A program made the translations under genes and the position numbers. The notes beneath the pieces are model-generated. The model saw only the letters and a program-made list of their open reading frames with translations. It had not been told where the DNA came from and did not search any database. A stretch of DNA of 64,000 nt from Nocardia sp. NBC_00565 (GTDB lineage Bacteria > Actinomycetota > Actinomycetes > Mycobacteriales > Mycobacteriaceae): assembly GCF_036345915.1 (NCBI RefSeq), contig NZ_CP107785.1, positions 4,092,001 to 4,156,000 of the forward strand, given 5' to 3'. Below, one piece after another: positions 1 to 64,000 of this stretch (the stretch's first letter is position 1; each line of letters starts with the position of its first letter).

Positions 1-1082
1 GTCTCCTCACCGACCGCGACCGTCTCGATGCGCCGGAAGTCGGTGGCCAACTCCGGGTAGGACGGCGACATCAGATCGCTGACGACCTTCATGAACTCGC
101 CCATGACCGGCTTCTCCGCACCCAGCAGGCGGGCCGAGCGCACGATCCGGCGCAGCAGGCGGCGCAGCACGTAGCCGCGGCCGTCATTGCCCGGGTTGAC
201 ACCGTCGGCGATCAGCATCGCACCGGTGCGGGCATGGTCGGCGATCACGCGGAACCGGACATCGTCCTCGTGCGTGACGCCATAGGACCGGCCGGTCAAC
301 TCCTCGGCCTTATCGATGATCGGGCGCAGCAGATCGGTCTCGTAGACGTTGTCGACGCCCTGCAGCAGGAATGCGACGCGCTCGACACCCATGCCGGTGT
401 CGATATTCTTCTTCGGCAGCGGGCCGAGGATCTCGAAGTCGTCCTTGCCGGTGCCCGCGCCCCGCTCGTTCTGCATGAACACGAGGTTCCAGATTTCGAG
501 GTAGCGGTCCTCATCGGCCTCGGGGCCGCCCTCGACGCCGTAGGCGGGGCCCCGGTCGAAGTAGATCTCCGAACACGGGCCGCACGGGCCCGGAATGCCC
601 ATCGACCAGTAGTTGTCGGCCATGCCGCGGCGCTGGATGCGCTCGGCGGGCACGCCGACCTCGAGCCAGATCCGCTCGGCCTCGTCGTCGTCGAGGTAGA
701 CGGTGGCCCACAGCCGTTCCGGATCGAAGCCGTAGCCGCCGTCCTCGACGCTGCCGGTCAGCAGCGACCAGGCGAAGGTGATCGCCTCGCGCTTGAAGTA
801 GTCGCCGAAGCTGAAGTTGCCCGCCATCTGGAAGAAGGTGTTGTGGCGGGTGGTGACGCCGACATTCTCGATATCGCCGGTGCGCACGCACTTCTGCACG
901 CTGGTCGCGGTCGAGTAGGGCGGGGTCTGCTGACCGAGGAAGAACGGAACGAACTGCACCATGCCTGCGTTGACGAACAGCAGGTTCGGGTCGGCCAGGA
1001 TCAGCGAGGCACTCGGCACCTCGGTATGGCCGGCACGGACGAAATGGTCCAGGAAGCGCCGTCGAATCTCGTGGGTCTGCAC
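1..1082 (-). CDS. alaS: alanyl-tRNA synthetase, N-terminal part (cut by window edge)
   Basis: Charges tRNA-Ala with alanine in the cytoplasm. The first ~360 residues are present, covering most of the class II catalytic core; the editing and oligomerisation parts lie beyond the window. The start is a GTG giving an N-terminus that reads [19 protein letters not shown], followed by [19 protein letters not shown], which is diagnostic of AlaRS. The gene diverges from the barstar gene. In M. tuberculosis alaS (Rv2555c) lies at the same end of this conserved block (from memory). Identity is certain; only the 3' end is missing. Confidence 0.95.
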
Positions 1083-1375
1083 AGGTATCCAGCCTACCGG
1101 TGGGCCGCATCCGTTTTTTCAGCGACCGGGGTGCTGCCCGCCACCGTCCGGCCAACCCGACGAACTGGTCATCCGCTCACTGTCCCGTCATCCCGGAATG
1201 CCCTTCACCCACCAAATCGGCCAGCGAGTCGGTGACCGGCTCCTGATCCGCAATAATGCCACCCGAGACCGTCGAATCGGCCGGGCGACGCAGGGCTGCT
1301 CGAAATCGGCGGCGGGACCGTGTCGTCGTCGCTCGCAATAGCAGTGTAGTCACGGGCGCATGGTAGACCTGCCGG

Positions 1376-1789
1376 GTGGCGTCTATCGAGAAGCCGGTGC
1401 TCGTGATCGACGGATCCGCGTTCGATGACTTCGCCGGGTTCGCGCGCGAGTTCTCGAAACTGCTCGACGATTATCGCTGGCGGGGAAATCTCGACGCGTT
1501 CAACGACATCCTGCGCGGCGGATTCGGCACCCCCGAGGACGGGTTCGTGCTGCGGTGGCTGGATTCCGATCGCTCCCGCATCACCCTCGGCAAATCCGCG
1601 ACGATCGAGTACCTCGAAGGCATCCTCGCGCGCTGTCATCCATCGAACCGCGAGCACGTCGGGGCGCGACTGGCCGCAGCGCGGCGCGGCGCGGGACCCA
1701 CACTGTTCGACCTCGTCGTCGAGATAATCCTGGACCACGGACGCGACGGGAAGCAGTCCGCTGACGGGGTCGACCTGGAGTTGGTCTGA
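1376..1789 (+). CDS. barstar-family ribonuclease inhibitor (orphan)
   Basis: 137 residues from a GTG start. The N-terminal half matches the barstar fold: VLVIDG on the first strand, a helix, then YRWRGNLDAFNDIL, where the NLDAxxD motif supplies the acidic residues that in barstar plug the barnase active site. It then has FVLRWLDSDRSR for the next strand. The C-terminal ~50 residues extend beyond classical barstar (89 aa). Family knowledge says such proteins neutralise a secreted RNase, but no RNase or toxin gene is nearby, so the partner is unknown. It is convergent with rarA, 18 nt away, and divergent from alaS. Confidence 0.8.
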   Translation: MASIEKPVLVIDGSAFDDFAGFAREFSKLLDDYRWRGNLDAFNDILRGGFGTPEDGFVLRWLDSDRSRITLGKSATIEYLEGILARCHPSNREHVGARLAAARRGAGPTLFDLVVEIILDHGRDGKQSADGVDLELV

Positions 1790-1807
1790 CCCGGCGGCAA
1801 GCAGTCG

Positions 1808-3160
1808 CTAGCGGCCCCGGACGATCTTGCGCAGCTTCTCGACTCGGCGTTGGATATCGCGTTCGACGCCGTGGTCGGTGGGGGTGTAATAGTCGCGGCC
1901 GACGATTTCATCCGGTGGATACTGTTGCGCCAGAACGCCATCCGGGTCGTCGTGGGGGTATTTGTAGCCTTGGGCGTTGCCCAGCTTCGCCGCCCCGGCG
2001 TAATGGCCGTCGCGCAGGTGTGGCGGGACGAGGCCCGCTTTACCCGCGGAGATATCGGCCATGGCGGCGCCGAGGGCGGCCGGAACCGCACCGGATTTGG
2101 GGGCCGTGGCCAGGTGAATTGTCGCGTGGGTCAAGGTGAGCTGGGCCTCGGGCATGCCGATGAGTTGCACGACGTGCGCGGCGGCGACCGCGGTCTGCAG
2201 CGCCATCGGATCGGCCATGCCGATGTCCTCGCTGGCCGAGATCACCAGGCGGCGGGCGATGAAGCGGGGGTCCTCGCCCGCGCTGAGCATCCGGGCCAAA
2301 TAGTGCAGGGCCGCATCGACATCCGAACCGCGGATGGATTTGATGAAAGCGCTCACCACGTCGTAGTGCTGATCGCCCGCGCGGTCGTAGCGCACGGCCG
2401 CCTTGTCCACGCTGGCCTCGACAAGATCCACATCCACGGTGCCGTCGAGCGAGGATTCCGCCGACGCCTCCAGCGCGGTCAGCGCCCGGCGCGCGTCACC
2501 GCCCGCGATCCGCACGATATGGTCCAGCGCGGCATCGGTCACCGTGTATTCACCGCCGAAACCGCGCGGATCCTCGATCGCGCGCCGCAGCACCTGCCGG
2601 ATATCGGCGTCGGTCAGCGACTGCAGTTGCAGCACCAGCGAGCGTGACAGCAACGGTGACACCACCGAAAACGACGGGTTCTCGGTCGTCGCGCCGACCA
2701 GCAGCACGATCCGGTTCTCCACCGCGGCGAGCAGCGCGTCCTGCTGGGTTTTGGAGAAGCGGTGCACCTCATCGATGAACAGCACGGTCTGCTCGCCCGC
2801 GGTCAGGCGCCGCCGCGCCACATCGATGACCGCGCGCACTTCCTTCACGCCGGCCGACAACGCCGACAGCGCCTCGAAGCGGCGACCGGTGGCCTGCGAG
2901 ATCAGCGACGCCAGCGTCGTTTTCCCGGTTCCCGGCGGTCCGTACAACAGCACCGACGCCGCACCCGAGCCCTCGATCAACCGCCGCAGCGGTGATCCCG
3001 GACCGAGCAGATGCTGCTGACCGACCACTTCGTCGAGTGATGCGGGCCGCATCCGCACTGCCAGCGGAGCACCGGCCCCGGTGCCGCGGAATTCGATCGC
3101 ACCGCGCGAATCCGGCTCGACCGTCGGGTGACCCGGCATATCGAACAGCCCGTCGCTCAT
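1808..3160 (-). CDS. rarA: replication-associated recombination protein A (RarA/MgsA AAA+ ATPase)
   Basis: 450 residues from ATG at 3160 ([10 protein letters not shown]); an in-frame start further upstream would add a low-complexity arginine-rich tail not expected in the family. Walker A GPPGTGKT is at residues 74-81, Walker [11 protein letters not shown] ends near 133, and sensor [10 protein letters not shown] follows. The C-terminal tetramerisation and MgsA domains carry the family signature HDDPDG near residue 410. RarA is a clamp-loader-like ATPase acting at stalled forks. The position between alaS and the Pro/Gly-rich membrane protein gene matches Rv2559c in M. tuberculosis (from memory). 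Confidence 0.93.
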
Positions 3161-3233
3161 CGCCGACGCTCCGCCGCCCACACGTCGGGCCCGCGCGCCG
3201 CGCTGTGCCACGATCCGCTGCGCTCGCTCATAA

Positions 3234-4667
3234 TTGCGACCGTACCGGCCGCCTCCGACACCGATGCAGTCCGGACGCGCGGGCAGGTCGATCCGAGTAC
3301 CCAATTCTTTGCCGAACCTCGCGGAATCCGATCACACCGTCAAGGTCGACGTCACCGACCTGCCGCCCGGGAGCGGGTACTTCTACCGCTTCACCGCGTT
3401 CGGCGTGCACTCATCCATCGGGCGCACCCGCACAGCCCCGGCCGCGTCCGAGGAGGTCCAGCGGCTGCGTTTCGGCGTGGTGTCCTGCGCGAATTGGGAG
3501 GCCGGATACTTCGGCGCCTACCGGCATCTGGCCAACCGCACCGACCTCGACGCGATCGTGCATCTCGGCGACTACCTCTACGAATTCGGCCGCGGCAAAT
3601 ACGGTGTGCGCAGCGGCGCGGTGCGCTCGCACGAACCCGCCGACGAGATCGTCACACTCGCCGACTATCGAATTCGGCACGCGCAGTACAAGACCGATCC
3701 GGATCTGCTGGCGCTGCACGCGCGGGTGCCGTTCATCTGCACCTGGGACGACCACGAATTCGCCGACAACGCCTGGTCCGGCGGTGCGAACAACCACAAT
3801 CCGGCCACCCAGGGCGACTGGCAGCCCCGCCGCGCCGCCTCGGCCCGCGCCTATCTCGAATGGATGCCGGTCCGCGCGACCAGTTCGGGCGCCGAGGTCC
3901 AGATCTATCGGCGGCTGCGCTTCGGCACCCTCGCCGAGCTGTCGATGCTCGACCTACGCAGCTACCGTGATCAGGAAGTCAAGCCGGTCGCAGGCTGGCG
4001 CGAGGTCGACAATCCGGCGCGCACCATCACCGGCAAGACCCAAATGGATTGGCTCACCGCCGGTTTGGCGTCCGCGCCGGTGCAGTGGAAGCTGATCGGC
4101 AATTCGGTGATGATCGCCCCCTTGGTGTTCCCGCCGCTGGAACCGGCCACCACCGAGGCCATCACGACCTTGCTGGGCGTGCCCCGATCCGGCGTACCCG
4201 CCAACGCCGATCAGTGGGACGGCTACACCGCCGACCGCCGCACACTGTTCCAGTCGATCGCCGACCAACCGGTCAGCGACGTCATCTTCCTCACCGGCGA
4301 CATCCACTCCTCCTGGGCCGCCGACCTCCCCATCGACCCCGTGGACTATCCCGGCGGCCCCACCGTCGGCACCGAATTCGTCGTCCCGTCGGTCACCTCG
4401 TCCAGCCTCGGCGAACTCCTGAAGGCACCCCCGCGCACCGTCGCCGTCCCCATCGAGGAATCCATCAAGGCCGTCAACCGCCACCTGCGCTACGTCGAAA
4501 TGGAATCCCACGGCTACGGCGTCCTGGAAATCACCCCTGCCCAAGCCCAAATGGACTGGTTCTACCTGACCGACGTCACCGACCCCGATACCCCCGTCCA
4601 CCACGGCACCTCACTCGCCGTCCACCCGGGCGGCCGCCTCGAACCCCGCCCGGGCCCGGTGGCCTGA
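3234..4667 (+). pseudogene. PhoD-like alkaline phosphatase lacking its 5' end
   Basis: The 477-codon frame opens with TTG directly after a TAA. The catalytic metallophosphatase core is complete: VVSCANWEAGYFGAYRHL, DAIVHLGDYLYEFG, TWDDHEFADN and FLTGDIHSSW supply the metal ligands expected in PhoD. The N-terminus is wrong for the family. PhoD enzymes start with a twin-arginine signal and an Ig-like domain; here the first recognisable segment, HTVKVDVTDLPPG, is the end of that domain, at about residue 33. Roughly 85-130 residues are missing, and upstream sequence is the rarA promoter side, so a deletion removed the start. Without a signal it could not reach its normal extracellular site. Decayed or possibly cytoplasmic; homology is certain, truncation likely. 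Confidence 0.75.
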
Positions 4668-4863
4668 CTCCCACTTCGGTCTCGTCCACCTCGGCGGCAC
4701 CATCGAGCTGAGATCGGGCGGACTGAAGGACCACGTTCCCTGGTGTCGGCCGGATGGAGTCCGGCGGGTGCGTCGGGCCTTGCCACCATGGGTCACGATC
4801 GAGCCGGGATGGGGACTTCCGGGACTCCGGGCGAATCCAGGAGCAGAATTTCTCGCGAAAGGT

Positions 4864-4890
4864 TGTCGATTTCCGACGGGGTCGCTCGTC
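4864..4890 (+). promoter_or_regulatory. predicted ECF42-type promoter of the yciI-sigma operon
   Basis: TGTCGA (4864-4869), a 17-nt spacer, then CGTC (4887-4890). This matches the ECF42 target motif as I remember it (TGTCGA at -35, CGA/TC at -10). It lies 54 nt before the first gene of the operon, which encodes an ECF42-like sigma factor, so autoregulation is the simple reading. Confidence 0.6.
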
Positions 4891-4944
4891 GGAACGAATA
4901 CGACGGCCCGATCGGCGGGTCGAAGGAACCGAAGGAGCGAGATC

Positions 4945-5292
4945 ATGAGCCAGTATTTGGTACTGATCTACGAGGACGAGAGTGCGTACGCGGCCGCATC
5001 GGAGCAGGTCATGGGCGAGGTCTACCAGGCGCACACGACCTTCCAGGAGATCGCGGGCAATGCGCTGCAGGGCGGCAACGCACTGCAGCCGACACCGACC
5101 GCCACCTCGATCCGCCAGCAGGACAGCGGCGAGTTCACCGTGACCGACGCGCCGTTCGCCGAGGCCAAGGAGGCGCTCGGCGGCTACTACCTGATCGAGG
5201 CCGCCGATCTCGACGCCGCGATCGCACTCGCCAAGCAGGTGCCCGCCCGGTTCGGCGGCGTCGAGGTGCGGCCGATCATGACGTTCGACTAG
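4945..5292 (+). CDS. YciI/DGPF-domain protein linked to an ECF42 sigma factor
   Basis: 115 residues from ATG (MSQYLVLIYEDESAY), with a good ribosome site GAAGGAG at 4931-4937. YciI-like proteins have a ferredoxin-like fold; the sequence ends in VRPIMTFD and contains FAEAKEALGGYYLIEAADLDAAI, the usual ECF42-associated version. Its stop is only 4 nt before the sigma factor start, so the two are cotranscribed. DGPF proteins are the typical genomic partner and target of ECF42 factors (family knowledge). The biochemical role is unknown. Confidence 0.88.
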   Translation: MSQYLVLIYEDESAYAAASEQVMGEVYQAHTTFQEIAGNALQGGNALQPTPTATSIRQQDSGEFTVTDAPFAEAKEALGGYYLIEAADLDAAIALAKQVPARFGGVEVRPIMTFD

Positions 5293-5296
5293 ATCG

Positions 5297-6571
5297 ATGT
5301 CGATCGACACCGATGCGGCCGACCGTGCCGCCGCGGCCGTCGAGCAGGCGCACCGTCGCGAATGGGCCTTCGTGCTCGCCGCGACGGTGCGGCTCGTCCG
5401 CGACTTCGACCTCGCGGAGGAGTGCGTGCAGGACGCCTACGCGCGAGCGCTCACCGAGTGGTCGCAGCACGGCGTCCCCGCCAAGCCCGGCGCCTGGCTC
5501 ACCACCGTCGCCCGACGCCGCGGCCTCGATCTGCTGCGCCGCAACTCCACCATGCGACGCACACTCCCCAGCCTGATCACCGACCGGACCGACGACGACA
5601 CCGCCGATCTCGCACTTGCGGAACTGGATTCGGCAGCCGCGATCCCCGACGACCGGTTGCGCTTGATCAGCACCTGCTGCCACCCCGCCCTCGCCCGCGA
5701 GGCCCAGGTGGCGCTCACCCTGCGCCTGGTCTGCGGCGTCACCACCGCCGAGGTCGCCCGCGCGTTCCTCACCAGCGAATCGGCCATGGCGGCCCGAATC
5801 ACCCGCGCCAAGAAGAAGATCGCCGTGGCGCGCATCCCCTACCGGGTGCCCTCGGTCCGCGAACTCCCCGAACGACTCGACGCCATCTGCGCGGTCATCC
5901 ATCTCCTGTTCACCACCGGGCACACGGCTCCCTCCGGCGATGCGCTGGTCCGTCCCGATCTCGTCGAGCGAGCACTTCAGGTCGCCCGCATGATGCACAC
6001 GCTCGTCCCCGACGACCCATCCGTGACCGGCCTGCTCGCACTGATCCTGCTCACCGACGCCCGCCGTGCCGCCCGCGTGGATGCCGAGGGCCGCCTCTGT
6101 GTCCTCGAGCACCAAGACCGCACCCGCTGGGATCGAGCGGCCATCGCCGAGGGCATCGCCCTGGTGAAAACCGCTCTCCCCCACACCGATCGATATACGC
6201 TGCAGGCCGCGATCGCCGCCGTCCACGACGAGGCCCCATCGTGGGAACACACCGACTGGCGCGAAATCACCGGCCTGTATGTACTTTTGCTCCGCATCTG
6301 GCCATCCCCGGTAGTGCGCCTCAATTACGCAGTAGCAGTGGGCCTTTCCGGTAGCCCCGCCCGCGGCCTGGCCCTGCTCGACGCCCTCGCGAACGAACCC
6401 GCCCTGGCGACCTACGGCTATCTGGAAGCCTCCCGTGCCGCATTCCTGGCCCAACTCGGCCGCACCGCCGAAGCCGCCCTGGCCTACGAATCCGCCCTGC
6501 TCCTAACCGAAAACACCATAGAGCGAACCCATCTCGAATCCCGCCTAGCCGCCCTCACCCCGGAAACCTGA
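5297..6571 (+). CDS. ECF42-type RNA polymerase sigma factor with long C-terminal extension
   Basis: 424 residues. Region sigma-2 is near residues 10-85 (AEECVQDAYARALTEW, PAKPGAWLTTVARRRGLDLLRR) and sigma-4 near 115-180 (LTLRLVCGVTTAEVARAFL, MAARITRAKKKI). About 230 further residues form helical repeats resembling the TPR-like tail of ECF42, which replaces an anti-sigma factor as the control element (family knowledge). Starts 4 nt after the YciI gene and sits behind a matching promoter motif. No anti-sigma gene is present. Alternative name: SigI/SigJ-like sigma factor. Confidence 0.88.
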   Translation: MSIDTDAADRAAAAVEQAHRREWAFVLAATVRLVRDFDLAEECVQDAYARALTEWSQHGVPAKPGAWLTTVARRRGLDLLRRNSTMRRTLPSLITDRTDDDTADLALAELDSAAAIPDDRLRLISTCCHPALAREAQVALTLRLVCGVTTAEVARAFLTSESAMAARITRAKKKIAVARIPYRVPSVRELPERLDAICAVIHLLFTTGHTAPSGDALVRPDLVERALQVARMMHTLVPDDPSVTGLLALILLTDARRAARVDAEGRLCVLEHQDRTRWDRAAIAEGIALVKTALPHTDRYTLQAAIAAVHDEAPSWEHTDWREITGLYVLLLRIWPSPVVRLNYAVAVGLSGSPARGLALLDALANEPALATYGYLEASRAAFLAQLGRTAEAALAYESALLLTENTIERTHLESRLAALTPET

Positions 6572-6600
6572 ACCCCCGCCCCTCCCTCGGCGTCCCCCCG

Positions 6601-6661
6601 CACACCCTTGTCGTACCCGCACGGCGCGTATACCGCGTGTGCAGCCACCACGAAGGGTGTG
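6601..6661. terminator. bidirectional terminator-like inverted repeat
   Basis: CACACCCTT (6601-6609) pairs with AAGGGTGTG (6653-6661), extendable by CCCC/GGGG with one bulge; the 43-nt interior holds a smaller hairpin. It lies between the convergent sigma-factor and phosphotransferase genes. Confidence 0.5.
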
Positions 6662-6773
6662 GGGACGACCGACGGGCAGCGAACTCGGGCCGCGCGTACT
6701 CGGGGCTGGCACAGGCGATATACCTACTCCTCCCCCAATCCTCAGGCCCCCGGAACCCGGCCCCGGGCGAAAC

Positions 6774-7943
6774 CTACTCCCCCCAGCGCTCTTCCAGCAT
6801 CGCCGACACATCCTCGGCAAAATCCCCGACCGCGTCGTCGCCGGTGCACCGCGCATCCTCGGCGAGTGCCGCCCAGCGGTTGATCAGGGCTTCCGAACGC
6901 GGCACCGACAGACCGTGTTCGCGTGCGGAGGCGATGCGGGTGTGGTCGGCGGGCAGGAACCAGTAGGTGGTCAGCCATACCCAGATGAGGCGGGCCTCGA
7001 GGATCCGCTCGGCGAGCACTGTGTCATCGGCGAGTGCGGGCCACACGCCCACGACCTCCGAGCGCCACGCCTCCACCATCTGCTGTGCGCGTTCGCGGGA
7101 CAGTTCGAAGTCACACAGGCAGCCGGGGAAGGACACCAGTGCGTAGGCGATGTCGAGGGTCGCGTCGCGGAAGCCACCCCATTCGTAGTCGAGGAAGCGC
7201 GCGCCTTCCTCATTGAGGATCACGTTGTCGGGGCAGAGATCCGACGGGCTGAACGCGCGGGAGCGCCCGGCGGAGAACAGTCGATTCCCTCGGACGATGC
7301 GTTCGGCGATCTCGCCGGGCACCTCGATACCGAGCTCACGCTGCAGCATGCCCGGCACCTCGGAGATCGCGGCCTCGGCCTGTTGCGCGATGCCGTCGAC
7401 CCGGTGCACCACATCCACCCGGCGAAGCAGGGCGACGAAATCCGCCTCCCGCCCAACGGTCGCCGCGTGCATCCGGCCAAGCGCCTGCGCGAAGGCCATC
7501 AGCCCGTTGCGGGTCACCGGTTCCGCCCCGGATTGCAGCACCTGCGTCATCCGGGAGATGTCACCGAGATCGCTCAGGACCAGCAACCGGTCGGGCAGGC
7601 TGTGTGCGATCAGGTAAGCGCCGGGCCGGTGTTCGCGACTCAACGCGGTGGTGAACTGATACGACACCGCCTCGCGAAGAAACGCCGAATCAATGCTGGC
7701 GACGCCGGGCGCGAGACCACCCGTCGTGCGGTCCGCCGCAGATCCGCGGACCTGCTTGACGATGAGCGTCCGGGGTAGGGAGAAGGCGTTCTCTGAAACG
7801 CGCACGCGTAGGACCGTCGTCCTACCACTACCGCTGAGTTCCATCGGATCGCTCAGCTTTACCGGAGCACCCATTCGCTTTGTGAGCAACTGCTGTGCTG
7901 CGGACACGACTTCGGCGGCGCGTTCGGCCAATAGTGCGGTCAT
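6774..7943 (-). CDS. aminoglycoside-phosphotransferase-like kinase
   Basis: 389 residues from ATG. Protein-kinase-like APH fold: the catalytic loop reads PSDLCPDNVIL (usual HGDxxxxN, with Asp and Asn kept but His-Gly replaced by Pro-Ser) and the metal-binding segment is FLDYEWGGFRDATLDIAY. The N-terminus (RTTVLRVRVS, LIVKQV) supplies the nucleotide lobe. Substrate unknown; many such actinobacterial proteins phosphorylate small molecules other than aminoglycosides. Stands alone, divergent from the Pro/Gly-rich membrane gene and convergent with the sigma gene. Antibiotic resistance should not be assumed. Confidence 0.75.
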   Translation of the reverse strand: MTALLAERAAEVVSAAQQLLTKRMGAPVKLSDPMELSGSGRTTVLRVRVSENAFSLPRTLIVKQVRGSAADRTTGGLAPGVASIDSAFLREAVSYQFTTALSREHRPGAYLIAHSLPDRLLVLSDLGDISRMTQVLQSGAEPVTRNGLMAFAQALGRMHAATVGREADFVALLRRVDVVHRVDGIAQQAEAAISEVPGMLQRELGIEVPGEIAERIVRGNRLFSAGRSRAFSPSDLCPDNVILNEEGARFLDYEWGGFRDATLDIAYALVSFPGCLCDFELSRERAQQMVEAWRSEVVGVWPALADDTVLAERILEARLIWVWLTTYWFLPADHTRIASAREHGLSVPRSEALINRWAALAEDARCTGDDAVGDFAEDVSAMLEERWGE

Positions 7944-8136
7944 CGCTAATCAAGCTACTCGCACCGGGTCACTTCTAGCGAGCGGTTACACAACCTTTCC
8001 GCGTCGCTCGGCGTGTCTGCATCAAGGTTGCGGAACAGGCGCTGCTCGCTTGACACCATTGCACCCGTCCGGTTTTCTCATCGTCAACTGCCGTGCGCCA
8101 CACCGCAAACCAGTTGCGTCGAAAGGTCTGCAGACA

Positions 8137-9369
8137 ATGACCGACACACCGTCGCCCAAGCCGAACGAACCAGCTGGCTTGCCCGAACAAACCGGCGGCG
8201 CGCCCGAACAAACCGGCGGCGCGCCCGAACAAACCGGCGGCGCGCCCGAACAAACCGGCGGCGCGCCCGAACGAACCGGCGGCGCGCCCGAGGAGGGCGG
8301 TGGCGAACAGTTCGCGGCGCGTCCCGGCCAGCACGAAAGTCCAGACCCGCAGCCGAAGGAACCGGGTGTCGGACCGGGCAGGCACGAGATGGCCGGAACC
8401 GCCGGCTACCCACAGTTCGAGGGGCCCGGTGCGGCGCAGTACGGCAGTGAACCCGTGGAGCCGCCACCGCCGGTCGGCACCCCGTCGCCCGCGGCAACCG
8501 GTCAGCCGAGCTACGGTCCGCCGGGAACCGGGCCGATGGCGCCACCGCTCGGGTACGCGCCACCGCCCGGTGCGATGGCACCGCACCCGGGAGCGATGCA
8601 ACCCGGGACGCCTCCCGGCGCGGCACCGCCCGGCGCGATGCAACCCGGGGCAGTACCCCCCGGCGGCATGCCTCCCCCCGGAGCGGTGCCCCCACCCGGC
8701 TACCAACCCGGCCAACCGACCTATGGGTACCAGTCCGCCCCCGGCGTCCCGATGAGCCTGGACGTCGGCAACGCACTGAGCTACGGCTGGGAGAAGTTCC
8801 GCGCGAACATCGGCCCGTGGCTGGCCGTCACCGCGGTCGGGGTGATCATCTATCTCGGCTTCGTGCTCGTCATCCGGGTCGTCGAACCGAATTCGCTGTT
8901 CAGCCTGCTGCTGATCTTCCTGGCGGTGATGGTCGCGATCTGGCTGCTGCAGGCCGCCATGATCCGCGGCGCGCTGTATGAAACCGACGGCAACAAACCG
9001 ACTTTCGCGTCCTACTTCCACTTCGTGAACGCGGGCAATGTCCTGTTGACCGCCCTGCTCGCTTTCGCGCTCACCTGGATCGGCGCGGCGCTGTGCTTCA
9101 TCCCCGGCCTCATCGCCGGATTCCTGTGCATGTTCGCACTGCATTTCGTCGTCGATCAGGAACAAGGCCCGTTCACCGCGATCAAGTCCAGCGCGACGCT
9201 GGTCATCGGCAATATCGGGCAAGTGCTGCTGCTCGCCCTCGCGGTGCTGGTGATCACTTTCGTCGGCGCACTGCTGTGCGGCTTCGGACTACTGGTCGCC
9301 GGACCGGTGTGCACGATCGCGGTAACCTACGCCTACCGGGCACTGACCGGCGGCACCGTATCCGTCTAG
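8137..9369 (+). CDS. Pro/Gly-rich integral membrane protein (Rv2560-like)
   Basis: 410 residues from ATG (MTDTPSPKPNEPAG). Residues 1-~205 are a disordered cytoplasmic arm rich in Pro, Gly, Gln and Met, including five copies of a seven-residue EQTGGAP-type unit. Residues ~215-410 contain about five membrane helices (for example WLAVTAVGVIIYLGFVLVI, LLTALLAFALTWIGAALCF and LLLALAVLVITFVGALLCG). The position close to rarA and the architecture match Rv2560 of M. tuberculosis (from memory). Function unknown. Longer upstream starts are possible but would run through the phosphotransferase promoter. Confidence 0.78.
   Translation: MTDTPSPKPNEPAGLPEQTGGAPEQTGGAPEQTGGAPEQTGGAPERTGGAPEEGGGEQFAARPGQHESPDPQPKEPGVGPGRHEMAGTAGYPQFEGPGAAQYGSEPVEPPPPVGTPSPAATGQPSYGPPGTGPMAPPLGYAPPPGAMAPHPGAMQPGTPPGAAPPGAMQPGAVPPGGMPPPGAVPPPGYQPGQPTYGYQSAPGVPMSLDVGNALSYGWEKFRANIGPWLAVTAVGVIIYLGFVLVIRVVEPNSLFSLLLIFLAVMVAIWLLQAAMIRGALYETDGNKPTFASYFHFVNAGNVLLTALLAFALTWIGAALCFIPGLIAGFLCMFALHFVVDQEQGPFTAIKSSATLVIGNIGQVLLLALAVLVITFVGALLCGFGLLVAGPVCTIAVTYAYRALTGGTVSV
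8182..8286 (+). repeat. in-frame 21-bp tandem repeat, five copies
   Basis: Unit starts at 8182, 8203, 8224, 8245 and 8266; the first four are identical and the fifth differs by one base. Each encodes PEQTGGA (the last PERTGGA) in the cytoplasmic arm of the membrane protein. Near-identity suggests recent slippage and likely length variation between strains. Confidence 0.93.
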
Positions 9370-9408
9370 CACCACCCCGGAAACCCGGCCCCGCAACAGA
9401 ATTCGCGG

Positions 9409-10377
9409 TCACTTCGATGGCAGTGACCGGATCCACATCCACTTCTTGAAACGTGCGATCGGCCCGCCCTCGCTCCCGGCGCGAGGGCGCAACGCCAACA
9501 CGAGCAGCCCCGCCACCACGATGCCCGCCAGATTCACCGCGAGCTGTCCGGCCGACTTGAACGCGATATCCCACTCCCCCAAAGTCGCCGCGATAACCGC
9601 GAATCCAGCCGCGGGCACGGTCGTCACCGAGATGAACACCCCGACCAGAGCGGCGGACTTCGCGGTGACCACCGCCAGCATGCCCGCCGCACCCGCCAGC
9701 AGCGCGACCACCAGTGAGAACGGCCCAACCTCGTAGATGAAGTCGACATTCTGAACGGTTTCCACATCGGTCACCGTGATCCACCCGAACTGCTTCCACA
9801 GCAGCGTCGCCAACAGCGTGACGATCATCGCCACCGGAAACGCCACCACCAACGCAATCGCCGACCTGCGGGCGAGCTGGAAATCGCGCCGCCACAGACC
9901 CACCGAAAAGGCTGCCAGCGGTCCGAATTCCGGCCCGACCACCATCGCGCCGACGATCGTCACCGGCGAGTCGGTGGCCACCCCGACGGCGGCGAGCAGG
10001 CAGGCGATGGTGAGGAAGGCAACGAAGGTCAGGGTGAGCGAGGACTCCTCGTGCGTCTGTGCGAGCAACTCCTCCCACACCACCGCGTCCGTCGGGTCGC
10101 CGGGCGCCTCTTCGATCGCCCGCTCGCCCGCATCGGAGAGCACCGTCTCGACCGGCCCGAGAGTGATGCCACCGGTGTGCTTGATACCGAGCGAGGTCAG
10201 GTCGGCAAGCACATCGTTGGCGGCCTCACGCGCGACATCGGCCTGGATCAGGTCCCCGGCGGGCTCGACGGCCACACCTCGCGCCAAGGTCACATGGGTG
10301 ACCCCGGGGTCGGCGCTCAGTACCGTCATGACCTTGTCGGTCGTTTCGGCCGGGCTGATCATGCGCAAATGCAGCAA
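9409..10377 (-). CDS. DUF389 family membrane protein
   Basis: 322 residues from a TTG start (a later ATG would shorten it by five residues). A soluble N-terminal domain of ~105 residues has an ACT/ferredoxin-like pattern (LHLRMISPAETTDKVMTVL). Six or so membrane helices follow. The DUF389 (TIGR00341) hallmark VGAMVVGPEFGPLAAFSVGL is near residue 145. Function of the family is unsettled. It is convergent with the Rv2560-like gene and lies 103 nt downstream of aspS on the same strand. Confidence 0.87.
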   Translation of the reverse strand: MLHLRMISPAETTDKVMTVLSADPGVTHVTLARGVAVEPAGDLIQADVAREAANDVLADLTSLGIKHTGGITLGPVETVLSDAGERAIEEAPGDPTDAVVWEELLAQTHEESSLTLTFVAFLTIACLLAAVGVATDSPVTIVGAMVVGPEFGPLAAFSVGLWRRDFQLARRSAIALVVAFPVAMIVTLLATLLWKQFGWITVTDVETVQNVDFIYEVGPFSLVVALLAGAAGMLAVVTAKSAALVGVFISVTTVPAAGFAVIAATLGEWDIAFKSAGQLAVNLAGIVVAGLLVLALRPRAGSEGGPIARFKKWMWIRSLPSK

Positions 10378-10480
10378 CGGATCCCCTCGTGGTCAGCGTC
10401 GGTGAGACTGACCAGAAAGTACCGTTCGAGCGGTCGCGCCGCTATTCCGCAATATGGCGCGCGCCGTGGTCGGCGAAAAG

Positions 10481-12271
10481 CTACTCCGCGGAGCCCTCGC
10501 CGTCCTTCTTCTTCTCCGGCTTGAAGTCCAACCCGGCTTCCTTGCGCTGCTGCGCGGTGATCGGCGCGGGCGCGTCGGTCAGCGGGTCGACGCCGCCACC
10601 GGTCTTCGGGAACGCGATGACCTCGCGGATCGAATCCATCCCGGCCAGCAGCGCGGTGATCCGGTCCCAGCCGAACGCGATACCGCCGTGCGGCGGCGCG
10701 CCGTAGGAGAACGCGTCGAGCAGAAAGCCGAACTTCTCCTGGGCCTCGTCGTGTCCGATGCCCATCACCTTGAAGACGCGCTCCTGCACATCGCGGCGAT
10801 GGATACGGATGCTGCCGCCGCCGATCTCGTTGCCGTTGCAGACGATGTCGTAGGCGTAGGCCAGGGCCGAACCCGGGTCGGTGTCGAAGGTGTCCAGCGA
10901 TTCCGGCTTGGGCGAGGTGAACGCGTGGTGCACCGCCGTCCACGCCGAATAACCAAGTGCCACATCACCACTCGCGGTCGCATCGGCGGTGGGCTCGAAC
11001 ATCGGCGCGTCCACGATCCATACGAACGCCCACGCGTTCTCATCGATCAGACCGCATTTGCGCGCGATCTCACCGCGCGCCGCGCCGAGCAGGGCGCGTT
11101 GCGCCTTGGCGGGACCGGCGGCGAAGAACACACAGTCACCGGGCTCCGCGCCGACATGCTTGGCCAGGCCCTCGCGCTCGGAGTCGCTGAGGTTCTTGGC
11201 GACCGGACCGCCGAGCGTGCCGTCCTCTTGCACCAGCACATAGGCCAGGCCCTTGGCGCCGCGCTGCTTGGCCCATTCCTGCCAGGCGTCGAGCTGACGC
11301 CGCGGCTGGCTCGCGCCGCCCGGCATCACGACCGCACCCACGTACTCCGCCTGGAAAACCCGGAACGGGGTATCCACGAAGTACTCGGCGCATTCGGTGA
11401 TCTCGACACCGAAGCGCAGGTCCGGCTTATCGCTACCGAAGCGACGCATCGCCTCGGCGTAGGTCATATGCGGGATCGGGAACGGGATCTCGTGACCGAC
11501 CAGCTTCCACAGCGCCTCGAGGATCTCCTCGGCGACCAGGATCACGTCCTCCTGGCGCACGAAGCTCATCTCCAGGTCGAGCTGGGTGAATTCGGGCTGG
11601 CGGTCGGCGCGGAAATCCTCGTCGCGGTAGCAGCGCGCGATCTGGTAGTAGCGCTCGACTCCGGCGACCATCAGCAACTGCTTGAACAGCTGGGGGCTCT
11701 GCGGCAGTGCGTAGAAACTGCCCGGCTGCAGGCGCGCGGGCACCAGGAAGTCGCGGGCGCCCTCCGGCGTCGAGCGGGTCATCGTCGGGGTCTCGACCTC
11801 GACGAACTCGTGATTCGCCAGCACCGCGCGGGCGGCCGCGTTGACCTTGGACCGCAGCCGGATCGCCTTACCCGGTGCTTCGCGGCGCAGGTCGAGATAG
11901 CGGTACTTCAGACGCGCCTCGTCGCCGGGCTGCTCATCGAGCTGGAACGGCAGCGGGGCGCTCTCGTTGAGCACCTCGAGGTGGGTGACGTTGACCTCGA
12001 TGGTGCCGGTCGGCAGTTCCGGGTTCTCGTTGCCGTCCGGCCGCAGCTCGACCACACCGGTGACCAGCACGCAGTATTCGGCGCGCAGCTTGTGCGCCTG
12101 CTCGGCGGGCTCGCCCTCGCGGAACACCGCCTGCGCCACACCCGACGCATCGCGCAGATCGATGAAGATCACGCCACCGTGGTCACGACGCCGGGCCACC
12201 CAGCCGGTGAGGGTGACGGTCTGACCGGCGTGCTCGCTTCGCAGCGAACCAGCCAAGTGGGTGCGCAGCAC
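10481..12271 (-). CDS. aspS: aspartyl-tRNA (Asp/Asn) synthetase
   Basis: 596 residues from GTG at 12271 ([17 protein letters not shown]), preceded by an AAAGGA ribosome site; upstream in-frame codons are not homologous to the family. An N-terminal anticodon-binding OB fold ([20 protein letters not shown]) is followed by the class II core: [30 protein letters not shown] (motif 2) and [16 protein letters not shown] (motif 3). A bacterial GAD insertion lies between. Actinobacterial AspRS is usually non-discriminating and works with GatCAB to make Asn-tRNA (family knowledge). Matches Rv2572c in order. Divergent from the metallopeptidase gene. Confidence 0.96.
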
Positions 12272-12432
12272 GGGATTCCTTTCGACGAATGTGACACCGG
12301 AAGGGCGACCCGGTGCGCATCCATCGTAGTGAGACACATTCCCCAAGTGGAAACCGATATCGCCGCCACCCGTGCGAAGCTGTATCAGCAGGGTATGACC
12401 GAGGCGTTCGGACCACGAGAAAGCGACGACGA

Positions 12433-13356
12433 ATGACCTTCAACGAAGGGCTCCAGATCGACCCGGATCGAGCTTCTTCCGGTGGTGGACCAGGGATGGG
12501 CGGCAAGCTGGCCCTCGGCGGTGGCGCGGGTGGTCTGATCCTGCTGGTGCTCGGGTTGTTGTTCGGTGGCGATCCCGGGTCACTGCTCGGTCAGTTGAAC
12601 GGTACCGAGAACAGCCAGGTGCAGCCGGGTACCGCGGGCACCCCCGCGCACTGTAAGACCAGTGCGGACGCCAACAAGTATGTCGACTGCCGGGTAGTGC
12701 TCACAGCACAGAGCCTCGACGCGGTCTGGGCGACGCAGCTGCCGGATCAGACCGGCAAGAAATATGCGAAGCCGAAGCTGGTGCTGTTCTCCGGCGCGGT
12801 CTCGACCGGCTGCGGCAACGCGACCACCGCGGTCGGCCCGTTCTACTGCCCAGCCGACCGGACCGCCTACTTCGACACCAGCTTCTTCCAGGAACTGGTG
12901 GACCGCTTCGGTTCCAGCGGCGGCCCGCTCGCCCAGGAGTATGTGGTGGCACACGAGATCGGCCACCACATCCAGAACCTGCTCGGCGATATCGGCCGGG
13001 CCCAGCGTGATCCGCGCGGTCCCGAATCCGGCGCGGTCCGTACCGAGCTGCAGGCCGACTGCTACGCGGGCATCTGGGCCCACTTCGCCGATAACCAGAA
13101 CGCCCCCGGCAGCACCCAGCCCTTCCTGAGGCCCCTGTCCGACAACGACATCCGCGACGCCCTCTCCGCCGCCTCCGCCGTCGGCGACGACCGCATCCAG
13201 CGCGCCGCCCAAGGCCGGGTCAACCCTGAGGCCTGGACACACGGCTCCTCGGACCAACGCCAGAAATGGTTCCTCACCGGCTACAAGACCGGCCAGGTGC
13301 AGGCATGCGACACATATTCCGCCACCGACCTGAACAACCCGTCGGGACTGCGCTGA
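12433..13356 (+). CDS. YpfJ-family neutral zinc metallopeptidase
   Basis: 307 residues from ATG ([15 protein letters not shown]). One membrane helix is at ~28-46 ([18 protein letters not shown]) and the rest is extracytoplasmic. Zinc motif HEIGHH is at 174-179 and the third ligand region [13 protein letters not shown] follows; [27 protein letters not shown] C-terminal motifs are typical of the family (here DDRIQRAAQ). Substrate unknown. The longer frame upstream overlaps the aspS leader and is rejected. Equivalent to the putative protease in the Rv2575 neighbourhood (from memory). Confidence 0.87.
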
Positions 13357-13484
13357 TCGATAAGATATCGGGCGACACCACGGCGTGCGGACCGCGATTC
13401 GGGTCCGCGCGCTGCGATGATCAAGAGCACTCGATTCGGTTATCGAGAGCAGTTGGCCTGTGACACACCATAGATGGGGATTTC

Positions 13485-14015
13485 ATGCGCAGAACGAAGT
13501 CGGCGTTATTGTTGCTCGTCGTGGCCCTCGCTGGTAGCTGGGGCATCGCCTCGGCCCAACCGGCCACCGACGCACCACCACCCGCACCCCTGCCCGCCAC
13601 CGCGCTGCTGACGCTGACCACCATCCCGGGCGGCTGGTCCGAACGAGTCGACCTGCGCCCGATGCTCCAGATCTACGCCGACGGCCACGCGATCAAGCAG
13701 CCCGACGCCGCCGCGACCACCCGCGCCGCAGACGTTCCACCGCAACGCCTCAGCGGCACCATCCCCACCGATGTCCTGAATACCGCACTGGCAGAAACCA
13801 AATCACTCGCCGCCCTCGATCTCGGCATGCCCACCGACACCGATAAAGGCACCCAGATCATCGATCTCATGCCCGCCCCACCCGACCAGGACGTACACGT
13901 ACTCATGTACGCCCCGGACGCCACCGACGGCCTGACCCCCGACCAACAGGCCAACCGCAATCGCTTCACCGACCTCTACCGCAAACTCCTCGACGCCTTC
14001 GTCCAGGACCACTGA
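13485..14015 (+). CDS. small secreted protein of unknown function
   Basis: 176 residues. A clear Sec signal peptide (positively charged MRRTK, hydrophobic LLLLVVALAGSW, likely cut after ASA near residue 24) is followed by a Pro/Ala linker and a ~130-residue domain (LLTLTTIPGGW, then VDLRPMLQIYADGHAIK) reminiscent of small actinobacterial secreted beta proteins. It carries no catalytic motif I recognise. Stands alone and ends before a strong hairpin. Confidence 0.72.
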   Translation: MRRTKSALLLLVVALAGSWGIASAQPATDAPPPAPLPATALLTLTTIPGGWSERVDLRPMLQIYADGHAIKQPDAAATTRAADVPPQRLSGTIPTDVLNTALAETKSLAALDLGMPTDTDKGTQIIDLMPAPPDQDVHVLMYAPDATDGLTPDQQANRNRFTDLYRKLLDAFVQDH

Positions 14016-14080
14016 ATCCTCAGCTCCACAACGCCAGTACCCCTTGGGCGAGGGTCGCTGGCGTTCGATTCCGCGAAATG

Positions 14081-14120
14081 ACAGTGTCCCCACCCAGCAG
14101 GAACCGGGCGGGGACACTGT
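14081..14120. terminator. bidirectional intrinsic terminator
   Basis: A perfect 11-bp stem, ACAGTGTCCCC (14081-14091) with GGGGACACTGT (14110-14120), and an 18-nt loop. Lies between the convergent secreted-protein gene and the EspA-like gene. Confidence 0.75.
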
Positions 14121-14130
14121 GGCGGTTCGG

Positions 14131-15726
14131 TTAGAACTGGTCCTGTTCGTAGTCCGAGCTGACCAGTTCATCGGGGTGGGTCGCGCCGATGACGTCCGGG
14201 GTGGATTCGCCGAGCGGGCCGGTGAGGTCGTCGTTGCCGGTGCGGCTCTGGTACGGCTCTACGTTGCGCGAGTGTTCGTCGTCGCCGCCGCCGCGTTGGC
14301 CGGTGGCACCGGGGCTGCCGCCCATGAAGGAGTTGCCGGCGGCGCTGGTCGACGTACCGGTGCCGAAGGATGTGCCGGACATGCCCGTGATTCGGCTGAT
14401 GGGCGACACTGAGCTGCCCGGCGTGCCGGTCACCTTCTGCGTCGACGGTGAACCGGTGCTGCCCAGCGAACCGGAACCGCCCGACATGCCCGTGATGCCG
14501 GGGGATCCCGTGCTGGTGTGTCCGGAGTTCATCGATGCCGTGGTGGTGGATGTGCTCGGCGAACCGGAGGTGCTCGATCCGTCCAACAGGCCGGCGGCGT
14601 TGGTCGAGGCATCCGACGCGGCCGACTGCGCCTGCTCGAGGATCGGCTCGCCGATATTCTGCATGACCGCCTGCGCGACCTCCTGCGGCGCGGGCAGTCC
14701 ACTGGTCCCGAGCAGTTGGTTCACCAAACCGGTCAGCTCGGCCGTCTTTCCGGCCAGATCACCGCGGGTGGCATTGGCGACCGTCACGGCTTGGCCCAGA
14801 TGCTCGGTGGCCGACGCGATCAGCACGGCCTGTCCGGGCGGGGTGAGCGCGACCGGCACCATGGCGGTGGCCTGCGTGGCGAAGGAGCTGGCGATCCCGA
14901 GCAGCTGCGCGTTGCCCTGCTGCACCACCGCGGCGGCGCGCTGGGTGAGTTCGGAGATGTCGATACCGCGCTGGCTGGTGTCCTGCCCCTGGGTCTCGGC
15001 CGTCTTGCTCGCGGCCTGCGCTTCGCGGGAAGACTGGCCCTCCCAGAGTTGCTCGACGGTCTGCAGGCCACCCTTGCCGACGCTCACCGCGGCCTCGATG
15101 ACCTTGGACGACTGGCTGAGAATCGCGGTCGGGTCGAAGGCGCCGATGACGCCGGTACCGAAGCTGCTGAGCAGCTGCAGGATCGGCTGGAACAGCGTGT
15201 CGATGCCCGGAATGCCAGGAATCGACAGGCCCTGCATCAGTGCCGAGACCGGATCGGTGGTCACATCCGGCACCGCCGCCGCGGTCTGGGTGCTCGATCC
15301 GCCGAGCGCACCGCTCAACGCACTCTGCGCGTGCTGCGCCACACTCTGCGCCGCCTGCGCCACCGGTGCCGCCGCATGGCTGATCGCGGTATTGGCGTCG
15401 GTGAGCATCTGCGACACGTCCTGCGGCACCGCACCGGAGAGAATGGCACCGGCATCGGGCGTCGAATTGCCGTTCAGCCCGGGCATCCCCCCGGGCATCG
15501 TGCCCAGTTGCGGCGACTCCTCGGTGATCTTGCGCGCCAATACGAACTCCGGCGCCTCGATAGGCGGCAGATCCGCGGGCAACTGCGGCAGGGACAAATC
15601 GGACAGACCCTGATTCGCCACGTTCTGCAGCGCGTCGACCGCGGTGTTCTGCGCCGCGATGACGGCCTCTTCGATCGCCACACTCTGGCCGTCGGGTGCG
15701 ATCACGCCGGTATCCATCGGCTTCAT
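14131..15726 (-). CDS. large ESX-associated EspA/PPE-like secreted protein
   Basis: 531 residues. Mostly Ala/Gln/Ser-rich helices (residues 15-360), then a low-complexity Gly/Ser/Thr tail (~365-480) and an acidic C-terminus (HPDELVSSDYEQDQF). It begins with ATG overlapping the stop of the EspC-like gene by 4 nt, so the two are translationally coupled, the usual arrangement of EspC/EspA-type pairs secreted together by ESX systems (family knowledge). No canonical YxxxD/E export signal is evident in the tail. Function unknown; called from context, composition and size. Confidence 0.6.
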   Translation of the reverse strand: MKPMDTGVIAPDGQSVAIEEAVIAAQNTAVDALQNVANQGLSDLSLPQLPADLPPIEAPEFVLARKITEESPQLGTMPGGMPGLNGNSTPDAGAILSGAVPQDVSQMLTDANTAISHAAAPVAQAAQSVAQHAQSALSGALGGSSTQTAAAVPDVTTDPVSALMQGLSIPGIPGIDTLFQPILQLLSSFGTGVIGAFDPTAILSQSSKVIEAAVSVGKGGLQTVEQLWEGQSSREAQAASKTAETQGQDTSQRGIDISELTQRAAAVVQQGNAQLLGIASSFATQATAMVPVALTPPGQAVLIASATEHLGQAVTVANATRGDLAGKTAELTGLVNQLLGTSGLPAPQEVAQAVMQNIGEPILEQAQSAASDASTNAAGLLDGSSTSGSPSTSTTTASMNSGHTSTGSPGITGMSGGSGSLGSTGSPSTQKVTGTPGSSVSPISRITGMSGTSFGTGTSTSAAGNSFMGGSPGATGQRGGGDDEHSRNVEPYQSRTGNDDLTGPLGESTPDVIGATHPDELVSSDYEQDQF

Positions 15727-16052
15727 GCCCCGCCTCCGACCTGGTCGGTGATCGCGCTCAGCACGCCGGCGTTGCTGGAGTCGGTGGTGTCGAACGCACC
15801 GGCCGCGGTGAACGCGGACTTCGACAGCTTGTCGTACTTGGCCGAGAGATCGTTGATGTCCTTGGCCTGCAATACTTGGGCCGCGGCGAAGGCCACCAGA
15901 TAGTCGACGCCGATCAAACCGAATACCGGCGTGAGCGCGGCAACGTTCTGTATCGCATCGAAATTGCCCGCGCCCGCGATCTCACTCGCGACAGCGCCAT
16001 TCGTCGTCGCGAACGCCCGGACCGCATCGGTCTCCACCGAGAGATCAGCCAT
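15723..16052 (-). CDS. EspC-like type VII secretion target
   Basis: 109 residues beginning MADLSVETDAVRAFATTNG, the typical opening of the EspC (DUF2580) group of ESX helical-hairpin substrates; two helices flank a Gly-rich centre (FGLIGVDYLVAF), and AAGAFDTTDSSNA near the end is also typical. Overlaps the downstream large protein gene by ATGA. No ESX core genes (eccB-E, mycP) are in this window, so export would rely on a system elsewhere. Confidence 0.75.
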   Translation of the reverse strand: MADLSVETDAVRAFATTNGAVASEIAGAGNFDAIQNVAALTPVFGLIGVDYLVAFAAAQVLQAKDINDLSAKYDKLSKSAFTAAGAFDTTDSSNAGVLSAITDQVGGGA

Positions 16053-16172
16053 CGAGTTGCACCCCCCAAATCATCGTGAACTGCAGTTCAGTACTCATAG
16101 CGTCGATCAACATCTACTCCCTGCCCACAACGGCAGCTCGGCTGCGATCGGGCCCCTGCGCAACTGTCGATT

Positions 16173-16199
16173 CCTTTCGAGCGACCTGCGAACAGTCGC
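16173..16199. repeat. intergenic repeat, copy 1
   Basis: A 27-nt segment that recurs with one substitution at 26805-26831. Its centre forms a short stem (GCGACcTGC with GCAGTCGC in the second copy). Both copies lie outside genes. Confidence 0.6.
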
Positions 16200-16305
16200 T
16201 ACGGCTGGTACCAGCGCCGCTGCGGTTGCGCCCAATATAGCCGACCCCACCGGCAACTTTCGAGCCCAACGCGGCCCAGGAAAGGAACTGGAACGTGTTG
16301 CAAAT

Positions 16306-16319
16306 TAGAACAAGTTCTA
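16306..16319. promoter_or_regulatory. KstR-type palindrome overlapping a predicted leaderless promoter
   Basis: TAGAACAAGTTCTA is a perfect palindrome with a 2-nt centre and fits the KstR consensus TnnAACnnGTTnnA. A -10-like TATATT (16318-16323) overlaps its right end and the ATG of the dehydrogenase gene follows 9 nt later with no ribosome site, suggesting a leaderless mRNA. KstR is the TetR-family repressor of cholesterol catabolism in mycolata. Confidence 0.55.
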
Positions 16320-16332
16320 TATTCTCGATCAC

Positions 16333-17337
16333 ATGAAGGTCGCAGTGACCGGCGCAGCCGGGTACCTTGGCACGAATCTGCTCCGCCTGCTGGTCAAAGG
16401 AGGACACGAGGTCGTCGCAATCGACCGCGTTGTTCCGGACGAGCAGACCGACCCGAACATCACCTGGGTCACCGGCAACGTGCTCGATCCCGAATCCATG
16501 CGCGCCGCGCTCGCCGGAGCGGAGGTCATCTACCACCTGGTCGCCGTGATCACCCTGGCCGACCAGCACGACCTCGCCTGGAAGGTCAATACCGAGGGCG
16601 TCCGGGTCGTCGCCGAGGCCGCGCTCGATCTCGGCGTGCGCCGGATGGTGCACGCCAGCTCCATCCACGCCTTCAACCAGTACACCTGCGGCGGCCGCAT
16701 CGATGAGGCCTCGGCGCGCTCGACCGATCCGAGCCTGCCCGTCTACGACCGCTCCAAATGGGCGGGCGAGCTCGAACTGCGCAAGGTGATCGAAAAGGGC
16801 CTGGACGCGGTGATCTGCAATCCCACCGGCGTCTTCGGCCCGCTCGACTACAGCACCCCGCTGTCCAGGATCAACCGCACACTCAAGGACGCAGCCCGCG
16901 GCCGGGTGCCCGCGATGATCGGCGGCGGCTTCGATCTGGTCGACGTACGCGATGTCGCCAAGGGCCTGATCCTGGCCTCGGAGCGCGGCCGGACCGGCGA
17001 GAACTACCTGCTCGGCGGTTCGATGATCTCCATGCTCGATCTCTGTCGCACGGCGGCGGCGCACGGCGGCAAGAAGGGGCCGAAGTTCTCGATCTCCCCC
17101 AAGGTCGTCCACGGCCTGATTCCGGTGCTGGAGCCGATCGGCAAACTCTTCAAGACCGATATCGTCTCGAAGGCCGCGCTCGGCGCGCTGGTCTCCGCGC
17201 CCGTCGTGGATCACGGCAAGGCCGAACGCGAAATCGGCTACCAGCCACGGCCGATCGACGACACCGTGCGCGATCTGGTGACCTTCTTCACCGACCCGAA
17301 ACAGCTCACCGCCCCCGACGCCCGACAGATCGCTTGA
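16333..17337 (+). CDS. NAD-dependent epimerase/3beta-hydroxysteroid-dehydrogenase-like protein
   Basis: 334 residues. Extended short-chain dehydrogenase: NAD motif TGAAGYLG at 6-13, acidic residue D31 after the second strand (NAD preference), catalytic Ser110, Tyr138 and Lys142 (YDRSK), then NPTGVFGPLD. The C-terminal half (KAEREIGYQPRPIDDTVRD) is typical of the 3beta-HSD/dihydroflavonol-reductase branch. With a KstR-like operator at its start, steroid or sterol-side-chain oxidation is a reasonable guess, but substrate cannot be read from sequence. Ends 31 nt before the Rv2578c-like gene. Confidence 0.8.
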   Translation: MKVAVTGAAGYLGTNLLRLLVKGGHEVVAIDRVVPDEQTDPNITWVTGNVLDPESMRAALAGAEVIYHLVAVITLADQHDLAWKVNTEGVRVVAEAALDLGVRRMVHASSIHAFNQYTCGGRIDEASARSTDPSLPVYDRSKWAGELELRKVIEKGLDAVICNPTGVFGPLDYSTPLSRINRTLKDAARGRVPAMIGGGFDLVDVRDVAKGLILASERGRTGENYLLGGSMISMLDLCRTAAAHGGKKGPKFSISPKVVHGLIPVLEPIGKLFKTDIVSKAALGALVSAPVVDHGKAEREIGYQPRPIDDTVRDLVTFFTDPKQLTAPDARQIA

Positions 17338-17344
17338 CACCGAT

Positions 17345-17360
17345 TAGAACACATGTTCGA
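17345..17360. promoter_or_regulatory. LexA (SOS) box before the radical-SAM gene
   Basis: GAAC-ACAT-GTTC (17347-17358) within TAGAACACATGTTCGA fits the actinobacterial SOS box TCGAACnnnnGTTCGA with only the outer left bases changed. A consensus -35 TTGACA (17334-17339) overlaps the stop of the preceding gene, and the GTG start is 11 nt beyond the box. Confidence 0.65.
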
Positions 17361-17368
17361 CTGATGGG

Positions 17369-18385
17369 GTGCGGTGGCAAAGCCAAACCCTGGATGCCGA
17401 TGACGGCGCCCTCCCCGGCCTCGGCCGGGCGGGTTTCGTGCGCACCGTACAAACCCCCGAGTTCGAGGGCATCACGTTCCACGAGGTGTTGTGCAAGAGC
17501 GCGCTGAACAAGATGCCGGAGGCCTCGAACCTGCCGTTCCATTGGACGATCAATCCGATGCGCGGTTGTTCGCACGCCTGCCGCTACTGTTTCGCGCGCC
17601 CCACCCACGAGTATCTGGATCTGGACGCGGGCCGGGATTTCGATTCGCAGATCGTGGTGAAGACCAATATCGCCGCGGTGCTGCGCAAAGAACTCGGCCG
17701 GCGTTCCTGGCATCGGGAACCGGTCGCACTCGGCACCAATACCGATCCGTATCAACGGGCCGAGGGCCGATATCGGTTGATGCCCGGCATCATTCGCGCG
17801 CTGACCGATGCCGGCACGCCATTCTCCATTCTCACCAAGGGCACGCTGCTGCACCGGGATCTGCCACTGCTGACGGCGGCGGCCCGCGAGGTCCGGGTCA
17901 GCATCGCCGTCTCGATCGCGATCCTGGACCTGGATCTGCACCACGGCCTGGAATCGGGTACCCCATCGCCGAAGGCGCGGCTGGAGCTGGTGCGCGCGCT
18001 GTCCGATGCCGGGTTCGACGTGAATGTCATGGTCGCGCCGGTGATTCCGTATCTCACCGACGGTCGTGCCCACCTCAACGCACTCTTCGGCGCGATCGCC
18101 GAGGCGGGGGCGGTCTCCGTGGTCGCCTTCCCGATGCATCTGCGCGGCGCCACTCGCGGCTGGTTCCTCAGTTGGCTGGCCGCGACGCATCCGGCGCTGG
18201 TGCGCCGCTACCGCCAGCTATACGGTCGCGGCGCATATGTGACGCCGGAATACGCGTCCTGGTTACGCGAGCGGGTGCAGCCACTGCTCCAGCAGCACGG
18301 CCTCACCCGCGAGCACACCCCCGAGCCCGAGACCGCGGTCTCGACACCGCTGCCGAACGACACGCAGCTGACGCTCTTCGCGTAG
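17369..18385 (+). CDS. Rv2578c-like radical-SAM protein, SOS-associated
   Basis: 338 residues from GTG (VRWQSQTLDADDGALPGLG). The 4Fe-4S binding motif is C67-x3-C71-x2-C74 within GCSHACRYCF, followed by ARPTHEYLDLDAG; LGTNTDPYQRAEGRYRL and SILTKGTLLHRDLPLL are family blocks (SplB-like/elongator-type radical SAM). M. tuberculosis Rv2578c has the same architecture and, as I recall, a LexA box. No intein interrupts this copy. The reaction is unknown; SOS control points to a DNA-damage role (inference). Confidence 0.87.
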   Translation: MRWQSQTLDADDGALPGLGRAGFVRTVQTPEFEGITFHEVLCKSALNKMPEASNLPFHWTINPMRGCSHACRYCFARPTHEYLDLDAGRDFDSQIVVKTNIAAVLRKELGRRSWHREPVALGTNTDPYQRAEGRYRLMPGIIRALTDAGTPFSILTKGTLLHRDLPLLTAAAREVRVSIAVSIAILDLDLHHGLESGTPSPKARLELVRALSDAGFDVNVMVAPVIPYLTDGRAHLNALFGAIAEAGAVSVVAFPMHLRGATRGWFLSWLAATHPALVRRYRQLYGRGAYVTPEYASWLRERVQPLLQQHGLTREHTPEPETAVSTPLPNDTQLTLFA

Positions 18386-18468
18386 AGCATTTCACAAGCG
18401 ATTCCCGCACACGGCGGAGTAGGTTGGCCAATGGCACCTCCCATCGGACGAGGAAGTGAAGCAGGCAG

Positions 18469-20412
18469 ATGCCTCCACAATCGATCGACGCGGCGCACCA
18501 AAGTGATGTCGGCGCAGCGAAATTGGAAAAGGTCGTAATTCGGTTCGCCGGGGACTCCGGGGACGGGATGCAGCTCACCGGTGACCGCTTCACCCACGAG
18601 GCGGCGGCATTCGGCAACGACCTCGCCACCCAGCCCAACTTCCCGGCCGAGATCCGGGCGCCCCAGGGCACGCTACCGGGCGTCTCGTCGTTCCAGATCC
18701 AAATCGCCGACTACGACATCCTCACCGCGGGCGATCAGCCCGACGTGCTGGTGGCGATGAATCCGGCCGCGCTGAAGTCGAATGTGGAGGATCTGCCGCG
18801 CGGGGCCACCCTCATCGTGAACACCGACGAGTTCACCAAACGCAATCTCGGCAAGGTCGGCTACGCCACGAATCCGCTCGACGACGAAACATTGAGCGAT
18901 TTCGTGGTCCACCGAGTGCCGATGACCTCGCTCACCCTCGGCGCCACCGAACCCACCGGCGTCGGCAAGAAAGACGGCCAGCGCGCGAAGAATATGTTCG
19001 CCCTCGGCCTGCTGTCCTGGATGTACGGGCGCCCGATCGGGGGCACCGAGCGCTTCCTGCGCGAGAAATTCGCCGCCAAACCCGATATCGCCGAGGCGAA
19101 TCTGCTCGCCTTCCGCGCGGGCTGGAACTACGGCGAGACCACCGAGAGCTTCGCCACCACCTTCGAGGTGGCCCCGGCCAAGCTGCCGCCGGGCACGTAT
19201 CGCCAGATCACCGGCAATACCGCGCTCGCCTACGGCCTGGTCACCGCGGGACAGCTGGCGGGGCTGCCGGTCTTCCTCGGCACCTATCCGATCACGCCCG
19301 CCTCGGACATCCTGCACGAACTGAGCAAGCACAAGAACTTCGACGTCACCACCTTCCAGGCCGAGGACGAGATCGCCGGAATCGGCGCGGCACTCGGCGC
19401 TTCGCTCGGCGGCGCACTCGGCGTCACCAGCACATCCGGTCCCGGGCTCGCGCTCAAGAGCGAGACCATCGGGCTCGCGGTGATGACGGAACTGCCGCTG
19501 GTGGTCGTCGACGTGCAGCGCGGCGGCCCATCCACCGGACTTCCGACCAAGACCGAACAAGCCGATCTGCTGCAGGCGCTGTACGGGCGCAACGGAGAAT
19601 CACCGGTCGCCGTGCTCGCGCCGCGCTCCCCCGCCGACTGCTTCGCCACCGCCGTCGAGGCCGCCCGCATCGCACTCACCTATCGCACGCCGGTGCTGCT
19701 GCTCTCCGACGGCGCGATCGCCAACGGTTCCGAACCGTGGTCGATTCCGCAGGTCGCCGACCTGGAGCCGATCGATCCGGGCTTCGAACCCGACGCCGAG
19801 GAGGGCACGGCGTTCGAGCCCTACGCCCGTGATCCCGATACCCTCGCCAGGCCGCTGGCGGTGCCGGGCACCGCGGGTCGCGCGCATCGGATCGGTGGCC
19901 TGGAGAAGGCCGACGGCAGCGGCAATATCTCCTACGAGCCCGCCAACCACGAGCTGATGGTGCGGCTGCGGCAGGCCAAGATCGACGGCATCGCCGTCCC
20001 CGAGCTCGAGATCGACGATCCGGACGGGCGTGCCGAGCTGCTGCTGATCGGCTGGGGTAGCTCCTACGGGCCGATCGGCGAGGCCTGTCGCCGGGCGCGC
20101 CGCCGCGGTGTCCCGGTCGCGCAGGCGCACCTGCGCCATCTCAATCCGTTGCCCGCCAACCTCGGTGCCGTGCTGCGGCGCTATCGCACGGTGGTCGCGC
20201 CGGAGATGAACGGCGGTCAAATGGCCATGCTGCTGCGCGCGAAGTACCTGGTGGATGTGCAGCCGTGGACGAAGATCGCGGGTACGGCATTCTCCGCGCA
20301 GGAACTCGTCGGAGTGATCGATGCGGCGCTCGACGGGTCGATCGAAGAGATGGAAAACGACAAGGCCTTCGCGGCGCGGTCGCGGGCCACGTATTTGTCT
20401 GGGGGTAACTGA
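18469..20412 (+). CDS. korA: 2-oxoglutarate:acceptor oxidoreductase, alpha (fused gamma-alpha) subunit
   Basis: 647 residues. Residues ~20-200 are the gamma domain (VIRFAGDSGDGMQLTGDRF), ~245-620 the alpha domain (GNTALAYGLVTAGQLAGLP, LGTYPITPASDILHELSKH) with PVLLLSDGAIANGSEPW. Fused gamma-alpha followed by beta is the arrangement of the KorAB 2-oxoglutarate:ferredoxin oxidoreductase (Rv2455c/Rv2454c in M. tuberculosis), which yields succinyl-CoA, CO2 and reduced ferredoxin. Stop and korB start overlap as TGATG, so the subunits are coupled. Substrate assignment rests on the family match. Confidence 0.93.
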   Translation: MPPQSIDAAHQSDVGAAKLEKVVIRFAGDSGDGMQLTGDRFTHEAAAFGNDLATQPNFPAEIRAPQGTLPGVSSFQIQIADYDILTAGDQPDVLVAMNPAALKSNVEDLPRGATLIVNTDEFTKRNLGKVGYATNPLDDETLSDFVVHRVPMTSLTLGATEPTGVGKKDGQRAKNMFALGLLSWMYGRPIGGTERFLREKFAAKPDIAEANLLAFRAGWNYGETTESFATTFEVAPAKLPPGTYRQITGNTALAYGLVTAGQLAGLPVFLGTYPITPASDILHELSKHKNFDVTTFQAEDEIAGIGAALGASLGGALGVTSTSGPGLALKSETIGLAVMTELPLVVVDVQRGGPSTGLPTKTEQADLLQALYGRNGESPVAVLAPRSPADCFATAVEAARIALTYRTPVLLLSDGAIANGSEPWSIPQVADLEPIDPGFEPDAEEGTAFEPYARDPDTLARPLAVPGTAGRAHRIGGLEKADGSGNISYEPANHELMVRLRQAKIDGIAVPELEIDDPDGRAELLLIGWGSSYGPIGEACRRARRRGVPVAQAHLRHLNPLPANLGAVLRRYRTVVAPEMNGGQMAMLLRAKYLVDVQPWTKIAGTAFSAQELVGVIDAALDGSIEEMENDKAFAARSRATYLSGGN

Positions 20413-21491
20413 TGACCATCGTCGAAACCTCGCTCGTCGGAACCGATCTCGGCCTCACCGGACTCTCGGGGGTGCCGGCGGCCGACGGGCCGCAGAAGGT
20501 CAAGGACTTCACCTCCGATCAGGAGGTGCGCTGGTGCCCGGGCTGCGGTGACTACGTAATCCTGGCGACCGTGCGCGGGTTCCTCGCCGAACTCGGATTG
20601 CGCAGGGAGAACCTGATGTTCGTCTCCGGGATCGGCTGCTCGAGCCGGTTCCCGTACTACCTCGAGGCCTACGGCATCCACTCGATCCACGGTCGCGCGC
20701 CCGCCATCGCGACCGGGATCGCGGTGACCCGGCCGGATCTGTCGGTCTGGGTGGTCACCGGTGACGGCGACGCGCTGTCCATCGGCGGCAACCACCTGAT
20801 CCACGCGCTGCGCCGCAATGTGAATATGACGATCCTGTTGTTCAACAACCGGATCTATGGACTCACCAAGGGCCAGTACTCCCCCACTTCGGAACCGGGC
20901 AAGATCACCAAGTCGACGCCGATGGGCTCGGTCGACCACCCGTTCAACACCCTGTCGGTCGCACTCGGCGCCGAGGCCAGCTTCGCCGCCCGCGCACTGG
21001 ACTCCGATCGCGCAGGCCTCACCGAGGTGCTGCGCGCTGCCGCCGAACACCGTGGCACCGCATTCGTGGAGATTCTGCAGGACTGCCCGATCTTCAACGA
21101 CGGCTCCTTCGACGTGCTGCGCAAAGGCGACGCCGAATCCCGCCTCATCCCGCTGCACGACGGCCAACCGATCCGCTTCGGCGCCGATGGTGAATTCGCC
21201 GTGGTCCGAGACGGTTTCGGGCTCGCGGTGGTGCGCGCCGACGAGGTCGAGGAGTCCGAGATCATCGTGCACGACGCCTACGCCGACAACCCGGAGTACG
21301 CGTACGCCCTGTCCCGCCTCTCCGACCAGGACCTGGGCCATGTGGTGACCGGCATCTTCCGCAATGTCACCCGGCCCACCTATGACGACGCGGTCCGCGC
21401 CCAGACCGCTGTGGCGCGGGAACGCAAACCGGTACAGGAGGATTCGCTGCAAGCCCTGCTCAATGGCCCAGAAACCTGGACCATCGCTTAG
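20412..21491 (+). CDS. korB: 2-oxoglutarate:acceptor oxidoreductase, beta subunit
   Basis: 359 residues from ATG sharing one base with the korA stop. Thiamine-diphosphate subunit: RWCPGCGDYVIL carries cluster cysteines, VTGDGDALSIGGNHLIHALR and MTILLFNNRIYGLTKGQYS form the GDG-NN thiamine/Mg site. A further cysteine (DCPIFNDG) completes the cluster ligand set usual in the family. Works with KorA; the ferredoxin partner is not here. Convergent with the MarR gene, 6 nt away. Confidence 0.93.
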   Translation: MTIVETSLVGTDLGLTGLSGVPAADGPQKVKDFTSDQEVRWCPGCGDYVILATVRGFLAELGLRRENLMFVSGIGCSSRFPYYLEAYGIHSIHGRAPAIATGIAVTRPDLSVWVVTGDGDALSIGGNHLIHALRRNVNMTILLFNNRIYGLTKGQYSPTSEPGKITKSTPMGSVDHPFNTLSVALGAEASFAARALDSDRAGLTEVLRAAAEHRGTAFVEILQDCPIFNDGSFDVLRKGDAESRLIPLHDGQPIRFGADGEFAVVRDGFGLAVVRADEVEESEIIVHDAYADNPEYAYALSRLSDQDLGHVVTGIFRNVTRPTYDDAVRAQTAVARERKPVQEDSLQALLNGPETWTIA

Positions 21492-21497
21492 CGGCGA

Positions 21498-21944
21498 CTA
21501 GTTCGGCAATCCCAGCCGATCCGCGAGCGCGCCGAGGATGCGATGCAAGGCGGCGCGCTCGGCGGCGGTGAGGTCCGCGGTCGTCTCGGCATCGATCGCA
21601 CGTGCCGCTTCGAGGCATTTGCGCAGTAGCGTGCGGCCTTGGGCGGTCAGGCTCAGAATCTGTCGGCGGCGATCCTCCGGGTCGCGCAGTCGATCGATGG
21701 CGCCGAGGGACTCCAAGTGGTCGGCCAGCGCGACGACCAGGCTCGGCGCGACTCGCAATATCTGCGCCATCTCCATCTGCGACGCGGGACCATTGGCCGC
21801 CAGGACATTCAGCATTCCGGCATGCTTCGGCTTGAGCCCGAGATCCGCCACGCCGACACTGAAGCGGTCGGTCAGGAACGCACCGAGCAGCCCGAGCCGG
21901 AAGGTGACGGTCTCCGGCAGATTCTCCGCCTTGACGTTCTTCAT
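21498..21944 (-). CDS. MarR-family transcriptional regulator
   Basis: 148 residues from ATG at 21944 (MKNVKAENLPETVTF); an ATG nine bases earlier is also possible. I prefer the inner one because a -10-like TATTAT (21957-21952) would start transcription right at it, giving a leaderless message. Winged helix: MEMAQILRVAPSLVVALADHLESLGAIDRLRDPEDRRRQILSLT in parts, with the DPEDRRR wing typical of MarR. Divergent from a DUF4267 membrane gene, with palindromes between, so it probably controls both. The ligand is unknown. Confidence 0.85.
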   Translation of the reverse strand: MKNVKAENLPETVTFRLGLLGAFLTDRFSVGVADLGLKPKHAGMLNVLAANGPASQMEMAQILRVAPSLVVALADHLESLGAIDRLRDPEDRRRQILSLTAQGRTLLRKCLEAARAIDAETTADLTAAERAALHRILGALADRLGLPN

Positions 21945-21962
21945 GGACCGCATAATACTGAT

Positions 21963-21988
21963 CTGAAATCATTCAGTCTTTGAACGAT
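21963..21988. promoter_or_regulatory. candidate MarR operator region
   Basis: Two overlapping inverted repeats: CTGAA-4-TTCAG (21963-21976) and ATCATTCA-5-TGAACGAT (21968-21988, 7 of 8 pairs). They sit between the divergent MarR and DUF4267 starts. Confidence 0.5.
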
Positions 21989-22002
21989 TCTAGGAGTGAA
22001 AG

Positions 22003-22398
22003 ATGCAGACCGAGATGCTCAGCAAGTCCGCGATCATCGTCAACGCAATCGGCGCGGGTGTCGCCATGGCATTCAGCGCCGCGGCTCTCGTCGACCCCGC
22101 CCTCGCCATAACCGGCAGCGCGGACTCCCCGGGTGTCGATCTGTACGCGCAGGCCTACGCCGCCCGCGCCATCCCGCTGGGCGCCGCCCTACTGTCCAGC
22201 CTGACCAGCCGCCGCAAGCGGGGCCTGCTTCCGCTGCTGACCGTTTCCGGGGCGGTCCAACTCGGCGATGTCGCTATCGGCGCCACCCAGGGGATCCCCG
22301 GCATGATGGTCGGCGGCACCGCGCTCGCGCTCATTCATCTCGCCACTGCCTGCCAGTTGGCCATCGGCAGGAGTCGCGACGCCGCGGTGATCGCCTGA
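22003..22398 (+). CDS. DUF4267-like small membrane protein
   Basis: 131 residues from ATG with an AGGAG ribosome site at 21992-21996. Four predicted membrane helices (IIVNAIGAGVAMAFSAAALV, AIPLGAALLSSL, LLPLLTVSGAVQLGDVAIGA, MMVGGTALALIHLATACQL). Overall pattern and size match DUF4267 proteins, often next to MarR or TetR regulators. No biochemical function known. It is divergent from the MarR gene. Confidence 0.75.
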   Translation: MQTEMLSKSAIIVNAIGAGVAMAFSAAALVDPALAITGSADSPGVDLYAQAYAARAIPLGAALLSSLTSRRKRGLLPLLTVSGAVQLGDVAIGATQGIPGMMVGGTALALIHLATACQLAIGRSRDAAVIA

Positions 22399-22594
22399 GC
22401 CATGGATGGGCGCGATCGAACCGTCCAGTAGCTGCGCCGCGGTGATCGCGCCGCAATCCCCCATCATGTGCCGCATCCCGGACGAACCGGGAATCCGTAC
22501 CTGTCAAGACAATACGAGGTCGAACCGGGTCGCTCGATCACGCGGAAACCAGGTCACCCTGTTGCGAGCAATCGTCCCAACCGGTGGCCGACGA

Positions 22595-23641
<1,047 letters not shown>

Positions 23642-23830
23642 CTAACGACTCTCACCGCCCGCGAACCCGAGTGGTGAGCTACGTGACACTCGTCTCCACC
23701 AACCCATCCAACGCGCCCAGCAAACAATGAGCAAGAGCCGGAACAGCCGCGCGCACCGTATTCGGCATCTCCCGCGATATCGCATCGCATTCTCGCGCGC
23801 CGCGCCAATTCGCGCCCAGCCCGACACAAC

Positions 23831-24487
23831 TCAGCCGAGTGCCGCGACTTCCTGATCGGTCAGCACGATCGGCGATACGTAATCCTTCGCCCTGGCCAGT
23901 TGCACGGCGCGATACAACGGCCGCTCCTCGAGTCCCGCGTCGCGCGCCTCCGCGCGCAACTGATGCACCAGCATGGTCGAAACCGATACCGCCGCGGCGA
24001 GTTCGCTGGTGGCCAGTGCGTCGGCGAGCTTGCGCAGACCGAGCAGGTGGAGTTCGCGCCCGCTGCCCGCGTCGGTGTACATCGCCAACGGGACGACCTG
24101 TGATTCCACGCCCGCGGTCACGCGCAGGACGATGCGGCTCAAACGGTCCGGGAAGATGAGTATCTCGACCCCGTTCGCGGCCGCGATATCCACCTGCCGC
24201 TCCCTGAACACCCGGCGCGCGTGAATCGTGGTCCCGGCCAACCACATCCGTCGCCGCCGCAGGGCGACGGCGTACGCGACGGTCGGTGCGCCGACGGCGA
24301 GTCCGATCGCGAGCGCGATCGGCCACGGCACCAAAAGCGCCGCGAGCAGCGCCGCGCCGAAACCCACTCCCACCGCGGCGAGGGCGAGTCGGCGCAGCAT
24401 GGGGGCGTAGGTCTCGGGCGCGACGAGGTCGAGCCCGACCGTCGGAACCGGTTGGGCTGACCCGGGATTCGGGGGTTCTACAGGCAC
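23831..24487 (-). CDS. membrane protein with PH-like soluble domain, unknown function
   Basis: 218 residues. A helix hairpin at ~30-75 (LALAAVGVGFGAALLAALL, PIALAIGLAVGAPTVAYAV) is followed by a soluble domain whose start (MWLAGTTIHARRVFRERQVD, then GVEILIFPDRLSRIVLRVT) resembles bacterial PH domains by strand pattern. The C-terminus is helical. No motif or symbol can be assigned. Just downstream of hisS on the same strand (42 nt), perhaps cotranscribed. Confidence 0.65.
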   Translation of the reverse strand: MPVEPPNPGSAQPVPTVGLDLVAPETYAPMLRRLALAAVGVGFGAALLAALLVPWPIALAIGLAVGAPTVAYAVALRRRRMWLAGTTIHARRVFRERQVDIAAANGVEILIFPDRLSRIVLRVTAGVESQVVPLAMYTDAGSGRELHLLGLRKLADALATSELAAAVSVSTMLVHQLRAEARDAGLEERPLYRAVQLARAKDYVSPIVLTDQEVAALG

Positions 24488-24529
24488 GGCTGCGCATTCG
24501 TCCGGGTGCGAGTGTCTCCCGGCACCGTA

Positions 24530-25807
24530 CTATCCGACCGGACGCAGCGCGGCCGCGACGGCGGCGACCGTCTCGTCCAGTGGGATCTGGCGCTGGTCAC
24601 CGGTGGCCATATCCTTCAGGCCGATGGTGTTCTCGGCGAGGTCACGATCACCGAGGACCAGGGTGAACTTCGCACCGGACTTGTCGGCGGCCTTCAAGGA
24701 ACCCTTGACGCCGCGACCACCGTAGGCCAGATCGACCCGAATGCCCGCCGCCCGCAGCTGCGCGGCCAGTACGACCAGGCGCTGCTTGGCGGCATCGCCC
24801 AGTGACACCCCGTAGACCTCACAGCGGGCCGGATCGCCCGCCGACTTGCCCTCGGCCTGCAACGCGAGCATGGTGCGGTCCACACCGAGCCCGAAACCGA
24901 TGCCGGACAACGGTTGTCCGCCCAGCTCGGCCATCAGCCCGTCGTAGCGACCGCCCCCGCCGATACCCGACTGCGCTCCGAGACCGTCGTGCACGAATTC
25001 GAAGGTCGTCTTCGTGTAGTAGTCCAGGCCGCGCACCATGCGCGGATTCACCACATACGGCACGCCGAGCGCGTCCAGGTAACCGAGCACCTGCTCGAAG
25101 TGCGTCTTCGCCGACTCCGACAGGTGATCGATCATCAGCGGCGCGTTCGCGGTCATCTCGCGCACCTCGGGCCGCTTGTCATCGAGCACGCGCAGCGGAT
25201 TCAGCTGCGCCCTCCGCTTGGTCTCCTCGTCCAACGGCAGCTCGAACAGGAACTCCTGCAACAACTCTCGATACTGCGGACGGCAGGTCTCGTCACCCAG
25301 CGAGGTGATCTCGAGCCGGAATCCGTCCAGACCGAGCCCGCGATATCCGGCGTCGGCGATCGCGATCACCTCGGCGTCCAGCGCCGGATCATCGACGCCG
25401 ATGGCCTCGACGCCGACCTGCTGCAGCTGCCGGTACCGACCGGCCTGCGGACGCTCGTAGCGGAAGAACGGCCCCGAGTACACCAACTTCACCGGCAGCT
25501 GACCACGATCGAGCCCGTTTTCGATAACCGCCCGCATGACACCCGCGGTGCCCTCCGGCCGCAGCGTGACGCTGCGCTCGCCGCGGTCGGCGAAGGTGTA
25601 CATCTCCTTGGTCACCACATCGGTGGACTCGCCGACGCCCCGCGCGAACAGCCCGGTGTCCTCGAAGATCGGCAGCTCCACATGCCCGTACCCGGCGAGT
25701 CGGGCGGCGCCGATCAGGCCGTCGCGCACCGCGACGAACTCGGCCGAACCGGGTGGCACGTAATCCGGAACCCCCTTCGGGGCGGAGAAGCTGCTGGTCT
25801 TGGTCAC
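24530..25807 (-). CDS. hisS: histidyl-tRNA synthetase
   Basis: 425 residues from GTG at 25807 ([19 protein letters not shown]), the usual N-terminus; the open frame continues upstream without homology. Class II motifs: [34 protein letters not shown], histidine-binding [15 protein letters not shown] and GGGRYDGL, motif 3 [15 protein letters not shown]. The C-terminal anticodon domain starts near residue 330. Corresponds to Rv2580c. In M. tuberculosis a metallo-hydrolase gene (Rv2581c) lies between hisS and ppiB; it is absent here. Confidence 0.95.
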
Positions 25808-26001
25808 GATGGTCCAGTTTCCACCACCACCGCCCGTCAAGTCCAACCGGTTTGTCGTCGCCATCGGATCGCTGGAAAACACAGCCGGTTTCGGACCGCC
25901 GAGGACCGCGCGCAGCGCAGCCGAATCGACCTGCTGAGCAGTCTCAGGAATAGATGGCACAATCCAGTGCCGTACGTAACGGATACGGGAGGAACATGGT
26001 A

Positions 26002-26799
26002 GTGCCGAGCAATGAACAGCGACGGGCAGCGGCGAAACGCAAGCTGGAGCGCCAGCTGGCCAACCGGGCCGATCGGGCGCGCAAGCGCAGGACACTCATG
26101 ATCGCCGGGTCCGCGCTCGGCGTGGTCGTCGTGGCAGCGGCGGCCGTCGGTGTGTACTTCCTGACCAAGGGTGATGACAAGCCCGCCGCCATCAGCTGCG
26201 ACTACCGCGACGGTCAGAAGCCCGCGGACAAACCGGTGAACAAGCCGCGCACCAGTGGCATCGAGAACACCGGCGACAATGCCTCGCTCAGCATGAGCGT
26301 GGAGACCACTCAGGGCCCCATCGGCCTGACCCTGGACAACGCCAAGGCGCCGTGCACGGTGAACAGCTTCGCCAGCCTGGCCGGTCAGGGCTACTTCGAC
26401 AACACCGTCTGCCACCGCATGACCGCGGACGAGGGCCTGAAGGTGCTGCAGTGCGGCGACCCGACGGGCACCGGTATGGGCGGACCGGGCTACGAGTTCG
26501 ACAACGAGTACCCGACCAACCGGTATAGCCCGGCCGACCCGGCGCTGCAGCAGCCGATGGACTACAAACGCGGCGTGCTCGCCATGGCCAACGCCGGCCC
26601 CGGCACCAATGGCAGCCAGTTCTTCATCGTCTACGGCGATTCGCAGCTGCCGCCGAACTACACCATCTTCGGCACGGTCGATCCGGACAGCATGGCCACT
26701 CTGGACAAGATCGCCGCTGGCGGCCAGGACAACTCCAACGGCCAGGGCGACGGCAAGCCGAACCTGCCGGTGACCATCCAGTCGGTTCGCATCGACTAG
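26002..26799 (+). CDS. ppiB: membrane-anchored cyclophilin-type peptidyl-prolyl isomerase
   Basis: 265 residues from GTG ([16 protein letters not shown]), nine bases after GGGAGGA (25987-25993); an ATG six bases earlier is possible but too close to that ribosome site. A basic cytoplasmic helix (1-35), one membrane helix (~36-56, [20 protein letters not shown]), a linker, then an extracytoplasmic cyclophilin domain with [23 protein letters not shown] and [15 protein letters not shown]. Two active-site positions common in cyclophilins are varied (CHRM for FHRV). Equivalent of Rv2582. Confidence 0.9.
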
Positions 26800-26803
26800 C
26801 CGG

Positions 26804-26831
26804 CCCTTTCGAGCGACCTGCGAGCAGTCGC
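26804..26831. repeat. intergenic repeat, copy 2
   Basis: Second copy of the 27-nt motif at 16173-16199, with one A-to-G change and the same stem. Lies just after the ppiB stop. Confidence 0.6.
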
Positions 26832-26862
26832 CAGCGACACGCACGTTCCCGGTGCTCGCTTC

Positions 26863-26901
26863 GTTCGGGCCCGCTGCGCAGAATGGGCGGCGGGCCCGAA
26901 C
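26863..26901. terminator. intrinsic terminator after ppiB
   Basis: Perfect 12-bp stem GTTCGGGCCCGC (26863-26874) with GCGGGCCCGAAC (26890-26901), loop 15 nt. No U-run follows, as is common in high-GC actinobacteria. Confidence 0.7.
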
Positions 26902-26919
26902 TGTCTCCCTGGAACCCAG

Positions 26920-26938
26920 TCAGGATAGGCGAGCCTAA
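26920..26938. promoter_or_regulatory. possible IdeR/DtxR-like iron box
   Basis: TCAGGATAGGCGAGCCTAA matches 15 of 19 positions of the IdeR consensus TWAGGTWAGSCTWACCTWA, around a perfect TAGGC-GA-GCCTA core. It is in the 458-nt gap (26800-27257) between ppiB and the coiled-coil gene, 320 nt from the latter. That gap also holds a CGGCAC/GTGCCG inverted repeat (27022-27046) and no convincing gene. Confidence 0.35.
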
Positions 26939-27257
26939 TCGTTCGGTAAGGATGCACTAATACCGGAGATCCTACGGAGGTTTCACCTACCCGCCGGAAT
27001 TGTGCGATATATGCTGTTAAGCGGCACACCCATACGGTTGGTGCCGAGCTTTCTCGGGTAATCTCGAACAAGGAGACGCGTAGCGTAGTCATCCCCTTAA
27101 CTGGGCGATCCCCGTCCGGGAATGCCACGCCACGAGTCCTCTGGGTGTCCACGTTTGCAGGCGGGGCGTCGCTCGGCGGATTACAGTTCGGCGTGGCGGT
27201 GTCCGTGACGAAGCACCACAACATCCATAGTGATCACTGCAGCATCGGGGAGCAGCC

Positions 27258-27812
27258 ATGTCCGAGGAACTGGACGACATCGGCCGGGAAACCGCGGCCA
27301 TGATGAGGACTATGTTGCAGCTTGCGACCCTGGTCGCGCTGCGGACCCGGGAGCGTGGTCAGAAAGAAGCCGAGGCTCGCGTCAAGGTCACCGAGGCCCG
27401 TATCAAGGAGGCCAGGGAGCTCCAGATCCGTGAGGCCCGAGACGCCAAGGCGAAGGACCCACGCAACCTCGAACTCGCACGCATGGTCGAGAAAACGGTT
27501 CCGGCCAAGGGTATTTCGTTGGAGAAGGATCGTTTCTCCGCACAGGCCGAAGCCAGCCGGATGGCCGCCACGGCCTCCGCCCAGGCCAAACCGCTCATCC
27601 GTTACGACTCCGCGGAACGCCGGATGGCCATCGCGGCACATCTGGCCCGCATCGGTATCGCACCGGAGTTGGCGGCGGTGCGGATGCTCATCGAAGTAGG
27701 CCAGGCCCAACCGCCCGAAGAAGCGGTTCGCATCCGTGACGAAGCGACCCGCGCCGCCGCGGCACGAGGCCGGGAACAGGAAGCACGCGGCTTGGAACGC
27801 GTGCGGCAGTAG
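27258..27812 (+). CDS. charged coiled-coil protein at the border of the secretion cluster, unknown function
   Basis: 184 residues from ATG with GGGGAG upstream. Residues 5-75 and 145-184 are long, highly charged helices (EAEARVKVTEARIKEARELQ, AARGREQEARGLERV) likely to form coiled coils; no signal or membrane segment. It faces the T4SS-like operon across a 12-bp-stem terminator. Its place beside a DUF4913-TraG pair is where plasmid elements often carry a mobilisation gene, but I see no relaxase histidine cluster or nickase motif. Not recognised. Confidence 0.65.
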   Translation: MSEELDDIGRETAAMMRTMLQLATLVALRTRERGQKEAEARVKVTEARIKEARELQIREARDAKAKDPRNLELARMVEKTVPAKGISLEKDRFSAQAEASRMAATASAQAKPLIRYDSAERRMAIAAHLARIGIAPELAAVRMLIEVGQAQPPEEAVRIRDEATRAAAARGREQEARGLERVRQ

Positions 27813-27834
27813 CCGATCCGGCAGCAGAAATCGA

Positions 27835-27862
27835 AAACGCCCGCTGATTCCAGCGGGCGTTT
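27835..27862. terminator. bidirectional intrinsic terminator
   Basis: Perfect stem AAACGCCCGCTG / CAGCGGGCGTTT with a 4-nt ATTC loop, then CGACTTTT on the plus strand. It ends both the coiled-coil gene and the 17.5-kb minus-strand operon. Confidence 0.9.
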
Positions 27863-27877
27863 CGACTTTTCAGGGTC

Positions 27878-28264
27878 TCACATACGGAAGTCACCGATGG
27901 TCGGATCGCCGAACAGCCCCTGTGCCGGGGACTTCAGCGGCAGCGGGCTCAGCATGTCCTTGTGGCCGTTGCGCACACTGCAGTACTTGAACGGCCCGCG
28001 CGGATCGAACAGCTTGGCCATATGCGGATCCGCGTGGTCCAGGAACCAGACACTCAACCCGGTGCTCGGATCCAGCCGGTAGTGTTCCCATGCCCGCCAG
28101 AGCGCGTCCAGCCGGGCCACCGCCTCGGCATGCTTCCACCACTCCGGGCACCACACCGTTTCACTGATGTCGGTGACCTGGCGCCGGTACACCAGACTGA
28201 GGTAGTTCTCGACGAACTCCACCACGTTGGTGTAGATCATGGGCTGTTGCTGCTGTTCGGTCAC
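27878..28264 (-). CDS. DUF4913 family protein, last gene of the secretion operon
   Basis: 128 residues. Motifs TVWCPEWWKHAEAVARLDAL, WRAWEHYRLDPSTGLSVWF and HADPHMAKLFDPRGPFKYC are the hallmark of DUF4913 (PF16259), a family found mainly on actinobacterial plasmids and conjugative elements next to TraG/TraD-like coupling proteins and relaxases (family knowledge). The start codon overlaps the stop of the VirD4-like gene by 4 nt. Probably a small adaptor of the coupling protein; this is inference. No membrane segment. Confidence 0.88.
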   Translation of the reverse strand: MTEQQQQPMIYTNVVEFVENYLSLVYRRQVTDISETVWCPEWWKHAEAVARLDALWRAWEHYRLDPSTGLSVWFLDHADPHMAKLFDPRGPFKYCSVRNGHKDMLSPLPLKSPAQGLFGDPTIGDFRM

Positions 28265-30084
28265 AGCGGCCGGACCTCCTCGACTTGGCCGTATTCAGGT
28301 GGCGGAGCAGCCTTGGTCAGATTGGTTGCGGGGAACAGATCGGCGATCTCGGTCTTGCGCCCAGGAAGATGATGCGAGATCGACTTCTTCACGTCGTCAG
28401 CGTAGTCACTCTCCCACCATGGCTGAGTTCGGATGAGCACTGCGGGCTGGCCGGAGGTGAAGACGATCGCGCGGCCCTGCGGGAGTGTGGTCAACGCGTT
28501 GACGGTGAAGGTCTTCGATGAACCGAGCGAGCGCGAATAGCTCTTGCCACCTTTGGATTCCGATACCGAGGCGGAGATGGCGTCGTATTCGCCGATCGCC
28601 TCGGAGCGGTCACGCAGGAAGTTCATATCGTCGACGCCGGGGCCGAGGACTTTGACATTGGCCGCCGACCACAAGGCGAGCATGCCCGCGTCACCCCAGC
28701 AGCGCGCACCCTGTGCCCAGGACTGCAACACCGTCATCACCACGATGCCGCGCGAACCCAGGTGGCTGTACTGCTTGGGAAGATCCTTCCAGCGCACCAC
28801 GTTCGCCGCTTCGTCGAGCACGGCGAGCAAGGGAATGGGGAGGCGGCCGCCCGGCGAGCGAGACGCCTTGCGCATGGCCACATCGATGACCGCCTCGGTC
28901 AGTGCGCTCACCAGCGGCCCCGCCGAGCCGCGACCTTCCAGCGAAAGGCTGTAGAGAGTGCCGTTGTTCTCGATGAAATCCAGTTCGTCGAACGGCACCC
29001 GGTTGTCGCCGGGCAGGACCCACGAGTGCACGTACGGCATCTGCAAGCAGCGGATCATTTTCTTCGCGGTGCCGTAGATACCGCTCTTGGTCCTGGGGTC
29101 GGAGTTGTACTGCATCGCCAAACCGGCAGCGGTGTAGTGCTTGCTGGCACCGCGCAGCAACTCGATGGGCTCAGCGTCACCGGGATTGGTCACCCAGTCC
29201 CACACCTGGACGATCGGGCGACCACCGACCGCGGCGGCCAGGAACAGCGCGGCGAGTAGATCCTCGGCTTCCGGGTCGAAGAACACATCCTGCTTGTTGT
29301 CCGAACCGTCATCCGCGTCGGCGAAGTGCCCGGCCAGCCGCGCGGCCCGCCCCTCGGCACCCTCGTGGTAGGGGTCCACCCAAGCCAGCGGATCCCAGTA
29401 CCAGGTGGGCTCTTCACCGGCGACACCCTGCGGATCGAAGACGAAGGTGGGACTTCCCTTCTGCTGCCGCACATCTCGGGTCGCGTCCACCACGTCCCGC
29501 TTGTTCGAGGTGGACAGCACCGGCCCGATCGCGGTCAGGATCGCCGGAATCACCCGAGAGGTCGACTTGCCCTGCCGAGGACCCCAGATGTCCAGGTGCA
29601 GATCCTCATAGGAGCCGTACAGCATGACGCCATCGGCGACGCCGACGCCGATCGGCACGCCGGGACTGTCGTTGTAACCGAGTTGTACGCCGAGCATTTC
29701 GGCCTTCGCCCGCACACCCGCCTCGGTGAGCGAGGCGATGGCACTGCCGTTGCCCATCACATCGGCCTTGTCGTCCACCGCGAGACGCCCTTTGGACCCG
29801 CGGGCCTTCAGCTTCTTTCGGATGACCAGGTAGGCGATGACGGCCGCGATCACGAGCAGCACGATCACCGTCGATGTCCGCGGCCAATGCAGTTTGCCCT
29901 TGGCGAGATCGGCGATGATCGCGATCGGGTTGAGCGGAACGTTCTGCGGTGTGACCGCCATCGCATTGCCGAGATGCAGGGCCAGCCACAGGGTTCCGAG
30001 CACGGCGAAACCGGCGTAGATCGCGTACAGGGTGAGGTCGGGTCCGACCGCGGCCGGATCCTGCACCTTCTTGTTTTTCGCCAT
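28261..30084 (-). CDS. VirD4/TraG-like type IV coupling ATPase
   Basis: 607 residues. Two N-terminal membrane helices (~17-37 and 70-88), then an ATPase domain with Walker A GPRQGKST at 168-175 and Walker B LLAVLDEAANV at 419-429, plus GSRGIVVMTVLQSWAQG typical of the TraD/TraG all-alpha region and hexamer core. Coupling proteins bring substrate (DNA-protein or protein) to a type IV channel. Translationally coupled to DUF4913 (4-nt overlap). No relaxase is encoded nearby, so the substrate is open. Confidence 0.9.
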   Translation of the reverse strand: MAKNKKVQDPAAVGPDLTLYAIYAGFAVLGTLWLALHLGNAMAVTPQNVPLNPIAIIADLAKGKLHWPRTSTVIVLLVIAAVIAYLVIRKKLKARGSKGRLAVDDKADVMGNGSAIASLTEAGVRAKAEMLGVQLGYNDSPGVPIGVGVADGVMLYGSYEDLHLDIWGPRQGKSTSRVIPAILTAIGPVLSTSNKRDVVDATRDVRQQKGSPTFVFDPQGVAGEEPTWYWDPLAWVDPYHEGAEGRAARLAGHFADADDGSDNKQDVFFDPEAEDLLAALFLAAAVGGRPIVQVWDWVTNPGDAEPIELLRGASKHYTAAGLAMQYNSDPRTKSGIYGTAKKMIRCLQMPYVHSWVLPGDNRVPFDELDFIENNGTLYSLSLEGRGSAGPLVSALTEAVIDVAMRKASRSPGGRLPIPLLAVLDEAANVVRWKDLPKQYSHLGSRGIVVMTVLQSWAQGARCWGDAGMLALWSAANVKVLGPGVDDMNFLRDRSEAIGEYDAISASVSESKGGKSYSRSLGSSKTFTVNALTTLPQGRAIVFTSGQPAVLIRTQPWWESDYADDVKKSISHHLPGRKTEIADLFPATNLTKAAPPPEYGQVEEVRPL

Positions 30085-30132
30085 GTCTGCCTCCTGTTAG
30101 GACCTGGCTATGCGGTTATCGCTGATGCGGGT

Positions 30133-30777
30133 TCACCGGAATGCGTCGAGCCGCCAACCCTCCGGTGTGCGCACGACGGTCGCGATGACCGTCGCGGGCG
30201 GCAGGGATTCCTTGCGCCCGTTCGGGTAGACGACCGTCTGCTCGATCCCGATCTTGAACTGCTGGACGTTCGGGTCGGCATTCGTGGGCGGCCGCTCCCC
30301 CGACGCGAAGGCGAAGGCCTCGATATGCGCCTGCGCCTTGGCCCAGTCCGCCCACTGCAGCGTCGCTTTCGGTGTCTCCACCGCGGTCGGCGTGCTGTCG
30401 AGCATGCGGATCAGGCTGGGACCCAACCATTTCCGCGCGCGCGACAGCGACGCGCCCTGGGCCTCGGTGGCGGGCTGCCAGGAGTAGATCTCCTTCAGCG
30501 CGGCCACCGCGACGCCGTCGGGCGTCACCGGATCGGGTGCGGGCACCCCCTCCAGCAATCGGGTCGTGGACGTGGGCGGATGCGGCGCACCGGAACCGGT
30601 TTCCCCGTCCTTGCCACCGCACCCCGCAACCAGCGTCGCAACGCTCACCACCAGCATCACCACCAGTTTCGCGCGTGCATTGTTATTCAAGGCTAGCCGC
30701 CGCGACCGACACTTGTGCGGTCCAATTGCTGCCCGCGCGTCGGCGTGTCCGCTCGGCGTGGTCGCCGTTGTCGTCAC
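30133..30777 (-). CDS. predicted lipoprotein with NTF2-like (VirB8/TcpC-type?) domain
   Basis: 214 residues if started at GTG 30777, whose GTGA overlaps the stop of the upstream hydrolase gene. A hydrophobic segment ending in lipobox LVAGC is at ~39-53; the N-terminal arm before it is unusually long, so a later TTG near residue 30 may be the true start. The mature part (VAVAALKEIYSWQPATEAQ, KIGIEQTVVYPNGRKES, ATVVRTPEGWRLDAF) looks like a small alpha+beta NTF2 fold, as in the assembly factors of type IV systems; fold is inferred only. Confidence 0.65.
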   Translation of the reverse strand: MTTTATTPSGHADARAAIGPHKCRSRRLALNNNARAKLVVMLVVSVATLVAGCGGKDGETGSGAPHPPTSTTRLLEGVPAPDPVTPDGVAVAALKEIYSWQPATEAQGASLSRARKWLGPSLIRMLDSTPTAVETPKATLQWADWAKAQAHIEAFAFASGERPPTNADPNVQQFKIGIEQTVVYPNGRKESLPPATVIATVVRTPEGWRLDAFR

Positions 30778-32456
30778 AGCACCCTCCTCCCGCGGCCGTC
30801 ACCCGGCACCGCGACCTCGGTCACGCCACTGGAATGCCCGTACGCGGCGGGCACGGATTGGATCATTCGTCCATTGCCGGAATAGATTCCGACCTCGGCG
30901 GGGCCGCGCGGGCCGAACGAACTGAAGACCAGATCGCCGGGTTGCAGTTTGCTCATCGGCACCTCGGCGCCGGACTCCCACTGCTGTTCGGCGGTGCGCG
31001 GCAGCGTCACCGTGCCCGAGGAGGCCGCGAACACCGCGGCCGAGGTGAGACCGGGGCCATCGAGACCGCCACCACTCGGGCCCTGCGGACCGCCACCGCC
31101 CCAGACATAGGGCATGCCGAGCCATTCATGTGCCGCCTGGACGATCTGAGGTCCGCTCGCACCGTCCTGCGGGGTGAACCTGCCGTTCGAGCCCTGCGCG
31201 CGGTACTGCGGTTCCATCGCAAGGATATTCGCGACGTACGGCTGGGTCTCGGCGTAGTGCGCGGCCACCTGATTCGGCATGCCGCCGGAGGCGAGCACGG
31301 CGCCCTCACCGGCGTTGTAGGCGGCCAGGGTCAGCGCGACGATATCGCCCCGCACCCGGCCCTGGGACTGCCAGCCGAGGATCTTGTGCGCGATGGCGCA
31401 CATATAGCGGCCCTGGCCGATGATCGCGTCGCCGTCGTCCCATACGCTCGCTACGCCGTTGCCGTCGGCATCGATGACATAGGGCCGACCGTCGTCGGGA
31501 TCGATACTCGACGCCGTGCCGGGCAGGAACTGGGCCAGACCCTGTGCGCCCGCGGGCGAGGATGCGCCGCGGCGGAAACCGGATTCCTGCCTGCCCTGCG
31601 CGGCCAACAGCGACGGGGTGATCTGCGGGCAGATGGAACCCGCCCGGCGATACCAGATTTCGAGTTCCGGCGGCACCTTGCCCGCGGCCAGCGCACCGCC
31701 CGCGGTGCCGAAGCCACGGTTGCAGCGCGGATCCGCCGAGTAGGCCTGCGCGCCACCGACATCCGGGGTCGGCGCGCCGTCGAGCCAAGGCAGCGGGTCG
31801 ATCTGGCGGCCGCCGGTGAAGCGCCCGCCGGGGACGATCTCGAAATGCAGGTGCGGTCCACTGGATTCGCCCGCCGAACCGACCTGGGCGATGGGCTGTC
31901 CGGCGACGACATTATCGCCGACGCGCACGTGCACGCCGCTGTCCCACATATGCCCATACACTGCCGAATAGGCGCGGCCGTTGGTGTCGACGGAGTCCAC
32001 GACGACCCAGTTGCCGAAACCCGAAGCGGGACCGGCCGCGACGACGCGTCCGTCGGAGACCGAATAGATGGTGGTGCCGGCGGAGGCGGCGAAATCGACG
32101 CCCAGATGGGTGCCACCGCGCGCGCCGAAAACGTCCGAGATGGTGAAGGTGCCGGCGGCCATCGGCAATGTCCGACGGATCGGGCCGATCCCAGCGGCCA
32201 GTGACGGTGCGCCGGTGGCGGTCGGATTGGCTTGGGTGGCAGTGGGATTGCCGGTTGTACTCGCGGCGGTGGTGGTGCCGGCGACCCGGGTGTCACCCGG
32301 TGCGTAACCACCGAGTGGCGGCAGCACACTCGACGAGCCGAGCACCGAGGAGCCCTCGCACGGGTCGTCCACGGCGGGCATCACGATCACGACCACCAGG
32401 GTCATCAACCCGAGCACGCTCGCCAGCGCCAGGTACAGGACGGTCCGCCCGGTCAC
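30774..32456 (-). CDS. three-domain cell-wall hydrolase: M23 peptidase, lytic transglycosylase, inactive NlpC/P60
   Basis: 560 residues, membrane helix at 5-27. M23/LytM domain ~95-215 with intact zinc ligands H117, D121 (THLGVDF) and H204 (HLHFE), plus H169. Transglycosylase domain ~275-400 with catalytic E291 (GRQESGF), SPAGAQGLAQF and AAYNAGEGAV. NlpC/P60 domain ~430-560: YVWGGGGPQGPSGGGLDGPG has Gly467 where the catalytic Cys belongs, Glu521 replaces the His before VGIY and Gln533 the second polar residue, so this domain cannot be a normal cysteine peptidase. It would open peptidoglycan for the secretion channel (VirB1-like role, inferred). The three-domain order is typical of actinobacterial conjugation hydrolases. 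Confidence 0.87.
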   Translation of the reverse strand: MTGRTVLYLALASVLGLMTLVVVIVMPAVDDPCEGSSVLGSSSVLPPLGGYAPGDTRVAGTTTAASTTGNPTATQANPTATGAPSLAAGIGPIRRTLPMAAGTFTISDVFGARGGTHLGVDFAASAGTTIYSVSDGRVVAAGPASGFGNWVVVDSVDTNGRAYSAVYGHMWDSGVHVRVGDNVVAGQPIAQVGSAGESSGPHLHFEIVPGGRFTGGRQIDPLPWLDGAPTPDVGGAQAYSADPRCNRGFGTAGGALAAGKVPPELEIWYRRAGSICPQITPSLLAAQGRQESGFRRGASSPAGAQGLAQFLPGTASSIDPDDGRPYVIDADGNGVASVWDDGDAIIGQGRYMCAIAHKILGWQSQGRVRGDIVALTLAAYNAGEGAVLASGGMPNQVAAHYAETQPYVANILAMEPQYRAQGSNGRFTPQDGASGPQIVQAAHEWLGMPYVWGGGGPQGPSGGGLDGPGLTSAAVFAASSGTVTLPRTAEQQWESGAEVPMSKLQPGDLVFSSFGPRGPAEVGIYSGNGRMIQSVPAAYGHSSGVTEVAVPGDGRGRRVL

Positions 32457-32496
32457 CGCGTCCCCGGCGGCGCCGTTCGACCATGGGCCGAGTAAT

Positions 32497-32805
32497 TCAC
32501 GTGCGACGCCGAGATTCGTTGAGGGTGTCGGCGAGGGTGCGGTTCATCTCCGCGGCGGCGGCCAATTGTTGTTGCAGCAGCGCCACTTTGCGGCGCAGCG
32601 CCGTCGCATCCAAGCGCTCCAGACTCGGTCCCTCGGCGGCGCGCACCCAGTTGCGCACCGAATTGGTGTGCACGCCGATCTGCTCGGCCACCAGCCGGCA
32701 CGCCTCCGATTCGCTGCGTAATTTACCGGTAAGTGCGATGACCTGCTCGACCGCGGCCTTGCGCACCTCCGGCGACACTCTCCGATAGGACCGGTGCGGC
32801 ATCAT
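32497..32805 (-). CDS. IS3 OrfA-like helix-turn-helix protein within the operon (domesticated transposase fragment?)
   Basis: 102 residues from ATG at 32805, eight bases after GGAGG. Residues 1-60 are an HTH_Tnp_1 domain (RRVSPEVRKAAVEQVIALTG, EQIGVHTNSVRNWVRAA) and 62-95 a leucine-zipper-like helix, as in OrfA of IS3 elements. There is no OrfB, no terminal inverted repeat and no target duplication in sight; it is colinear with and embedded in the T4SS-like operon, 52 nt after VirB4 and 41 nt before the hydrolase. Either a relic insertion or a co-opted regulator. Confidence 0.8.
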   Translation of the reverse strand: MMPHRSYRRVSPEVRKAAVEQVIALTGKLRSESEACRLVAEQIGVHTNSVRNWVRAAEGPSLERLDATALRRKVALLQQQLAAAAEMNRTLADTLNESRRRT

Positions 32806-32857
32806 GCGCCCCACCTCCCACAGACAACCACCGGTCTCCATCTCGGCGCGAACCCCA

Positions 32858-35182
32858 TCATGCGGCGCTCCCACTCGGGGAATCGCCACCGCGCGAAGTA
32901 GATTCGGTGAACTCGGAGAAGCGCTGATTGGTTTCGTGGATCCCACTCTCCTTCTCGGACAACGTGAATTCCATGTGGAACGGGATGCCGGGGCGGCGAT
33001 CCTCACCGATCTTCAATAGGAACTTGCCGGTGCCCGGCGGTGACGGACGTTGCTGGCCGGGCTTGAGCGCCTCACCCGTCAACGCTTGCGGTGCGGACCA
33101 TCCGGTCACCATCTCCTCCTCGGCGGATGTGAACGGAACCACGCTGTCGAGTCGCTTGATCTCCTCGCCGGGTAGCGCGCCGAATATCTTGGCGCGCGCT
33201 CGTTCGAGGAAGCCGAGCGCCTTGGCGATGGCGGCTTCCGATCCCAATGCTTGCAGGTCCTTGATGGTGTGGCTGATCATGATCAGCGCGGTGGCGATGG
33301 TGCGCTGCAGGCGGGTCAGCTCGTCGACCCGGTCGACCATGAAGTCACCGAGGCCGAGCACCTGCCACAGCTCGTCCATCACCACCTGGAAATACCGCTG
33401 CGGGCCCATATCCGCGTCGGCCAGCACATGCGCGGCCTCCACCGAGGCGAAGCCGTCGGCCCAGCAGGCCAGCATCACGGCGGCCTTGAGCTTCTTGTCA
33501 CCGGTGGGGATGTGCGAGACGTCGATGCAGACCGCGACGGCGCCGGTATCGATCGGAACGGTGGTCTGCCCGTTGAAGATCGCGCCGAACGGGCCCTGGG
33601 TGAGTGCGCGCAGCGAACGGCGCAGACCCTTGATGGCGACCTGGAATTCGTTCGGGTCGTCGGCGCCCGCGTCGAGCATCAATTCCTCACCGCCGCCGAC
33701 GATGACCTCGAGCAAATTCTCCATGATCGGCGGCTGGTCCGGAGTGTAGCCGCTGCCCGGCCGGTAGAGGATGCGCAGCGCGGTGGCGATCAGCGTCTCC
33801 TCGTAGTCGCGCACCCGCGCGCCGCGGACCAGTTCGACCAGACCGGCGATGAGGGTCACCTGGCGGGCGCGCATATCCTGCAGCACCTGAAGTTGCAGTG
33901 CGGGTAGCTCATCCAGCATCGGCACCACGGAACCGAGCACACCGGCGGCGAGCGGGTTGAGCTTGCCGTGACCGTAGCCCAGGTCGATCACCTGGCCGCC
34001 GACCAACTCGACCATCTTGCGGTAATCGGGCTTCACATCGGCCAGGATCAGCGGGGTGATGCCCTGCGCGATGCCGCCGAGCACGATCCGGCGCACCAGC
34101 GAGGACTTACCGAAACCATTGAGTCCCAAGACGAAAAGGCTAGGCGCGGTGATGAAGCTGCCGCGCAGGAACCAGTTCATCGGGTCGAAGCAGACCGGAG
34201 CGCCGGTGTGCAGATGCGAGCCGAGCGGGGTCCCGATCAACGGCGCGCCCGCGCCGACCGACCACGGCCACAGGCCCGCCACTTGCGCTGTGGTAGCACG
34301 GTATTCGACCGGGCGGCCGACGACGTTCATCCGCCCGCCGCCCGCGCCCATATAGCCGCGATCGGTGAGTTGGGCTGTGCTGCGGTCGAATCCGTCCTCG
34401 AAGACCTGTTCGGCGCGGGCCGCGTAGTTGCGACGGCGGATGTCGTCGGTGCGGATGCGGAAGGTCGCGAAGGCCGCGCGCAGACCGGTGCCTTCGCGGC
34501 TGATCTGCTCCAGCTTGGACCGGGTCACATCGTCGAGCAGGGGCGGACCGGACTGTTTACGCTTGTCCGACCTGGCCTTCGCGCGGCGGGCCGCCTTATC
34601 CATCTGGGGGGTGCCCATCGCGCGATCAGCGGTGTAGTCGACCTTGGCCGCGCGCTGTGCCTCGCGGCTCGTTCTGCCGCCATTGCGTTCCGGTCGTGCC
34701 ACGCGTTCCCCCCGTACCGATCGTTGCGGTGTGCCCTCGCGCGGCGGGCGGGCGGCCCTTGCCGCGTCCGGACGGGGCCGATCGGCCGAAGTCCGCTCAC
34801 CGCGAGCGTTTTCGGGCCTGGGTCGCTGCGCGCGATCGGAGCCCGACTGCGGCCGATCGGCACGGCCACCGTCGGCGTATCCGGCACCGGGACGCGCCCG
34901 TCGCTCGGCCGCCTCGCGCGACGGTCGCCGCTCCCGATCGGACGTCTCGTCCACGCCGGTCCGGTCGCCGCCGCTCACTCGCCCCGCGCCCCGCCCGGAC
35001 CGCCGATCCCGGTCCGGCATCTCCTCGATGCCCGATCGTTCGACGCGGCCGCGTTCCCCCGCCGGGCGGGGCGGCCGACCCTCACCGGTAGGCCGGCCCC
35101 ACGGCTCGTCTTCGGGCCGCCTCTTGCGGCCCACCGGCACCTCGTCCCGTTCGCGCACGGGTGGCTCGTAGTCACGTGCCAT
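32858..35182 (-). CDS. VirB4/TraC-like conjugation-type ATPase
   Basis: 774 residues. The first ~215 are an arginine/proline-rich disordered extension rich in RPxR repeats. The ATPase follows, with Walker A GLNGFGKS at 353-360, Walker B VVMDELW at 600-606 and the family block ADVKPDYRKMVELVGGQVID. VirB4 ATPases energise assembly and substrate transfer of type IV machines at the inner face of the membrane. The SCO6880-family gene ends 8 nt upstream. In this clade the N-terminal half of VirB4 is thought to be a separate protein, the SCO6880 partner (inference from architecture). Confidence 0.88.
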   Translation of the reverse strand: MARDYEPPVRERDEVPVGRKRRPEDEPWGRPTGEGRPPRPAGERGRVERSGIEEMPDRDRRSGRGAGRVSGGDRTGVDETSDRERRPSREAAERRARPGAGYADGGRADRPQSGSDRAQRPRPENARGERTSADRPRPDAARAARPPREGTPQRSVRGERVARPERNGGRTSREAQRAAKVDYTADRAMGTPQMDKAARRAKARSDKRKQSGPPLLDDVTRSKLEQISREGTGLRAAFATFRIRTDDIRRRNYAARAEQVFEDGFDRSTAQLTDRGYMGAGGGRMNVVGRPVEYRATTAQVAGLWPWSVGAGAPLIGTPLGSHLHTGAPVCFDPMNWFLRGSFITAPSLFVLGLNGFGKSSLVRRIVLGGIAQGITPLILADVKPDYRKMVELVGGQVIDLGYGHGKLNPLAAGVLGSVVPMLDELPALQLQVLQDMRARQVTLIAGLVELVRGARVRDYEETLIATALRILYRPGSGYTPDQPPIMENLLEVIVGGGEELMLDAGADDPNEFQVAIKGLRRSLRALTQGPFGAIFNGQTTVPIDTGAVAVCIDVSHIPTGDKKLKAAVMLACWADGFASVEAAHVLADADMGPQRYFQVVMDELWQVLGLGDFMVDRVDELTRLQRTIATALIMISHTIKDLQALGSEAAIAKALGFLERARAKIFGALPGEEIKRLDSVVPFTSAEEEMVTGWSAPQALTGEALKPGQQRPSPPGTGKFLLKIGEDRRPGIPFHMEFTLSEKESGIHETNQRFSEFTESTSRGGDSPSGSAA

Positions 35183-35189
35183 GTATCGC

Positions 35190-36686
35190 TCACCCCGCCA
35201 AGGCTTTCGGAATTGTCGCGTGTTCCGGCAGGATCACACCGCAGCCGAGCGAGGCCGCGAAGGCCGCCGACTGGTAGCGGTAGCACCGCCGGATCTTCAA
35301 CCGCGCCTGCGTCGACAGGTCGCGGGTAATGGCTTCGATACGCGGCAGATCGCCACGCAGGGGCTCGGTGATGGTCACCAACGCCCCGAAGCGGGTCACA
35401 CCGTGACCCCGGGCTTGTTCCTCACGGGCCTGCTGGGTCGCGCCGACCCGCAGGGTCGCCGCCGCCGAGACGACGCCGCGTTCACTCTGTTGTGCGACAA
35501 GGGCATTCTTGAAATCGTCATCGACGATCTCGGCCGCGTCGGCGGCCGAATGCGGACGGTACACGATGGCGATGCGCTTGCGCGGCACCTCCGGATTCGG
35601 CGCGAGCAACCGCTGTAGCACCCGCTCGTCCACCGCGCCCTCGGGTGCGGCGTCCATCTCCCAGGTGACCGAGCGGCCGCCGTCGTGCACCAAGTGATCC
35701 CACTTCTCGTCGTAGGAGACCGGGCCGGCATCGGCCCAATCCAGACCGTGCCCCTCGGGTTCACCCGCCGCGACCTCGAGATCGGCCTGCGAAGCAGGAT
35801 CGTAGCTGCGCCGGATGAAGGAGATGACCTCATCGGCCGACATCGGCTGGGCCCGCACGCCCGCCTCGGCCAGCGCCGCGCAGATGCCGGGCAGCCTGCG
35901 GCCGATCTCGACGGCCTCCTCGGCCGGATTCTTGCGGCGTTCGGCGGTGGTCGCCTTGAAGGTGATCGCCACGCGCGGCAGCAGTTGCACGCGCTCCTGC
36001 GGCAGTTCGGTGGCGAGTTCGTACATCACCTGCTGCGCCAGTTCCGGCGCTTCCGGCCGGGTGATGGTGGCGACCTCGGTGAGCAGCCGGTTGCCGGTCT
36101 CGGGCACGGTATCGATCACCGGGACGACCGCGACGATGTCACTGGTCTGGCCGACCGAGGCGAGGAAGGTGCCCCACGCCGAGACCCAGCGATCGATGAC
36201 CGGCTGGTCGACGGCCTCGTGGCCTTGCGGCCACGCCCGCAAAACTACTGTGTACTGGGCGAATTGGGGTAGGTGGATCATCCCGAAGCTGTAGCCGCCC
36301 GCGTCGATGCCCTCGTAGAGCTTGGACGGCGCCAGCAGACCCGGCAGCCGGGTGACACCGCCCGGAATGCGCGAGAACCGGCCGCCTCGGTACACATGCT
36401 CGCCGCGATTGCGCGAACGCATCCAGTTGAACATCATCAATCCGTTCTCGTATCCCGAGCGGCCCCCCGTCCGCCACACCAGTGGAACCATCACGACGAC
36501 GCCGGTGCCGCCCACGATCAGACCCCACTGGAACCCGCCGACCATGGCGCAGATCAGGGCCGTGATCACGACGACGAAGCCGATGACGGTCTCTTCCCAG
36601 CGCAGACCGAAAAGGCCCGCGCTGCGCGGCTTCTGCCACAACCCGTACGAGCGGCGCTCGTAGGTATCGCCTGTCGTCATCGTCAT
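35190..36686 (-). CDS. SCO6880-family membrane protein of the T4SS-like cluster
   Basis: 498 residues. Two helices at ~32-72 (TVIGFVVVITALICAMVGG, WGLIVGGTGVVVMVPLVW) form a PrgI-like anchor; a large soluble domain follows (LYEGIDAGGYSFGMIHLPQ, VLRAWPQGHEAVDQPVIDR, KATTAERRKNPAEEAVEIG), the signature of the SCO6880 family. It resembles the N-terminal, ATPase-lacking half of VirB4-type proteins. Its ATG overlaps the stop of the VirB6-like gene as ATGA, and VirB4 follows after 7 nt, so stoichiometric production is likely. Confidence 0.87.
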   Translation of the reverse strand: MTMTTGDTYERRSYGLWQKPRSAGLFGLRWEETVIGFVVVITALICAMVGGFQWGLIVGGTGVVVMVPLVWRTGGRSGYENGLMMFNWMRSRNRGEHVYRGGRFSRIPGGVTRLPGLLAPSKLYEGIDAGGYSFGMIHLPQFAQYTVVLRAWPQGHEAVDQPVIDRWVSAWGTFLASVGQTSDIVAVVPVIDTVPETGNRLLTEVATITRPEAPELAQQVMYELATELPQERVQLLPRVAITFKATTAERRKNPAEEAVEIGRRLPGICAALAEAGVRAQPMSADEVISFIRRSYDPASQADLEVAAGEPEGHGLDWADAGPVSYDEKWDHLVHDGGRSVTWEMDAAPEGAVDERVLQRLLAPNPEVPRKRIAIVYRPHSAADAAEIVDDDFKNALVAQQSERGVVSAAATLRVGATQQAREEQARGHGVTRFGALVTITEPLRGDLPRIEAITRDLSTQARLKIRRCYRYQSAAFAASLGCGVILPEHATIPKALAG

Positions 36687-38167
36687 CGCGGAATGGTGCT
36701 CCTCCCGAGGTCGGGCGAACGATTCGCCCAGCGATCGCCTGCCACGTCACCCATTGCTTGATCGGCCCGAGTCAGCGGCGCGGTCGCGGCGCGGGCCGCG
36801 CCGATCGCACCCGCCGCCCTGGACGCTCCGGACGGTACTCCCGAGCCGCCCTGTGGGACGGAGGCGCGCGGAGGTCCGCCCGCCGGGGCTCCGCCACCAC
36901 CACCGCCGCCACGCGGCGGGACCGGACGCGGCGCACCACCACCGCCGCGCGCACCACCCGCGCCACCCGGCGGCCGCGGACCGGTGGAGGAGCCGCTGAC
37001 ATAGCCGGCTGAACCCGGCGCGGCGGTCTTCGTCGCAACGGCCTTGGTACCCATCGCGCCCAAAGCGCCCACCGCGAGCAAGGTTCCACCGGTCGCGGTG
37101 AGACCGGAACCACCGCTGCCCACGGTCGCGACCGCGGGCGTGACCAGACGCATCAGTGCGGGCAGCACGAACGCGACACTGCACAGCAGCACGATGGCGA
37201 CCAGCATCCGTTGTGCCTGTTCACCTTCGGGCAGTCCACCGGTATCGGTGAGCGAATCCACATGGCCCGCGGTGGTGAACGCGATCATGTAGACGATGGC
37301 GGCCACCGGTTTCCACAGCATGAACGCGATGATCCAGCTGATCAGCTTCTGATACGACTGCTTGCCGACATTCATCCCGGAGGCGGCCGCCGCCAACGGC
37401 AGCACACCCGCCGCGATGATCAGCAGCCCCTGACGGACGATGGCGAGGATGATCTGCGCGAGCGCGCCCAGCAAACCGACGATCGCGATGATCAGCACCA
37501 GACCCGGCGAAAACGCCTGCAGCTTACTGGTTTTCACCATCAGCTCGGCCAGGTCCTTGGCGTTGCCATTGGTCGAGTCGTTGATGATCCACTCGGAGAA
37601 GCGATCCGAGGCCTGGGAGCCCGCGACGATAACCGCGCCGAGCATCCAGGAGCTGAACACGACACGGGCGAACATGCGGAACGATTCGGCCGCCTCGTTC
37701 ATCGCGGCACCCCGTCTGGCCTCGGCCAATCTGGCGCCCGACAGGATCACCGAGGCTATCAAGAGCAATATCTGCGCTTGATAGGTGTAATCGTTGATCT
37801 TCACGAACAACGAGCCCGAATCGCTGGTCGCCTCGTTGGGGACCTTCATCCAGAAGGTCAGCGCGAGGATGATGGCCTCACCGAGGCCGTTCATCAGCGA
37901 ATCGACGACCTTGCCGAAGGTCGAGTCCCAGGCCTTGTCCTTGACCGCGGTCGCGGCGCTGCCCGGGTGCGAGGCGGCGTTGCCCGCCTTGCATACCGCC
38001 GACGCGGCGTCGCCGAGGGATACCCCCGGCAGACCGACATTGTCGAGGGTGTCGTGCAGTTCGTTGCATGTCTCGTCGAAACCGTACGTCTGGCCGTAGG
38101 CCACCGTCGGTGTCGCGATCATCACCGTGAAGATGACCGCGAGAATCGTGACTACACGCCTCACCAT
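36683..38167 (-). CDS. VirB6/TrbL-like polytopic membrane protein
   Basis: 494 residues from ATG at 38167, which overlaps the stop of the preceding gene (ATGGTGA); a GTG three bases later is also possible. A signal peptide (VVTILAVIFTVMIATPTVAYG) leads a short Cys-containing extracellular loop, then about six helices (for example AQILLLIASVILSGARL, GLVLIIAIVGLLGALAQIIL, LLIIAAGVLPLAAAASGM). The last ~100 residues are a Gly/Pro/Arg-rich cytoplasmic tail. The helix pattern with a central AQIILAIVRQGLLIIA block fits the VirB6/TrbL channel component. Confidence 0.82.
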   Translation of the reverse strand: MVRRVVTILAVIFTVMIATPTVAYGQTYGFDETCNELHDTLDNVGLPGVSLGDAASAVCKAGNAASHPGSAATAVKDKAWDSTFGKVVDSLMNGLGEAIILALTFWMKVPNEATSDSGSLFVKINDYTYQAQILLLIASVILSGARLAEARRGAAMNEAAESFRMFARVVFSSWMLGAVIVAGSQASDRFSEWIINDSTNGNAKDLAELMVKTSKLQAFSPGLVLIIAIVGLLGALAQIILAIVRQGLLIIAAGVLPLAAAASGMNVGKQSYQKLISWIIAFMLWKPVAAIVYMIAFTTAGHVDSLTDTGGLPEGEQAQRMLVAIVLLCSVAFVLPALMRLVTPAVATVGSGGSGLTATGGTLLAVGALGAMGTKAVATKTAAPGSAGYVSGSSTGPRPPGGAGGARGGGGAPRPVPPRGGGGGGGAPAGGPPRASVPQGGSGVPSGASRAAGAIGAARAATAPLTRADQAMGDVAGDRWANRSPDLGRSTIPR

Positions 38168-39012
38168 TGTGTCCACCCCTCGATGCTGCGCAGGGAATCG
38201 ATCTGGACTTGCTGTTGTCCGCTCACCGCGGTGAGCTTCCAATCGCCTTCGCGCCATACGACTGCCAGGCGCATGCCGACCCATGTTGGTTGGCCATCAG
38301 CTGTTTCTCGGGCCTTTCTCGCAAACTGGACGATCGCGGAATCTTCGGTGTAGCTCTCGATCCGGAAGGCATCCGAAGCGAACAGCAGTGGTCTCAACTT
38401 GTCCGGCAGCCGATCCGAGACCTTGCCCTCGGCCACCAGTCGGTCATAGTCAGCCAGGTACTGCGCCGTGACCTCGACCAGCCGCAGCAGCAGATCCCGG
38501 TCGCGCGGGTTGGCATTGGTGCGCCAGTAGATCTGTTCGGCCGCGAGCGCCGCGCCCTGTGGCGTGTGAGCGAATCCGACCGCGGCCTTGCCGTCGATGC
38601 GCGCGGGGCCCTCGGAAGTGGAGAACCGCACCACCGGTCCACCGAATACGCGCTGCCATACGCCTTCTCCGCTGGCGGGCTGCGGCGCGGCGGTCTGCCA
38701 GGTCGGTGCGCCCGGCTGCTGTTGCAGCGCCGGATTCTGTTGCAGCGCAACGCCGGTGCCGTTGTTCGGGATGTCGATCCGGCGGCCGAACATATCGGCC
38801 TCCGGATTGCCGAAACCCGCCGCACCGGCATCGGGCGCGTTCTCCGAACTCGTCCCGGTCTTCGATACCTGGTCGCCCCCGGCGGCGTTATCGCGCATCG
38901 CGATAACGGTCACGACGACCGCGACCACCACGGCGAGCACCGCGCTGATGCCGAGCACGGCGAGCGGCGAACGTTTCTGTGCCGGACCCGATCCGGGCCC
39001 CAGGCTCACCAT
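38161..39012 (-). CDS. single-pass extracytoplasmic T4SS-like component, paralogue A
   Basis: 283 residues from ATG 39012 (7-nt overlap with the upstream gene; GTG 39021 possible). Membrane helix ~22-43 (AVLGISAVLAVVVAVVVTVI), linker with FGNPEADMFGRRIDIPNN, then a ~170-residue domain (GVWQRVFGGPVVRFSTSEG, GFAHTPQGAALAAEQIYWR, ASDAFRIESYTEDSAIVQF, RLAVVWREGDWKLT) ending GWTQW. Strongly similar to the next gene. Architecture fits VirB8/TcpC-like scaffold proteins with an NTF2 fold (inferred, not proven). Confidence 0.75.
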   Translation of the reverse strand: MVSLGPGSGPAQKRSPLAVLGISAVLAVVVAVVVTVIAMRDNAAGGDQVSKTGTSSENAPDAGAAGFGNPEADMFGRRIDIPNNGTGVALQQNPALQQQPGAPTWQTAAPQPASGEGVWQRVFGGPVVRFSTSEGPARIDGKAAVGFAHTPQGAALAAEQIYWRTNANPRDRDLLLRLVEVTAQYLADYDRLVAEGKVSDRLPDKLRPLLFASDAFRIESYTEDSAIVQFARKARETADGQPTWVGMRLAVVWREGDWKLTAVSGQQQVQIDSLRSIEGWTQW

Positions 39013-39821
39013 TTCGTCCACCCGTTCATGGATTCGATGTACTCGGTCTGGGTGTTGTTGGAGGTGGCGGGCTTCAGCCGCCAGTCACCCGCGTCCCACA
39101 CCATGACCAGTCGCAGCGCCGCCCACAGTTGCTTGCCATCGACCACCGGGCCGCGGGCGGCGAGTTGGATGATCGCCAGATCGTCCGCGTAGTTCTCGAC
39201 CTTGAACGCATCCGAGGCGACGAAATAGCGAGTTACCTTCTCCGGCTGCTGTTCCGGCAGTTTGTCCTGGGACAGCGCCTTGTCGTAGGCGGCGATCTGC
39301 TGGGCCGAGACACGCACCTGGCGGACGTAGAGGTCGCGGTCGGCGGGGCGGGCGTTGAGACGGTAGGTGATCTGGGCGGCGGCGAGCACCGCGCCCTGGG
39401 GAGTGTGCGAATAGCCCACGGCCAGACCGTCTTCGATGTGGGTGGGGCCGTCCGAGGTGGAGAACGGGACCGAGGCGCCGTAGACCCGCTGCCAGCCCTG
39501 CGGTGCGGTGGTGCCCTCCGGAGCCGCGGTCAGCCAGTCCGGATCGGTCGGCTTGCGCTGGCGCGTCGGATCCTGCGGAAGTGGTTGTCCGGCAGGGTTG
39601 TTCGGGATGTCGACGCGCCTGCCGAGGATGTCGACCTCGGGCGTCCCGAAGCCCTCCCCGGCGGCGCCGACGGTGGCGGGGGCACCGTCGCCGCCGGATG
39701 TCGCGTCGTCCCGACCGAAGTACACGAACAGACCCACGACCACGATGAGCACCACCACGGCCGCGGACGCGATGACACCGAAGGAGACGCGATCCCGCGC
39801 GTACGGCTCCTTCACACTCAT
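39006..39821 (-). CDS. single-pass extracytoplasmic T4SS-like component, paralogue B
   Basis: 271 residues. Helix ~13-34 (VSFGVIASAAVVVLIVVVGL), linker with FGTPEVDILGRRVDIPNN, and a domain with GWQRVYGASVPFSTSDG, AVGYSHTPQGAVLAAAQI, ASDAFKVENYADDLAIIQL and RLVMVWDAGDWRLK, ending GWTKW. The shared blocks and the identical end (GWTxW, with the next gene's ATG embedded in TGGTGA) show a tandem duplication with paralogue A. The 73-nt gap upstream holds an inverted repeat (GAGCGAA 39853-39859 / TTCGCTC 39876-39882). Confidence 0.75.
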   Translation of the reverse strand: MSVKEPYARDRVSFGVIASAAVVVLIVVVGLFVYFGRDDATSGGDGAPATVGAAGEGFGTPEVDILGRRVDIPNNPAGQPLPQDPTRQRKPTDPDWLTAAPEGTTAPQGWQRVYGASVPFSTSDGPTHIEDGLAVGYSHTPQGAVLAAAQITYRLNARPADRDLYVRQVRVSAQQIAAYDKALSQDKLPEQQPEKVTRYFVASDAFKVENYADDLAIIQLAARGPVVDGKQLWAALRLVMVWDAGDWRLKPATSNNTQTEYIESMNGWTKW

Positions 39822-39894
39822 GACTCCGCCTCGCTGACGCTCGGCTCCGTCATGAGCGAAGCACGCTGCGACATGATTCGCTCGCTGCGCTCCC

Positions 39895-40515
39895 TCATGC
39901 CGGTGCCTCCAATTTCACTATGTTCGTAGGTAATTCATCGATCGCCTCGATAGGCCGTGCGGTCGAATCGGGGTCGGGCAGCCGTAACCTCCAGTCGTTG
40001 CCGAACCACTCGACGGTGGTGTGGTTCACCGCCTTGGAGTTGTCCGAATACTCGGTATAGACGTCCACGGCGGATCTCTGGTCGGTGTAGCCGGTGATCC
40101 TGTAGCCGAGCAGTCTCGGCGCGTATTCGGTCGCGGCCGGGCCGGTGATCGACAGCTGCAGCCGGTTGACCGACCACTCGTCTCTGGCCTTGTCCGGCAC
40201 GATCTCGTTGCGCACGATCTCGGGCCACTGACTGTCGGCGGCCACCGACAGGCGCACCGTGTGCACGATCGCGGCGAGGGCCGCGCCGGCCGGTGAGTGC
40301 TCGAAACCCGTTGCGGCGCCGTCGGCCAGCTTCTTGGGCCCCTGATCGGCGCTGGGGAGCGCGACGCCCTGGAACGGCTGCCACCGCACATGCGTCGGCG
40401 CGGCCGACAGATTCGGGCCGGAGTCGCCGCCACCGCCGCCACAGCCGACCGCCGCCAGCAATAGCGCGGCACCGACCGCACCAGCCGCGGGCTTGCGGAT
40501 TAGTGTCGAGTTCAT
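39895..40515 (-). CDS. lipoprotein paralogue C of the T4SS-like components
   Basis: 206 residues from ATG 40515 (MNSTLIRKPAAGAVGAALL), with lipobox LAAVGC and a Gly spacer. The domain repeats the plan of paralogues A and B (ATGFEHSPAGAALAAIVHTVR, then a divergent middle and EWFGNDWRLRLPD) but lacks the FGxPExDxxGRR linker, and it is lipid-anchored instead of single-pass. The longer frame beginning at 40698 runs over the pilin-like gene and is rejected. Function inferred only from context. Confidence 0.72.
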   Translation of the reverse strand: MNSTLIRKPAAGAVGAALLLAAVGCGGGGGDSGPNLSAAPTHVRWQPFQGVALPSADQGPKKLADGAATGFEHSPAGAALAAIVHTVRLSVAADSQWPEIVRNEIVPDKARDEWSVNRLQLSITGPAATEYAPRLLGYRITGYTDQRSAVDVYTEYSDNSKAVNHTTVEWFGNDWRLRLPDPDSTARPIEAIDELPTNIVKLEAPA

Positions 40516-40538
40516 CCCAGGGCCGTCCCCATCCCGGT

Positions 40539-40823
40539 TCACGTCGGCAGGAACGCCAACGCGATCCCCGAGGCCGTGCTCGCCACCGCCGCCCCGAGCA
40601 GACTCATCAGTACGCCGTGCGAGGCGTCGTTCATCGCCAGATCGCTCCGGAACGCCATCCACAGGCGGCCGGCGGAGACGATCATCCACGCCAGGCACAC
40701 CAGCAGCACGAACCAGAGCAGCCAGTTCAGCAGCTGCATCAGCGGTTGCAGCACTTCGGCGGGCATCTGCTTGTAGGCGAGCAGTTCCGCGGCCGACATT
40801 CGCACGGTAGACATCGCCGACAT
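40539..40823 (-). CDS. small two-helix membrane protein, pilin (VirB2)-like, copy 2
   Basis: 94 residues from ATG 40823, sharing one base with the stop of the upstream gene (TGATG); a start at the internal MSTV is possible. Two helices: ~25-50 (NWLLWFVLLVCLAWMIVSAG) and ~65-90 (VLMSLLGAAVASTASGIALAF), joined by a short polar loop. Size, topology and place in the operon fit the VirB2/TrbC-type pilin group of actinobacterial systems, though no signal peptide is clear. Similar to copy 1. Confidence 0.68.
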   Translation of the reverse strand: MSAMSTVRMSAAELLAYKQMPAEVLQPLMQLLNWLLWFVLLVCLAWMIVSAGRLWMAFRSDLAMNDASHGVLMSLLGAAVASTASGIALAFLPT

Positions 40824-41119
40824 CAGGTCCCGATGACGGCGTTCATGATGGTGCCCGCGCTGGTCGCGACGACGCCGCCGATCATGGCTCCGGCCACCAT
40901 CTTCGGCGATTCGAGCCCACCGCCGGTCCACTTCTCCCATGCGAACTTGCCGCCCGCATAGGTGATCCCGCAGATACCGGACAGCAAGACGAACCAGGTG
41001 AGGTACCGGACCAGCTGCAGGATCTTCTCCGAGCCGGGAGGCGCCTCCGGTGTCGGGTTACCGACTTGAGCGAGGACAGTGCCGTACGTGTCCTGCACGG
41101 CGAGGAGAATCATGCTCAT
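40823..41119 (-). CDS. small two-helix membrane protein, pilin (VirB2)-like, copy 1
   Basis: 98 residues. An N-terminal hydrophilic arm contains PTPEAPPGSEKILQLVRY, then helices at ~38-58 (LTWFVLLSGICGITYAGGKF) and ~72-96 (MVAGAMIGGVVATSAGTIMN). The FVLL and G(A/V)VA(S/T)(S/T)A blocks are shared with copy 2, which suggests duplication. GAAAGG lies upstream of the start. A 10-codon frame (41180-41148), whose ATG overlaps the DUF6668 stop, sits between the genes. Confidence 0.68.
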   Translation of the reverse strand: MSMILLAVQDTYGTVLAQVGNPTPEAPPGSEKILQLVRYLTWFVLLSGICGITYAGGKFAWEKWTGGGLESPKMVAGAMIGGVVATSAGTIMNAVIGT

Positions 41120-41179
41120 CGGGTGCCTTTCTCGAGTAGGAGTGGTCTCAACGGTCCGGTACGTCGGTCATGGTGTGCA

Positions 41180-41818
41180 TCATCGTTCCTCCTCGAAAGA
41201 CGAACCGCTGTCCAGGTTTTCGCGTACGACCGCAACGATATCGGCGCCCAGTTCCCGAACCTCCAGCGGAACCTCGTCGAGCGGGTCGATCTTGCGCTTC
41301 TTCGGCGGTATCGCGTCGCCGGGAGTCCAGACGGGGAGCTTCTCGGGTTCGACGAGGGTCCATTCCTCGTACCACGGGATCTGCCAGAGCTGGCCCGCCA
41401 GGGAGCCGACCACGTCGCGGTAGCGGCGGATTTCGGCGGGCAGACGGCCGGGCCGCGCGGCCACGGTGACGAGGCCGAGGACTTCGCAGGAGCCCGCGAA
41501 ACCCGAATGGTGTTGGCGCAGAAGATCATGGGCACGCGTGAGCCCGGCGATGGTTTCCCTGGCCACGAGAACGACGAAGGGGGACTCGCGGTCGAAGACG
41601 CCGGGCCAGCGGCGGCCCGAATCCGCCGCGGGCGCAAGCACATGCGCGAGGGTACTGGCTCCGGCACCGCCGTGCACACCTAGCAGCCACCACAGCGGCG
41701 CCCGGCCGACGCCGGGTACGGGACGGTCCCAGATGGGCGCGCGACGAGACTCCGGTGGGGCGACCACACCGGCCTGGGCGGCTTCGGATCGACGAGGAAG
41801 ATTCATGGCGGCCGTCAT
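41180..41818 (-). CDS. DUF6668-like P-loop protein with degenerate Walker A
   Basis: 212 residues. LLGVHGGAGASTLAHVLAP (residues ~45-63) resembles the deviant Walker A of ParA/MinD ATPases but the nucleotide-binding Lys is absent (GGAGAST instead of GGxGKT). The middle (FVVLVARETIAGLTRAHDLL) fits a CpaE/MinD-like fold. The C-terminus is charged. It overlaps the next upstream gene by 4 nt. Role in the system unknown; a partner of the following ParA-like protein is plausible. Confidence 0.72.
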   Translation of the reverse strand: MTAAMNLPRRSEAAQAGVVAPPESRRAPIWDRPVPGVGRAPLWWLLGVHGGAGASTLAHVLAPAADSGRRWPGVFDRESPFVVLVARETIAGLTRAHDLLRQHHSGFAGSCEVLGLVTVAARPGRLPAEIRRYRDVVGSLAGQLWQIPWYEEWTLVEPEKLPVWTPGDAIPPKKRKIDPLDEVPLEVRELGADIVAVVRENLDSGSSFEEER

Positions 41819-42693
41819 GATGCCACTCCGGCGAGCAGCCGCCCATAGGCCCGGCGCGTCTCGGGAGCCAGCGACGCGTGGCGAACGAGTTCACCGCGCG
41901 CCAGATGCGGATCGTACGGAATCTCCCTGATATCACGCACCCAGCCGGACAGATGCTCACGCAAATGGTCGGCAACCTGCGAATCCACGCCCGACAACTG
42001 GTGCGAGACAACGATTGTGGTATCGCCGACGATGCCGCCGCCCGGCCCCTCGGCCGAATCGCCGAACTGGTCGTCGAGCCATTCGAGGGTGACCCGCAGC
42101 CGGTTCGCGGCATCGGGGCGCGCCGGAATGGCAAGTACCAGAGCGACATCCGCGTCATCGAGCAATGGCCGCAGCTGCCGTCCGGCAATCGGGTTGCCGC
42201 CGTCGTAGACCGCGGTGTACCCGGCGTCATTCACCGCGCGCGCGACTGTGAGATACGTGGCACGCCGACGCAGCGGCGCGGCATCGCGCCACAGCAGTCC
42301 GATGCCCGAACTCGCCTGCGACAGGCACTCCTTCAATGGCGCGGGTTCGTCGTCGCCGCGCCCGTACAACCACGACTGCAGGCTGATCGGATGCAGGTGC
42401 TCATCGGCCCCGCGCAACGCCAGATCGCTGCCCGCAGCCGTCGCGTCCACCGCCACGGTCGAGGTACCCGCCATGCCCAACTCCCCCGCGATACCCAAGA
42501 CCGTGGTGGTGGTCCCCGCGCCACCGCAGCCGCCGACCACCAGAATCGAGCGCTGCGCCGGTTCGAGGGATTCCGTCGAACCGCCCTTGCCACGCCGCAG
42601 CCGCACCACCGGAGCCTTCGAAGGCGCAGGCCGGTTCGACGAATCACCCTCATCGGGCGCCTCGTCGAGCCAGCGGCTCCAGTCGTCTCCCAT
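41815..42693 (-). CDS. ParA/MinD-like protein with degenerate P-loop
   Basis: 292 residues. After a ~48-residue charged arm, ILVVGGCGGAGTTTTVLGIA aligns with the KGGxGKTT P-loop but lacks both signature lysines. VAVDATAAGSDLALRG aligns with the switch region of MinD-type ATPases and VALVLAIPARPDAANRLRV with the later strand. Such proteins position machinery on membranes or poles; without the lysines hydrolysis may be lost or use another mechanism. It overlaps the DUF6668 gene by 4 nt and follows the single-pass gene by 19 nt. Confidence 0.72.
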   Translation of the reverse strand: MGDDWSRWLDEAPDEGDSSNRPAPSKAPVVRLRRGKGGSTESLEPAQRSILVVGGCGGAGTTTTVLGIAGELGMAGTSTVAVDATAAGSDLALRGADEHLHPISLQSWLYGRGDDEPAPLKECLSQASSGIGLLWRDAAPLRRRATYLTVARAVNDAGYTAVYDGGNPIAGRQLRPLLDDADVALVLAIPARPDAANRLRVTLEWLDDQFGDSAEGPGGGIVGDTTIVVSHQLSGVDSQVADHLREHLSGWVRDIREIPYDPHLARGELVRHASLAPETRRAYGRLLAGVAS

Positions 42694-42712
42694 CGCTATC
42701 AGCTCTCCCTAT

Positions 42713-43651
42713 TCATCCGGCCGCGACGCCCGTGACGAGCGTGCGACCGCCGACCACCGCCGTGGTGACGGTCTGCTTGTTGTACGTGGCGGGCGCGCCG
42801 CCGGGCCGGTACTCGGTGACCTCGACCGAATACCGGTTCTCGGTGATCGTCTGGATCCGCACACAGTGCGTGGTGCCCACCGGAATGGTGTCGATGCCGT
42901 GCTGGATCGTCGCGGCGGGCGAGATATTCGAATCCGGCGCCACCACCGCCCGAACCCGCTCGCCGGAGCGCTCCACGTAATAGGCGTATTGAAACGCCAA
43001 GATCGCATCCGGCCCGGAGTCGGTGCCACCGGGTTCGGCGCTGCGCACGATGCGGTCGCCGCGCTCGGTAGGGCAGTCCGCGATGCCGCGGGATTGGACG
43101 CTGGCCGCGGTGAACCGCATCGAGGGCACGACCGGCGCGGCGGCACCGCGATCACCGGAGGACCGTAGTAGGAAGATCGCGACAGCAGCGGCCCCGGCCA
43201 GCAGCAGTACGGCCACGATGAGCACCGCGACGACACGGGCCCGACGCGTACTCGGGTGATTGCGCGCCTCGTGACGTAAAGCGCGCGAGGCGCGGGCCGA
43301 TCGCTCGGCCGGGCCGTCGTCGTAGTCGTCCTCGGGCCACGGAAACTGTACGAGTTCGCCGGCGCGCGGCGCGATGTAGTCGTCATCGGGGCCGGGGGCA
43401 CGCCCGGCCACCCAATCCGACCACCCGCCAGTGAATTCGCTCTGATGGGACGCCAGATCGGCCGGAACCTCGTTGCGTGCGCGCACCTCTTCGGGATCCT
43501 CTTCGCGAATGTAGTGCGGGAAGCGGGCCGGACCGTCGTCGTCCTCCGGCACCCGCAAGCCCGATTCCCTGTGTGGTGACGGGGTCGGTGCACCGGCCTC
43601 CGGCTCCAGCGCGCCATACCAGCGTGACAGCTGTTTGTACGACTTCAACAT
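42713..43651 (-). CDS. single-pass membrane protein of the secretion cluster, unknown function
   Basis: 312 residues from ATG 43651 with GGGGGG ahead. A long acidic cytoplasmic arm (1-135), one helix (~140-162, VVAVLIVAVLLLAGAAAVAIFLL shortened), then a ~150-residue extracytoplasmic domain with two cysteines (RGIADCPTERGDR, TTHCVRIQTITENRYS) and YRPGGAPATYNKQTV. The C-terminal part is predicted beta-rich. It resembles secreted domains of other actinobacterial conjugation clusters, but I cannot name the family. Confidence 0.65.
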   Translation of the reverse strand: MLKSYKQLSRWYGALEPEAGAPTPSPHRESGLRVPEDDDGPARFPHYIREEDPEEVRARNEVPADLASHQSEFTGGWSDWVAGRAPGPDDDYIAPRAGELVQFPWPEDDYDDGPAERSARASRALRHEARNHPSTRRARVVAVLIVAVLLLAGAAAVAIFLLRSSGDRGAAAPVVPSMRFTAASVQSRGIADCPTERGDRIVRSAEPGGTDSGPDAILAFQYAYYVERSGERVRAVVAPDSNISPAATIQHGIDTIPVGTTHCVRIQTITENRYSVEVTEYRPGGAPATYNKQTVTTAVVGGRTLVTGVAAG

Positions 43652-43708
43652 TCCCCCCTTCCCGCAGAGCGAGGCACGTGGTGTCGCATCGTCGGACCCT
43701 CTCGGCGA

Positions 43709-45358
43709 TCAGTTCGTGGAGAACGGGTAGGTGTTGTCGGCGGTGCCGGGTACCACGGTGGGCGGAGTCGACGTCGCGCCGCCGGATGAGGCGCCACCGG
43801 CTCCTGTCCCGAACGGAAATTGTCCCGTACCGGACGAATTCGGCGTAGCCGACGCGCCGGAACTCTCTCCGAAGAATCCAGTGGTCGGCATGGTTGTACC
43901 AGCTCCTGGGGGTGCAGCAGGTCCCTGGGGCGCGCCGCCGCCGCCGAACTTGTCGGCCAGATCATGTGCCACCGCGGCGAACCAATCGGCGACGAATCGG
44001 GTGGGCGCGTCGCCATTGGCGGTGACCGCCGCGGTGCCGTACGCGCCGTGGCGTTGCACGGTGTCCCAGTACCGCACCCAGGTCGTCACATTGAGCAGTT
44101 CGCTGTTGTCGGTGATGTTCTGCACGACCGCGTCGAAGGCTTGGGTGACCAGTCGAACGCCCGTCGTCGGCGGCACCAACTGGGTCACCGCGCCCAGCAA
44201 TTTCGTGCCGAGCAGCAGGATTCCGCCGACCGGATCGGACAGACCCGCGGTGGCCAGCTGAGTGATGGTCGCGGGGTTGATGACCGCCTTGACCACCGTG
44301 GCGACCGCGTTCAGGCCGATCATGCCGACCTTCAGCAGCGCCCGCAGCGCCGCGGGGGCATCGACCGGGGTGCGCGGGTCGGCGGCGTCGGCCAGGCGCT
44401 GGGAGATCGACTTCTTCGGCGAGATCGCCAGATTCGTCAGCGAGTTGCCCTGGACATCCTCGTTGACGACCTTGGTCGCGGTCTTGATCGAGGTGTACGC
44501 CAGCGCCTGGGAGATCGAGACCAGCGAGGCGATCGGGTCGCCGCCGCTGAGCTCGGCCTGGCCCGCGACAGTGGCCACCGCCTTGAGGATCGGTGCGCCC
44601 TCCGGCGCGTCGCAGGCGAGATCGCCTGCGGCACAGAAACTGGCGACCCGGCCGGTCAGCGCGGCGAAGTTGGCGGCCCTGTCACGGTCGGGGCCGATGC
44701 CCCCACCGCTGGCGGGCTCCTGCGGCAGTGCCGCGACGGACGCGATCTGATCGCCCGAGGTGCCCGGCGCGGGATCGGGTGTCGCCTTACCCGGCGAACC
44801 CGGGAACAGCGGCGCACCGGGATTGCGGGTCGGATCGGCGAACAACGCGACCGCGGCGACCTTCTCGGGCGCGATCACACCATGCCCCTGGCCGACCTCC
44901 TGGGCGAAGATCGAGGCCACGTGCGCACCTTGTGAGTAGCCGACGATCGCCAATCTGGTCTCGGCGCAGCGGTCCGCGACATCCTTGGCCATCGAACGCA
45001 GGCGCTCGAGTCCGCCCATCACCGACTGCGCGTACGACACCGTGCCACCGGCGGTGGCGCCGCCGAAGCCGGATTCGTAAGGGACGTATGCGCGGTCGAC
45101 GAGCCCGCGCTCGGGAGCCGCGGCCAGCATCGGCATGAAGACCGTCGATAGCATGCCGGTATCAGTTGTCGGCGCGGCATCCGGTGACGATTCCCCGGTG
45201 CCCTGAATTCCCAACGCGTACAGTGCCGGACAGTTACCGATGGCGAGATTCGTTGTCGGGCCAGCGGAATTCGGTTCCGCTACGGCGGTTCCGGCGGTCG
45301 CCACGACAACGGCGAATGCCACCAGCATCCCCGAGATCCGTGCCGTGTACTTCGTCAT
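43709..45358 (-). CDS. secreted cutinase-family serine esterase at the head of the secretion operon
   Basis: 549 residues from ATG 45358 (an ATG 12 bases earlier is possible). A signal peptide ends near AVA (residue 27). The alpha/beta hydrolase core has nucleophile Ser142 in VGYSQG, Asp246 (FCAAGDLACD) and His437 (QRHGAY). Large helical insertion (~255-425) and a Pro/Gly/Ser-rich tail (~460-549) set it apart from ordinary ~220-residue cutinases. Substrate may be mycolate or other envelope esters (inference from the family in mycolata). First gene of the cluster; no obvious promoter was found. Confidence 0.82.
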   Translation of the reverse strand: MTKYTARISGMLVAFAVVVATAGTAVAEPNSAGPTTNLAIGNCPALYALGIQGTGESSPDAAPTTDTGMLSTVFMPMLAAAPERGLVDRAYVPYESGFGGATAGGTVSYAQSVMGGLERLRSMAKDVADRCAETRLAIVGYSQGAHVASIFAQEVGQGHGVIAPEKVAAVALFADPTRNPGAPLFPGSPGKATPDPAPGTSGDQIASVAALPQEPASGGGIGPDRDRAANFAALTGRVASFCAAGDLACDAPEGAPILKAVATVAGQAELSGGDPIASLVSISQALAYTSIKTATKVVNEDVQGNSLTNLAISPKKSISQRLADAADPRTPVDAPAALRALLKVGMIGLNAVATVVKAVINPATITQLATAGLSDPVGGILLLGTKLLGAVTQLVPPTTGVRLVTQAFDAVVQNITDNSELLNVTTWVRYWDTVQRHGAYGTAAVTANGDAPTRFVADWFAAVAHDLADKFGGGGAPQGPAAPPGAGTTMPTTGFFGESSGASATPNSSGTGQFPFGTGAGGASSGGATSTPPTVVPGTADNTYPFSTN

Positions 45359-45704
45359 AGCGATCCGCAATCAATCCGTGTTGCCGCAGCTGAACTTAAC
45401 GCCATGAAATCCAATAGACCGTAACAGATTCCGACTATTGCCGCTGTGGGCACGAAAACATTACGCGAACCGCCGAGGGACGCACGATGCTTCCCGGCGT
45501 GCCACGTGGGATCATCCGACAAGTTTCCGATCATAGAAACCGGTCGGCAACCGGTCGGCGACCCTTCGGCGTTTCGAATCACCAACCCGGACTTCGTATT
45601 CCAGCGAACGCACGCGACGCGCGCAAGCAGCTACAGGCGGGCCGCGCCTGCGCTCAGCGGGTGGCGATGAACGGCACGGCTGTTCAGCCAGCTCGACGTG
45701 CCGA
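45359..45704. other. gene-free spacer between the secretion operon and relA
   Basis: 346 nt, locally AT-richer near 45390-45440. The operon promoter must be here (minus strand), but no clear -35/-10 pair is seen. Short frames within it have no plausible composition. A short inverted pair ACCGGTCGG/CCGGTCGG sits at ~45540-45560. It holds no copy of the 27-nt intergenic repeat. Confidence 0.5.
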
Positions 45705-48113
45705 TCAGGTGGCCGAGGTGACGCGGTAGACGTCGTAGACGCCCTCCACGTTACGCACCACATTCAGCAAGTGGCCCAGGTGTTTCGGATCGCCCATCTC
45801 AAAGGTGAACTTGCTGATCGCGACCCGGTCGCCGTGCGTGGCCACCGAGGCGGACAGGATGTTCACCTTCTCGTCGGCGAGCACCTTGGTCACATCCGAA
45901 AGCAGTCGGGTGCGATCCAGCGCCTCGATCTGAATGGCCACCAGGAACACCGAGGACGGCGACGGCGCCCACTCCACGTCGATGATGCGCTCGGCCTGTT
46001 CGCGCAGCGAGCCGGCATTGGTGCAGTCGGTGCGGTGCACGCTGACCGCGCCGCCACGGGTCACGAAGCCCATGATCTCGTCGCCCGGCACCGGGGTGCA
46101 GCACTTGGCCAGCTTCGCGACCGTGCCCGGCGCCCCCGGAATCAGCACGCCCGCATCGCCGGTGACGCGCTGGCGGGCCGGGGTGGTCGACGGGGTGGAA
46201 CGCTCGGCGAGCTCGTTCTCCACATCGCCGATGCCGCCGAGCTGTGCCATCAACCGCTGCACGACATGGTGCGCGGAGACCTGGTGCTCGCCGACGGCGG
46301 TGTAGAGCGTGGAGATGTCGGTGTAGTGCAGTTCGTGCGCGACCGCGGTCATCGCGTCCACGCTCATCAACCGTTGCAGTGGCAGCCCGACGCGGCGGAC
46401 TTCCTTGCTGATCTGATCCTTACCGCTCTCCAGGGCCTCTTCGCGGCGTTCCTTGGCGAACCACTGCCGGATCTTGGCCTTGGCGCGCGGGGACACCACG
46501 AAGTTCTGCCAGTCGCGGCTGGGTCCGGCGTTCTGCGCCTTCGAGGTGAATACCTCGATGACCTCACCGTTTTCGAGCTGACGTTCCAGCGCGACCAGGC
46601 GACCGTTGACTCGCGCGCCGATGCAGCGGTGCCCGACCTCGGTATGCACCGCGTAGGCGAAGTCGACCGGAGTCGACTTCTGCGGCAACGTGATCACGTC
46701 ACCCTTCGGGGTGAACACGAAGATCTCCGGCGACTTCAGGTCGAAGCGCAGCGACTCCAGGAACTCCGCAGGGTCGGCGGCCTCACGCTGCCAGTCGAGG
46801 AGTTGGCGCATCCACGCCATATCGTCGACTTCGGTGGAGTCATTGGAGTGCTTGCCGCGAGTCTCCTTGTAGCGCCAGTGCGCGGCGATGCCGAATTCGG
46901 CCGTGCGGTGCATGTCCTGGGTACGGATCTGCACCTCCAGCGGCTTGCCGTCCGGACCGACCACAGTGGTGTGCAGTGACTGGTAGACGCCGTAGCGCGG
47001 CTGGGCAATGTAGTCCTTGAACCGGCCCGCCATCGGCTGCCACAGCGAATGCACCACGCCGACCGCGGCGTAGCAGTCGCGGACCTCGTCGCACAGAATG
47101 CGGATGCCGACCAGGTCGTGGATGTCGTCGAAGTCCTTACCCTTGACGATCATCTTCTGGTAAATCGACCAGTAGTGCTTGGGGCGGCCCTCGACGATCG
47201 CGTTGATCCTGGATGCGGCCAGGGTGTTGACGATCTCCGCACGCACCCGCGCCAGATAGGTATCGCGCGAGGGCGCCCGGTCGGCGACCAGGCGCACGAT
47301 CTCGTCGTATTTCTTCGGATGCAGGATGGCGAACGCGAGGTCCTCGAGCTCCCATTTGACGGTGGCCATACCCAGGCGGTGCGCCAGCGGCGCGATCACC
47401 TCGAGGGTTTCCTTGGCCTTCTTCGCCTGCTTCTCCGGCGGCAGGAAGCGCATGGTGCGCATGTTGTGCAGGCGGTCGGCGACCTTGATGACCAGCACGC
47501 GCGGGTCGCGGGCCATGGCGATGATCATCTTGCGGATGGTCTCGGCCTCGGCGGCAGCGCCCAGGTTGACCTTGTCCAACTTTGTGACGCCGTCGACCAG
47601 ATGCGCCACCTCGGCGCCGAAGTCTTGGGTCAGCTGCTCGAGCGAGTAGCCGGTGTCCTCCACGGTGTCGTGCAGGAGCGCCGCGACCAGCGTGGTGGTG
47701 TCCATGCCGAGTTCGGCCAGGATATTGGCGACCGCGAGCGGGTGGGTGATGTAGGGATCACCGGACTTGCGGAACTGGTGGGCGTGGCGCTCATCGGCGA
47801 CATCGAACGCCCGTTGCAGCAGGTTGAGGTTCGCCTTCGGATACAGCTCGCGATGCACGCTGGCCAGCGGCTCGAGCACCGGCTTGACCGCGGCGATACC
47901 ACGCTGACCGGTCATGCGCCTGGCCAGGCGGGCGCGCACCCGCCGGGATGCGGAGGTCGGGACCGCGGCCGAGGTCCCCGGCTGGCGCGCCGGCGCGGAA
48001 TTGCCGCCCGCGGGCGGCTTCGGGGTACCCGATGGCTGCGGGGTGGCCGCACCATTCGACTGCGGGGCACCTGCCGATTGCTCGACATTCGCCTCGCCAA
48101 GATGCTGAGTCAT
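45705..48113 (-). CDS. relA: bifunctional (p)ppGpp synthetase/hydrolase
   Basis: 802 residues from ATG 48113 with GGAGAGG upstream. The first ~60 residues are Pro/Gly-rich. HD hydrolase domain (~105-215): [19 protein letters not shown] and [14 protein letters not shown]; synthetase domain (~270-400) with [19 protein letters not shown] and HWRYKE; TGS (~450-510, [19 protein letters not shown]) and ACT (~725-802). Catalytic residues of both activities are kept, as in Rel of M. tuberculosis (Rv2583c). Stringent-response enzyme making and degrading ppGpp. Confidence 0.95.
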
Positions 48114-48268
48114 GCCACCACCTCTCCACGCCGCGGTCGGATCACCCTATCCGACCGCTGCCGCCTCACCTCCAACTCTAGTCGCGGCTGTGCCGGTACG
48201 TCCGATTCGAGGTAGCCAGACGAGATGGACAACGCAGAGAGCACAGGATCAGTGCCCGAATGCCGGGA

Positions 48269-49222
48269 CTACCGGCTGGCGAAGAGGTCGATTGGTTGGG
48301 CAATGCGGGATGCACCATCGAAGACCGGGTCCAGTGGGGCATTGAGGAGGTCCAAGACGGTGGGGGTGATGTCTACCAGGGAGAAGCTGGAACTGGTGGT
48401 GCCCGGGGTAAAGCTGGGACCGCGGGCTATCACGAAATTGGTTGTCTCGTCGGGAGTTTGACCGCCGTGGCCGCCTTCGGGGCGGTGGCCGTGGTCGGCG
48501 GTGACGAGGATGGTCCAGCGTTCGTCCGGATTCGCGGTGGCTCGGGCGTCGACCGCCGCCACGATGCGGCCGACCAGACCGTCGATACGGGTGACGGCGT
48601 CGAGATATTGCCTGGAGCCGCCGCCGTGGAGATGGCCCGCGCGGTCGACCTGATCGAGGTGGGTGAACAGGAAATCGGGAGCGAATCTGGTGATGGCGGT
48701 GACGACCTCGGCCGCGGTGGCGGCATCGGTCTCGAACTCCTCCGGGTCGCCGGGGACCGGCGGGACGGAGACGACGACGCTGGCGCGCGGACTGCCGCTG
48801 CCCGCCATGATGGCGATCTGATCCCAGGTGGCGATCGAATGCGTCTTCAGGGCCGGGTTGGCGCGGTGCAGGCGGGTGAATACGGTCGGGTATTTCGCGA
48901 ACGGGGCGGCGTCGAAGTTGTTGTCCTTGATGCCGTGCTTGGTTCCCCAGACGCCGGTCAGCACTGTCGCCCAGGACGGGCCGGAGATGGTGACGTGCGG
49001 TGCGATAGAGGTGCGGCCGAGCGCGCCATCCGCGCTGAGTCGCAACAGGTTCGGGGCCTGTACCTGTTGAATCCTGGAGTACATGAGGCCGTCGAGTCCC
49101 ACGAGGACGACCTTGTCGAGCGACGTGGCGGCGGCATGCGCACGGGCGGTGGCGAGGCTGAGCGGTAGGGTCGAAACCGCCGCGACGGCAAGCGCGTTGG
49201 TGAGCAGTTGTCTGCGGTTCAT
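48269..49222 (-). CDS. secreted type I phosphodiesterase / alkaline-phosphatase superfamily protein
   Basis: 317 residues from ATG 49222 (MNRRQLLTNALAVAAV), a signal with Arg-Arg that may be twin-arginine, cut near ARAHA. The superfamily metal sites are visible: VVLVGLDGLMYSRIQ, nucleophile region TISGPSWATVLTGVWG, FTHLDQVDRAGHLHGG and VTADHGHRPEGGHGG. It resembles nucleotide pyrophosphatase/phosphodiesterase (PF01663). The nucleophile may be Thr or Ser in VTISGPS. The substrate is unknown. The frame upstream of this start is not homologous. Confidence 0.83.
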   Translation of the reverse strand: MNRRQLLTNALAVAAVSTLPLSLATARAHAAATSLDKVVLVGLDGLMYSRIQQVQAPNLLRLSADGALGRTSIAPHVTISGPSWATVLTGVWGTKHGIKDNNFDAAPFAKYPTVFTRLHRANPALKTHSIATWDQIAIMAGSGSPRASVVVSVPPVPGDPEEFETDAATAAEVVTAITRFAPDFLFTHLDQVDRAGHLHGGGSRQYLDAVTRIDGLVGRIVAAVDARATANPDERWTILVTADHGHRPEGGHGGQTPDETTNFVIARGPSFTPGTTSSSFSLVDITPTVLDLLNAPLDPVFDGASRIAQPIDLFASR

Positions 49223-49733
49223 GCTCTGGTGGCGCCGACAGTCATCTGCGTCGCATCGGAGCGACGTCGGGCCTGCGATTCGCTCGCTCATATCCCGAAC
49301 GATCCAGTACGCCTGTGCCTTTCGATAGATCACCCAGGCAGAGTTCATGGATGTTTCATCGGTCTCGCCATCGCTGGTCGCCTCGCTGAACAACCATTGA
49401 ACAGACGATAGCGAGTGGCTATACGAGCAGTTCACCGCTGGGTGTCGGTGGGGTGAACAACAGAATCCGGTTGATCCATGGCCGAACGTGTGACTGTCTG
49501 ACCGCCATGTCCACCGCCGGCGAGGCCGCCCGCAACACCACGCTTCCCACTTCGGCCGGTACAGCCCACGCCACACACAACTTATGGGCACGTCACGGAC
49601 CTTCGCGAAAACCGCCGGACTGTCGACGGGCAAGTCCCTCTGTGAGCTGTCAACGGGGTATGCGAGGCTGCCCCGATGCATTCCAGCTCGGCGTCGGGTG
49701 CGACGGGTGCGTGGAAAGCGTTGTGGTGCTGGG
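49223..49733. other. 511-nt stretch without a supported gene
   Basis: Between the phosphodiesterase start and the NrtR-like stop. Several short frames exist on both strands, but none has a recognisable motif, ribosome site or coding-like codon bias I trust. The promoter of the phosphodiesterase gene must be here. Confidence 0.5.
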
Positions 49734-50360
49734 TTATTCGTTGGGGGTGAAGGCCCAGATGGCGGCGGGGCGGCCGGTGGCCTTGACGCGGCGGCGTTCG
49801 GTGGTGCGCGCGAGGCCGGGGATCGTGGCCAGGGTGCGGTTCAGGTTGGCCGGGTCGGGGCGGGCGCCCTGCAGGGCGGCGCTGAGTTCGACCGCGCGGG
49901 TGGCGGGGAATTCGTCGCCGGTCAGCGCTCGGGTGAAGGCCATGTCCTTCCAGAGCAATCGGGCGAGCAGACCGCGGGCGGCATCGATGATGCGGTTGTG
50001 GTCGAAGGCCAGCGCGGGGACCTCGTCGAACGACACCCACTGCGCCGCTCCCTCGTGCGGCCCGACCACCGCCCACATCGCGATCGATAGCGTCGGCCCG
50101 CGCGGGTCGCGATTCGGCTCGTCGAAGGTGACCAACTGCCCGACCGCACCGATCGCCGCCTCCGGCACGCCGAGCTTGGTGTGCACAGCCCGGCGCGCGG
50201 CGGCGACCAGCCGCTCCCCCCGCCCAAGCAGCACCCCCGGCAACGCCAACCGTCCGGTGAACGGCTCCATCTCCCGCACCGCGATACCCACGCTCACCCC
50301 GGCGTCATCGGCCCAGAACCGCAACGCCACCACATCAACCGACACAACGGATTGCTCCAC
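49734..50360 (-). CDS. NrtR-like regulator with degenerate Nudix domain
   Basis: 208 residues. The N-terminal Nudix-like domain has REMEPFTGRLALPG and FDEPNRDPRGPTLSIAMWA, and the C-terminus is the NrtR winged helix ending ERRRVKATGRPAAIWAFTP. The Nudix box keeps GxxxxGE..R but its catalytic REuxEE is RAVHTK, so hydrolysis is unlikely and the domain should act as a ligand sensor, as in NrtR repressors of NAD genes (family knowledge). No NAD gene is adjacent; its targets may be elsewhere. Confidence 0.78.
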   Translation of the reverse strand: MEQSVVSVDVVALRFWADDAGVSVGIAVREMEPFTGRLALPGVLLGRGERLVAAARRAVHTKLGVPEAAIGAVGQLVTFDEPNRDPRGPTLSIAMWAVVGPHEGAAQWVSFDEVPALAFDHNRIIDAARGLLARLLWKDMAFTRALTGDEFPATRAVELSAALQGARPDPANLNRTLATIPGLARTTERRRVKATGRPAAIWAFTPNE

Positions 50361-50400
50361 GCCACCCGATCCTGCCCCACGCCCGAGTCCACCCGCCCAG

Positions 50401-50943
50401 CGGTCCAGACCGTTGGCGGTCGAAACAACCGAGAAGCCGAGTCAGCATGCCAGCCAGCCCACCAAATCTGTGACGACAAAAGCAGCGGCGACTCCCGCCT
50501 CACCAGACAACTGCGGCCACGCACCGAGCCGAGGCGCGGTCGCAGCGGTCCGGACCGTTGGCGGTCGAGACGACCGGGACGCCGAGTCGGCGTGCCAGCT
50601 GGTCCACCGAATCTGGGCCATGAAAATCGACGATGTCCCGGGCCTCGAGCTAGGGAACGGCGGCCACGCACCGGGCCGGGGTACGGTCGCAGCGCTCCGG
50701 ACCATTGGTGGTCGAGACAACCGGCACGTCGAGTCGGCGCTCCAGCTGGTCCACCGGATCTGCGGCGACGAAAGATCGGCGGTGTCCCCAGCCCCACTAG
50801 GCGACTGCGGCCACGCGCTTGGCTGGGGTGCGGTCGCGGCGGTCCGGGCCGTTAGCGGTCAGGACTACTGGAGTGCCGAGTTGCTGTTCGAGCCAGGACG
50901 TCGGGTCTGTGGGGAGGGCGGTCAGGATCGGGGATGCGGTGGC
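50401..50943 (-). repeat. tandem ~147-bp copies of the 3' end of the PurA-like gene
   Basis: The last 147 bp of the PurA-like gene (50797-50943) is followed, on the same strand, by copies at 50650-50796 and 50503-50649 and a decayed part-copy at ~50401-50502 (offsets 147, 147, then 145). Two downstream copies stay in the gene's reading frame after its TAG: they encode DPVDQLERRLDVPVVSTTNG and DSVDQLARRLGVPVVSTANG, each followed by PxRCDRxxARCVAAV, against LEQQLGTPVVLTANGPDRRD in the gene. The copy adjoining the gene ends in TAG at exactly the equivalent position. Confidence 0.87.
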
Positions 50944-52053
50944 CAGTAGGTCGGTGAGGCGCTGTTGGTGGTCGAGGTCTTGCCAGGGGCCTGGGTCGAG
51001 GCGGTCGATGATGCCGGTGGGGGTGGTGTATCCCGTTGCGGCGTAGTCGGTTCCGGGGTGGTCCAGGTGAGTGAGGGCCAGGCCGTCGATGCCGCCGGAG
51101 ACGTCGATGGCGTAGCGCAGCAGGATCGGGTCGAGGTGGCCACTGCGGAAGGGGCCCTGGTAGGGGCCGGTGGTGTTGTGGGGTTCGGGGAAGGTCAGGG
51201 CGCGATCCTCGGTGGGGAACGGGCCCGCCCCGTGGCGGGTCATGTAGGTGCGGGTGACGCCGAGTGTGTATGCGGGAGCATCGATTTCGGCGAGTAGGGC
51301 GCGGGCGTTGTGCGGTTCGACGGTGGACCAGGTGGTGTGCGGATGGAAGCCGCGCCATTCGTCGAGCAGAACGCCTTGCGCACCTTCGAAAATCAGGCGG
51401 CCGCGGTGTGCGAACCGGGCGAGTTCGTCGCCGTCGACGATGCGTACGGCGGTGGCGAATTCGCGGTACATGTCGACCAGATCGCGAATCGGTTCGTAGC
51501 GGTGCCTGCTCGGCGCGATCAGCGGGCCGTAGTGCGCTGCCATCGCCTGCAATTTGGCGTGCAGAACGTTGGGGTGCAGGCAATCCGACACCTTCGGCGC
51601 ATCGTGGTCGAGTGCGTACCGAGCCGTTTCGCCGATACCGCGGCCGCACGAACCGTGCCGCGCGGAACCCCTCGCGTCCTCGCGGGCACGGTTGGCGGCA
51701 ATGTGGATCGGGGTGGTGAGCAACGCTCGCCCGTCGATGCGCAGCAGCGACAGCGGGTCCGGTACACCGAGGGTTGTCAGCCGCAGCGATTCACTCGCCA
51801 GTGCGATCGGCTCGACCAGCATATGCCGCGAGAGCAGCGTGGGGACGCCGGAGAAGGTGCCGGATCCGAACTGCGCGAAGGTGTGATGGCGTCCATCGGC
51901 GATCACATTGTGCGCGGCCTGCGCGCCGCCGTTGAATCGCACGACCGCCGATACGTCCAGGCCCGCTTCCGACGAGCACAGCCAATCGACGGTCGCTCCC
52001 TTCCCTGCGTCACCGAACCCGAGATCGAGCACGATGATGTTCGACCGAATCAC
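50797..52053 (-). CDS. divergent adenylosuccinate-synthetase-family protein
   Basis: 418 residues. PurA-family ligase fold: LDLGFGDAGKGATVDWL (usual GDEGKG, D15 kept, Glu changed to Ala), FNGGAQAAHNV with the catalytic His48, HGSCGRGIGETARY, IFEGAQGVLLDEWRGFHPH and GVTRTYMTRHGAGPFPTE. The motifs differ enough that it is probably a paralogue with a different nucleotide or amino-acid substrate, the housekeeping PurA being elsewhere. Retained Asp argues against PurZ-type enzymes, in which I recall it is replaced. Downstream lie degenerate copies of its own C-terminal segment. Confidence 0.8.
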   Translation of the reverse strand: MIRSNIIVLDLGFGDAGKGATVDWLCSSEAGLDVSAVVRFNGGAQAAHNVIADGRHHTFAQFGSGTFSGVPTLLSRHMLVEPIALASESLRLTTLGVPDPLSLLRIDGRALLTTPIHIAANRAREDARGSARHGSCGRGIGETARYALDHDAPKVSDCLHPNVLHAKLQAMAAHYGPLIAPSRHRYEPIRDLVDMYREFATAVRIVDGDELARFAHRGRLIFEGAQGVLLDEWRGFHPHTTWSTVEPHNARALLAEIDAPAYTLGVTRTYMTRHGAGPFPTEDRALTFPEPHNTTGPYQGPFRSGHLDPILLRYAIDVSGGIDGLALTHLDHPGTDYAATGYTTPTGIIDRLDPGPWQDLDHQQRLTDLLATASPILTALPTDPTSWLEQQLGTPVVLTANGPDRRDRTPAKRVAAVA

Positions 52054-52199
52054 CTTGCACCCCTATCTATTCCGAATTCATCACCCGACGTGTTCAGCCA
52101 TGCGCAGGAACCCGCCACGGGAAGCAGCGCATGCCGGATGCACCGAGGCCCCTGCGCGGAGCTACCGCACCTAGAAGCAGCCCTACCCGACGGACCAGA

Positions 52200-53150
52200 T
52201 CAGCCGCGACCGCGCGACAGTGCGCGAATACTCGGTCCGGCCTTGACCCCCAACGCTTTTCCCACCGACGCGGCCTCGGCCGCCGACCCCACATCGCGCA
52301 GATCCGCGAGCCCGGTGTGCATGTCGACGCGGTCTTCCTCGAGCCCGATGGTGAGCGCGATGAGTTCACACACCGCGGCCGGATCGTCGAGCTTCATGAA
52401 GTGCTGCCCCAGCAATGCGCCCCAGTGCTCGGCGATCTCCGGGTCGCCGAAGTAGCTGGACTGGTTCGGCAGGATGTAGTACACATGCCACCGCTCGGCC
52501 AGTTCCCGATAGATCGAGGCCACCTCGATATCGGTGCGCACGTGGTCGCCGATGACGCCGCGGATATGCCTGCCCGCCAGCTTCGCCTTGTTCAGTTCAT
52601 CGCCGATGATGAACAGATAGCCGCGCTTGCCGCGCTTGTCCCAGGCATCGGTCGAGACATGACTGGCCATGAAATACGCTGCCAGTTCATAACTTTCGGA
52701 CTTCTGTCCGCCGCCTCCGCCTTCCAGCAGGATATTGCGCAACTGCTCGTCCATCCGGTTGTCGGATTCGAACTGCCCGACCTGCAACGGCACCCGATCG
52801 GTATCCGCATCACCTATCGCACCGAACATGATCTGCGGATCCTCCGCATATCCCTTGCGCTGCAACAGTCCGTGCAGTTTGCCGAGCTTGTCCTGCATGA
52901 TCCGGGGCACCCGGCCCATCGATCCGGTCACGTCGAACAGCACCGCGATCGGCAGCGAGTTCCCGTGCTCATCCGAATCCCGGCATTCCCGCACGGCGAC
53001 TCCGAGCGGCTCCAGCGCCGGGTGCGCCTGCCAGCTCGCATACGGCTGCCCCTGCATCTCGGCGGTGTATCCGAAGTCGTCCACACCCCGGCTGGCGCGG
53101 AAGGTCTTGGCCGCACGGTAGGCGGTGTCGTCCCAATGTCCATATCCCAT
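52200..53150 (-). CDS. von Willebrand factor A domain protein
   Basis: 316 residues from ATG 53150 (MGYGHWDDTAYRAAK) with GAGG upstream. A vWA fold near residues 80-290 has the metal site DVTGSMG and the later conserved VLFDVTGSMGRVPRIM and FGAIGDADTDRVPLQVG blocks. It is a soluble cytoplasmic protein without signal or helices. Such proteins often work with AAA+ ATPases, none being nearby. A perfect 29-bp palindromic operator lies 22 nt before the start codon. Confidence 0.82.
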   Translation of the reverse strand: MGYGHWDDTAYRAAKTFRASRGVDDFGYTAEMQGQPYASWQAHPALEPLGVAVRECRDSDEHGNSLPIAVLFDVTGSMGRVPRIMQDKLGKLHGLLQRKGYAEDPQIMFGAIGDADTDRVPLQVGQFESDNRMDEQLRNILLEGGGGGQKSESYELAAYFMASHVSTDAWDKRGKRGYLFIIGDELNKAKLAGRHIRGVIGDHVRTDIEVASIYRELAERWHVYYILPNQSSYFGDPEIAEHWGALLGQHFMKLDDPAAVCELIALTIGLEEDRVDMHTGLADLRDVGSAAEAASVGKALGVKAGPSIRALSRGRG

Positions 53151-53172
53151 GTCGTCATTTCCTCTCGTGAAT

Positions 53173-53201
53173 CTAGTTTTAGTGTATGAGACTAAAACTA
53201 G
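53173..53201. promoter_or_regulatory. perfect 11-bp-arm palindromic operator
   Basis: CTAGTTTTAGT (53173-53183), seven-nt centre GTATGAG, ACTAAAACTAG (53191-53201). AT-rich in a GC-rich genome, between the divergent vWA and RidA genes, so probably a TetR- or similar-type repressor site. No regulator gene adjoins it. Confidence 0.75.
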
Positions 53202-53250
53202 GCTCGTCAAGGGTCGACGGCCGGAACACCCACCGAGGCAAGATCATTGC

Positions 53251-53637
53251 GTGAAGCTCGTACCGCGCAACCCGGCCGAAGGCATCTACCCCGCCACCGA
53301 GGATTACGTGCACGCCATGGAGATGCGCGACGCCGAGCGAATGCTGTTCGTTTCGGGCACCGTGGGGCTGGCTCCCCAGGGCAGGCCGGGTGCGACACTG
53401 GCCGAACAACTCGACCTCATCTGGGCCAATCTGCGCACCATCCTGGCCGCCGCCGATATGACGGTCGACAATATCGTCCGGCTCACCAGCTACCTACGCG
53501 ACGCGTCCTACGCCGAGGCCAATGCCGCCGCCCGCGTCGAGGCATTGGGCGGGCACGTGGTGCCGACCACCGCGATCGTCGCCGGAACCCTGGTCAGCGA
53601 CTGGCTGGTCGAGATCGAGAGCATCGCCGCGGGCTGA
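53251..53637 (+). CDS. RidA-family (YjgF/YER057c) protein
   Basis: 128 residues from GTG 53251 (VKLVPRNPAEGIYPA). MLFVSGTVGLAPQGRPG, EQLDLIWANLRTILAAADM and VEIESIAAG are the family blocks; the deaminase Arg that in RidA binds the carboxylate is not clearly present, so the enzyme may belong to another Rid group. RidA hydrolyses reactive enamines/imines from amino-acid metabolism. The upstream frame reads through the palindromic operator, hence this start. Confidence 0.82.
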   Translation: MKLVPRNPAEGIYPATEDYVHAMEMRDAERMLFVSGTVGLAPQGRPGATLAEQLDLIWANLRTILAAADMTVDNIVRLTSYLRDASYAEANAAARVEALGGHVVPTTAIVAGTLVSDWLVEIESIAAG

Positions 53638-53651
53638 GCCCCGCCGCGACC

Positions 53652-54611
53652 TCAGACATCCAGCCGCTCGCGCTTGCGCGCCTCACGCAGCAGGGCTCGA
53701 TCGCGCTGTTCTTCGAACTTGACCACATCCCTGCTCAACTGCTCCAGGAACAGCCCCAGTTCCTCGCGGACCTGCTCACCACGAGCGGTGAAGTCGTCGC
53801 GCTCGAAGATATTCCATTTGCGCAGCACGGGCGAGATGACGTCTTCGAGGTGCTGGCGCAGATCGTAGATGCCGTGCTTGGCCATCAGCACGCTGTTGCG
53901 ACGCCAGTTCGGCATACCCGCACCCGGCATCTGAAAATTGCGGATGACCGCCGAAATCGCTGCCAGCGCTTGGTCGGGAGCCAGATCGATGGCAGCGCCG
54001 CACAGGTTGCGATAGAAGACCATGTGCAGGTTCTCGTCGGCGGCGATGCGCTGCAGCATGCGGTCGGCGACGGCGTCGTCGCAGACGCGGCCGGTGTTGC
54101 GGTGGCTGACCCGGGTGGCCAGTTCTTGGAAGGTCACGTAGGCGACGCCCGGGAGGAATCCGTCGTCGTCCACCCCGGTCGGGTGCTGTACCCCGGTCGT
54201 CATACAGACCATCCGCGCCTGTTCCAGCGCCACCGGGTCGACGCCGCGGGTGACGACGAGATAGTCGCGCATGACGATGCCGTGCCGGTTCTCCTCGGCC
54301 GTCCAGCGCCCGACCCAGGTACCCCACGCACCGTCCTGGGAGAAGGATTCGGCGATCAGCCGGTGATAGGACGGCAGATTGTCCTCGGTCAGCAGATTCG
54401 TGACCATCGCGGCCTTCGCCAGCTCACTCAGTTGGGACTGCCCCGGTTCCCAATCGATTCCGCCCATCTCGGCGAAATTGCGCCCCTCGGCCCATGGCAC
54501 GTAATCGTGCGGATGCCAGTCCTTGGCCATCGATAGGTGGCGGTCGAGGTTTTGTTCGGCAACGGGTTCGAGTTCGGTCAGCAACTCCAACTGAGTCAAG
54601 GTACGTGTCAC
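53652..54611 (-). CDS. acyl-ACP desaturase (DesA-type)
   Basis: 319 residues from ATG. Ferritin-like di-iron enzyme: ligands in LVTEDNLPSY-like LLTEDNLPSYH (E76), EENRH (106-110) and DENLH (192-196), with LSHRNTG-like VSHRNTGRVCDD. Closest recall is M. tuberculosis DesA1 (Rv0824c), which introduces the double bond in mycolate precursors, as fits a mycolic-acid-bearing organism. Convergent with ridA, 14 nt away; monocistronic. Position of the double bond unknown. Confidence 0.9.
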   Translation of the reverse strand: MTRTLTQLELLTELEPVAEQNLDRHLSMAKDWHPHDYVPWAEGRNFAEMGGIDWEPGQSQLSELAKAAMVTNLLTEDNLPSYHRLIAESFSQDGAWGTWVGRWTAEENRHGIVMRDYLVVTRGVDPVALEQARMVCMTTGVQHPTGVDDDGFLPGVAYVTFQELATRVSHRNTGRVCDDAVADRMLQRIAADENLHMVFYRNLCGAAIDLAPDQALAAISAVIRNFQMPGAGMPNWRRNSVLMAKHGIYDLRQHLEDVISPVLRKWNIFERDDFTARGEQVREELGLFLEQLSRDVVKFEEQRDRALLREARKRERLDV

Positions 54612-54900
54612 GATCGTGTTCCTGTCATCGGATCAGGGGTACTCCTCCAGAGTGCCCCGGTCGACGCGCCGCCGAAATGCCTGACGCGGAATTCGTCCGG
54701 CCGGATCTAGGCGGCTCATCACTAGCTAATCGCGCGGCCCGGCCGACACGTATCGCCGGACACCGAATTGCCCACCCACGTGTCGCGGTTGCAAGTAGCC
54801 GTCGGCGCCGAAGGTGCTGACAACGGCGTCGACCGGCAAATTTCCAGCGAAGTCGGGTGGTTCCGTCAAGCGCAACTCACCTCGGCGGCCTGCTCGCGGC

Positions 54901-55266
54901 TCATGCGGTAGCGATGAGGGACGCGGCGGCCACAGCCTCGATCACGCAGTAGAACCAGTTGGGGTAGAAGGAGATTCGATCATCCAGGACGGCGGATACG
55001 ATGCGCCCGAAGGCCATTCCGCCCAGTGCGACACCGATCGTCACCATGATTCCGGTGCGCAGGGGGCCATCGTGGGTCGCCGCGATCGCCAGCATCGCGG
55101 CCATCGCCAGGCCGAATCCGCCGTAGACGGCGCGCACCTCGTACCGCGCGGCGGGTTGCTCGAGACGAATCCCGAAGGGACGGATCAGCGCGGCGGGCGC
55201 CGCCAGCGCGTAGCTGCCCATCGCGAGGAAGAACACACCGACGACGACGGTGACAACTGTGGCCAC
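54901..55266 (-). CDS. DUF4345-like small membrane protein
   Basis: 121 residues from GTG 55266 with AGGAGG six bases upstream. Four helices: VATVVTVVVGVFFLAMGSYA, GFGLAMAAMLAIAATHDGP, GIMVTIGVALGGMAFGRIVS and FYCVIEAVAAASLIATA. DUF4345 proteins share this plan, including the YEVRAVYGGFGLA block. Function unknown. The 289 nt after the preceding desaturase start show no gene. Confidence 0.72.
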   Translation of the reverse strand: MATVVTVVVGVFFLAMGSYALAAPAALIRPFGIRLEQPAARYEVRAVYGGFGLAMAAMLAIAATHDGPLRTGIMVTIGVALGGMAFGRIVSAVLDDRISFYPNWFYCVIEAVAAASLIATA

Positions 55267-55345
55267 GGGAGCCTCCTGTTCGAATCGAGTCAGGTCAGCA
55301 TGATCGGCGCGGCAGTGCGTCCGCTTCCGTAAACGTGCGGTCCGG

Positions 55346-56617
55346 CTACTCCCCGCCGTAACGCAATGACCGCCAGGCCTCGATCGCCCAATCCAATTGC
55401 GCGCTGGGAACACTGATCGTCACCAGGAGCAACTCACCATTGCGGCGACTGGCGATCCCCTGCACGCCGACCTCGTCGCCGTCCTCGGAGGGCAGCCACC
55501 ACCCGTCACCTGGGCCGCCAGTCACCGGCTCACCGCGGTGCCCCTCGGTCGCGTTGGCACCGTACTGCAGCATCGCCGCCGGTGGCGGACCGCTCTGCTC
55601 GTCGCCGACCCGCAGTATGGTGATTTCGATCTGCCGGATACCGTCCCAGGCCCACCAGCGATCGCCGTCCCACCCGTAGGTGAAGTCGCCGGGGATCCGC
55701 AGGCTCCAACCGGATACCGGCGCGGTCAGGACCGGGCGGCGGCGGTAGCCCAGTGGCGCGGGAAGATCCGCGCCGGCGCGCGCGGGAAGATCCGCGGGTG
55801 CGCCGTCAGCAGTTGGCGCCGACTCCGCCAGCAGCAGCCGCAATTCGTGCCAGGCCGCCCACGGCAATTCCAGGGCCGCGTCGAGGCGGTGCGCCTCGGC
55901 GAGCAGGGCGTCGGCCTGGTGCAGCGCGGGGGTGTCGTCGGCGTCCGAGGGCGGACGCCACCGCACGTCGTTCCAGATGATGCCGACCGCGGTATTACGA
56001 ATCGTCGGCGCGGTCCAGCCGTCCTCCCACCACGGGAAGAACGCGCGCGCGGCCGCCTCGTCACCATCGGAGACGGCCTGGAACCAGTCGCGGGTGCGCG
56101 GTCCGAGCCAACTCGCGGCCAGCCCCTCGTAATCGAAACGGTCACTGCCCAGCGACAATCCGATCGACACCCAGTTGCCCTCGGCGGGCACCTGGGTCAG
56201 CACCGTCTCCGCAAGGGTGCGGATCCACCGCAGGTAGTCGCGTTCGACTTCCGCGCGGTCATCGGCCAGCCCGAGCGGATCCTCGGTGCCCTCGTCCCAC
56301 TCGATGTCGAAACGCCTGCCCATTTCGTGCAGCATGGCGGCGACATGCCGGTGATAGCCGGGCCCGGCCGGAGCGCAACCCGCGCTCACCACCACCTGAC
56401 CGTGCGCGGCGCGCAGATCGACCGGCTCGGCTGCTGGATGCAGCACGGCCAGCAGGCGGTCACCGGAGACCTCCACCGATTTCCGGAACGGCGCCGACGT
56501 CGTGGTCCAGCCGACCCGCGCACCGGCGGGACCGGTCCGTAACCACGACCCGACCTGATCGAGGAAGTCTTCGGTGGGCGCACGGCACACCCCCGCCACG
56601 TTCAACTCGATTCCCAT
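55346..56617 (-). CDS. hypothetical protein, 423 aa
   Basis: No family recognised. No signal or membrane helix. The N-terminal half is acidic and helix-rich (RFDIEWDEGTEDPLGLADD); the C-terminal ~100 residues form a Trp-rich beta domain (SGWSLRIPGDFTYGWDGD, WWAWDGIRQIEITILR). Starts at ATG MGIELNVAGV. 78 nt upstream of the DUF4345-like gene on the same strand. Codon composition is like its neighbours. Confidence 0.6.
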   Translation of the reverse strand: MGIELNVAGVCRAPTEDFLDQVGSWLRTGPAGARVGWTTTSAPFRKSVEVSGDRLLAVLHPAAEPVDLRAAHGQVVVSAGCAPAGPGYHRHVAAMLHEMGRRFDIEWDEGTEDPLGLADDRAEVERDYLRWIRTLAETVLTQVPAEGNWVSIGLSLGSDRFDYEGLAASWLGPRTRDWFQAVSDGDEAAARAFFPWWEDGWTAPTIRNTAVGIIWNDVRWRPPSDADDTPALHQADALLAEAHRLDAALELPWAAWHELRLLLAESAPTADGAPADLPARAGADLPAPLGYRRRPVLTAPVSGWSLRIPGDFTYGWDGDRWWAWDGIRQIEITILRVGDEQSGPPPAAMLQYGANATEGHRGEPVTGGPGDGWWLPSEDGDEVGVQGIASRRNGELLLVTISVPSAQLDWAIEAWRSLRYGGE

Positions 56618-56681
56618 GGATACATCCTTGTGTCCGCGGTCCGGCGGCGAAAGTCGGGACCCTACCTCCTACACTTCGGAT

Positions 56682-57035
56682 GTGGACCCGTTGCCGCGGA
56701 TCCGGGCGATATGCCTGGTCCTGCCCGAAAGCAGCGAGCGGCTGAGCCACGGCTGCCCGAATTTCTTCGTCCGGGCCAAGACCGCGTTCACGATGTACCT
56801 CGAAGACCGGCACCGGGAACCGGGAGCGACGATCTGGTGTCCGGCGCCCGAGGGGGCGCAGGCCGAACTCGTCGATGCCGAGCCCGAACGGTTCTTCGTG
56901 CCACCGTATGTCGGACATCGGGGGTGGATCGGCGTGCGGCTCGAGGTGGATCCCGATTGGGACGAGATCACCGAGATCATTCACGACGCCTACCGTAGGG
57001 TGGCACCGAAAAGGCTTGTGGCCCTGCTGGACTAA
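56682..57035 (+). CDS. MmcQ/YjbR-family protein
   Basis: 117 residues from GTG 56682 (VDPLPRIRAICLVLPESSER). The family signature is RLSHGCPNFFVRAKTAFTMYLED, and GHRGWIGVRLEVDPDWDEIT is the C-terminal block. Small DNA-binding-like fold often found alone in actinobacteria; function unknown. It ends tail-to-tail with the next gene, the two stop codons overlapping by 4 nt. Confidence 0.82.
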   Translation: MDPLPRIRAICLVLPESSERLSHGCPNFFVRAKTAFTMYLEDRHREPGATIWCPAPEGAQAELVDAEPERFFVPPYVGHRGWIGVRLEVDPDWDEITEIIHDAYRRVAPKRLVALLD

Positions 57036-58309
57036 TGCTCGACGAGCCTACGACAGCTCTCCCGGCCGCCGGGCAATCCCGCCGCTTCGAACCATAGGTC
57101 GAGTTGGCCGAACAGCCACAGGTCTTCGATCTCCACCAGGACCGCGAGGAACGACAGTTGGGCGGCGGACAGGTCCGAACCGGGGTAAATCGGATCAGGA
57201 AAGGCTTTGCGCAGGAACGAAATACAGTCGTCGTTCACGGTGCTCCGGTTCGCGGCCCATGCCACTTCGATCGCGGCGGGCAGCAGCGTCTCGAAATCAT
57301 CGACGCGGCTGACGAGTTCGCGAATGACGTCGTGGCGCAGCCACCCGTCCTGCCCGGGGAGGTGCCGGTTGAACCACTCGTCGATGGCCTCCGGTCGCTC
57401 CAGCGCGGCCAGGAGTTCGTCGGTAGCGCACTGATCGGCGGCGAATGCGGGTGCCAATGCGGCGCAGGCGCGGACACCGGGATGGATGTCGGCGAGCAGC
57501 TGTTCCGGACGGCCGCCATGGATGCCAGAAATCCTTGCGGCAGTGGCGCGTTCGGTCGGGTCGGGCATGGTCGGCGCGATCGCGTCCAGCTGGTTGAGCA
57601 GCGCGATGCGCTTGTCGGTACAGTCCGGATGTGCGGTGAGCTCGATCATCGCGCGCAGCGCCGCGATGCGCACCGACGCGTCCGCGTCGTCGAGCAAGGG
57701 CACGATCGCCTTGATCACGCCGGGAATCACCGCGCGGCAGGCGATTTCGTCGCGTGCCCGCATCGCCGTGCGGAATTCGTTGTCGTCGATGGCGGCCAGT
57801 AGTCCCGGTGGTGTCGGAACATGCTCTACCAGCAGGGCATTCGCGGGATCGGGGCCCAGTTGCAGCAGCCCCGCGCGCCGATTCGCCTTGACCCGCTGTA
57901 GATCCTCCTCGGTGCGCCCGGCCGGGTAGGCCTCGGCGTACAGCTCCTCATCGGAGATCCCCGAACAACAGCCCTGCGCGAACACCTCCAGGTAATCCAG
58001 CAGTGCGACGCGCAATGGTCGCGGCTCCGGATCCCACGGCAGGATGTCCTCGACCGTCATCGCGGTGTGCGGACGCGGCAGCAGTTCGGCGACGATCGCG
58101 ACGAACGGCGCGGTCGCGGAGTACACACTGCCCTGATGCAGCAGGGCGGCGTCAAGATAGCCGACCGCGTCCGCGCAGGCCTCGGCATCACCGTCGATCA
58201 GGGCACGCAGGTGCGCTGGAGCATCCGTCGCAGGGCCGTAAGCATGTTCCAGCTCGGCCCAATCGACGTCGGCTATCGCTTGCAACACCAAGTCCATCGC
58301 ATTGATCAT
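57032..58309 (-). CDS. HEAT-like helical-repeat protein, unknown function
   Basis: 425 residues from ATG 58309 (MINAMDLVLQAIADVDWAE); ATG 58297 is possible. Almost all-helical, with repeat-like units (ALLNQLDAIAPTMPD, GVRACAALAPAFAADQCAT, EWFNRHLPGQDGWLRHDVI) that fit HEAT/ARM-type scaffolds. No catalytic motif, signal or membrane helix. Its 3' end overlaps that of the convergent MmcQ-like gene. Confidence 0.65.
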   Translation of the reverse strand: MINAMDLVLQAIADVDWAELEHAYGPATDAPAHLRALIDGDAEACADAVGYLDAALLHQGSVYSATAPFVAIVAELLPRPHTAMTVEDILPWDPEPRPLRVALLDYLEVFAQGCCSGISDEELYAEAYPAGRTEEDLQRVKANRRAGLLQLGPDPANALLVEHVPTPPGLLAAIDDNEFRTAMRARDEIACRAVIPGVIKAIVPLLDDADASVRIAALRAMIELTAHPDCTDKRIALLNQLDAIAPTMPDPTERATAARISGIHGGRPEQLLADIHPGVRACAALAPAFAADQCATDELLAALERPEAIDEWFNRHLPGQDGWLRHDVIRELVSRVDDFETLLPAAIEVAWAANRSTVNDDCISFLRKAFPDPIYPGSDLSAAQLSFLAVLVEIEDLWLFGQLDLWFEAAGLPGGRESCRRLVEH

Positions 58310-58344
58310 GCTGCAGCCGAGCACGTCGCTCAACTCGAGCAGTC

Positions 58345-58863
58345 CTACGGCGCCGGTTCCAGATAGTCGCCGATGAGCATCGTCCCCGGCCCCCGCCGCG
58401 CACCGGGTCCGTGCCGCCAGTACACATTGTCCGCGGTGAGCGGCGCTGCGCAGTCGCGGCAGACGACCACACCGGAGGTCGGCTGCCCGCAATCGCGATG
58501 CACCACGACCGCGGGCGGGCCCGCGGGTCCGGCGAGCCACTTATCGCCCCACGAAATGAGCATCGTCAGCACCGGATACAGATCGCGCCCCTGTTCGGTG
58601 AGCACGTATTCGTGGCGCGCCGGATTCGATTGATACATCCTGGCCTCGACAATCCCATATTGCCGCAACGCATCCAGGCGTGCGGTGAGGACATTCGAGG
58701 CGATCCCGAGATCGCGGCGGATGTCCTCGAATCGGTTCACCCCGACGAACAGGTCACGCAGGATCAGCGGCGTCCACCGCTCCCCGACCACGTCGAGCGT
58801 TCGCGCGATCGAGCACACAATGTCGGACATGGCAGCTTTGGGCACCCACCCAGCGTAGTCCAT
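58345..58863 (-). CDS. HxlR-family transcriptional regulator
   Basis: 172 residues from ATG 58863 (MDYAGWVPKAAMSDIV); a TTG 12 bases earlier is possible. The winged helix has DVVGERWTPLILRDLFVGVN, FEDIRRDLGIASNVLTARL and the wing ARHEYVLTEQGRDLYPVL, an unmistakable HxlR pattern. A C-terminal zinc-ribbon-like part (HRDCGQPTSGVVVCRDC) has CxG-x8-CxxC spacing and may bind a metal. Divergent from the SnoaL-like gene, likely its target. Confidence 0.87.
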   Translation of the reverse strand: MDYAGWVPKAAMSDIVCSIARTLDVVGERWTPLILRDLFVGVNRFEDIRRDLGIASNVLTARLDALRQYGIVEARMYQSNPARHEYVLTEQGRDLYPVLTMLISWGDKWLAGPAGPPAVVVHRDCGQPTSGVVVCRDCAAPLTADNVYWRHGPGARRGPGTMLIGDYLEPAP

Positions 58864-58928
58864 TGCTTTTTGCAAGTGACTCCGATACGTTTCGATGCGA
58901 CCGAAAACCGAACGTCAAGGGGTATTTC

Positions 58929-59339
58929 ATGTCGGACGTTGTGGCAAAGTTCCGCGAGGCGACCGAGGCCGCCGATATCGACGCGCTGATGACCACCCTC
59001 GCCCCCGATGCCGAGCTGACCTCACCGGTCTCCGGCCGCCTGATCTTCCGCGGTCACGACGATCTGCGTATCCTGCTGACCGCCGCCTACGGCAGCCTCT
59101 CCCACCTGCGCTGGACCGAACACATCGGCGACGGCACCCGCCGAGTCCTGCTGGCCGAAGCCACCATCGGAGGATTCCGAATGACCGAAGCCATGATTCT
59201 CGAACTCGCCGCCGACGGTCGCATCCGCCGCCTCAACCCATATCTGCGCCCCTGGCTCCCCCTCAGCCTCCTCGCGGTGAAGCTGGGCCCGCGCCTACTG
59301 CGCCACCCAGGCGTGATGCGGCGAGCCGCGCGCGGATAG
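58929..59339 (+). CDS. SnoaL-like (NTF2-fold) protein
   Basis: 136 residues from ATG 58929 with AAGGGG upstream. VVAKFREATEAADIDALMTT, PVSGRLIFRGHDDLRILLTA and the strand pattern fit the SnoaL/NTF2-like superfamily. The C-terminal ~30 residues are hydrophobic and basic (LPLSLLAVKLGPRLLRH). Function unknown; probably part of an HxlR-controlled response. A TTGC-5-GCAA inverted repeat lies in the intergenic region. Confidence 0.72.
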   Translation: MSDVVAKFREATEAADIDALMTTLAPDAELTSPVSGRLIFRGHDDLRILLTAAYGSLSHLRWTEHIGDGTRRVLLAEATIGGFRMTEAMILELAADGRIRRLNPYLRPWLPLSLLAVKLGPRLLRHPGVMRRAARG

Positions 59340-59357
59340 CGAAGGCCACGCAGCGCA

Positions 59358-60947
59358 CTACCGGACCAGGGTTTCGATCAGTCCGTCGGCGGTCAGCTCC
59401 GCTCGGCGGGTGATGCCGATGTCGTCGAGGAAGCGGGGATCGTGGCTGACGACGATCAGTGCGCCCTCGTAGCCGGCCAGGGCCTGGGTCAGGTGGTCGA
59501 GGCTGGGGAGGTCGAGATTGTTGGTTGGCTCGTCGAGGAGGAGGAGTTTCGGGGCCGGATCGGCAAGCAGGAGCATGGCGAGGGCGGCGCGCAGACGTTC
59601 GCCGCCGGACAAGGCCGCGGCCGGGACGTCGGCGTCGCTGCCGCGGAACAGGAACCGGGCCAGTTGGGCTCGGATCTGTTCGGCACGGGCATGCGGTGCG
59701 GTCGAGGCGACGTTGTCGAAGACCGTCCGTTGTTCGTCGAAGATGTCGAGGCGTTGCGGCAGTATGCGCCACGGAACTTTCGGCTGTTGCGCGGCGATAC
59801 GGTGCAGCAGTGTGGATTTACCCACGCCGTTGCGTCCGGTCAGTGCGATTCGCTCGGGCCCGCAGACCCGCAATGTCACGGTCGGCCCGCAGGGCAGCTC
59901 GAGCCGATCGAGATCGATGACCTCCTGTCCCGGGTAGAGCCGGGTGTCGGGCAGGTCGACCCGGATCTGACGGTCGTCGCGTAACAGCTCCTCGGCCTGC
60001 TGGAGCTGATCCTTTGCGGTGTCCAGCTTTTCGATGTGGTTGTTGCGCAGTTTGCCCGCCGACACCTGAGCCGCCCGCTTGCGTGCGCCCATCACGATCT
60101 TCGGTTCGCGCTTGTTCTCGAACATCTTCTGCCCGTAGCGCGCTCTGCGATCCAGTTTGATCCGGGTCTCGACCAGTTCGCGCGCCTGCTTGCGAACGTC
60201 GCTGCGCGCGTCCCGGATCGCGGCCCGCGCCACCTCCTGCTCGGCTTCGATGATCCGTTCGTACTCACTGAAATTGCCGCCGAACAACCGTAATTCGCCC
60301 TGGCGCAGTTCGGCGATCGTGGTCATTCGCTCCAGCAGTTCCCGGTCGTGGCTGACGGTGAGGACGGTGCCGGAGAATTGGGCGACGACCTCGTAGAGGC
60401 GCTGTCTGGCAACGTGATCCAGGTTGTTCGTCGGCTCGTCGAGCAACAGCACATCCGGATCGCGCAGTAACTCCGCGACCAAGCCGAGCAGCACGGTTTC
60501 GCCGCCGGAGAGGGTCGCCAAGCGGCGGTCCAGTTGTTCGGTGGAGTCGGCGAGGTAGTGCAGGCCGAGTCGACCGAGCAGCGCGATCGCGCTCTCCTCG
60601 ACGTCCCACTGTCCGCCGACGGTGTCGAAGTCCGATTCTTCGCCGATACCGGATTCGATGCGGTGCAACGCCTTCCGCGTCTCGGCGATACCGAGCACCG
60701 CATCGACGCGCTGACCGTCGCCGAGGCCGAGATCCTGGCGCAGGTAGCCGAGCCGCCCGGTGACCGTGATCGAACCGCGTGCGGGCGTCAGCTCACCCGC
60801 GATCAACCGCAGCAAGGTTGACTTGCCCGCACCGTTGCCGCCGACCAGGCCGAGGTGACCGGGTCCGAGCACGGCGTCGAGCCCGTCGAATACGGGCGTG
60901 CCATCGGGCCAGGAGAAAGTGAGATCGGAAAGAGACAGATTGGTCAT
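59358..60947 (-). CDS. ABC-F family ATPase (ribosome protection/translation factor type)
   Basis: 529 residues. Two ABC domains without membrane segments: Walker A GGNGAGKST (~36-44) and GRNGVGKST (~370), signatures LSGGET and LSGGERL, Walker B VLLLDEPTNNLD twice. The interdomain linker (~225-320, helical, RRARYGQKMFENKREPK) is the part that reaches the ribosome. Actinobacterial ABC-F proteins of this kind often protect against ribosome-targeting antibiotics; the drug is not evident. A leader of ~100 nt with a five-codon upstream frame precedes it. Confidence 0.87.
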   Translation of the reverse strand: MTNLSLSDLTFSWPDGTPVFDGLDAVLGPGHLGLVGGNGAGKSTLLRLIAGELTPARGSITVTGRLGYLRQDLGLGDGQRVDAVLGIAETRKALHRIESGIGEESDFDTVGGQWDVEESAIALLGRLGLHYLADSTEQLDRRLATLSGGETVLLGLVAELLRDPDVLLLDEPTNNLDHVARQRLYEVVAQFSGTVLTVSHDRELLERMTTIAELRQGELRLFGGNFSEYERIIEAEQEVARAAIRDARSDVRKQARELVETRIKLDRRARYGQKMFENKREPKIVMGARKRAAQVSAGKLRNNHIEKLDTAKDQLQQAEELLRDDRQIRVDLPDTRLYPGQEVIDLDRLELPCGPTVTLRVCGPERIALTGRNGVGKSTLLHRIAAQQPKVPWRILPQRLDIFDEQRTVFDNVASTAPHARAEQIRAQLARFLFRGSDADVPAAALSGGERLRAALAMLLLADPAPKLLLLDEPTNNLDLPSLDHLTQALAGYEGALIVVSHDPRFLDDIGITRRAELTADGLIETLVR

Positions 60948-61310
60948 GCGGACCCCAGAGGTTGCACGGAAACGCGGCGCGCGGGATGCGGGCCGCCCGA
61001 GTGGCTACCTCATGAGAGCAACGACATGACTCCGATCAACGGGGGTAAGACTTCTCTAGATTAAACACATCCGCGGATGTTGCGCCAGTGATATTCGGAT
61101 CACACACATCACCAACGGATTAGTCCACGGCATTCCCACCTGACCCACCGCCGACTTGCTCCCCACCCACAGCGATACGTCATCCACCGGGCATAAGCAA
61201 CTACCCAGCGACCCTCGCAGCCCGAACCACCACCGGCAATCCGGATTCCAGGAGCCATCAGCGAGTCGAATCAGGCGACAGCCGTGAACCCCCGCGGCCC
61301 ACGTCGAAAT
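60948..61310 (-). promoter_or_regulatory. leader and promoter region of the ABC-F gene
   Basis: A 363-nt gap. For the minus strand it holds a -10-like TAATCT (61063-61058) and a perfect 14-bp palindrome ACATCCGCGGATGT (61067-61080) just upstream, plus the upstream frame at 61027-61010. The rest (61081-61310) shows nothing recognisable. Confidence 0.45.
61010..61027 (-). CDS. possible five-codon leader peptide upstream of the ABC-F gene
   Basis: ATG TCG TTG CTC TCA TGA (MSLLS) with GGAG a few bases upstream. Short leader peptides that sense stalled ribosomes precede many antibiotic-induced ABC-F genes; here the evidence is position only. Confidence 0.35.
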   Translation of the reverse strand: MSLLS

Positions 61311-61883
61311 CTAGACGCGGACCACTGAGGTCAAGGGGTAGTCGCCCTGACGATCCCGCCCATTGAGGAAGCCCAACTCCAGCACAACCGCGGCCGCGAC
61401 GACTTCGGCGCCAGCGGTCCGGAAAAGATCGGCGGCGGCGGCCAACGTACCGCCGGTCGCCAGGACATCATCGAGCAGCAGAACGCGACAGCCCTTCAGC
61501 TCGACACCGTCAGCGGGAATCTCCAGCGCCGCGGTGCCGTACTCGAGGCTGTACTCACGCGAGATGACCGGCGGCGGTAACTTGCCCGCCTTCCGCACCG
61601 CCAGCACGCCGGTACCCAGCGTCGCGGCGACACCGGCACCGATGAGGAAACCGCGCGCGTCGACCCCCGCCACCAGGTCGGCATCGGGTGCGCAGGCCGC
61701 GAGGCAGTCGAGGACGGCCCGAAAGCCCTCCGGATCGGCGAAGACCGGTGTGAGATCGGCGAACCGGACTCCGGGAGACGGGAAGTCGTCGCGCCAGCGG
61801 GTGAGGCGCGCGACCGCTTCGGCGGCCTTGCCGGTTCGCTCGGCTAGAACGTCGTCTGATTCCACCGCCGCGTGCTTGCTCAT
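61311..61883 (-). CDS. apt: adenine phosphoribosyltransferase
   Basis: 190 residues from ATG 61883 (MSKHAAVESDDVLAERTG), eight bases after GGAGAGG. PRPP-binding VLLLDDVLATGGTLAAAAD and DFPSPGVRFADLTPVF, REYSLEYGTAALEI are APRT blocks. Makes AMP from adenine and PRPP in the cytoplasm. In M. tuberculosis apt (Rv2584c) directly follows relA; here ~13 kb of accessory genes separate them. The Rv2585c homologue ends 38 nt upstream on the same strand. Confidence 0.93.
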   Translation of the reverse strand: MSKHAAVESDDVLAERTGKAAEAVARLTRWRDDFPSPGVRFADLTPVFADPEGFRAVLDCLAACAPDADLVAGVDARGFLIGAGVAATLGTGVLAVRKAGKLPPPVISREYSLEYGTAALEIPADGVELKGCRVLLLDDVLATGGTLAAAADLFRTAGAEVVAAAVVLELGFLNGRDRQGDYPLTSVVRV

Positions 61884-61920
61884 CGACACCTCTCCATGAT
61901 TACTCACCCACCAACACCTG

Positions 61921-63624
61921 TCACCGCTTCAACACCCAGCGGTCCATGTTCCAGCCGGTGCCCGCCTGCGTGGGACCGGCTATGCCGTTCTGCAAACCGT
62001 TGCCGAACGCGATGGTGCGGGGCGTGACGAACAACGGGATGCTCGGCATATCCGCCCACAGCAGGTTCTCGGCCTCGGTGCGCAGATTCAGCGTTGTGGT
62101 CGAGTTGTCGTCGCCCGCAAGCTGATCGGTGATCGAATCGTAGCGGCCATTACCGTAGCGACCGAAATTGAGCCCGCTACCTGTGCGCAACGCGCTGCTC
62201 GCCGCCACACCGGTCTGGGATCCGGCCGGACCCGGCGCCGATGCGGTGCTGCCGAGCACGGCGTCGACTTTGCCTTCGGTGAGCTGGGACGGTGTGAAAT
62301 CGGCGGATCCGGCGTCCACCACATTGATACCGGCCGATTTGCACGCCTCCGCGATCAGCTGCACGGTCTGGGTACGCCGCTCGTCCGGACGCACATATCC
62401 GACCCGAATGGTGGTATTCGACCCACCCGAGGCCGCGGCGGCGGTCGTGTCGCCGCCGCGATATTTGTCGGCCGCCCCGATGACGGCCGGATAGAACAGC
62501 GAATCCTGCTGTGTGATACGAGAATTCAGTGGCGCGGTACCGAGCCCGGTCTTCGGCGCGTCCTTGGCCTTGCCGAGCTTGTCGAACAGTGCCTGCCGCG
62601 GCACACACAACGCGAAGGCGCGCCGAGCGTCGGCCGAACCGAAGACGCCTCCGGTCCCGAGCACCAACTGCTCGGCACCGCGCCCCGGCACCGACCGCAC
62701 CGAAAACCCGTCCAGATTGATATCTTTCACCGATCCGGCACCGATATCGACGACCCCGACCGCATTGTCGCCGACCTTCGCCTTCAGATCCGCGGTCTTC
62801 GGATACACCACGATCCGCCCGGTCTCGGGCTTATTGCCCCACCAGCGTTCGTTGGCGACCAGGACCAGCCCGTCCTTATCGGAGAACGAATCGATCCGGT
62901 ACGGCCCCGATGACGGGAACCGGCTCAGATCCACCTTGCCAGAGCCGATGGTCCACCCGTTGTTCCAGAAGTCGGCGATCCGCTGCAGCGAGGCCTGGTC
63001 ACCGGACTGCACGGCGGTCACCACATTCGGCACATTCGCCACCCGCGCGGCCACATGCGCGGGCATCAACTCACCCGCGGTGAACAGGTTGCGCCACGGC
63101 AGGTAGTGCCGGTCCCCGCGGAACACCACGGTGGCGTCCTTGGAACCGGTCTGGCAATCCACCCGCTCGATATCGGCGTATCCGGCGGTGCTCGCGGCGT
63201 CGAACAACGGCACCTGCCCGCGGTCGCCGGGCTTGGTGTACCGCCCGCTATGCGCGGCCCAGGCCAGCACCAGATCATCGCACGAGGTCGGCACGCCGTC
63301 GGAGTACACACCGTCCGCGCTGAGCCGGTACTGGATCGTCTGCGCCTCGCCGGGCACCTCTTTCGCGGTGCCCACATCGGTGTCGGCGACCTGTTGACCA
63401 TCCGGTCCGGTGTAGAAGAACCCGGTCAGCACCCGCGCGAACACCGCGTTCGAGCCGGTGCTCGCGCCGAGCGTGCTCCCCCCGTTGTAACTGGCGATCA
63501 CCGCGTCGACGGCGTAACCGATGGAGGGCACTTGGTTCTGACTCGAGCATCCGGCCACCACCGTGGCGGCCACGGTGCCCGCAGCCACCGCTCCGATCAG
63601 ACGTGCCGCTAGCGACTGCTTCAT
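61921..63624 (-). CDS. extracellular solute-binding lipoprotein (peptide/nickel type, Rv2585c-like)
   Basis: 567 residues from ATG 63624 (MKQSLAARLIGAVAAGTV), signal ending in lipobox VVAGC. Family 5 substrate-binding fold (SBP_bac_5): LSADGVYSDGVPTSCDDLVL and LPWRNLFTAGELMPAHVAARV, FPSSGPYRIDSFSDKDGLVL. Normally docks on an oligopeptide importer, but no permease or ATPase gene is adjacent; the same orphan situation holds for Rv2585c beside secF (from memory). Confidence 0.88.
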   Translation of the reverse strand: MKQSLAARLIGAVAAGTVAATVVAGCSSQNQVPSIGYAVDAVIASYNGGSTLGASTGSNAVFARVLTGFFYTGPDGQQVADTDVGTAKEVPGEAQTIQYRLSADGVYSDGVPTSCDDLVLAWAAHSGRYTKPGDRGQVPLFDAASTAGYADIERVDCQTGSKDATVVFRGDRHYLPWRNLFTAGELMPAHVAARVANVPNVVTAVQSGDQASLQRIADFWNNGWTIGSGKVDLSRFPSSGPYRIDSFSDKDGLVLVANERWWGNKPETGRIVVYPKTADLKAKVGDNAVGVVDIGAGSVKDINLDGFSVRSVPGRGAEQLVLGTGGVFGSADARRAFALCVPRQALFDKLGKAKDAPKTGLGTAPLNSRITQQDSLFYPAVIGAADKYRGGDTTAAAASGGSNTTIRVGYVRPDERRTQTVQLIAEACKSAGINVVDAGSADFTPSQLTEGKVDAVLGSTASAPGPAGSQTGVAASSALRTGSGLNFGRYGNGRYDSITDQLAGDDNSTTTLNLRTEAENLLWADMPSIPLFVTPRTIAFGNGLQNGIAGPTQAGTGWNMDRWVLKR

Positions 63625-63649
63625 CAACGAAAACCCCTGCCGTCGGGTG

Positions 63650-64000
63650 TCAGTTCCGCCGCTTGGTCCGTTTCCCGCTCGGCCGCGCACCCGGACGCGG
63701 CGCCTGTCCCGGTTCGCGCACGGGGCGCGCACCCAACTCGCGCCCGGTCGCCGCGACCGCCCGGCGTTCCGCCTCGGCGCCGGCCCGCGCCGAAGCCAGC
63801 CCGGCCCGCTTGTTGAGCACCTTCCTGGTGTGCGCCGCCACCGGACCCCACCGCTCCTTGATCGACACCAGCAGCGGCACGGCGAAGAAGATCGACGAGT
63901 ATGCGCCGACGATCATGCCGACCAACTGCACCAGCGCCAGATCCTTCAGCGTGCCGACGCCGAGCAGCCATACCGCGATCACGAGCATGCCGACGATCGG
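63650..64000 (-). CDS. secF: protein translocase subunit SecF, C-terminal part (cut by window edge)
   Basis: The last 116 residues. PIVGMLVIAVWLLGVGTLKD and LALVQLVGMIVGAYSSIFFA are the final membrane helices of SecF, followed by PLLVSIKERWGP and a basic, Arg/Pro-rich tail. SecDF uses the proton gradient to assist Sec export. The lipoprotein gene follows 25 nt downstream. The order apt-Rv2585c-secF matches M. tuberculosis. Confidence 0.9.
   Translation of the reverse strand, partial: PIVGMLVIAVWLLGVGTLKDLALVQLVGMIVGAYSSIFFAVPLLVSIKERWGPVAAHTRKVLNKRAGLASARAGAEAERRAVAATGRELGARPVREPGQAPRPGARPSGKRTKRRN

Follow-up and report, generated by a model that had tools for sequence, protein, structure and literature searches.

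The 64-kb window, the whole stretch of DNA analysed here, carries 17 minus-strand genes (27878-45370) and a convergent plus-strand gene (27258-27812), all between ppiB and relA. All 18 cluster frames are open and lack internal stops, and Pfam confirms both flanking genes, as a sequence-only reading of the locus had placed them. That reading had described a 17-gene minus-strand operon at 27258..45358; the genes are present as named, but 27258 begins the separate plus-strand gene. This gene has 225 homologues; among the 120 matches listed, those named by organism belong to Nocardia, apart from one filed as Streptomyces gardneri. It also weakly matches a plasmid gene that follows the DUF4913 gene; on the Rhodococcus plasmids this gene is co-directional with the operon, whereas the chromosomal Nocardia copy is convergent.

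Table 1. Genes and elements of the ppiB-relA interval, with window coordinates.
Feature	Coordinates	Strand	Evidence
hisS (left flank)	24530..26095	-	PF13393 7e-39; true start probably inside ORF
ppiB (left flank, convergent with cluster)	25954..26799	+	PF00160 1e-27
184-aa gene, convergent with T4SS operon	27258..27812	+	48/48 full-length Nocardia loci
DUF4913 protein	27878..28264	-	PF16259 7e-42
VirD4/TraG coupling ATPase	28261..30084	-	PF12696 5e-29, PF02534 5e-20
Lipoprotein-like protein	30133..30777	-	48/48 loci; lipobox read by eye
Cell-wall hydrolase, M23+SLT+NlpC/P60	30774..32456	-	Pfam 1e-25, 6e-9, 2e-13, respectively
102-aa helix-turn-helix (HTH) protein, HTH_Tnp_1-like	32497..32805	-	PF01527 6e-6; 48/48 loci
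VirB4 ATPase half with charged N-terminal arm	32858..35182	-	NF045975 7e-13, under cut-off
SCO6880	35190..36686	-	NF042935, 563 bits (cut-off 60)
Polytopic membrane protein, VirB6-like	36683..38284	-	position and hydrophobicity by eye
VirB8-like paralogue, duplicate of neighbour 39006..39821	38161..39021	-	42% to neighbour
VirB8-like candidate, one TM helix and NTF2-like domain	39006..39821	-	
Third VirB8-like paralogue, lipoprotein-like (lipobox by eye)	39895..40515	-	similar to 38161..39021 and 39006..39821
Small two-helix protein, VirB2-pilin-like	40539..40823	-	48/48 loci; sequence by eye
Small two-helix protein, VirB2-pilin-like, very conserved	40823..41119	-	dN/dS 0.092
DUF6668 protein, P-loop-like GGAG motif	41180..41818	-	PF20373 8e-7
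ParA/CpaE-like protein	41815..42693	-	CpaE-homologue family 0.0016, under cut-off
Fast-evolving envelope protein, one TM helix by eye	42713..43651	-	48/48 loci; dN/dS 0.46
Cutinase-family exported esterase (later ATG possible)	43709..45370	-	PF01083 2e-14; 38/48 loci
27-bp conserved element, operon head (putative promoter/operator)	45406..45432	-	
relA (right flank)	45705..48113	-	PF04607, PF13328

VirD4 retains its Walker A motif in 74/74 Nocardia copies and Walker B in 73, the remaining copy being gapped there, and the VirB4 P-loop is kept in 77/77 copies. VirB4 is matched weakly by Pfam (3e-4, under the cut-off) and by NF045975, a family of VirB4-like ICE ATPases (7e-13, far under the family cut-off); it also matches a solved VirB4-like chain in the PDB (4ag5, E 0.0055). 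A VirB4-type ATPase with an intact P-loop and a VirD4 coupling protein, two of the components expected of a type IV secretion system (T4SS), are both present. The predicted fold of SCO6880 resembles the N-terminal part of VirB4 and the ESX subunit EccE, and the protein looks like the N-terminal domain of VirB4, equipped with two membrane helices (VirB3-like) and split from its ATPase. The sequence-only reading had called it an SCO6880 partner; the gene is indeed there, and its predicted fold makes a split-off VirB4 domain the better label. PDB sequence searches with SCO6880 or VirB8 profiles returned no credible relative, and those with VirD4 none at E 0.01.

The VirB6-like and pilin-like assignments have no Pfam match and are based on gene position, on membrane helices recognized by eye, and on relatives carried by plasmids; the VirB6-like protein shares 41-42% identity with its positional counterpart on the plasmid. 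The plasmid counterpart of the lipoprotein-like protein is 27% identical. The P-loop of the ParA/CpaE-like protein lacks its lysine (GGCGGAGTTTT), and the motif is identical in 55/55 copies. The catalytic cysteine of the NlpC/P60 domain is found in none of the 65 Nocardia copies that have a residue at that position, and is present in all seven of the mobile copies with this domain, two of which (L149 and L181) are near-identical. An active NlpC domain in every mobile relative was rejected, as L196-L200 lack the domain and L182, L184, and L190 are gapped there. The hydrolase is absent from 8 and the cutinase from 10 of the 48 full-length loci, so these envelope parts are not indispensable. The HTH protein could be dismissed as a stray transposase were it not for its presence in the same slot on Rhodococcus plasmids and in 48/48 loci.

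The 27-bp element at the operon head has one match in the window and none in 100 shuffles. Its 15-bp core occurs within one mismatch in 43 of 54 loci and is diverged in two more; the element was not seen in the examined stretches of eight mobile loci. Reading the element as an ECF-type promoter (GGAAT-N16-CGTT) goes no further than a lead, since the GGA part varies (L066, L075) and the window's own copy deviates in the CGTT part; a consensus promoter scan gave no match.

An SCO6880 orthologue (89-99% identity) is found in 130 of 150 Nocardia genomes. The 20 genomes without a match are all drafts of at least 110 contigs, and 19 of them contain the ParA-like gene, so real loss of SCO6880 was mostly rejected; one genome, G108, which is 85% complete, is excepted. 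In one genome, G057, SCO6880 is split into two frames. Within a 301-genome sample of the family, a single genome outside Nocardia, G179, has the cluster, also at the ppiB-relA site, and ppiB lies less than 1.5 kb from relA in 27 of the 29 other-genus relatives checked. Comparison of this interval across relatives, as the sequence-only reading had proposed, thus places the cluster genus-wide in Nocardia. All 48 full-length Nocardia loci (out of 80 fetched) share the same 14 genes, which excludes a chance grouping, and the flanking neighbours are the same in most loci; the paralogue at 38161..39021 has a best-hit ORF of its own in just 4 of the 48. In the SCO6880 tree, the window, 18 Nocardia, and G179 form one clade (100/99). 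A quick VirB4 tree leaves G179 unseparated from three mobile copies.

Median dN/dS is 0.077 for SCO6880, 0.092 for the conserved pilin, 0.108 for the HTH protein, and 0.153 for VirB4, compared with 0.059, 0.115, and 0.39 for the flanking relA, hisS, and ppiB, respectively. Higher values, indicating weaker selection, were obtained for VirD4 (0.30), for the VirB8-like genes (0.26-0.28), and for the gene at 42713-43651 (0.46). The synonymous divergence of 11 cluster genes follows that of relA across 31-33 loci (r 0.43-0.81; 0/999 permutations each), although joint replacement of a linked block may account for this instead of strict vertical inheritance. GC3 of the cluster genes is 0.78-0.91, within the range of the flanks (hisS 0.86, ppiB 0.88, relA 0.88), and that of a second, mobile-looking cluster in the same genome is 0.69-0.80.

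The absence of a relaxase, integrase, or att repeats at the site was upheld for three relaxase families, the Pfam-scanned ORFs, and the flank words. No match to TrwC, PF03432, or PF03389 (MobA_MobL) was found at the locus, and a Pfam scan of 30 ORFs showed no integrase. The window contains no tRNA, 24000-49000 gave no Rfam match, and 26601-27900 and 45301-45800 have no word of at least 11 bp in common; neither a relaxase on the element nor the att repeats, integrase, or tRNA site of an ICE was thus detected. PF03432 and PF03389 have no match anywhere in the window's genome, and its one TrwC relaxase lies 3.6 Mb from the locus and 37 kb from the second SCO6880 cluster. Of the 31 genomes that are near-complete (30 from Nocardia plus G179, each in 1-5 contigs), 21 have a TrwC relaxase elsewhere, 5 have PF03432, and 7 match none of the three families. 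In a tally made by hand, core copies have no relaxase match closer than 180 kb on their contigs.

The locus combines VirB4 and a coupling protein with vertical retention and no relaxase, the marks of a relaxase-less T4SS. The lack of a relaxase alongside apparent retention and remodelling by the host points to an export job for the cell, and the cluster is probably a captured conjugation apparatus, domesticated to export a host substrate. Strong purifying selection on SCO6880 and a pilin, the lost NlpC cysteine, the VirB4 arm, and the operon-head element suggest such domestication. A Rhodococcus/Nocardia-type mobile element would have supplied the mating-pair apparatus, which was captured between ppiB and relA in a Nocardia ancestor, is without relaxase, MobC, nuclease, or integration genes at the site, and was then domesticated. 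VirD4 would select the substrate on the inner side of the membrane, and a split VirB4 would power assembly, with SCO6880 as its membrane-anchored N-terminal half and VirB4 as the ATPase half. The VirB6/VirB8-like proteins and the two small pilins may form the channel, the M23/SLT hydrolase would open the peptidoglycan, to which the dead NlpC domain probably only binds, and the mycolate layer is a possible target of the cutinase. What is exported would most likely be a host protein or nucleoprotein, not a plasmid, and would be delivered to adjacent cells, to hyphae, or to the surface.

Several observations count against export. The TrwC relaxases of the 21 genomes might use the machine in trans; VirD4, the VirB8-like genes, and the 42713-43651 gene are under weaker selection than hisS, as is ppiB; and the hydrolase and cutinase losses, the broken SCO6880 of G057, and the unseparated G179 in the VirB4 tree belong here as well.

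Nocardia grow as fragmenting hyphae, and the machine might act at hyphal tips or septa in the manner of the Streptomyces cmd genes, aiding hyphal growth, septation, or chromosome segregation, a role in which the CpaE/ParA-like protein and the dead hydrolase part would be suited to positioning. The cmdABCDEF deletion phenotype, which the excerpted text of PMC2782261 gives without a significant change in plasmid transfer, agrees with such a role. It is nevertheless unlikely here, since the chromosomal lineage of Streptomyces lies far from the core clade in the SCO6880 and VirB4 trees, no VirD4 was found within the 19-20 kb read at three Streptomyces loci, and Nocardia keeps VirD4, the pilins, and mostly the hydrolase and cutinase, parts that would be superfluous in a purely internal machine. 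Transfer of resident elements or chromosomal DNA, by relaxases encoded elsewhere or as relaxase-free dsDNA, would account for the retention of VirD4, DUF4913, and the HTH protein, and the majority of near-complete genomes could supply a TrwC and a few a PF03432 relaxase. Still less likely in our judgement, it is weakened by the genomes that match no relaxase family, by the distance of every relaxase match from the core copy, by the position of the window genome's TrwC gene near another T4SS cluster, and by the missing plasmid-type relaxase, MobC, and SNase.

A recently acquired ICE was ruled out, as the sequence-only reading had held, by genus-wide retention, shared neighbours in most loci, and long selection. 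A functionless ICE remnant, degenerate or repeatedly re-acquired, could draw on the conjugative look of all 17 genes, the loss of hydrolase and cutinase in some species, and the one genome with a broken SCO6880. It is already largely refuted by purifying selection, constant neighbours and order, near-universal retention, and a GC3 within the flank range, unlike that of the mobile-looking cluster, and is highly improbable.

The export reading can be extended, tentatively and with more doubt than confidence, to a joint claim: that Nocardia, together with a single sister genus, has a core T4SS organelle that is vertically inherited, is served by a promoter element of its own, includes parts evolved in the host (a VirB4 arm that is disordered and a wall-binding pseudo-enzyme domain), and exports host cargo across the mycomembrane, and that EccE and the VirB3/VirB4-N module have one origin. 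If true, a core relaxase-less T4SS in a mycolic-acid genus would add a further secretion route to Sec, Tat, and ESX, present also in the Nocardia species known as opportunistic pathogens. The conserved motor genes at a single locus make the machine directly testable by gene removal, and mobile/core pairs offer a before-and-after view of a conjugation machine becoming a host organelle. The predicted SCO6880 fold may also bridge T4SS and the ESX subunit EccE.

The resemblance to actinobacterial conjugation clusters is close, nearly gene for gene in Rhodococcus plasmid regions. Rhodococcus erythropolis plasmid pR09C01 (NZ_AP018734) and its kin carry the same gene set, arranged almost identically from cutinase through DUF4913, with identities to the core cluster of 63% for SCO6880, 60% for VirB4, and 48% for VirD4. 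These plasmids have a MOBP relaxase, MobC, and SNase, all lacking from the chromosomal Nocardia cluster, and combine an NlpC domain that has its cysteine with a short VirB4, in contrast to the dead NlpC and long VirB4 arm of the core. The nearest relative of the core clade (77%), the second SCO6880 locus of G018 (L179), has the same three-domain hydrolase; it differs in its intact DCSG cysteine and in having 223 residues before the VirB4 P-loop, where the core protein carries the charged arm, and a TrwC gene lies 40 kb away. In ESX type VII systems, EccE resembles the predicted fold of SCO6880; these EccE-like matches are the only ESX-type signal, with no other ESX component among the cluster's Pfam matches.

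The sequence-only reading knew of no description of such a system. Literature on Nocardia and T4SS gave no account of this locus among the matches listed; yet the Rhodococcus regions, and in the excerpts of the two papers the relaxase-less T4SS (PMC3158045) and Streptomyces cmd (PMC2782261), precede it. Streptomyces cmdABCDEF (SCO4126-4131) is the nearest studied analogue, a separate lineage that is likewise chromosomal, with a VirB4/SCO6880-type core and no relaxase among its six genes. It differs in comprising those six genes only, with about 25% identity and no VirD4 seen. Orthology with cmdB/C was rejected, as both trees place cmd-type loci on deep branches of their own; the Streptomyces loci were treated as cmd on account of their chromosomal location and their 92-97% conservation among the matches listed (at least 120 proteins), not by locus tag. 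According to the excerpts of PMC2782261, CmdB is VirB4-like, SCO6878/6880/6881 resemble CmdB/C/D, and deletion of cmdABCDEF disturbs aerial growth, sporulation, and chromosome segregation, with no significant difference in transfer of an SLP2-derived plasmid. Relaxase-less (MOBless) chromosomal T4SS, of which the excerpted text of Guglielmini et al. 2011 (PMC3158045) counts 109 in Proteobacteria while calling T4SS rare in Actinobacteria, are thought there to turn into protein transporters, and the Nocardia cluster resembles them as a T4SS on the chromosome without a relaxase.

The window is a portion of one 9.71-Mb contig, and between ppiB and relA it holds 17 minus-strand genes, most of them overlapping or abutting. 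The sequence-only reading had placed the cluster between these two genes, which do border it, and had described a 17-gene minus-strand operon at 27258–45358; the gene count stands, but the left end of that span is a convergent plus-strand gene. Family searches name DUF4913, VirD4/TraG, a cell-wall hydrolase (M23, SLT and NlpC/P60 domains), a cutinase, an HTH_Tnp_1-like small protein, a VirB4 ATPase half, SCO6880, DUF6668, and a CpaE/ParA-like protein, part of these identifications scoring below the curated cut-off. The labels VirB6-like, VirB8-like, and pilin-like derive from gene position, membrane helices, and plasmid counterparts; these genes have no Pfam matches above the cut-off. The products of the adjoining DUF6668 and ParA/CpaE-like genes are both P-loop-like and, by eye, lack the usual lysine; the motif of the latter has the same sequence in 55/55 copies.

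Features of the ppiB–relA interval (window positions)
Feature	Position	Strand	Remark
ppiB	25954–26799	+	left flank of cluster
convergent gene	27258–27812	+	sole plus-strand member between ppiB and relA
SCO6880	35190–36686		
DUF6668 and ParA/CpaE-like genes	41180–42693		adjoining
27-bp element	45406–45432		operon head; conserved core
relA	45705–48113	-	right flank of cluster

Absence from close relatives, which the sequence-only reading had associated with a recently acquired element, was not found: SCO6880 is present at 89–99% identity in 130 of 150 Nocardia genomes (window's genome included), three copies being plainly partial (G019, G057, and G141). In the near-complete genome G057, the gene is broken into two overlapping frames (L147, 13921–15416), through either a sequencing error or a genuine disruption. 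The 20 negative genomes are all drafts with at least 110 contigs, and 19 carry the ParA-like gene at 76–93%, the exception, G108, being 85% complete. As contigs end directly beside SCO6880 in many Nocardia drafts, assembly gaps are the likely explanation for its absence from these 20. From the named genomes, 80 of 107 loci were kept (80/80 Nocardia), 48 of them full-length. All 48 contain VirD4, VirB4, SCO6880, VirB6, VirB8b, both pilins, HTH, ParA-like, DUF6668, DUF4913, the lipoprotein, the fast-evolving gene at 42713–43651, and the convergent gene; ppiB is found in 45, the hydrolase in 40, relA within the stretch in 39, and the cutinase in 38. On the mechanical map, relA is drawn on the opposite strand in at least two loci.

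Across a family-wide sample of 301 genomes from 31 genera, the only SCO6880 orthologue above 63% identity outside Nocardia is that of G179 (4.23 Mb; 88%), whose cluster likewise sits between relA and ppiB; its cutinase, ParA-like, and HTH searches gave no matches. Comparison of this interval across relatives, as proposed earlier, covered 30 chosen genomes from 27 genera other than Nocardia, G179 included. relA was found in all 30; with G179 set aside, 27 of the remaining 29 have ppiB within 1.5 kb downstream of it, and G173 and G166 gave no match at that distance. In the SCO6880 tree, the window copy, 18 other Nocardia copies, and G179 form a single clade (100/99), with the second copy of the Nocardia genome G018 (77%) as its sister (100/98); both are nested among Rhodococcus/Nocardia plasmid or mobile copies (100/100), the branching order within this group being unsettled. 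A quick VirB4 tree groups its 16 Nocardia copies together (97), with G179 not separated from L190, L191, and L150. On these data, one capture prior to the Nocardia radiation is the best-supported reading, and G179 and Nocardia likely share that event. Families f19 (Streptomyces) and f20 repeatedly hold more distant chromosomal VirB4/SCO6880 clusters (L185–L189; ~25% identity), and L188 (f20) additionally has a VirD4-like gene.

Median dN/dS (Nei–Gojobori; pairs with dS 0.15–0.8) is 0.077 for SCO6880, 0.092 for the pilin, 0.108 for HTH, 0.153 for VirB4, 0.190 for VirB6, 0.193 for ParA-like, 0.211 for the convergent gene, 0.235 for the hydrolase, 0.26–0.28 for VirB8-like, 0.273 for the cutinase, 0.299 for VirD4, and 0.463 for the 42713–43651 gene, compared with 0.059, 0.115, and 0.392 for the flanking relA, hisS, and ppiB. 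The synonymous divergence of 11 cluster genes follows that of relA (r 0.43–0.81; 31–33 loci), with 0/999 permutations matching the observed r for each; for hisS and ppiB, r is 0.87 and 0.68. Because the cluster genes are linked to relA, the two may have been replaced together as a block.

Three features of the captured machine suggest remodelling by the host. All 77 Nocardia VirB4 copies have a D/E/R/K-rich arm of 234–1382 residues ahead of the P-loop (counted from the first start codon past the upstream stop), compared with 138–223 for 11 mobile copies, 140 for G179, and 36–180 for six further plasmids (annotated start), although the ranges nearly meet (234 versus 223); judged from sequence, the long arm is probably a host modification. 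A dead NlpC domain would be another: among 66 Nocardia copies, the catalytic position, readable in 65, is Gly (60) or Ala (5), no Cys occurs anywhere in the domain, and one copy retains the His; G179 lacks both residues. DCSG is present in 7/7 mobile NlpC-bearing copies (L179, L180, L181, L183, L191, L149, and the second copy of the window's genome), two of which are nearly identical. As the domain is missing from five further plasmids (L196–L200) and gapped in L182, L184, and L190, it is modular. M23 HxxxD and HxH are retained in 66/66 Nocardia copies and the SLT glutamate in 65, the remaining one being gapped. The third putative modification is the 27-bp element, whose core occurs with at most one mismatch in 43 of 54 loci extending to the operon head and in a diverged version in L066 and L075. 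It is missing from L047 and eight further loci, and neither G179 nor eight mobile loci showed it, the stretches of some of the latter ending shortly past the first gene. Those eight further loci (L045, L046, L050, L057, L063, L065, L072, and L073) also lack the hydrolase and cutinase and have 534–1382 VirB4 residues ahead of the P-loop; in the five inspected, other genes replace relA upstream of the cluster, and the three sampled in the SCO6880 tree group as one clade.

The earlier claim that the locus has no relaxase holds for the three families searched (TrwC, PF03432, and MobA_MobL), the genome's sole TrwC relaxase lying at 7.716 Mb, and the proposed search for att sites returned no repeat marking an integration site at the cluster flanks, no tRNA gene in the window, and no Rfam element in 24000–49000. 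A second SCO6880 copy (49% identical) lies at 7.755 Mb, 37 kb from that relaxase. This second T4SS cluster (G000:C1:7716207–7765000; L145, L146, and L151) looks mobile and adjoins an ORF of 2891 residues whose weak matches are methyltransferase-like and helicase (DrmD/BrxH-like). Among 31 near-complete genomes (1–5 contigs; 30 Nocardia and G179), TrwC occurs in 21, PF03432 in five, and MobA_MobL in none; all three are absent from seven (G020, G021, G085, G116, G118, G120, and G121).

Among the matches listed, no description of the Nocardia ppiB–relA T4SS locus was found in the open-licence literature. According to the accessible portions of the sources, SCO6880 is named in a single paper of that literature, on Streptomyces cmdABCDEF, the deletion of which impairs differentiation and chromosome segregation and does not significantly change SLP2-derived plasmid transfer (PMC2782261); MOBless T4SSs have been proposed to be frequently protein transporters (PMC3158045); VirB4/VirD4 are noted in Frankia (PMC2266912); and a survey of actinobacterial T4SS-type ICEs with TrwC mentions Nocardia twice, neither time for this locus (PMC3218068). 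The predicted fold of SCO6880 resembles both T4SS VirB4-N and ESX EccE, so that components of T4SS and type VII systems may share an ancestor; the part of PMC13037476 seen reports a different T4SS/T7SS fold link, TraF with EssB/YukC, and does not state the EccE–VirB4 one. SCO6880 relatives occur in 457 of 72,556 plasmid records, with a top identity of 63%. The Rhodococcus erythropolis plasmid pR09C01 has nearly the same order as the cluster, from the cutinase through VirB4, HTH, and the hydrolase to VirD4 and DUF4913. Unlike the Nocardia chromosomal site, which has no relaxase, MobC, or SNase, pR09C01 carries an SNase gene ahead of VirD4, and a PF03432 relaxase and annotated MobC 8 kb past DUF4913.
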